A program made the position numbers and the translations under genes. A stretch of DNA of 25,179 bases from a virus, in the IMG/VR virus record IMGVR_UViG_3300032893_000263, positions 1 through 25,179 of that record; one strand, given 5' to 3'. Numbering within the stretch: position 1 is the stretch's first letter; each line of letters begins with the position of its first letter. The notes under the pieces were generated by a model. That model made no database searches and had not been told where the DNA came from. It was given only the letters and a program-made list of their open reading frames with translations. Of the stretch, positions 1 through 25,179 are shown in pieces.

Positions 1-9
1 GCCAAATTC

Positions 10-23
10 TTTCGATGTCGAAA
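10..23. promoter_or_regulatory. 14-bp palindrome, possible operator
   Basis: TTTCGATGTCGAAA has perfect 6-bp arms around a 2-bp spacer. It sits in a short AT-richer stretch at the left edge of a very GC-rich window, just ahead of the first gene. A regulator site is possible. The same bases are also open in the frame of the next gene, so this could equally be coding sequence cut by the window edge. Confidence 0.25.
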
Positions 24-52
24 TTCAGGGGGCAAACCCCGAGGATGCAGAA

Positions 53-280
53 ATGACGACCGACAACAAGGTGCGCGCCGTTTCCGTCGAGGTGCGGCTG
101 AAGTTGAGCGATGGCCAGACGCTCGAGATCGAGCTCGACGATCTTGACCAGGCGGAGACCACGCTCATGATGAACAAGGACATCATCGACGACCTAGATC
201 GGGGCGACATGATTCGGCGCTACCGGCATTCTGGTCGTGGGCACATCGCGCTCACGGCCTCGGGGCGGTGGAAGGAGTAG
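53..280 (+). CDS. Small acidic protein of unknown function upstream of terminase
   Basis: This encodes 75 aa that I do not recognise. The N-terminal half looks like a small beta-rich fold (alternating residues around VSVEVRLKLSDG). An acidic helical stretch follows (ELDDLDQAE, then DIIDDLDRGD), and the C terminus is basic (RRYRHSGRGH). The ATG at 53 has GAGG 8 nt upstream (41-44), a reasonable ribosome binding site. The frame stays open to the left window edge, so a longer protein starting outside the window cannot be excluded. Its place directly before the small terminase gene suggests the end of an early or regulatory block, or a packaging accessory, but nothing in the sequence proves a role. 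Confidence 0.6.
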   Translation: MTTDNKVRAVSVEVRLKLSDGQTLEIELDDLDQAETTLMMNKDIIDDLDRGDMIRRYRHSGRGHIALTASGRWKE

Positions 281-311
281 CGTCCACGCGCCGCGTGAAT
301 CTCGTGGCATG
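281..311 (+). promoter_or_regulatory. Repeated YGTCCAC start-linked element, site 1 (terminase)
   Basis: CGTCCAC at 281-287 begins directly after the TAG stop of the upstream gene. A -10-like hexamer GAATCT lies at 297-302, and the ATG of the small terminase is at 309. There are 21 nt between TCCAC and ATG, and no convincing Shine-Dalgarno. This is the first of ten matching sites and is proposed as a promoter giving a leaderless transcript for the packaging genes. Confidence 0.5.
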
Positions 312-791
312 CCGGCGGGACGACCGCGCAAGCCGCGCGCGCTGAAGAAGCTCGAAGGGACCGACCGGAGCGACCGCGCGAACGCGCGCGCGCCGCAGAT
401 CGAGGCCGCGCGGCTGCCACCGGCGCCGAAAGACCTCACCGCGCTCGAGCGCCGCGCCTGGTCGACGCTCGCAAAGGTGGTCGACCCGCTGAAGGTCGCC
501 GCGCCGGCCGACGTCGTCGCGTTCCGGCAGATGGCGGTGAGCCTCGCGATGATCGACCGCGCGCGCGACGAGCTCGAGGAGTACGGCGATCTCACCTACG
601 AGGTCGTCACTGAGACCGGGACGTCGTACCGGAAGCGGCCGCAGGTCGAGATCATCGCCACCTACAAGACGCTGCTCGGGCGCGAGCTCGCGCACTTCGG
701 CCTGACGCCGGCCGACCGCGAGCGCGTCTCGCGCATCGGGGAGGACGGCGCGGCCGATCCGCTCGACGAGTTCGCGGTGGGTGCCGGGTGA
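309..791 (+). CDS. terS: Terminase small subunit (P27 family)
   Basis: This 160-aa protein should be the DNA-recognition subunit of the packaging motor, which binds phage DNA and hands it to the large subunit. The start MPAGRPRKP is a typical opening of P27-type small terminases (a GRP-P motif followed by a basic helix). After it come a helical core with LPPAPKDLTALERRAW (about residues 34-50) and a C-terminal helical region containing the GLTPADRERV motif (about 136-145), a hallmark of the family. A longer frame opens at 237 but overlaps the previous gene; ATG 309 fits both the family N terminus and the upstream repeated element. The gene overlaps the large terminase start by 4 nt (GTGA), so the two are translationally coupled. 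Confidence 0.9.
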   Translation: MPAGRPRKPRALKKLEGTDRSDRANARAPQIEAARLPPAPKDLTALERRAWSTLAKVVDPLKVAAPADVVAFRQMAVSLAMIDRARDELEEYGDLTYEVVTETGTSYRKRPQVEIIATYKTLLGRELAHFGLTPADRERVSRIGEDGAADPLDEFAVGAG

Positions 792-2539
792 CGCGCAAGA
801 AGACCCAGGCGGCCGCCGCGGCGCCCCCAATGGACCCCCACGTCGCGAAGGCGCGCGACTACTGCCTCAAGGTGCTCGCTGGCGAGCTGCCCGCGTGCAA
901 GTTCGTGCGCCAGGCCTGCGCGCGGCAGATGAAGGACCTCGCCCGCGCGAGCTCGAACGACCCTGAGTTCCCCTACTACTTCGACGAGGCCGCCGCCGGC
1001 CGCGCGTGCCGGTTCCTCGAGCAGCTGCCGCACGTGAAGGGCCCGAAGCGAGGCGAGCTGCTCAAGCTCGAGCTCTGGCAGTGCTTCATCGTGACGACGG
1101 TGCATGGGTGGAAGCGCCGCTCGAACGGCTGCCGGCGCTTCCGGCGCGCGTACATCGAGGTCCCGCGCGGCAACGGGAAGAGCTTTCTGCTCTCGGGCGA
1201 GGGCCTGCTCGGGCTCGCCGCCGACGGTGAGGGCGGCGCCGACGTCTACAGCGCGGCCACGACGACCGACCAGGCGAACATCACCCGCGGCGACGCCGAC
1301 GCGATGCTCGTCGCCCGGCCGGCACTGGCGAAGAAGCTGGGGCTCAAGCGCACCACGCACGCCATCTTCCAGCCCGGGACGAACAGCACCTTCAAGGCGC
1401 TCTCGCGCGAGGCGAAGAACCAGGAGGGCAAGAACATCCACTTCGCCCTCGTCGACGAGCTCCATGCCCACCCGACGCGCGAGACCTGGGACGTGGTCAT
1501 CATGGGCGCGGCGAAGCGCACGCAGTCGCTCGTCTGGGCCATCACCACCGCCGGCGTCGACATGTCGGGCATCTGCTACGAGATCCGCGGCGGCGTGGTG
1601 AAGATGCTTGACGGCGCGCCGAACGAGCAGCTCTTCGGCATCATCTACACCATCGACGAGGGCGACGACTGGAAGGCGGAGTCGAGCTGGGTGAAGGCGA
1701 ACCCCAACTGGCACGCGTCCATCGACGTCGACCTGTTCCGCATGGACGCGACCGAGGCGATGCAGACCGCGTCGAAGGAAAACAACTTCAAGACGAAGCA
1801 CCTGAACGTCTGGTGCAACGCCGACGTCGCGTGGATGCAGATGAGCGCGTGGGACGCGTGCGCCGACCCGACGCTGAAGGAGTCGGACTTCGCCGGCCAA
1901 AAGTGCGTGCTGGGGCTCGATTTGGCCAGCAAAGTCGACCTCGCCTCGAAGGCGAAGCTCTTCTTCCGCGACCTGCCGATCCCCGGCAGCGAGCCGGTGC
2001 AGCACGAGCGGCACTACTACCTGTTCGTGCAGAACTACCTCCCCGAGGGCGCCGTCGAGCGGAGCAAGAACGCGCAGTATCCCGGCTGGGCGAAAGAGGG
2101 CCGCATTCGAACGACGCCGGGCGACGTGCTCGACTTCGAGGCGATCAAGGTCGACCTGCGGGCTGACCGCGTGCAGCACCAGGTGCAGGAGGTCGCGTAC
2201 GACCCGTGGCAGGCGCTCCAGCTCTCGAACGAGCTGCAGGGCGAGGGCGCGACGATGGTCGAGCTCGCGCCGAACGTGCAGAACTTCTCCGCGCCGATGA
2301 AGGAGCTCGAGGCGCTGACGCTCACGAAGCGGCTGCACCATACGGGCGACCCCGTGCTCCGCTGGGCGGTGTCGAACGTCATCTGCCACCGCGACGCGAA
2401 GGACAACATCTACCCGCGCAAGGAACGGCCCGAGAACAAGATCGACCCGGTGGTCGCGACGCTCACCGCGCTGAATCGCGCGATGCTCGCGCCTTCGACC
2501 GTGAGCATCTATGAGGGGCGCGGCTTCCTGCAGTTGTAG
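788..2539 (+). CDS. terL: Terminase large subunit (Terminase_1 type)
   Basis: This 583-aa protein is the ATP-driven DNA packaging motor and headful/cos nuclease. The N-terminal ATPase has Walker A PRGNGKS (about residues 126-132), Walker B ALVDE (220-224) and a coupling motif TTAG (about 253-256). The C-terminal RNase H-like nuclease begins near residue 370, with LGLDLA placing a metal-binding Asp at about 378; the next acidic residues are expected around the VAYDPWQ segment. Length is normal for the family. The start is GTG in a GTGA overlap with terS. The segment after the first nuclease Asp reads VDLASKAKLFF and looks slightly drifted from the usual D-x-S/D pattern, but the fold should still hold. 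It acts at the portal vertex during head filling. Confidence 0.95.
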   Translation: MTRKKTQAAAAAPPMDPHVAKARDYCLKVLAGELPACKFVRQACARQMKDLARASSNDPEFPYYFDEAAAGRACRFLEQLPHVKGPKRGELLKLELWQCFIVTTVHGWKRRSNGCRRFRRAYIEVPRGNGKSFLLSGEGLLGLAADGEGGADVYSAATTTDQANITRGDADAMLVARPALAKKLGLKRTTHAIFQPGTNSTFKALSREAKNQEGKNIHFALVDELHAHPTRETWDVVIMGAAKRTQSLVWAITTAGVDMSGICYEIRGGVVKMLDGAPNEQLFGIIYTIDEGDDWKAESSWVKANPNWHASIDVDLFRMDATEAMQTASKENNFKTKHLNVWCNADVAWMQMSAWDACADPTLKESDFAGQKCVLGLDLASKVDLASKAKLFFRDLPIPGSEPVQHERHYYLFVQNYLPEGAVERSKNAQYPGWAKEGRIRTTPGDVLDFEAIKVDLRADRVQHQVQEVAYDPWQALQLSNELQGEGATMVELAPNVQNFSAPMKELEALTLTKRLHHTGDPVLRWAVSNVICHRDAKDNIYPRKERPENKIDPVVATLTALNRAMLAPSTVSIYEGRGFLQL

Positions 2540-2570
2540 CGTCCACGTCCGCGCGTAGCGTCGCCGCATG
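2540..2570 (+). promoter_or_regulatory. Repeated YGTCCAC start-linked element, site 2
   Basis: CGTCCAC at 2540-2546 directly follows the TAG stop of terL. The hexamer TAGCGT is at 2556-2561 (it fits TANNNT) and ATG is at 2568, 21 nt after TCCAC. There is no Shine-Dalgarno between hexamer and ATG. Site 1 has the same arrangement, including the preceding TAG. Confidence 0.5.
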
Positions 2571-2924
2571 GAAAAGCTCCAGCTGGTCGCGCACTTCGCA
2601 GCAGCCATCATCACGAAGCAGATCGAGACCGGGGTCAAACACCCCAGCCCGGCGCTCATCAAGGAAGCGGTCGAGACGGCCGAGGCCGTCGTCGACCAGC
2701 TCGGCGGCGTCCTCGCGGATGACCTCGAGAAGCGCATCACCGACGAGGTCATTCAGCGCGCCGAGCTGGACCTGAAGGTCATCGGCGAAGGCCTGAAGAA
2801 GGCCACGGCCGACTTCAATGCGCGCCTGGCCGCGCTCGAGGCGGCGGTGAAGACTCCGGCGGCCGCAGTGGCTCCATCCACCGGCAGCGCGACCCCCGCC
2901 GGCGCCGACACCTCGAAGAAGTAA
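2568..2924 (+). CDS. Small helical protein between terminase and portal, unknown function
   Basis: This encodes 118 aa that I do not recognise. Residues 1-90 look almost fully alpha-helical with heptad-like spacing (KEAVETAEAVVDQLGG, then DLEKRITDEV), so a coiled coil or helical bundle is likely. The C-terminal tail, about 25 residues, is Ala/Pro/Thr/Ser-rich and probably disordered, ending in DTSKK. It lacks a signal peptide and membrane segment. Its place between terL and portal suggests a packaging or portal-linked accessory, or a small regulator carried as an extra gene. The ATG is fixed by the upstream repeated element. The next gene starts 17 nt downstream. Confidence 0.75.
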   Translation: MEKLQLVAHFAAAIITKQIETGVKHPSPALIKEAVETAEAVVDQLGGVLADDLEKRITDEVIQRAELDLKVIGEGLKKATADFNARLAALEAAVKTPAAAVAPSTGSATPAGADTSKK

Positions 2925-2941
2925 CCGCGGGCCGCTGACCG

Positions 2942-4594
2942 GTGATCAAGGGCCTGTTCGCGTCGTTCCTGAACCTCTTCCGGCGCGGCGATGACCCGCG
3001 CCGGGAGATTCGGTACGCTCTGCCCTACCCGGTCTCCGGGCTCAACCTCACGCCCGACGAGATGCTGTCGGTGGCCGCGGTCTGGGCCTGCATCGACGCG
3101 ATCGCCAGTCACATCGCGAGCTGTCCGTGGAACGTCTACCAGCCGCAGGGCCCGCACAAGAAGACCCTGCTCTACGACGACCCGCTGGCCGACATTCTCA
3201 ACGTCGAGCCGAACCCCGAGATGACCGCGATGGGGTTCCGCGAGTCGATGCTCTTCCAGGGCATCGCGTGGGGCAACAGCTACGCGGAAATCGTCCGCGA
3301 CGGCGGCGGCCGCGTCGCCCAGCTCTGGCCGCTCATCACGAACCGCATGCAGCCCATGCGCGATGAGAAGTGGAACCTCGTCTACCGCTACCGGCAGCTG
3401 GACGGCGAGTACGTCGACCTGCCCGCGAGCAAGGTCTTCCACCTCCGCGGGCCCGGGCTCTACGGGTTGCTCGGCGAGAACGTCGTGGCGCGCGCGGCGA
3501 AGAGCATCTCGGTGGCGGCCGCGCAGGACCGTTACGCGGCGAGCTTCTTCGGCCAGGGCGCCTCACCGAGCGGCGTGCTGAAGCACAAGGGCAAGCTCTC
3601 GAAGGACGCCCAGGACCGCCTGAAGGACCAGTGGGCCGAGAAGAAGAAAGGGCCCGAGAACGCGCACAAGCCGCTCATCCTCGAAGAGGACATGGACTGG
3701 CAGGCCACCGGCCTCGAGCCCGAGAAGTCGCAGCTGACCGAGAGCCGCCAGTACAGCGTCGAGGACATCGCCCGCTGGTTCCGCGTGCCGCCGCACAAGA
3801 TTGGGCACCTGCTCCGCGCGACGTTCAGCAATATCGAGCAGCAGGACATCGAGTTCGTCCGCGGCTGCCTGCGACCGTGGTGCCGGCGGCTCGAGCAGGA
3901 GGCCTCACGCAAGCTGGTCCGACGAGACCGGGCGCCGTACAGGGTCACCGCCATCGATACCCGCGAGCTTGTGAAGGGCGACGCGGCGTCGCGCGCCGCC
4001 TACTACGCAAGCGGCCGGCAGAACGGCTGGCTCAACACGAACGAGATTCGGGCCGAAGAGGGCTACGACGAGATCGGCTCCGACGGCGACGTGTACCTGG
4101 TGAACGGCACGCTCAAGCCCATCGAGGACGTGCTCGAGCCGCCGGAACCGCCGAAGCCCCCGCCATTCCCGGGCGCGCCGGGCAGCCCGCCGGGCCTTCC
4201 GCCGGGCAAGAAGACCCCCGCTCCCGAGGAGTCGAGCGACGATTCCGAGGCGAAGAGCGACGGCCCCGAGGCGCGCACCGTCGCGCGCGCGGCGCTCACC
4301 GTCATTCTCGGCGGAGCGCTCGAGCGCTTCACCCGGCGGCTCGAGAATCGCCGCACCTCATTGAGTGGCAAGCCGAAGGCAGAGGTAGAAGCTGCCATCG
4401 CCGAAGAGCGCACGCGGCTCTGGGGACGGTTGCGCGCCGAGGCCGCCAGCGCCGCGCCTTTCACGACGCTGGTGCTCGGTCGCGACCTGGGGCCTGACGA
4501 TCTGGAGCGCGCTGCCGAGCTCGTCGCCGATGGCACACCAGCCGTCGACGCCGTGCTCAAGGCCCTGCCGGAGACTTGTCCACAGCCCGGGTGA
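2942..4594 (+). CDS. HK97-type portal protein with C-terminal extension
   Basis: This 550-aa protein forms the dodecameric ring at the capsid vertex through which DNA enters and to which the tail is joined. Family features include the WACIDAIASHIAS helix (about residues 48-60), the GNSYAEIVRDGGG wing segment (111-123), the FRVPPHKIGHL motif (280-290), NIEQQDIEFV (297-306) and LNTNEIRAEEG (364-374). The core ends near residue 398. A proline-rich linker follows (399-423), then an acidic Ser-rich stretch and about 110 extra residues that look helical. HK97 portals are usually 400-450 aa, so this extension is notable. The start is GTG with no clear Shine-Dalgarno. The last codons overlap the repeated element used by the protease gene. 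Confidence 0.92.
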   Translation: MIKGLFASFLNLFRRGDDPRREIRYALPYPVSGLNLTPDEMLSVAAVWACIDAIASHIASCPWNVYQPQGPHKKTLLYDDPLADILNVEPNPEMTAMGFRESMLFQGIAWGNSYAEIVRDGGGRVAQLWPLITNRMQPMRDEKWNLVYRYRQLDGEYVDLPASKVFHLRGPGLYGLLGENVVARAAKSISVAAAQDRYAASFFGQGASPSGVLKHKGKLSKDAQDRLKDQWAEKKKGPENAHKPLILEEDMDWQATGLEPEKSQLTESRQYSVEDIARWFRVPPHKIGHLLRATFSNIEQQDIEFVRGCLRPWCRRLEQEASRKLVRRDRAPYRVTAIDTRELVKGDAASRAAYYASGRQNGWLNTNEIRAEEGYDEIGSDGDVYLVNGTLKPIEDVLEPPEPPKPPPFPGAPGSPPGLPPGKKTPAPEESSDDSEAKSDGPEARTVARAALTVILGGALERFTRRLENRRTSLSGKPKAEVEAAIAEERTRLWGRLRAEAASAAPFTTLVLGRDLGPDDLERAAELVADGTPAVDAVLKALPETCPQPG

Positions 4595-4608
4595 CGCTGC
4601 TGGGCGTG
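4577..4608 (+). promoter_or_regulatory. Repeated YGTCCAC start-linked element, site 3 (inside portal 3' end)
   Basis: TGTCCAC at 4577-4583 lies inside the last codons of the portal gene. The hexamer GACGCT is at 4593-4598 and the slot is GTG at 4606, 22 nt after TCCAC. This occurrence overlaps coding sequence, so the element is not just intergenic filler. It favours GTG 4606 over the TTG at 4576 as the protease start. Confidence 0.45.
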
Positions 4609-5472
4609 AACAGAGCGCTCATCAGGGCTGGCATGCTGGCGAACGAGTTCCGGGCCGCACGCGCCGTCTTCAGCGGTACGCCGCGGGGCGCGTACGCGCT
4701 CGCGGTCGTCCAGAAGGCCGAGAAGCGGCCGCCCATCTTCAACGTGGCGGAGGGCACCGACACCGGCGAGCTCTACGTCTATGAGACCATCGGCTTCGAC
4801 TGCTTCGCCGAGAACGGCGGCGTCACGGCGAACAAGGTCAAGGACGCGCTCGCGGAGATGAAGGGCGTGAAGACGCTCAACGTCTTCATCAACTCCGAGG
4901 GCGGCGACGTCTTTGAGGCGAAGAGCATCTACAGCCAGCTGCAGCGCTTTGACGCCGAGAAGGTCGTGCACATCGACGGCCTGGCGGCGAGCGCGGCGAC
5001 GCTCGTCGCGATGGCCGGCGACCGCATCGTCAGCAGCCCGGTCGCGACCTGGATGGTGCATGAGGCCTGGTCGGGGGCGATGGGCAACGCCGCGGACATG
5101 CGCGCGTACGCGGACATCCTCGACCTCGAGAGCCAGAGCATCGCGGACGTCTACGCGAAGCAGACCGGCGGCACGCCGCAGGAGATGCGCGAGCTGATGC
5201 TCGCCGAGACGTGGATGAACGCGCAGCAGTCGCTCGAGAAGGGCTTCAGCGACGAGCTCGCGGGTGACGACGAGGACGACGACGAGAACGATGGCGAGGA
5301 GTCGTCCGAGACGATGAACCGCCCCCGCTCGCCGCTCACCATCGCCGCTGCGGTGACGCAGCAGCGCATCAAGAGCCTTTCGCCGGCGGAGCTGATGGCC
5401 GCCCGCGCCCAGATGCATCGAACGAATCACCCGGGCCAGCCCGGAAAGAAGCGCGAGCCGGCCAGCCGGTAG
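4606..5472 (+). CDS. Prohead maturation protease, ClpP/S14 type
   Basis: This 288-aa protein should cleave the capsid N-terminal scaffold inside the prohead. The ClpP-like fold shows INSEGGDVFEA (about residues 95-105, oxyanion/GG segment), the nucleophile Ser129 in GLAASAAT, His152 in WMVHEAW and a likely third residue Asp173 in ILDLES. The segment ETWMNAQQSLEKGFSDEL (201-218) is typical of the S14 C-terminal part. A run of Asp/Glu follows (about 221-235), then a basic tail of about 50 residues ending in KKREPASR. This tail may act as an extra scaffolding or targeting piece. I chose GTG 4606 from the repeated upstream element; it lies 11 nt after the portal stop. The TTG at 4576 would add 10 residues and overlap portal. 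Confidence 0.9.
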   Translation: MNRALIRAGMLANEFRAARAVFSGTPRGAYALAVVQKAEKRPPIFNVAEGTDTGELYVYETIGFDCFAENGGVTANKVKDALAEMKGVKTLNVFINSEGGDVFEAKSIYSQLQRFDAEKVVHIDGLAASAATLVAMAGDRIVSSPVATWMVHEAWSGAMGNAADMRAYADILDLESQSIADVYAKQTGGTPQEMRELMLAETWMNAQQSLEKGFSDELAGDDEDDDENDGEESSETMNRPRSPLTIAAAVTQQRIKSLSPAELMAARAQMHRTNHPGQPGKKREPASR

Positions 5473-5508
5473 CGCGCGCCCACCCCGCTGCACACCCGAG
5501 AGAACACG

Positions 5509-6909
5509 ATGAGCACCGACAAGAAGAAGACCCCGAAGCAGAGCGGCGTGCCGCTCGACGAGCTGCACAACCGCCTGCAGGACCTCGCCGACCAGGCGAA
5601 GGTCATCGAGAACCAGGCCGACGCGGAGCACCGCGACATGACGGCTGAGGAGCTCGAGGACGTCGCGAAGATCCAGGCGGCCTTCAAGGAGACGGAGAAG
5701 CTCATCGCGGCCCGCGAGGCGAACGCCGAGATGCAGTCGAAGCTGCGCGTGCCGCAGCCGCGCGTCACCCAGCCCATCGACGGCCCCGAGGCCGCTGACG
5801 ATGAAGGCGGTGACGAGCCCCCGCGCTACGTGAAGCCGCAGCGCCGGCGCTTCGAGGGCGGCATGCCCGCGGGCCTCACGAAGGGCAAGTGGGGCTTCCG
5901 CAGCATGGGCGAGTTCGCCATGGCGGCGATGGCCACCAGGCACGGCAAGCCGGACGCGCGCATCCTGAACGCGCCGTCGACGTACGGCTCCGAGGGCCAG
6001 AACCAGGACGGCGGCTTCGCGGTCCCGCCGGACTTCCGCGAGGACATCGTCAAACAGGTGATGGGCGAGGAGTCGCTCCTGAGCCGCTGCGACCAGCAGA
6101 TCACCCAGAGCAACTCGCTCAGCCTCCCGCTCGACACGGTCTCGCCCTGGGACACCTCGACGGGCGTGACGACTCAGTGGCTCGGTGAAGGCGCGGCCGC
6201 GACGCCCACGAAGCCCAGCCTCGGTGCGCTCGAGACGAAGCTGAACAAGCTCGTCGCGTTCGTTGCGCTCACCGACGAGCTCGTGAAGGACGTCTCGGCG
6301 ATGACGCGGTGGCTCGAGTCGAAGGTGCCCGAGAAGTTCACCTCGGCGCTGAACACCGCGTTGGTATCCGGCAGCGGCGTCGGTCAACCGATGGGTCTGC
6401 TGAACGCGAGCTGCAAGGTGATCGCGGCCGCGAAGTCGGGCCAGGGCGCCGGCACGGTCATCTACGAGAACATCGTGAAGATGTACTCGCGCCGGTACGG
6501 CCGGAACACGCAGAACTACATCTGGCTGATCAACCAGGACGTCGAGCCCCAGCTCCAGTCGATGATCGCGCCGGGCGCCACGTTCCCGGCGTACCTGCCG
6601 CCTGGCGGCCTTTCCGCCTCGCCGTACGGCATGCTGATGGGCCGGCCGGTGCTGCCGCTCGAGGCCTGCAGCGCGCTGGGCACCGAGGGAGACATCATCT
6701 TCTTCGACCCGACGCAGTACCTCATCGTGCTGCAGACGGAGCAGATGCGCGCCGACGTGTCGATGCACCTGTACTTCGACAGCGACCACCTCGCGTTCCG
6801 CTTCATCATGCGCGTGGGCGGCCAGCCGTACTGGAAGAGCGCCATCAGCCGGCAGAACGGCAGCAACACGCTGTCGCCGATCATCACGCTGAACAGCACG
6901 CGCACCTAA
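5509..6909 (+). CDS. Major capsid protein, HK97 fold
   Basis: This 466-aa protein builds the icosahedral shell. Residues 15-80 are a charged coiled coil acting as the built-in scaffold (delta domain). A Pro/acidic linker follows (81-115), then a basic patch QRRRF near 111-115, a plausible region for proteolytic release. The HK97-fold part starts around GKWGFRSMGEF (126-136), with GGFAVPPDF (168-176), VALTDELVKD (252-261) and GSGVGQPMGLLN (288-299), all characteristic of the family. The C-terminal half carries the expected A-domain pattern ending in RVGGQPYWKSAI. The ATG has a weak CGAGAGA ribosome site. It sits 36 nt after the protease gene and is followed by a strong hairpin. Confidence 0.96.
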   Translation: MSTDKKKTPKQSGVPLDELHNRLQDLADQAKVIENQADAEHRDMTAEELEDVAKIQAAFKETEKLIAAREANAEMQSKLRVPQPRVTQPIDGPEAADDEGGDEPPRYVKPQRRRFEGGMPAGLTKGKWGFRSMGEFAMAAMATRHGKPDARILNAPSTYGSEGQNQDGGFAVPPDFREDIVKQVMGEESLLSRCDQQITQSNSLSLPLDTVSPWDTSTGVTTQWLGEGAAATPTKPSLGALETKLNKLVAFVALTDELVKDVSAMTRWLESKVPEKFTSALNTALVSGSGVGQPMGLLNASCKVIAAAKSGQGAGTVIYENIVKMYSRRYGRNTQNYIWLINQDVEPQLQSMIAPGATFPAYLPPGGLSASPYGMLMGRPVLPLEACSALGTEGDIIFFDPTQYLIVLQTEQMRADVSMHLYFDSDHLAFRFIMRVGGQPYWKSAISRQNGSNTLSPIITLNSTRT

Positions 6910-6923
6910 GCCACCCCCGAATC

Positions 6924-6952
6924 GAGGCCCGGCGCTGAGCCGGCCGGGCCTC
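6924..6952 (+). terminator. GC-rich hairpin after the capsid gene
   Basis: GAGGCCCGGC (6924-6933) pairs perfectly with GCCGGGCCTC (6943-6952) around a 9-nt loop. A pyrimidine-rich stretch follows (TTCGCCCCTTTCC), with no real T-run. It lies 15 nt after the capsid stop, in the largest gap so far. It could be a partial terminator or an RNA-stabilising 3' end that keeps capsid mRNA abundant. Transcription must pass it to reach the tail genes unless another promoter exists. Confidence 0.6.
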
Positions 6953-7004
6953 TTCGCCCCTTTCCTCTCAACCCTTTCCCAACAGCAGCAGAAGGAACCA
7001 GAAC

Positions 7005-7430
7005 ATGAGAACCGATCTTCACAGCGAAATCGTGGTGCAGCCGGCGATCGACCCGGCCGCCATCTACAACTCGAACGGCACGAAGACGGGTGCCATCATC
7101 GACACGCAGGGCTATGAGGCCCTCGAGTTCGCCCTGCAGGCGGGCGTGCTCACCGACGGCACGTGGACCTCGGCGGTCTACGCCGGCAACGCCTCGGACA
7201 TGTCCGACGAGGCCGACATCTCGGCGACCGGCCTCATCGGCGTCACCGCGGGCCCGTCGTTCGCCATCACCGACGACAGCACGGTGAAGCGCGTCGGCGT
7301 GAACCTCGCGAAGGTGGGCAAGCGCTACTACCGCATCAAGGCCACCCAGGCGGCCGCGACGACCGGTGGCTACTTCTGCGGGAGCGCCATCCTCGGCCTG
7401 CCGCGCTTCATGCCGACGTCGACGCCGTAA
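7005..7430 (+). CDS. Small post-capsid protein, possible capsid decoration
   Basis: This encodes 141 aa, predicted beta-rich and without a signal peptide or membrane segment. It contains repeated short hydrophobic strands (EALEFALQAGVL, then TWTSAVYAGN, then VKRVGVNLAKVGKRYYRIKA). Small proteins with this position and style, directly after the capsid gene, often bind the outside of the shell. I do not recognise a named family with certainty. The ATG has a good AGAAGGA ribosome site about 10 nt upstream. The capsid-gene hairpin lies upstream, so expression is probably high but set separately. Decoration is an inference from position and apparent fold. Confidence 0.8.
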   Translation: MRTDLHSEIVVQPAIDPAAIYNSNGTKTGAIIDTQGYEALEFALQAGVLTDGTWTSAVYAGNASDMSDEADISATGLIGVTAGPSFAITDDSTVKRVGVNLAKVGKRYYRIKATQAAATTGGYFCGSAILGLPRFMPTSTP

Positions 7431-7451
7431 TCGTCAAGGGAGAGCTCGCCG

Positions 7452-8132
7452 GTGCCCGCGCACCTCATCACGCCGCCCGACGGCGAGCCCATCACGCTCG
7501 CGCAGGCGAAAGCTCACCTGCGCGTCGACAACGCCCTCGACGACACCTACATCAACGCGCTCATCACCGCCGCCCGGCAGTATGTCGAAGAGGTGTGCTG
7601 GCGCGGCGTTCTCCTGCAGACGTGGGAGCTCGTGCTGCCGAGCTTCGGCGGGGCTGACCGCTTCGAGCTCGGCGAGCGCTCGCGGCGGCACCTGTTCCTG
7701 CTGCCCGCCGGGTACATGTGGTTCAACGGCGACCGCTCTCAGCGCTTTCGGCCTTTCATTGAGCTCGAGCGCGGGCAGCTCGCCGCCGCGCTCGCGTCCG
7801 ACGCGGTGAAGTACATCGACAACAACGGCGTGCAGCAGACGCTCGACCCCAGCATCTACACGGTCGACGACGTGCACAAGCCGGCCCGGCTCCAGCTCGC
7901 GTATCAGCAGGTCTGGCCCCAGACGCGCGACCAGTGGGACGCCGTGCGGATTCAGTACCAGGTCGGCTGGGCGACGGCGGCCGATGTGCCGATGCCGCTG
8001 ATTCAGGCGATGTTGCTCCTCATCTCGCAGATGTACGAGCACCGCACGCCCGAGGTCGCCGGCGTCATCACCGCGGTGCAGTTCTCCATCGACGCGCTGA
8101 TGAACCCCTACCGCCTGAACGAAGTGGGGTGA
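7452..8132 (+). CDS. Head-tail connector, HK97 gp6-like
   Basis: This 226-aa protein is expected to form the ring directly below the portal. The N terminus carries the family signature PITLAQAKAHLRVD (about residues 14-27), followed by DDTYINALITAARQYVEE, the helical core of gp6-like connectors. The middle has a beta region with YIDNNGVQQTLDPSIYTVD. The C-terminal helix contains PMPLIQAMLLLISQMYEHR, also typical. The central part is longer than in HK97 gp6 (about 110 aa), as in the larger connectors of this superfamily. The start is GTG with GGGAG upstream. The next gene starts 4 nt after the stop, which indicates coupling. Confidence 0.88.
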   Translation: MPAHLITPPDGEPITLAQAKAHLRVDNALDDTYINALITAARQYVEEVCWRGVLLQTWELVLPSFGGADRFELGERSRRHLFLLPAGYMWFNGDRSQRFRPFIELERGQLAAALASDAVKYIDNNGVQQTLDPSIYTVDDVHKPARLQLAYQQVWPQTRDQWDAVRIQYQVGWATAADVPMPLIQAMLLLISQMYEHRTPEVAGVITAVQFSIDALMNPYRLNEVG

Positions 8133-8136
8133 GCCC

Positions 8137-8493
8137 GTGAAGCCGACCACCGGCCAGGGCATCAACCCCGGAGCGATGCGCGAGCAGCTGACGCTGCAGA
8201 AGCGTTCGACACAGCAGGGGCCGTCGGGCGAGCCGCTTCTCCAGTGGACCGTGTTCGCGGTGGTGCGCGCTGAGGTGCTGCGCATGCCCGGCAAGGAGAT
8301 CTTCGCCGCCGCCGAGCGAAACGCACGCGTGCCCACCAGCTTCAAGCTGCGATGGCTCGATGGCGTGCTGCCCGAGATGCGGGCGGTCGACCTGCACCTG
8401 CGGGTCTACAACATCAAGAGCGCCATCGACCCGACGGGGCGGCGGGAAGAACTGCTCGTCACCTGCGAAGAGCTCGTGGAGGAGTCGCCTTGA
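8137..8493 (+). CDS. Head closure / head-tail adaptor protein
   Basis: This 118-aa protein resembles the SPP1 gp16/HK97-type head-tail joining family. The N terminus PGAMREQLTLQKRS is a hallmark strand of these adaptors, followed by TVFAVVRAEVLRMPGKE and, in the last third, LRVYNIKSAIDPTGRREELLVTCEE, the usual closing beta hairpin. Such proteins seal the connector after packaging. The start is GTG, 4 nt after the preceding stop. The stop overlaps the TTG start of the next gene (TTGA). Confidence 0.85.
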   Translation: MKPTTGQGINPGAMREQLTLQKRSTQQGPSGEPLLQWTVFAVVRAEVLRMPGKEIFAAAERNARVPTSFKLRWLDGVLPEMRAVDLHLRVYNIKSAIDPTGRREELLVTCEELVEESP

Positions 8494-8927
8494 GCGCGGA
8501 GATCAAGGTCGACGGCCTGGCGGACCTCGAGCAGCGCCTGCTCGAGCTCGGCGCGGAGATCGGCGTGAAGACGCTCGCCAGCGCCTCGCGCAAGGCAATG
8601 CAGCTCGTCCTCGAGGACGCGAAGAGCCGCGTCCCCATCTGGTCGGCCGCGCTCCGCGAGGCCATCAAGCTGACGGTGAAAAAGCCCCGGGAGGGCGACG
8701 CAGTGGTTGTCGCCGGCCTGTACATCGGCGAGGCCAGCTACGACACGGGCGAGCTCCCGCCGGCGCGGCGGTGGCACTTCATCGAGCTCGGGACGTCGAA
8801 GTACCCGGCGCACCCCTACCTGCGGCCGGCACTCGATGGGCAGGCCTCGAACGTGCTCGACGTCCTTAAGACCGAGCTCGCCGCCGGCATCGACCGCGTC
8901 GTGCGCAAGCGTGGGAGGGGCGGATGA
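8490..8927 (+). CDS. HK97 gp10-like tail joining protein
   Basis: This 145-aa protein is a likely member of the HK97 gp10 family, which connects head completion and tail. The N terminus SAEIKVDGLADLEQRLLELG is characteristic. Helices with KAMQLVLEDAKSRVP follow, and the end carries RRWHFIELGTSKYPAHPYLRPAL, the conserved ExGT-xx-xPAxPFLRPA pattern of the family. I chose TTG 8490 as the start because it overlaps the previous stop as TTGA, has GGAG just upstream, and puts the family motif at the N terminus. A longer frame from 8352 would overlap the adaptor gene by far. The stop overlaps the next ATG. Confidence 0.88.
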   Translation: MSAEIKVDGLADLEQRLLELGAEIGVKTLASASRKAMQLVLEDAKSRVPIWSAALREAIKLTVKKPREGDAVVVAGLYIGEASYDTGELPPARRWHFIELGTSKYPAHPYLRPALDGQASNVLDVLKTELAAGIDRVVRKRGRGG

Positions 8928-9295
8928 GCGTCGGCGACACGGTTTTCACCGCCCTCAGCAACGACGCCACGGTGAGCGGCATCGTGGCCACACGCATCTA
9001 TCCGAACAAGATGCCGCAGGGGCCTCGCCCGGTGAACTTCACCGCCATCGTGTTCCAGGTCATCTCCGACGTGCCGGCGAATGCGCTCACGGGCAGCTCG
9101 ACGAACCGTCTGCGCAACGCGCGGGTGCAGATCGACTGCTACGCGAAGCTATATGACGATGCGCAGACCCTCGCGGACGCCGTCGATGCCGTCGTGACGA
9201 CGACGCTCAACGGCTGGCGCGAGATGTCCCGGGACCTCTATGAGGACGAGCCCGAGCTGCATCGCGTGCAGATGGACGCCCTTATCTGGCTCTGA
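8924..9295 (+). CDS. Tail completion/terminator protein (DUF3168-like)
   Basis: This 123-aa protein fits the family that caps the tail tube at the head side. The opening helix (VGDTVFTALSNDATVSGIVATRIYP) and the segment PRPVNFTAIVFQVISD are typical, as is the later strand NARVQIDCYAKLYDDAQTLADAVDAV, the usual RVQIDCWA-like core. The gene starts in an ATGA overlap with the gp10-like gene, so the three joining genes form a coupled set. A repeated start-linked element begins 6 nt after its stop. Confidence 0.85.
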   Translation: MSVGDTVFTALSNDATVSGIVATRIYPNKMPQGPRPVNFTAIVFQVISDVPANALTGSSTNRLRNARVQIDCYAKLYDDAQTLADAVDAVVTTTLNGWREMSRDLYEDEPELHRVQMDALIWL

Positions 9296-9300
9296 AGAGC

Positions 9301-9332
9301 TGTCCACGGCCGCCCGTAACGTGCCTCGCATC
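9301..9332 (+). promoter_or_regulatory. Repeated YGTCCAC start-linked element, site 4 (tail tube), slot is ATC
   Basis: TGTCCAC is at 9301-9307, the hexamer TAACGT at 9317-9322 (good TANNNT match), and the slot at 9330, 22 nt after TCCAC, reads ATC rather than a start codon. The gene really starts at ATG 9353 with its own GGAGG. The spacing is kept although no start codon is there, which points to transcription start rather than translation. Confidence 0.5.
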
Positions 9333-9352
9333 TCGACGGAGGCACCTGCACG

Positions 9353-9793
9353 ATGACGACGAAGGCGACCAGCACCAAGGGAGTGAAGCTCCAGCGCGGC
9401 GACGGCGGCGGCCCGGAGACGTTCACCACCATCGCAGAGGTCCTCTCGTTCAAGGGCCCCAGTGAGAAGGCGCCCCAGCTCGATGCGACGAGCTTCGACA
9501 GCGTGGCGATGGAGTTCATCGCCGGCCTGCCCGACAACGGAGAGATCACCGCCGAGGTGCAGTACGTCGGAAGCGACGCCCAGCAGCAGGGCCTGCGCAC
9601 GGACCTCCGCAACGGCACGAAGCGGAACTTCAAGCTCGTGCTGAACGACAGCCAGGGCGTGCAGCCGACCACCGTGAGCTTCGCCGCCATCGTCACCCAG
9701 GCCCCCGAGCTCGGCGGCGCGGTGAACCAGGTCATCAAGGGCTCCATCTCGCTCCGCATCAGCGGCCAGGCGACCTGGAGCTACGCGGCGTAA
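9353..9793 (+). CDS. Major tail tube protein
   Basis: This 146-aa protein is the likely tail tube subunit (lambda gpV-like N-domain group). It begins STKGVKLQRGDGGGPETFTT and continues IAEVLSFKGPSEKAPQLDATSFDS, the recognisable pattern of siphovirus tube proteins (a small beta-sandwich with a loop containing D-x-T/S). Later it has GEITAEVQYVG and the closing strand GSISLRISGQATW. Length is close to other short tube proteins without an Ig-like C-terminal domain. The ATG has the strong ACGGAGG ribosome site 12 nt upstream. High expression is expected, consistent with its own promoter-like element. Confidence 0.9.
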   Translation: MTTKATSTKGVKLQRGDGGGPETFTTIAEVLSFKGPSEKAPQLDATSFDSVAMEFIAGLPDNGEITAEVQYVGSDAQQQGLRTDLRNGTKRNFKLVLNDSQGVQPTTVSFAAIVTQAPELGGAVNQVIKGSISLRISGQATWSYAA

Positions 9794-9856
9794 CCGAACG
9801 ATCCCCCAACCCGCCCGGGCGAGCTCGGGCACAGCGCAGCACCAGGAGAAGCGCAC

Positions 9857-10201
9857 ATGGCCCAGCAGATTGGTTCCGGCACCGCCAGCCGCACCCCCAC
9901 CGACTTCACCGCGGGGGCGACCGCGGCCGCGTCCGGCGACTACTTCGCGAACGACGGGCAGACGTTTCTCATCGTGAAGAACGGCGACGCGTCGGACCAC
10001 ACGGTCACCGCGGCGATTCAGGCCAGCGTCGATGGCGTGACGCCGACGGGCGCGGCGCACAACATCGTCGCGGGCCACACCGCCATCCTGGGCCCCTTTC
10101 CCACGGGCATCTACAACGACACGAACGGCCGCGTGCAGCTGAGCTATTCGGCCACGACGTCGATGACCTGCATGGCCGTGAAGTGCCCGCCCGCCGGGTA
10201 A
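9857..10201 (+). CDS. Small beta-rich virion-type protein
   Basis: This 114-aa protein has the look of a small beta-sandwich seen in many phage structural blocks. It shows FLIVKNGDASDHTVTAAI, then GHTAILGPFPTGIYND, then VQLSYSATTSMTCMAVK. That three-part layout (a strand with V-K-N-x, a GPFP-turn, and a final TSMT-x-MAV strand) recurs in phage proteins I know only as hypothetical. There is no signal peptide or membrane segment. It sits between the tube and tail chaperone genes, so it may decorate capsid or tail. The ATG has GGAG about 10 nt upstream (CAGGAGAAGCGCACATG). Confidence 0.78.
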   Translation: MAQQIGSGTASRTPTDFTAGATAAASGDYFANDGQTFLIVKNGDASDHTVTAAIQASVDGVTPTGAAHNIVAGHTAILGPFPTGIYNDTNGRVQLSYSATTSMTCMAVKCPPAG

Positions 10202-10245
10202 GCCCTTCCGCGCTGGCCTGACGCCGGCGCCTCAACGGAGGCAGC

Positions 10246-10674
10246 ATGTCGTTTCTCAGCAAGGAGACCTTGAGAAAGGTGCGTCTCAAGGGCTCCGAGG
10301 TGGTGAAGCTCGAGCGGCTCGAGCTCGAGGTCCGTGTCGTTGTCCCCGGCAGCGCGGACGCGCTCGCCATCGGCGAGGCGAAAGACAAGGGCGGACTGAC
10401 GCAGTCGAAGCTGTTCCCGCTCATCCTCAAGGCCGGGCTGGCGAATCTCGACGGCGACATGCTGGGCGAGGACGCCGTGCGCGAGCTCATCGACGTGCTC
10501 AGCCTCGAGGAGCTCATCACCCTCGTAAAGAAGATCGACGAGCGGCTCCGTGCTGCGGTCCCTCAGACGGCCAGCCCGGAGAAGCCGAGCGAGAGTTCGA
10601 ATACGAGCTCTGCCTCGCCCTCGGCTGGCCCCATCCCGACTATCTCAGGGAGTTCCTCACCGTTCAGCAGCTGA
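10246..10674 (+). CDS. Tail assembly chaperone (gpG-like frame)
   Basis: This 142-aa zero-frame product guides the tape measure during tail assembly. It opens SFLSKETLRKVRLKGSEVV, continues with a helical region around KLFPLILKAGLANLDGDML and has EELITLVKKIDERL before a Ser/Pro-rich tail (last 40 residues). That tail is probably read only by ribosomes that do not shift frame. The ATG has ACGGAGG 5-6 nt upstream. The frame overlaps an open -1 frame that carries a clear gpT-like domain with no start codon, as in the lambda G/GT pair. Confidence 0.85.
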   Translation: MSFLSKETLRKVRLKGSEVVKLERLELEVRVVVPGSADALAIGEAKDKGGLTQSKLFPLILKAGLANLDGDMLGEDAVRELIDVLSLEELITLVKKIDERLRAAVPQTASPEKPSESSNTSSASPSAGPIPTISGSSSPFSS

Positions 10675-10961
10675 ATGGTTGGCGGGAGCACTACCTGCGC
10701 CGGCCGTTCGGCTTCGCCGCGGCCGATGCGCGACACGCCATTCTCTGTTCAGTGATTGCCGCGGTCGGAGGCGGCCAGATCGACCCGTCGAAGTTCATGC
10801 TCGGCGCGCCCCGCGCGACGCCAGAGGTTGAGCCCGAAGACGAGCTCATCGCGTTCCTGAAGAAGAAGCTCCCGCCGGCGCCGACCACGCTGCAGGTGAA
10901 GACCGGCCCCGAGGGCGGCATCAACTTCGAGCAGTCCACGCCCGGCGCGTCCACAGGCTGA
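10575..10961 (+). CDS. Tail assembly chaperone, -1 frame (gpT-like) segment
   Basis: My own reading of the -1 frame gives REFEYELCLALGWPHPDY near 10590, then LREFLTVQQLNGWREHYL, RRPFGFAAADARHAILC and SVIAAVGGGQIDPSKF. This is the tail assembly protein T pattern (W, RRPFG and the D-x-R helix). No ATG or GTG occurs in this frame before 10752, which lies in the middle of the domain. The product should therefore be made by -1 frameshifting from the 10246 gene, giving a fusion 10246-10961. No canonical X_XXY_YYZ heptamer is present. Candidates are AAAGAAG (10527-10533), TCCCT (10559-10563) and CCCG (10575-10578). The left boundary given is approximate. Confidence 0.78.
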   Translation, partial: PGEAEREFEYELCLALGWPHPDYLREFLTVQQLNGWREHYLRRPFGFAAADARHAILCSVIAAVGGGQIDPSKFMLGAPRATPEVEPEDELIAFLKKKLPPAPTTLQVKTGPEGGINFEQSTPGASTG

Positions 10962-10979
10962 GAGAGGCTGAACGACATG
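10933..10979 (+). promoter_or_regulatory. Repeated YGTCCAC start-linked element, site 5 (tape measure), tandem
   Basis: The full site is CGTCCAC at 10948-10954, GAGGCT at 10964-10969 and ATG at 10977, 22 nt after TCCAC. A second half-copy AGTCCAC lies at 10933-10939, 15 nt upstream. Both sit inside the last codons of the chaperone frame. This is the only junction with two copies of the upstream box. The sequence GAGAGG also resembles a ribosome site for the tape measure gene. Confidence 0.45.
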
Positions 10980-13658
10980 GCCGCGCTGGCAGATCTGGTC
11001 GTCGACCTCTCCGTCAACACCGCGGCGCTCAAGTCGGGCCTCGAGGGCGCGACGAGCATGCTGAAGGCCTTCGGCAGCGGCATCTCGTCGATTCAGAAGC
11101 AGATCTCAGAGTTCGGTGAGCTCAAGGGCGTTGAGATCGGCAAGGAGCTCGTCGAGGGCCTCGCCGAGTTCGTGCAGAAGGGCGCGGAAGCGGCCGAGCA
11201 GGCCGGCAAGCTCGCTCAGGCCGCCGGCGTGCCGGTCGAGACGTTCAGCCGGCTCAGCTACGCGGCCAACCTCTCGAACGTCTCGGCGGAGGACTTCGCG
11301 AAGAGCCTCGAGAAGCTCGACAAGAACCTCGGCGCCGCCGGCGCCGGGGCGGTGAAGCAGACGGCGCTCTTTCAGGCCCTCGGCATCGCGGTGAAGGACT
11401 CCAGCGGCGGCGTGCGCGGCGTCGAAGACGTGCTCGGCGACCTGGCCGACAAATTCTCCGGCATGCAGGACGGCGCCTCGAAGACGGCGCTCGCAATGGA
11501 GGTCTTCGGCAAGTCGGGAGCGCAGCTGATTCCGTTCCTGAACGAGGGTCGCGACGGCCTGAGCGAGCTCGAAGCCGAAGCCGACCGGCTGGGCATCACC
11601 ATCAGCGGCAAGACATCGGCCGCAGCGACCGAGTTCGAGGACAACCTGAAGCGCCTCCGCGCCGCCGGCCAGGCCGTCGCAGCGCAGACCGCCGGGCAGC
11701 TCGCGCCCGCACTCACCGAGCTCACGAAGGAGCTGCTCGGCAGCAAGGACGGCGCAGACGCGCTGAAAGAGGCGAGCACCGTGCTTGCCGGCGCCCTGAG
11801 GGTGCTGGTGTCGGCCGGCGTCATCGTCGCCGCGGCCTTCGAGGCCGCCGGCACCGCCATCGGCCGCGCTGCATCCATCGTGGCCGACGCCCTCGAGGGC
11901 AAGTGGAGCCAGGCCATCGGCGAGGCGCTGACCTTCAACCGCGACGTCATGGGGGACATCGGCGACGCCGGCGCGAAGGCCGCGCAGCGGCTCCAGACGG
12001 TCTGGGGTGATGGTGCGAACGGCGTGCAGCTCGCGACCCAGAAGTCGAGCAGCGCGGTGAAGACGAGCGCCGACAGCATTCTGGCGAACTTCCAGCGTCT
12101 CGAGAAGGCGCCGGAGCTCTTCAAGAAGGGCATGGAGGCGCTGCAGAAGGTCCTCGACGACTACGGCAAACAGGCTGCCGAGCTCGCCAGCGGCGGGAAG
12201 GACCCGCTCGCCGAGATTCAGTACCGGCTCGACAAGGGCGACCTGGCGAAGGACCTCGCGAACGTGGGCGACCAGGCCACCGTGATGCGGCAGAAGATCC
12301 TCGACGCGGCCGCCGCCCTCGAGAAGCTCAAGATCGGCAACCTGAAGATCCAGCTCAACTTCGAAGAGAAGCTCGCGTCGAACAAGCTCGACTTCGACGT
12401 CGGACAGCGGACGCAGAACTTCAACAACATCGGCTCAGGTCAGGGCTCCATCTGGGGACAGCAGACCCAGGGCTTTCAGGACTTCAACGACGCCATCACG
12501 AAGTACGCCGCAGCGGTCCGCGAGAAGGCGCAGTGGGAGGAGCAGGCGAAGATCGCAACCGCGAAAGGCGACGTCGAGGCCGCCGAGGGAGCGCAGGAGT
12601 TCGCCCAGCAGGCGCAGTTCGCGGCGGACAAGGCGAACATCGCGGCCACCGCGTTTGAGCAGATGAAGAGCGCCGGCAGCACGTTCGTCGACGGCCTCAA
12701 GGTGCTCGCGAGCAGCTTCACCTCGAAGCTGGGCGATCTCGGGAAGACCATCGACGACGCGATCAAGGGCTTCCAGCAGGGCGGCATTTGGGGCGCGCTC
12801 GCCGCGCTGGTGATGGACCTGCTCTCGATGATGGACGGGTGGAAGACGATTCAGAACATCGCCCAGGGCGCGCTGATGAAAGCCCTGCAGGACATGTCGA
12901 AGGGCCTCAACAGCATCATCTCGGCGCTGCAGCCGGTGATGGGGGCCATCGAGAGCATCGCGTCAGCGGTGCACAGCGTGCTGGGCCCCATCCTTCAGCT
13001 CATCGGAACCATTCTGAAGGGCATCGCCCCGCTCCTGACGGCCCTCGGCGTCTCGCTGCAGGTCATCGGCTCAACGCTCGGGCCGCTGATCCAGATCATC
13101 GGCGGGATTCTCGACCCGCTGTTCAAAGTCCTGGGCGTCACGCTCGAGCCGCTGGTGCTGGTGTTCATGGCCCTGAAGGTCGGGGCCGACTACGTCGCGC
13201 TCGGATTCAATCTGCTCGTCGACTGGGTCGACAAACTGACGGGCCACAACAACGAGGGCGGAGTCACGGACGCGACGAACCAGCTCGTCGCGGACCAGGT
13301 TCAGCTCAGTCAGTTCGTCTCGGACATGCAGAAGGACCCGTGGGGCGCCATCAACGACTTCAACCAGCAGGCCGCTGACGGCCTCAACACGCTCGGTGAA
13401 CAGGCGAACAAGACCTCGACCGCGCTCTCGAAGTTCGGCCAGCAGCTCTCGGACGTGCCCGACGGCTTCAAGCTCGGGCTGCGCACCTACCAGGCCATCG
13501 AGCCCCGGGGCGGTGGCTCAGGGTCGCCCCTCGGCAGCTTCAGCCGCGCGAGCATCAGCATCGACAAGCTGCAGGTCGTCGCGAACAGCGTCACCGACCT
13601 CTACAACGAGCTGGTGAAGGTGCACAAAAAGCACTCCTTCAACAACGGGGGCGGCTGA
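10977..13658 (+). CDS. Tail tape measure protein
   Basis: This 893-aa protein sets tail length and may be ejected with DNA. The N-terminal 250 residues are helical with the pattern LVVDLSVNTAALKSGLEGA and TALAMEVFGKSGAQLIPFL, which is typical of tape measures. Residues about 350-580 are charged coiled coil. Residues about 600-740 form several hydrophobic helices (for example IWGALAALVMDLLSMM, then GPILQLIGTILKGIAPLL, then LEPLVLVFMALKVGADYVAL) that could insert in the host membrane. The last 150 residues are polar with a Gly-rich end. Using the known rule of about 1.5 Angstrom per residue, the tail would be roughly 130 nm. The start ATG matches the repeated element. The next gene begins at the first base after the stop. 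Confidence 0.93.
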   Translation: MAALADLVVDLSVNTAALKSGLEGATSMLKAFGSGISSIQKQISEFGELKGVEIGKELVEGLAEFVQKGAEAAEQAGKLAQAAGVPVETFSRLSYAANLSNVSAEDFAKSLEKLDKNLGAAGAGAVKQTALFQALGIAVKDSSGGVRGVEDVLGDLADKFSGMQDGASKTALAMEVFGKSGAQLIPFLNEGRDGLSELEAEADRLGITISGKTSAAATEFEDNLKRLRAAGQAVAAQTAGQLAPALTELTKELLGSKDGADALKEASTVLAGALRVLVSAGVIVAAAFEAAGTAIGRAASIVADALEGKWSQAIGEALTFNRDVMGDIGDAGAKAAQRLQTVWGDGANGVQLATQKSSSAVKTSADSILANFQRLEKAPELFKKGMEALQKVLDDYGKQAAELASGGKDPLAEIQYRLDKGDLAKDLANVGDQATVMRQKILDAAAALEKLKIGNLKIQLNFEEKLASNKLDFDVGQRTQNFNNIGSGQGSIWGQQTQGFQDFNDAITKYAAAVREKAQWEEQAKIATAKGDVEAAEGAQEFAQQAQFAADKANIAATAFEQMKSAGSTFVDGLKVLASSFTSKLGDLGKTIDDAIKGFQQGGIWGALAALVMDLLSMMDGWKTIQNIAQGALMKALQDMSKGLNSIISALQPVMGAIESIASAVHSVLGPILQLIGTILKGIAPLLTALGVSLQVIGSTLGPLIQIIGGILDPLFKVLGVTLEPLVLVFMALKVGADYVALGFNLLVDWVDKLTGHNNEGGVTDATNQLVADQVQLSQFVSDMQKDPWGAINDFNQQAADGLNTLGEQANKTSTALSKFGQQLSDVPDGFKLGLRTYQAIEPRGGGSGSPLGSFSRASISIDKLQVVANSVTDLYNELVKVHKKHSFNNGGG

Positions 13659-14495
13659 GTGGGCTGGCTCGCCATCATGGGCGTCGACCTCTCGGCCATC
13701 GCCGCGACGGTCCAAGACCCGAAGGGCGACCGCCGCGACATCGGCGAAATCAGCCCGGCGAACGACGGCACGATGCGGGCGACACGCCAGTCGCGGAAGC
13801 ACGACCTGAGCCTGCTGAGCATTCCGCTGAGCAGCTCCGACGCGTACGCGTGGGAGTCCCTCGTCGTCGGCGAGGGGCACTGTTGGAGCTTCGACACGAG
13901 CTTCTACAGCTCGAAGGGCTACGGGCCGACCGTCAACACCGGCTGCACCATCGACAGCTCGATCCCGCCGATGTTCGGAGCCGGTTACGCCATCGTGCCG
14001 GCGACGACCGGCGTCCTCACGTATTCGAGCGCGTTCCTCAACTCGAGCAGCGTGCTCGGCGCATGGACGTTTCTCGTGTGGAAGTACGAGAGCGGCAACT
14101 GGCACCACTACGTGCTCCGCAGCGACGGGGCGAAGTGGAAGGACGGCGTGCGAAACGACGGGCTGTCGACGACGTGGTTCCAGACGAACCTGAACGGCTT
14201 CCGCCTCATCAACACCACCGGCTCCGAGATGGACTTCGACGACGCCGTCGCCCTGCCCTTCAAGGCCTTGGACACCTGGCCGGCCCTCATCTACGCGTAC
14301 CAGCTCGCGAACATCGTCCCATTCTCGTCTCTGCCGTATCTGACCTGCTCAGGCGACCTGGTCCCCGAAGCGGCGACCCGGACCATGATCGGCAAGTGCG
14401 CTGTGGCGAAGGTGCTGCGCGGCAACCCCACGGGCGTCGCCGGCGGAGCCTCGAAGGCCGTGCAACAGCTGCAGGTCGACCTGCAGGAGCGCTGA
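13659..14495 (+). CDS. Tail tip protein of unknown family (distal tail position)
   Basis: This encodes 278 aa; I do not recognise a family. It opens with a short hydrophobic segment (GWLAIMGVDLSAIAATV), then beta-rich sequence with many aromatic residues (CWSFDTSFYSS, then AWTFLVWKYESGNWHHYV). The middle repeats the LamG/lectin-like look seen in phage tip proteins (GVLTYSSAFLNSSSVLGAWTF about residues 121-141). Its place right after the tape measure is where distal tail or hub-adaptor proteins are encoded. The start GTG directly abuts the tape measure TGA. The stop is 1 nt before the next GTG, so all three are likely coupled. Confidence 0.75.
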   Translation: MGWLAIMGVDLSAIAATVQDPKGDRRDIGEISPANDGTMRATRQSRKHDLSLLSIPLSSSDAYAWESLVVGEGHCWSFDTSFYSSKGYGPTVNTGCTIDSSIPPMFGAGYAIVPATTGVLTYSSAFLNSSSVLGAWTFLVWKYESGNWHHYVLRSDGAKWKDGVRNDGLSTTWFQTNLNGFRLINTTGSEMDFDDAVALPFKALDTWPALIYAYQLANIVPFSSLPYLTCSGDLVPEAATRTMIGKCAVAKVLRGNPTGVAGGASKAVQQLQVDLQER

Positions 14496-14496
14496 C

Positions 14497-17268
14497 GTGC
14501 GGACCATCACCGCGGCGCAGCAGGGAGTGCTCGACAACGGCAACCAGGCCGAATGGGTGCGCGTGCAGACGAAGGACTCCGGCGGCACCTGGCGCGACCT
14601 GACGACATACCCCGGTTTCAACGCGGTGAAGAGCGTCACATGGACGGAGCAGATCGACCAGCCGCACGCGACGTTCACCGTCGAGCTGTACCGCGAGCTC
14701 TACCTGCTCAGCCTGTCGCCATACGTCACCGCGTCGGCGCTGAACCGCGGCTTCAACCCGGCGGCCAGCTACGCGGCCCTGCTAGCGGTGAACCGCGAGC
14801 TGAAGATTGAAGTCGCCATCGTCCCGATGGACATGAAGCCGAGCTCGGGCGACTGGTTCGAGGTCTTCCACGGACGCATCGACACGCTCGACCCGGGCAA
14901 GAGCGAGACGGTGGAGCTCGCTGGGCGCGATCTCGGCGGCCGCCTCGCCCAGCAGTACATCAAATACGAGCGCGTCTATTCGCTCGCGGCGACCGGCGGG
15001 AACCCCGTCGCGCTGCGCGTGTGGGAGGCGAACCAGGTCTACGCGTTGAACGAATACCTGCTGCCGGCGAGCCGAGGCGACTCAGATCCGGGGCTGGACA
15101 AGTTTCTGAAGTGCAGCCAGGCAGGCACCAGCGGCACAACGGAGCCTGTCTGGACCACCGGATCTGCACAGGTCGACGGCACAGCGAAGTGGGACTATGT
15201 CGGGGCGCCGATCCCCGGCGTGGGCCAGGCCGTCGAGGGGATCATGCAGAACCTGCTCGACGACAACAAGGCGGCGAGCGACCCCTCGGTGACGCTGTAC
15301 ACGCCGACGAGCCCGAGCTGGGCCATCACCGAGTACATTCAGCAGCGCGAATTCACCCTCGACGCGCTGCGCGCCCTGGCCCAGCAGATCGGCTGGGACG
15401 TCCGGTACAAGTGGCGTTCCGGGACGTCGCAGTTCGAGCTCACGTTCTACCAGCCGACCCGCACCAGCCCCTCGGTGGACTTCACCTTCGGCCCGAGCGA
15501 CTACGAGACGCCGACCCAGCTCAAGGTCGACATCGCGACCATCCGCAATTCGATCCGCGTCTGGTATGGCGACGCGTCGGATCTCTGGCCGGACGGCACG
15601 CCGAAGCGCAAGGTGGTCGAGGTCAGCGACTCGAGCTCCATCACGAAGTACGGCGAGCTGTGGATGGAGATCCAGGAGGACCAGACCTCGCAGATCAACT
15701 CGTCGACGGAGGCGAACACGCTCGCGAACGCGGCGCTCTCCGACCTCAAGGAGCCGACCGCCGAGCTCGACGTCCCGCTGTGCCGCGGTTTCCCGTGGGT
15801 CGAGCTGAACGACTACTACACGTTCTCCGCCAATGACCTGCAGTTCGATGCGGACCAGTCGCTCGCGGTGGTGCAGTTCCAGCACACCAGCCAGGGCGGA
15901 AAGGGGCTGAAGACGACGCTGCAGACGCGCGGGCTTCCGACCATCGGCACGCGCTCTCACCTCGACAAGCGCGTGAATCCGAAGGTGCCGCCGAAGTTCA
16001 GGCCGCACCAGCAGGTGCAGTACAACGGGGCCAAGACGCCAGCGCTGTCGAACTCGAGCGTCGTCGGCGGTCAGCATCTGCTGCTCACCCAGACGTTCGA
16101 CAAGAACCAGCTGCCGGAGGAGTACGAGCACCACGTCTACCCGTCGTCAGGCACCACGCTGAGCTCGAGCACGCTCGCGGCGATCACCAGGGACCGGCAC
16201 TTCACGCCGGCTCACCTCATCGCGGGCAAGCAGTACTACCACCGCGTCGTGCCGCGGTACCGAAACGCGGACCGGCTCGTTCGCATGCAGCCGAGCATCG
16301 AGCAGGGCTTCCTCGCCGGGCGCGCGTTCGCGAATCACATCACCGACGGCATCGCGCTCGGTAGCTACCCGCTCAACGGCGGCTTCGAGACGCGCCAGGA
16401 CACGTCGGGCTTCCCGGACTGGTGGACGCCGAACGTTGGCACACTCGGCGTCGATTTCGCCGTGATGGAGGACGGCAACGGCATCAGCGGCGGCCGCTAC
16501 ATGAAGATCATCAGCAACGGGAGCACGAACCCCGAGCTGCTGAGCGCTCAGCTTCCGATCACCAACGAGAGCGCGAGCGGAACGCGGCTCTCCGGGCAGT
16601 ACCGCTTCCGCGCGATGGTGAAGACCGACGGCGCCAACGTGTCGGGCGGCGACAACCTCTGGATTGCCTGGAAGGGCGTCGACTACGCGGGCGTGTACCA
16701 CGGCGAGAACGGGCTCTTCTCGGTCGCGTCGGACTCGAACCCAGGGATCTGGTCCTTCGTCAGCTCCGCGGGCAAGTTCGGTTTCAGCAGCACCCGGAGC
16801 GTCTACATCCGTGTCTTCACCGACCACGCCGGCGCTCACCACGGGCAGACCTTCTACATCGACGAGCTCCGCTTCGATTACATCGGCACGAGCTGGTACG
16901 TCGTAAACGTCGGCGGCGGGGCCATCTGCGACTCAGGCGAGGCGATCCCGAACTTCGCAAACGGCTGGCAGGACGCGAGCCAGGACGACGCGCCCGACTG
17001 CTATTACAACGTCCCGGGCTTCCGCCGCGACGTGACCGGCTACATCGAGATTGTCGGCCGCGTGAAGAGCGGCGCCATTGGCGACGTGCCCATCTTCACG
17101 CTTCCGGCATCCTTCCGACCCCTCGTCACGCAGGACTTCGTCGTGATGACGGACCAGGGACCGGGCTGGCTCCAGGTCCAGCAGTGCGGCGACGTCTGCC
17201 TGCGCGCCGGAAGTGACGGCTGGGTCGACTTCGGCTACCTGCGCTTCCCAACGTTCCCATACACCTGA
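14497..17268 (+). CDS. Tail hub/tip protein with carbohydrate-binding-like C terminus
   Basis: This 923-aa protein is probably the central tail tip protein. The N-terminal 170 residues look like a hub domain (WTEQIDQPHATFTVELYREL, then WFEVFHGRIDTLDPGK). An inserted module at about 174-237 has WEANQVYALNEYLLP and GTTEPVWTTGSAQVDGTAKW, a short beta module common in phage fibres. The hub resumes to about 470. A fibronectin-like stretch lies near 540-600 (GKQYYHRVVPRYRNADR). A jelly-roll, CBM-like domain at about 624-801 starts YPLNGGFETRQDTSGFPDWW and ends TFYIDELRFDYIG. The last 110 residues have the tip pattern VPIFTLPASFRP and WVDFGYLRFP. Start is GTG with GGAG upstream. It likely binds host surface glycans; that is inferred from the domain look. 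Confidence 0.85.
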   Translation: MRTITAAQQGVLDNGNQAEWVRVQTKDSGGTWRDLTTYPGFNAVKSVTWTEQIDQPHATFTVELYRELYLLSLSPYVTASALNRGFNPAASYAALLAVNRELKIEVAIVPMDMKPSSGDWFEVFHGRIDTLDPGKSETVELAGRDLGGRLAQQYIKYERVYSLAATGGNPVALRVWEANQVYALNEYLLPASRGDSDPGLDKFLKCSQAGTSGTTEPVWTTGSAQVDGTAKWDYVGAPIPGVGQAVEGIMQNLLDDNKAASDPSVTLYTPTSPSWAITEYIQQREFTLDALRALAQQIGWDVRYKWRSGTSQFELTFYQPTRTSPSVDFTFGPSDYETPTQLKVDIATIRNSIRVWYGDASDLWPDGTPKRKVVEVSDSSSITKYGELWMEIQEDQTSQINSSTEANTLANAALSDLKEPTAELDVPLCRGFPWVELNDYYTFSANDLQFDADQSLAVVQFQHTSQGGKGLKTTLQTRGLPTIGTRSHLDKRVNPKVPPKFRPHQQVQYNGAKTPALSNSSVVGGQHLLLTQTFDKNQLPEEYEHHVYPSSGTTLSSSTLAAITRDRHFTPAHLIAGKQYYHRVVPRYRNADRLVRMQPSIEQGFLAGRAFANHITDGIALGSYPLNGGFETRQDTSGFPDWWTPNVGTLGVDFAVMEDGNGISGGRYMKIISNGSTNPELLSAQLPITNESASGTRLSGQYRFRAMVKTDGANVSGGDNLWIAWKGVDYAGVYHGENGLFSVASDSNPGIWSFVSSAGKFGFSSTRSVYIRVFTDHAGAHHGQTFYIDELRFDYIGTSWYVVNVGGGAICDSGEAIPNFANGWQDASQDDAPDCYYNVPGFRRDVTGYIEIVGRVKSGAIGDVPIFTLPASFRPLVTQDFVVMTDQGPGWLQVQQCGDVCLRAGSDGWVDFGYLRFPTFPYT

Positions 17269-17272
17269 GCGC

Positions 17273-17304
17273 TGTCCACGAGCAGCGGGAGCCTGCCGCC
17301 CATG
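17273..17304 (+). promoter_or_regulatory. Repeated YGTCCAC start-linked element, site 6
   Basis: TGTCCAC is at 17273-17279, four bases after the TGA of the hub gene. The hexamer GAGCCT is at 17289-17294 and ATG at 17302, 22 nt after TCCAC. GGGAG at 17287-17291 could act as a ribosome site at a long distance (10 nt). Confidence 0.5.
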
Positions 17305-18525
17305 CTCAACGTGATGATGCTCGTGCTTTCGTGCTGCGGCGATGGCGGCTACGTCGACGCGGGCTCCTACTTTCCGTGGAGCACTGGAGGCGGCGCGACG
17401 TGCCCCATCTCGCTCTCGTCCTGCGTGAGCGGAACGCTCGGCGAGTCGCACGGCGGCACCGGCGCCGGAACGCTGACGTGCTCGGCCGGCCAGGCGCTGA
17501 CGTCGAACGGAAGCGCCTACTCGTGCACCTCGGCGCTCGCCGGCGGCTCGAGCCCTCAGGTGCAGTACAACAACGGCGGCGTGCTTGGCGGTGTTTCCAA
17601 CGTCACCAGCGACGGGACCCACGAGCTCTACGCGCCCGAGGCGGTCCCGGCTGCGCCTGGCGCGTCAAACTCGCTCGCGTTCGATTTGAACGGGCTGCAG
17701 ACGGGAACGCCGATGCGCATCGACTTCTTCATGGGTGTGCCGATGCCGGTCGGCTTCTACCGGACCGGGGGCATGTCCTTCGTCGGCAGCTCTTCGAACT
17801 GGTACTTCTGCCAGAACTACTGCGCGCAATGGAACTCGACGTCGGTCGACGTCGCCATCGGCTGCCCGACCACCATCCTTGCGACTGAGGGCTCTGCCAC
17901 GTCGGGCGGCGGCTGGGCGGCGACGAGCCTGGCGACGCGGCTGCGGCACGTGAACTTCGGCACGACGACGAGTCAGAACTGGGTCGGCGTCCACCGCGGC
18001 AACCTCGACGATGGCGAATGGGTCGGCAATTCGGCGGGCATCGGCGGCTTCATCTTCCATACGCGCTTCGCCGGCAACACGCACCAGACGGGCGACATGA
18101 CTTTCGCGGGCGTGGCCGCGACCGCCGGTGCGTTCCCCAACGGGTCGAGACCAGGGCAGCAGCTGAACACTGCCTACGTGGGGTGCGACTCAGGCGACAC
18201 GAACCTTCAGGTCTGCTCGAACGATGGGACGACGACGAGCTGCTCGACGACGAGCGCGAGCTTCCCGTGCCGCACGAACTCGACGCTCTACGACGTGTGG
18301 ATCGAGATGCCCCCGCACGCGGCGTTGCCTGACGGCGGGACAGGTTTCGTGGCGTACGTCGAGCGGCTCGACAGCGCGGCCGCCATTCAGGTCACCAAGA
18401 CCGGCAACATGCCCACGAACAACGTCCAGCTCTCCCCGCACGTCGTCTTCGGCTCGTCCGACGCGGGTGGCACCAACACGACGAAGATCGACTTCTACGA
18501 CCTCGAGACCTGGTCGAACTTGTAG
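17302..18525 (+). CDS. Tail fibre-like protein with lipobox-like N terminus
   Basis: This encodes 407 aa. The N-terminal half has phage fibre hallmarks: GESHGGTGAGTLTC resembles the HGGTGA collar-repeat found in tail fibres, and SPQVQYNNGGVLGG matches the QVQYNDGG-type motif common in fibre shafts. The second half is beta-rich and resembles a lectin-like sandwich (VDVAIGCPTTIL, then GGFIFHTRFAGN, then YDVWIEMPPHAAL). The protein contains many Cys residues. It begins MLNVMMLVLSCCGDGG, a short hydrophobic start with a VLSC segment that resembles a lipobox but lacks the usual basic residues. Export is thus possible but not shown. It probably binds receptors. Start fixed by the repeated element. 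Confidence 0.8.
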   Translation: MLNVMMLVLSCCGDGGYVDAGSYFPWSTGGGATCPISLSSCVSGTLGESHGGTGAGTLTCSAGQALTSNGSAYSCTSALAGGSSPQVQYNNGGVLGGVSNVTSDGTHELYAPEAVPAAPGASNSLAFDLNGLQTGTPMRIDFFMGVPMPVGFYRTGGMSFVGSSSNWYFCQNYCAQWNSTSVDVAIGCPTTILATEGSATSGGGWAATSLATRLRHVNFGTTTSQNWVGVHRGNLDDGEWVGNSAGIGGFIFHTRFAGNTHQTGDMTFAGVAATAGAFPNGSRPGQQLNTAYVGCDSGDTNLQVCSNDGTTTSCSTTSASFPCRTNSTLYDVWIEMPPHAALPDGGTGFVAYVERLDSAAAIQVTKTGNMPTNNVQLSPHVVFGSSDAGGTNTTKIDFYDLETWSNL

Positions 18526-18528
18526 CGT

Positions 18529-18560
18529 TGTCCACGCTCGGGCGGAGGCTGCTCGGCATG
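18529..18560 (+). promoter_or_regulatory. Repeated YGTCCAC start-linked element, site 7
   Basis: TGTCCAC is at 18529-18535, three bases after the TAG stop. The hexamer GAGGCT is at 18545-18550 and ATG at 18558, 22 nt after TCCAC. GGAGG at 18544-18548 could also serve as a ribosome site, 9 nt from ATG. Confidence 0.5.
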
Positions 18561-18899
18561 AAACGAGCTCTCCCCACGCTTGCTGCCCTCCTGGTCGGAC
18601 TCACCGCCGGCGCGGTGCTCGCCGTCGGGCCACGCCTCGCGCCCACCGCGACGTACCACGTCGACCTGACCAACTGCGACGGAGGCGTCAATGCCACGCT
18701 CTCGGCCGGCGACTACTACACGGCGTTCAAAGACGAGGGCGTCTACCTCTGTGTCGGCGACGCGGGGTGCGCCTCGGGGGGTCAGTGGAACCCCAACAAC
18801 CTGGTGCTGAGGATGAGCTTCCTCGACGGGCCGATCTCCTGCCGCAGCGACGGCATGACGGGCGACGTCTCGCTGAACCTCATCGCGCCGGGAACCTGA
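18558..18899 (+). CDS. Small exported Cys-containing protein, unknown function
   Basis: This encodes 113 aa. It starts with a clear signal peptide or membrane anchor: basic MKRA, then a hydrophobic core PTLAALLVGLTAGAVLAV (about residues 6-23). The rest is polar with four Cys (TNCDG, YLCVG, GCASG, ISCRS), enough for two disulfides. No family is recognised. ATG 18558 is chosen from the repeated element and the signal peptide; a TTG at 18528 would add ten residues ahead of it and spoil the signal peptide. It lies between two fibre-type genes, so a small fibre partner or an exported surface protein are both possible. The next gene starts 3 nt after the stop. Confidence 0.75.
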   Translation: MKRALPTLAALLVGLTAGAVLAVGPRLAPTATYHVDLTNCDGGVNATLSAGDYYTAFKDEGVYLCVGDAGCASGGQWNPNNLVLRMSFLDGPISCRSDGMTGDVSLNLIAPGT

Positions 18900-18901
18900 A
18901 G

Positions 18902-20785
18902 ATGCTGAAGCTCCTCGGCGCGCTCGTGCTGGCGCAGGCCTCGCTCGAGGGGCCGATCTTCACGAACCCGGCCCTGTTCGGTTCTCCAGTCTTCGAATTC
19001 GCACCGACGAGCGGTGCGGGCATGAGCGCGGCGTGCGCGGGTGTGACGCCCACGGGCTCGAAGGGCGAGGCGCTCACCTGGGGCGGTCGCACCGGCTCGG
19101 CGACGTGTCTCAAGACCGCCGGGAGCTCGCCGCAGCTCATCGCGAACGGCGATCTGGTGACGCTCTCGACGAACCAGCTCCGCGTGATGCCCGGGGCCGA
19201 CGGGACGACCGTCCTCGGAATACTCGTCGAGCCTGCGGCCACGAACGTCGCGATTCGTTCTCAGCAGATTGACAACGCCGCATGGTCGCCTGCGAACTCG
19301 GGCGTTGCGGCGCCGACCGTGACCGCCGATCAGGCCGTCGCGCCCGACGGGACGACGACCGCGGAGCGCGTGCAGGTTCCGGCGACTACGGTCGCAGGGG
19401 GTCAGTACAGCTTCGTTTACAATTCGACGTCGTCAGTGAACCCAGGCTCGGGTCAGATCTTTCTGCGCGGTAATGGGACGTCGGGAACAGTCGACCTCGC
19501 TCAGTACGGAAACGGAGGTTGGCACGCCGTAGCCTGTTCCTATGTTTCGACGGGCTGGACCCTCTGCCTCAACGAGAATCAAGGAGCCTTCGGCGCGCCG
19601 ATGGGGGCCATCGGCATCGGAAACTTCAGCGGCCTCGCCATCGTCGGCGGGGTCAACCGAGGCGCGCAGGATGTTTTCGTGTGGGGCGCACAGCTCGAGC
19701 AGGGCGCCCGCGCTTCGAGCTACATCGCCACGACGAGCGCCGCGGTGACGCGCAACGCGGAGCCTCCGCCGTACGCGACCACGAAGGTCGCGATCAGCGG
19801 GAGAGCTACGATCGCCGCCAGCTTCATCGCGCCCAACGCAGGGCACGCGGCGAACGACGGAGTCGTGGGGCTGTCGCCGACATCGTCGCCGAGCGACGCG
19901 GCCTCCATCGGGATCGAGTACGACGCGACCGGCAGCGTAGGTTGCTTCAGGCAGGCTTCCGACATTCCGACGTACACGTTCGACGCGCTCGGCCTCGGCG
20001 GCGTTCAGAGCACCGTTGACCGAGTGTGGTGCGCCACGTCGGGCGCGAGCGGCAACTTCTACGGCAAGCTCACCGCGTTCTACACGACCGCGGTCAAAGG
20101 TTTCGACCTCGCGTCGTCAAGCGTCGTCGTGCTCGGCAGCTGGTCGACCGCGGCGCCGCCGCTTGGCGGTGTACTCAAGATGGTCTGCGCCGACCCGACC
20201 TTATGCGCCGGCGGCGCGCTGCCGGGCACGAGGGTCGCCTGGGACGGAGACTCGATCGTCTACGGGTACCCGCAGGTCACGACTTCGCCCGCCGTCGAGC
20301 TCTCTCAGCTGATCGGCTCTCAGGGCAAGATCGTTTCCGACACCGGCGAGAACGGCGACCGCGCCCTCGACTGCTACAACCACTGGACGGCGAGAATTCA
20401 GGGGCGCGGGTTCTCGACTTTGATCTGGAGCTGCGCAGTCAATGACATGGTGGCAGACGCCACGGGAGCGGCGACGGCCGCACAGGTCGAGACGGCGCTG
20501 ACGGCGGCGCTCGCGGACGGCGAGCAGGTGATCGTCACGGGGATCTCGCCGTGGAAAAACTCCCCCAACTGGACATCAGGCCGGCAGACTCAAACGGATT
20601 CGTACAACTCGCTGATTTCGGCGTGGGCGGGCACGCATGGGGTCGCCTATGTCGACCCGTCTCCGATGGGCGGCCAAGGTGGCGACCCGGCTGTCTTGCT
20701 CTCGGCGTACAGCTACGATCTGGTCCACTACTCACCGGCCGGGCAACTTGAGTTTGCCCAGCTCGTTCAGGCGAAGAACCCATGA
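18902..20785 (+). CDS. Tail fibre/spike with C-terminal SGNH (GDSL) hydrolase domain
   Basis: This encodes 627 aa. The N terminus MLKLLGALVLAQA-SLEGP resembles a signal peptide with an A-x-A cleavage site. Residues about 85-250 carry a known phage fibre pattern: LGILVEPAATNVAIRSQQ, then APDGTTTAERVQVP, with a lectin-like sandwich behind it. A second sandwich follows (about 290-430). From about 440 an SGNH hydrolase begins: VAWDGDSIVYGYP with nucleophile Ser451, Gly in SDTGENGD as the probable block II, CAVND with Asn514, and DLVHYS with Asp606 and His609. Such domains deacetylate or de-esterify surface polysaccharides, so a capsule or O-antigen modifying enzyme on the tail is likely. The start overlaps nothing; the stop overlaps the next ATG (ATGA). 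By eye, more A/T-ending codons occur here than in head genes. Confidence 0.85.
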   Translation: MLKLLGALVLAQASLEGPIFTNPALFGSPVFEFAPTSGAGMSAACAGVTPTGSKGEALTWGGRTGSATCLKTAGSSPQLIANGDLVTLSTNQLRVMPGADGTTVLGILVEPAATNVAIRSQQIDNAAWSPANSGVAAPTVTADQAVAPDGTTTAERVQVPATTVAGGQYSFVYNSTSSVNPGSGQIFLRGNGTSGTVDLAQYGNGGWHAVACSYVSTGWTLCLNENQGAFGAPMGAIGIGNFSGLAIVGGVNRGAQDVFVWGAQLEQGARASSYIATTSAAVTRNAEPPPYATTKVAISGRATIAASFIAPNAGHAANDGVVGLSPTSSPSDAASIGIEYDATGSVGCFRQASDIPTYTFDALGLGGVQSTVDRVWCATSGASGNFYGKLTAFYTTAVKGFDLASSSVVVLGSWSTAAPPLGGVLKMVCADPTLCAGGALPGTRVAWDGDSIVYGYPQVTTSPAVELSQLIGSQGKIVSDTGENGDRALDCYNHWTARIQGRGFSTLIWSCAVNDMVADATGAATAAQVETALTAALADGEQVIVTGISPWKNSPNWTSGRQTQTDSYNSLISAWAGTHGVAYVDPSPMGGQGGDPAVLLSAYSYDLVHYSPAGQLEFAQLVQAKNP

Positions 20786-21057
20786 ACGGAACACGCGCAG
20801 CGATCGCAGCAGCAGCACTCGCCACCGCCGGGGTCGTGGGGCTCGTCGCCAACCGCAGCAGCGCCCCGACGTACACGAGGCCGTGCGTGCGCGCGCCGCT
20901 CGATGGCGGCACGGACTGCCTGCGCAACGACGGCATCAGCGGTCCGCGCTTTTTCGGCACGGGCAACGTTTTCCCTGCCTCCCAGGCGACCGGCTCGAAC
21001 TGCGAACAGGTCGAGTGCACCGTCGTGTACGGCGAAGACCCCGACGAGACGCTCTGA
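20782..21057 (+). CDS. Small exported or membrane-anchored protein, unknown function
   Basis: This encodes 91 aa. A hydrophobic Ala-rich segment near the N terminus (about residues 6-23, AAIAAAALATAGVVGLVA) follows MNGTR and could be a signal peptide or a single membrane anchor. The remainder is polar with four Cys (RPCVR, TDCLR, NCEQ, VECTV) and an acidic end. No family is recognised. It begins in an ATGA overlap with the SGNH fibre gene, so it is made with it and may work with it. Confidence 0.72.
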   Translation: MNGTRAAIAAAALATAGVVGLVANRSSAPTYTRPCVRAPLDGGTDCLRNDGISGPRFFGTGNVFPASQATGSNCEQVECTVVYGEDPDETL

Positions 21058-21061
21058 GCCC

Positions 21062-21092
21062 TGTCCACGCCCTCGCGCATTCTTTGCGCGTG
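21062..21092 (+). promoter_or_regulatory. Repeated YGTCCAC start-linked element, site 8 (lysis module)
   Basis: TGTCCAC is at 21062-21068, the hexamer CATTCT at 21078-21083, and the slot is GTG at 21090, 21 nt after TCCAC. There is no Shine-Dalgarno. The site marks the start of the lysis block and picks GTG 21090 as the start of a frame that stays open far upstream. Confidence 0.5.
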
Positions 21093-21428
21093 GCCAGCGA
21101 GCTGACCCCAGCACAGGCGATGGAGCTGCGTGGTGAGCTCGAGGAGCTGAAGCTCCGCGTCAACGGCCTCGAGTCGCGCATCGCAGCGGCAGAGCTGAAG
21201 CAGCGAAACGACCTCGACCAGGTCAACCAGCAGATGACCGCACTGGGGCGCGAGCTCGCCGCCCTGCGGGGCAAGGTGGGCGACCTCGAGTCGCTGCTGC
21301 GGGCGAACCACTACGCGCAGATCCACCTCTGGGGCGTGACGGCCCGCCTGCTGAAGCTGCCGGACGCCGAGATCGACTCCGCCCAGCAGCATGCGCGCGC
21401 CATCTTCGACGGAGCGACCCGTGGCTGA
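21090..21428 (+). CDS. Coiled-coil protein at the head of the lysis module
   Basis: This encodes 112 aa. Residues about 5-70 form a long charged coiled coil (ELRGELEELKLRVNGLESR, then LKQRNDLDQVNQQMTALGREL, then KVGDLESLLRAN). The C terminus has a short amphipathic helix (HLWGVTARLLKLP). There is no signal peptide or membrane segment. The frame is open for 450 nt upstream across the fibre genes, but GTG 21090 is chosen because the repeated element puts its slot exactly there and coding pattern begins there. It might be a fibre-shaft or a lysis accessory; neither is shown. It overlaps the next gene by 8 nt. Confidence 0.75.
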   Translation: MASELTPAQAMELRGELEELKLRVNGLESRIAAAELKQRNDLDQVNQQMTALGRELAALRGKVGDLESLLRANHYAQIHLWGVTARLLKLPDAEIDSAQQHARAIFDGATRG

Positions 21429-21894
21429 ACGCCCAACCCCCAAGAGCGTCTCGCTCGCCGACCACGGCGTCGTCGACATGCTGGACGCGCGCACGCCGGC
21501 GCATGGGCTCGCGACGCCGCCGTATGTCGAGCGGAAGGTCGCCGAGGCCAAACAGGAGACCCTCGCCGAGGCGGTGAAGGCGAAGATCGCAGCGTGGGTC
21601 GGCGCCGGCGTGCTCTCGGCCGTGACCCTGGCCGGGGTGGCGTTCGCGTACGACAAGCTCGAGGACCGCGCGAAAGACGCCGGCACCGCGGCCGCGAAGA
21701 CCGAGGTCGGTGAGCTCAAGAAGACGGTCGAGGCTGACCATGCCGTGCTCGAGATCGTGCGCAAGGAGCAGGCGCACCAGAGCGATTCAATCAGCGAGGT
21801 CCAGACGGACATTCGCGCTCTCTACAAGGCGGTGCTCACCGGTCAGCGCCAGGACCGGCTCGAGCGCCCAGTTACCCATGATGGAGGTCTCTGA
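21421..21894 (+). CDS. Single-pass membrane coiled-coil protein (lysis accessory candidate)
   Basis: This encodes 157 aa. A polar N terminus of about 50 residues is followed by one membrane helix (about 56-76, KIAAWVGAGVLSAVTLAGVAF) and a charged coiled coil of about 70 residues (VGELKKTVEADHAVLEIV and later QTDIRALYKAV). The shape resembles XhlA-type or inner-membrane spanin-type proteins but with the anchor in the middle. GTG 21421 is preferred because GGAG lies 6 nt upstream. An ATG at 21391 would add 10 residues. It overlaps the preceding gene by 8 nt and is coupled to the lysin gene (TGATG). Confidence 0.75.
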   Translation: MAERPTPKSVSLADHGVVDMLDARTPAHGLATPPYVERKVAEAKQETLAEAVKAKIAAWVGAGVLSAVTLAGVAFAYDKLEDRAKDAGTAAAKTEVGELKKTVEADHAVLEIVRKEQAHQSDSISEVQTDIRALYKAVLTGQRQDRLERPVTHDGGL

Positions 21895-22448
21895 TGAGCG
21901 CTCGCGACGTCGCACTGGCATGGGCCCGCACGCAGCTCGGCGCGCCGGTCCTGATGGGCTACCGCGGCGATCTCCGCTTCGACCGCGAGCTGCGGCACCT
22001 GGTGCCCCACGAGCTCGGGCTCCTGGTCTGGGACTGCTCAGGCTACGTCGGCGGCGGCATCAAGGCAGCGGGTGGCCCGGACCTCCGCGGCACCCACAAC
22101 GCACAGAAGTACCATGACGACATGCGACCGCTCGGGCCCGGCGAGATCGTGCTTCCCGGCGACTGCGTCTTCTATGGGCTGACCGGCCCGACGGACGTCG
22201 AGCACGTCGTGTTCTGGGCCGGCAGCGTCGACCCCGTCGGCGGGGCGCCGGCGCCGCTCCCCACCTGGTGGCAGGGGCACGTGCTCTCCGCTGACGGAGC
22301 GACGCACGCCATCACCGACCTGGCCGTCGCCAAGGCGAAGGGCTGCATCGTGCGCGAGCACGACCGCGTGCTGTACCGCGGTGACTGCAAGTACGTCGTG
22401 GCAAGAAGAAATATCTTTCTGGACCGCCTCGACGGCATCGAGCGCTGA
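21894..22448 (+). CDS. Endolysin, NlpC/P60-type cysteine peptidase
   Basis: This encodes 184 aa and should cut peptide links in peptidoglycan at the end of infection. The catalytic Cys48 sits in WDCSGYVGGGIKAAGG, the standard NlpC/P60 motif (D-C-S-G), and His104 in DVEHVVFWAG follows at the expected distance. The third polar residue may be His129 in WWQGHV. Between them GPGEIVLPGDCVFY matches the usual L-x-PGD segment. There is no signal peptide, so it needs a holin or similar route. ATG 21894 overlaps the previous stop (TGATG), with GGAGG upstream. A virion-associated lysin is the alternative, but the membrane-protein neighbours favour host lysis. Confidence 0.88.
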   Translation: MSARDVALAWARTQLGAPVLMGYRGDLRFDRELRHLVPHELGLLVWDCSGYVGGGIKAAGGPDLRGTHNAQKYHDDMRPLGPGEIVLPGDCVFYGLTGPTDVEHVVFWAGSVDPVGGAPAPLPTWWQGHVLSADGATHAITDLAVAKAKGCIVREHDRVLYRGDCKYVVARRNIFLDRLDGIER

Positions 22449-22451
22449 GGC

Positions 22452-22483
22452 TGTCCACAGGCGGGGGGAGGCTGTTGCCCATG
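22452..22483 (+). promoter_or_regulatory. Repeated YGTCCAC start-linked element, site 9
   Basis: TGTCCAC is at 22452-22458, the hexamer GAGGCT at 22468-22473 and ATG at 22481, 22 nt after TCCAC. GGGGGGAGG lies before the slot and could be a ribosome site 9 nt from ATG. The element chooses ATG 22481 over the TTG at 22475. Confidence 0.5.
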
Positions 22484-23383
22484 CGACGAATCGACCTCAC
22501 CCGCGCATCGTTCGTGCTGTCGGCCCTGATGCTGCTCGCCGCGCTGAAGCTGGCGCTGCTGCTGTTCCTGCCGGCAGTGGCGTTCGCCCAGTCGCCAGGC
22601 GTGCCGCCGGCGGCGGTGGACCCCACGCAGCTGCTCGCGCAGATCTTCGACGCCGTTCACAACGGCAACGGCTGGCTGGCCGCGGGCCCGGCGCTCTCGC
22701 TCGTCGTATGGGCGCTGATGAAGTACGACAAGAGCATCCCGAAGGTCGGCCCGGCCATCGACGGGTTCCTGAACCAGCCCCTGGTCGCATTCATGCTGCC
22801 GGCGGTGCTCTCCGCGGCGACAGGGCTGTTCGGCGCGCTCGCTCAGCACCAGGCCATTGGGCCGGCGATGCTCACCTCGCTCAAGGTCGCGGCGCTGGCG
22901 GCGTTCACGTTCCTTGGGCTCAAGAACGCGGCGGAGCAGTCGAAGACCGCGCCAACGCCGGAGGTTCCGCCAGCGGCGCCGAAGCTGCTCGTGCTGGCGC
23001 TCGGCCTCTCTCTGCTTGGTGGTTCCCTGCAGAGCTGCACGCACGTCGAGCCGCTGCTCGTCACGAAGGACACCATCGTCGGCGCCGACAAGACGTTCCT
23101 TGCCACGCGCGTGGTGATGAAGGGCCTGCAGCCGCAGCTCTCGCCGGCGATGTGGCAGAGCTGGCTCCTGTTCGAGCAGCGGTTCGCGACGTCGTTCCAC
23201 GCGGCCCGCGTGCTCTACGAAGACGCCGAGGCTGCAGAGGAGCTCGCGGTGCAGGCTGACGGCGGCACCGCGCAGGCGAACCTCCGGGCGGCGGAGCAGA
23301 TCGCCGGCAGCCTCATCGCCCAGCTCGGCTACTGGGAGGGCGTCGAGGCCCAGCTGCTTCACCCCGATGGAGGTCACCCGTGA
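22481..23383 (+). CDS. Multi-pass membrane protein, possible holin fused to outer-spanin-like part
   Basis: This encodes 300 aa. A signal-like first helix (about residues 10-36, ending AVAFA-QS) is followed by hydrophobic segments near 64-80, 99-121 and 128-147, a Pro-rich linker (155-167), and another hydrophobic segment (169-183) ending in GGSLQSC, with Cys186 in a lipobox-like setting. Residues 187-300 are soluble and mainly helical. The first half thus resembles a holin, and the second half resembles a lipoprotein-type outer spanin. No standalone start is obvious for the second half: the GTG at 22993 lacks a good ribosome site. A single fused membrane protein is possible. It directly follows the lysin and is coupled to the next small membrane gene. 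Confidence 0.75.
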   Translation: MRRIDLTRASFVLSALMLLAALKLALLLFLPAVAFAQSPGVPPAAVDPTQLLAQIFDAVHNGNGWLAAGPALSLVVWALMKYDKSIPKVGPAIDGFLNQPLVAFMLPAVLSAATGLFGALAQHQAIGPAMLTSLKVAALAAFTFLGLKNAAEQSKTAPTPEVPPAAPKLLVLALGLSLLGGSLQSCTHVEPLLVTKDTIVGADKTFLATRVVMKGLQPQLSPAMWQSWLLFEQRFATSFHAARVLYEDAEAAEELAVQADGGTAQANLRAAEQIAGSLIAQLGYWEGVEAQLLHPDGGHP

Positions 23384-23625
23384 TGATTCTCAACGCAATC
23401 GTCGCTCTCGCGCCGTACGTGCTGCAGCTGCTGGCGATGGTGCCCGGCTTCGCGAAGACCATCGCGCAGTTCAAGGCCGACATCAGCGGGCACCCGAACC
23501 TCACCGCCGACCAGAAGGTGCAGGCGCTGCGCGACGCGAAGGCTGAGGTCGCCGCCGCCGATGCCGAGGTGCAGGCCGCGGTCGCCGCGGACCTGCCAGA
23601 GCCGAAGCCCACCGCGCCAGGCTGA
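23380..23625 (+). CDS. Small membrane protein, holin or inner spanin candidate
   Basis: This encodes 80 or 81 aa. The N terminus is hydrophobic (MILNAIVALAPYVLQLLAMVPGF, about 22 residues), followed by a charged helix with the pattern QKVQALRDAKAEVAAADAEV and a Pro-rich end. It could start at GTG 23380 (GTGATG, overlapping the upstream TGA) or ATG 23383; GGAGG lies 6 or 9 nt upstream respectively, so both fit. One membrane segment plus a coil is the layout of inner spanins and class III-like holins. The partner would be the lipobox-like protein encoded just upstream. Confidence 0.75.
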   Translation: MMILNAIVALAPYVLQLLAMVPGFAKTIAQFKADISGHPNLTADQKVQALRDAKAEVAAADAEVQAAVAADLPEPKPTAPG

Positions 23626-23627
23626 GC

Positions 23628-23660
23628 TGTCCACAGGGCCTGCTTATCTCCTCACCCATC
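23628..23660 (+). promoter_or_regulatory. Repeated YGTCCAC start-linked element, site 10, slot is ATC
   Basis: TGTCCAC is at 23628-23634, a hexamer TATCTC/TTATCT around 23644-23650, and the slot at 23658 reads ATC, 23 nt after TCCAC. The real start is ATG 23666, 8 nt further on. Like site 4, the spacing persists where no start codon fills the slot. Confidence 0.45.
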
Positions 23661-23665
23661 AAGGC

Positions 23666-24070
23666 ATGACGGTCTCCCTCGCCACCGCAGTCCGCAACGC
23701 CAAGCTCGACGCCATCACGACGTACGCTGGCAATGCCGCGTTGCTGCGCATCTACGACGGGACGCCGCCAGCCAGCGCGAACGCGGCACTCTCGGGGAAC
23801 AACCTGCTCGCCGAGCTGGTCTGTGGATCACCCTTCGCCGCCGCCGCGAGCGGCGGCGTGCTCACCGCGAACGCCATCGCGAACGATGCGAGCGCGAACG
23901 CCACGGGCACCGCCAGCTTCTACCGGATCTACAAGGCCGACGGGAGCACGGTCGTCTGCCAGGGCACGGTCGGGACCTCGGGCGCGGACCTGAACCTGAA
24001 CACGACGTCCATCGTCTCGGGCGGCCCGGTCGCCGACTCCAGCTTTACGTTCACCGAGGGCAACCCGTAA
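23666..24070 (+). CDS. Conserved phage protein of unknown function (virion type)
   Basis: This encodes 134 aa. The pattern LATAVRNAKLDAITTYAG, then LLRIYDGTPPAS, then GGVLTANAIANDASANATG and TSGADLNLNTTSIVSGGPV is that of a small beta-rich protein found in many phages, usually beside structural genes, without known function. There is no signal peptide. The upstream frame is open to 23561 but the repeated element and the family N terminus place the start at ATG 23666. The stop overlaps the next ATG (TAATG), starting a run of three coupled genes. Confidence 0.8.
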   Translation: MTVSLATAVRNAKLDAITTYAGNAALLRIYDGTPPASANAALSGNNLLAELVCGSPFAAAASGGVLTANAIANDASANATGTASFYRIYKADGSTVVCQGTVGTSGADLNLNTTSIVSGGPVADSSFTFTEGNP

Positions 24071-24414
24071 TGGCGAACGCAGCGGACGGGACGGTCGTCG
24101 GTGGCGGAGACGTCATCAGCGACGAGGCGGTGCCGCTCAACGTCGCGCGCGGCGACTCGAACGTGCCCGCGATGGGCAACGCCTACAAGCTGCCCCGCTC
24201 GAAGATCGTCACAGGCACGTACGGACGTGACGACGGCGACGTCGGGCCGGCGAATCCGATGCCGGTCGTGAGCCGTCTCGAGTTGCAGATGGCTGAGAGG
24301 CTCTATCTCGCTCAAGTTGAAGAGACGGGGCGGCAGATGCAGGCAAACCAGATCGGCAACGATCGATACCGCTCGATTTTCGAGCGCGGCTACTCAGAAA
24401 GAGGCGGACGATGA
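24070..24414 (+). CDS. Small protein, unknown function, coupled to virion-type genes
   Basis: This encodes 114 aa; I do not recognise it. The first 75 residues are polar and Gly/Val-rich (ADGTVVGGGDVISDEAVPL, then SKIVTGTYGRDDGDVGPAN). The last 40 are a charged helix (LQMAERLYLAQVEETGRQMQ) with a basic end. It begins in a TAATG overlap with the gene before and overlaps the next ATG by 4 nt (ATGA). The three genes are probably one translational unit. Confidence 0.78.
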   Translation: MANAADGTVVGGGDVISDEAVPLNVARGDSNVPAMGNAYKLPRSKIVTGTYGRDDGDVGPANPMPVVSRLELQMAERLYLAQVEETGRQMQANQIGNDRYRSIFERGYSERGGR

Positions 24415-25073
24415 TCGCGGAATTCATTCTCAACCGGTTCATGCCCAACCAGTCGGGACAGTTCCCGCTGCGCGGCACCAAGCAGGCGGGCTCACTCGCC
24501 GTCGTCAACGTGGAGCAGGAAGGCCTCGAGATGTCGCGCGCGGGCCGGCGCTTCCACATCGGCATTCTGTCGGGTGTCACCGGCATCGCGCCCGTGCAGG
24601 CGATTCCGACGACGGCGGCTCAGTGGCTCATCTACAACACTGACTCGGCGAAGAGCCTCGTCTTCGACGCGATCGGCGCGCTGCTCGCGTCAGGCACGGC
24701 GGGCGCGGGCATCGTCGTCTTGGGCGCCATCGTCGCGCCCGGCACGCTGCCGACGACGCTGCCGGCCGCGAACGCGGCGAACATTCTCCCCTCGGCATCG
24801 AACAACGGCACGCAGAAGTCGCCGTCCGTCGCGGTCATCGCCTCGGCGCAGACGCTTGCCGCCGCGCCCAAGGGCGGGTGGGTCGGCCTCGCTGAGTCGG
24901 TCTCGGCGGCGACGGCGATTCTCTCGGTTGCCTGCATGAACCGCGATCTCCGCGGCAAGCTCATCGTGCCGCCGCTGTGCGGTCTCGCTCTCGTGGTCAC
25001 CTCGCCGACGGGCACGACGCCTCTGTACACGCCCGCGGGGTCGTGGACCGAGATCGAGCTCGACAACGAGTAA
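24411..25073 (+). CDS. Phage protein of unknown function, possible virion component
   Basis: This encodes 220 aa; no family is named with confidence. The N-terminal 25 residues are mixed (IAEFILNRFMPNQSGQFPLR). The body is rich in Ala, Gly, Val and Thr with alternating strands (GAGIVVLGAIVAPGTLP, then PSVAVIASAQTLAAAPKGG, then LSVACMNRDLRGKLIVPPL), suggesting a beta-rich structural protein. There is no signal peptide or obvious membrane segment. The start overlaps the previous stop (ATGA). A hairpin covering the next ribosome site begins 11 nt after its stop. Confidence 0.78.
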   Translation: MIAEFILNRFMPNQSGQFPLRGTKQAGSLAVVNVEQEGLEMSRAGRRFHIGILSGVTGIAPVQAIPTTAAQWLIYNTDSAKSLVFDAIGALLASGTAGAGIVVLGAIVAPGTLPTTLPAANAANILPSASNNGTQKSPSVAVIASAQTLAAAPKGGWVGLAESVSAATAILSVACMNRDLRGKLIVPPLCGLALVVTSPTGTTPLYTPAGSWTEIELDNE

Positions 25074-25083
25074 CCCGTCGTAG

Positions 25084-25116
25084 GAGGGAGCCTCGTGCTC
25101 GGTGGCTGGCTCCCTC
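25084..25116 (+). promoter_or_regulatory. Hairpin covering the ribosome site of the next gene
   Basis: GAGGGAGCC (25084-25092) pairs perfectly with GGCTCCCTC (25108-25116); the 15-nt loop contains the GTG start at 25095. The 5' arm is the ribosome binding site (GGAGGGAG). It could limit translation of the next gene. As a terminator it would be weak because no T-run follows. Confidence 0.4.
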
Positions 25117-25179
25117 TCCTGGTGAACGACAAGGGCAGCCGCGGCCTTTCCGCCCGGCTCGGGCGGCTCGCCGGCACCG
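25095..25179 (+). CDS. Start of a gene cut by the window edge
   Basis: A frame opens at GTG 25095 with a strong GGAGGGAG ribosome site 4 nt upstream and stays open to the window end (28 codons). It reads LGGWLPLLVNDKGSRGL and then a basic segment with ARLGRLAG. Too little is present to name it. Confidence 0.5.
   Translation, partial: MLGGWLPLLVNDKGSRGLSARLGRLAGT

Follow-up and report, generated by a model that had tools for sequence, protein, structure and literature searches.

At the middle promoters of phage T4, the MotA box, (a/t)3TGCTTtA, is centred at −30, 12±1 bp from an excellent TATAAT; this phage box replaces the −35 element, pairs with the −10 hexamer and recurs before many genes (PMC2988021). 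At PhoB promoters, the activator binds over the −35 element or in its place, at a strict spacing from the core promoter (PMC3348028, PMC10294691). In the leaderless genes of Deinococcus-Thermus, a −10 element lies 6–7 bp from the start codon, and the mRNA is leaderless (PMC12340547). Finally, the start-associated sequence (SAS) of the cluster K mycobacteriophages is a repeated, asymmetric sequence found at many phage genes in one orientation (PMC3203893). In these respects, each of the four systems resembles the two-part DNA element described here.

The window, i.e., the whole stretch of DNA analysed, is a linear virus record of 25,179 bases that carries the late genes of a tailed phage: the small and large terminase subunits, portal, protease, major head protein and connectors, together with the major tail protein, the tape measure and more tail and virion genes. 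A comparison with 50,697 annotated phage records turned up no near relative of this phage. The large tail protein encoded at 14497–17268, which is conserved in the phage group, also has no match in those records.

As the first-pass annotation had reported, the octamer YGTCCACR occurs at ten positions, all on the plus strand and all at gene junctions (Table 1), and an exact pattern search of the window finds none on the minus strand. The eight slots described as ATG or GTG can indeed be annotated as start codons, and the other two (9330 and 23658) both read ATC, with the gene starts at 9353 and 23666. The distances of 21–23 nt given from the box to the slot have the right values, but the part that varies is the position of the start codon, and it is the spacing between box and hexamer that is fixed. 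The hexamer begins 16 nt from the box start in nine of the ten copies, while in the exception, 23628, the T is in register and the A is displaced by one. Most boxes lie directly 3′ of the preceding gene's stop codon (281 and other junctions), so that promoters at these sites would be packed into nearly gapless gene joints; two overlap the 3′ end of the upstream frame, which is the portal gene at 4577 and an open frame at 10948.

Table 1. Positions of the ten elements and of the first late genes in the window.
Feature	Position	Strand	Box	−10-like hexamer	Slot or start codon	Gene or remark
Element 1	281-311	+	281-288 CGTCCACG	297-302 GAATCT	ATG 309	terminase small subunit
Terminase small subunit	309-791	+				starts at element 1 slot
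Terminase large subunit	788-2539	+				late-gene context
Element 2	2540-2570	+	2540-2547 CGTCCACG	2556-2561 TAGCGT	ATG 2568	118-aa gene between terminase large subunit and portal
Portal protein	2942-4594	+				alignment used as query for held-out relatives
Element 3	4577-4608	+	4577-4584 TGTCCACA	4593-4598 GACGCT	GTG 4606	head maturation protease; box within final codons of portal
Element 4	9301-9355	+	9301-9308 TGTCCACG	9317-9322 TAACGT	slot 9330 ATC; ATG 9353	major tail protein, after a leader with GGAGG
Element 5	10948-10979	+	10948-10955 CGTCCACA	10964-10969 GAGGCT	ATG 10977	tape measure
Element 6	17273-17304	+	17273-17280 TGTCCACG	17289-17294 GAGCCT	ATG 17302	
Element 7	18529-18560	+	18529-18536 TGTCCACG	18545-18550 GAGGCT	ATG 18558	
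Element 8	21062-21092	+	21062-21069 TGTCCACG	21078-21083 CATTCT	GTG 21090	
Element 9	22452-22483	+	22452-22459 TGTCCACA	22468-22473 GAGGCT	ATG 22481	
Element 10	23628-23668	+	23628-23635 TGTCCACA	23644-23649 TTATCT (A off by one)	slot 23658 ATC; ATG 23666	virion structural protein

By count alone, YGTCCACR reaches about twice the chance level (10 copies against 5.25 in shuffles, with 4 of 100 shuffles reaching 10), and GTCCAC by itself is not enriched in the window (19 against 15.5). The composite GTCCAC + N10 + A + N3 + T occurs nine times on the plus strand and never on the minus strand, as compared to 0.1 per shuffle. The strength of the observation comes from strand, place and context rather than from the box count.

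Related contigs were collected from IMG/VR with a DNA pattern scan and protein scans. In the first relatives, G001 (37 kb), G004 (42 kb), G005 (20 kb), L034, L048 and L097, the coding-strand junction boxes follow the rule of the window. Later relatives, L121 and L123–L128 (L124 being nearly identical to L123), came from a scan with the portal alignment that was run after the rule had been fixed. In these held-out relatives, the A and T are in register at 15 of 16 coding-strand GTCCAC sites and at none of 13 on the opposite strand (Fisher p=2e-7). The total is 47 copies in 13 phages, the window and twelve uncultured relatives, with the consensus N-GTCCAC-N-N8-KANNCT: GTCCAC and the T at “−7” (+21) are present in all 47 copies, and the A at “−11” (+17) in 46. 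Nearly all of the copies were found using the box alone. However, those in G001, G004, G005 and L097 were picked partly for their fit to the A/T rule, and a degenerate copy (G004r 24523) was found by a weight-matrix scan; the held-out test is therefore the cleanest.

An unbiased ranking of hexamers at sites with the A, T and start codon in register places GTCCAC at the top or joint top of the plus-strand hexamers in the window, G001, G005 and G004, and at the top on neither strand of nine other contigs tested. The first-pass annotation had also named an outcome that would refute it, a box equally common inside genes or on the opposite strand. This test was run on the window, the twelve relatives and the Myxococcus phages Mx8 and Mx9, and its result is favourable: in the window's phage group, the composite is confined to the coding strand, lies at late-gene junctions and is missing from the early regions of two relatives. 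One could still see nothing regulatory in the boxes, only chance combined with gene ends inherited from a common ancestor, given the modest box count and the boxes that overlap coding ends such as that of the portal. This explanation, already disfavoured, is hardly credible in the face of the held-out result, of spacer letters that vary around a constant box, A and T, and of the presence of the element at about a dozen non-homologous junctions as well as in the unrelated Mx8 and Mx9.

The element persists at homologous junctions. At the element 2 junction, between terminase and portal, it is also present in L034, G005, G004, L121, L123 and L125–L128, and at the element 3 junction, between portal and protease, in L034, L048, G005, L121, L123 and L125–L128; the two are equally persistent in the portal-type relatives. 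The major-tail-protein junction carries it in eight phages (the window, G001, L048, G005, G004, L121, L125 and L097), among which the identity of the tail protein to the window version drops to about 45%; here the start-codon offset is 47 to 66, with a Shine-Dalgarno (SD) sequence, in most phages and 31 in L097. Element 5, at the tape measure, has counterparts in G001 and G005, a junction similar to that of element 7 carries the element in G001, G004 and L097, and the elements homologous to element 9 are G001 16227 and G004r 24523. L001–L006, known as relatives only by their terminase (≤56% identity), are without the element, which thus does not follow the terminase gene. When an altered box was sought de novo in L098, L100 and L101, none emerged. 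Pattern matches in L031 and L033 (GC 60% and 36%) are likely due to chance, with one site each where we estimate that about 5 would be expected.

What does the element do? In a −10 element, the A at −11 and the T at −7 are the two most important positions. The sigma-70-type −10 feature, A at position 2 and T at position 6, is met in 46 and 47 of the 47 copies, respectively. The hexamer description in the first-pass annotation holds in that the A and T positions are kept in nearly all copies, but the usual form is GANNCT, not TANNNT, position −12 being usually G rather than T. No sigma-70-type −35/−10 pair with 16–18 nt spacing was found at the element junctions, and 5′ of the box, conservation over the 47 copies nowhere exceeds 0.45 bit and, beyond −33, 0.25 bit. 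The A and T at −11 and −7, a start codon or leader beginning 6–7 nt further on, the lack of conservation at −35 and the fixed distance to the box fit an activator-dependent promoter. Our proposal, made with considerable confidence, is that the element serves as a phage-specific promoter of late transcription: a factor would bind at about −28 to −21, there would be a −10 but no −35 element, and the mRNAs would be mostly leaderless. There are no RNA data, and the start sites, the factor and the timing are inferred.

In the proposed mechanism, a phage-encoded factor on the non-palindromic YGTCCACR, at about −28 to −21, would replace the −35 contact, while RNA polymerase would contact the −10 hexamer (KANNCT, with A −11 and T −7 nearly invariant). 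Transcription would begin about 6–7 nt 3′ of the hexamer. In most cases this is where the start codon begins, and most of the mRNAs made from the element would thus be leaderless. Element copies before separate late genes would each boost the following block of virion genes once the factor has been made. The factor-dependent, leaderless promoter of the first-pass annotation thus stands as far as promoter geometry, strand and late junctions go, but two of the ten window copies are not leaderless, and the starts and the factor remain inferences.

Alternatively, box and hexamer could act in the mRNA as a translation-initiation signal, guiding the ribosome or an RNA-binding protein to the start codon. 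Most start codons do lie at offset 28 or 29, and GAGG or GGAGG, present within the hexamer of about a dozen copies, could pair with 16S rRNA. However, we consider this role improbable, because start codons occur at offsets of 28 to 66 whereas the box-to-hexamer spacing is fixed, and because copies with a leader have an SD of their own. If the slot holds no start codon, a leader of 47–66 nt with a clear SD usually follows, and the SD is strong in 7 of 7 leadered copies (mean −8.0 versus −5.2 kcal/mol, p=0.003). Moreover, the invariant hexamer positions are the A and the T, not the Gs, and several slot-start copies are without any SD, although the SDs of the window's slot-start genes overall are not clearly weaker than those of other genes. 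The hexamer region reads AGAGGCT or GGAGGCT at 10948, 18529 and 22452. Hexamers of the GGAGGCT type are numerous and may double as an SD in read-through mRNA, and such a role cannot be excluded.

The spacing of the proposed promoter looks different from that of known bacterial and phage promoters. Of the analogues that the first-pass annotation named, the T4 middle promoters come nearest in their logic, whereas SAS and stoperator sequences are absent. The element differs from T4 in that its box is centred at about −24.5, with 8 bp between it and the KANNCT hexamer (9 if counted from the last C that is invariant), and in that it would drive late virion genes. There is no TGCTTtA at 12±1 bp from the −10 element, as all 47 copies have GTCCAC and just 8 nt separate the 8-nt box from the hexamer, and no MotA or AsiA match was found among the scanned early proteins of G001, the window being incomplete. 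The box resembles a pho half-site (CTGTCA type); the pho box consists of paired direct repeats, whereas the element has no conserved second half-site, and no upstream repeat was found at shifts of 7–23 in the 47 copies. The L5 stoperator, with the consensus GGTGGMTGTCAAG, gives 7 matches at 3 mismatches against 10.6 expected. In Deinococcus-Thermus, the signal is the −10 motif itself and serves host genes genome-wide, while the element adds a fixed upstream box and serves phage late genes only (PMC12340547). Unlike the element, the SAS, GGGATAGGAGCCC, directly adjoins the start and is tied to translation initiation (PMC3203893); in the window, it has two matches with 2 mismatches, on the minus strand only and within chance. 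To take over the host RNA polymerase from an activator site just 8–9 bp away from the −10 hexamer would be unusual.

As a sub-case that overlaps the late-promoter reading, an alternative sigma factor of host or phage could recognize the element with unusual spacing and no separate activator. The rigid two-part layout resembles sigma recognition, and Mx9 encodes a sigma-70-family protein (p55; L134 27052–27744). However, the 8–9 nt gap is about half of the usual 16–18, the sigma-54 pattern of GG at −24 and GC at −12 occurs in 0 of 47 copies, and the Mx9 protein has no homologue in the element-bearing Mx8, G001 and G004, which rules out this sigma factor as the common reader. We regard this sub-case as unlikely.

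The closest match of the G001 integrase is that of Myxococcus phage Mx8 (37%, 2e-44). The virion genes of Mx8 and Mx9 are mostly unrelated to those of the window, but each phage has two conserved copies of the element, one at the terminase operon and the other at p64 (Mx8) or p14 (Mx9, annotated as a putative tail fibre). The latter ends exactly at the ATG, at offset +28, and 5′ of it the two phages diverge, leaving a conserved block that is, by eye, of promoter size. The composite is not enriched by count in Mx8 and Mx9, and the two copies are distinguished by position and conservation only. Myxococcus phage Mx4 has no coding-strand composite. A review of Mx8 and the Mx9 paper do not mention promoters, no description of Mx8 late control was found in the searched literature, which leaves out most subscription journals, and a literature search for GTCCAC was uninformative. 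A search for hosts via prophages, in which 84,980 genomes were scanned with the portal and tail proteins, yielded just two distant Firmicutes matches. The hosts of the window's phage group are probably myxobacterial, an inference from the integrase and Mx8/Mx9 alone. The element thus offers a rule, read from sequence, by which late genes can be recognized in a soil phage group that is little known, and it ties this group to Mx8 and Mx9.

Which protein reads the box? The early regions of G001 and G004 are without the element, and its first copy precedes the gene for an HNH endonuclease, with which the late block begins. Directly 5′ of this copy, both phages encode a zinc-finger protein with an invertase-type helix-turn-helix (HTH; phrog_125, 1e-6). 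In the same place, Mx8 (p41) and Mx9 (p69) encode a related but shorter protein that shares the finger (phmmer about 1e-4; hhalign E 4.5e-6). We tentatively suggest that this small zinc-finger protein is the factor binding the box; the suggestion rests on position and weak homology only, and binding is unproven. It is, on balance, probable that the candidate is irrelevant and that the box is bound by a host factor or by some different early protein, a question of the reader's identity only. The family is small and matched only at the weak E-values given above, the HTH tail is absent from Mx8 p41, and G004 has a second zinc-finger gene, adjoining its small terminase gene; yet in four phages, which belong to two structural types that are otherwise unrelated, the candidate gene immediately precedes the first late element. 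The candidate was not seen in the window's own record, which is incomplete, Mx4 has no convincing homologue, and an AlphaFold model (pLDDT 56) is too poor for comparison.

A speculative extension, in which we place equally little confidence, is that the small p41-type zinc-finger protein binds YGTCCACR at about −25, within the usual spacer, and redirects the host RNA polymerase. This would define an undescribed class of myxobacterial-phage promoters, which lack a −35 element, give mostly leaderless late mRNAs and are common to phages whose virion genes are unrelated. A testable candidate for a late regulator is thereby named in the laboratory phage Mx8.

Two further observations concern other genes. 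Near the contig end of IMGVR_UViG_3300046791_000578 (L093), a second p41-like zinc-finger frame at 13872–14117 (−) abuts the small terminase gene and sits beside the zinc-finger/HTH gene that precedes the HNH gene. In addition, L047 (1868–3985, −) and L087 (18458–20362, −) carry two early genes that are conserved as a pair, encoding a fusion of ParB_N with MT-A70 and a HerA-like ATPase; G004 shares this pair at about 61% identity.
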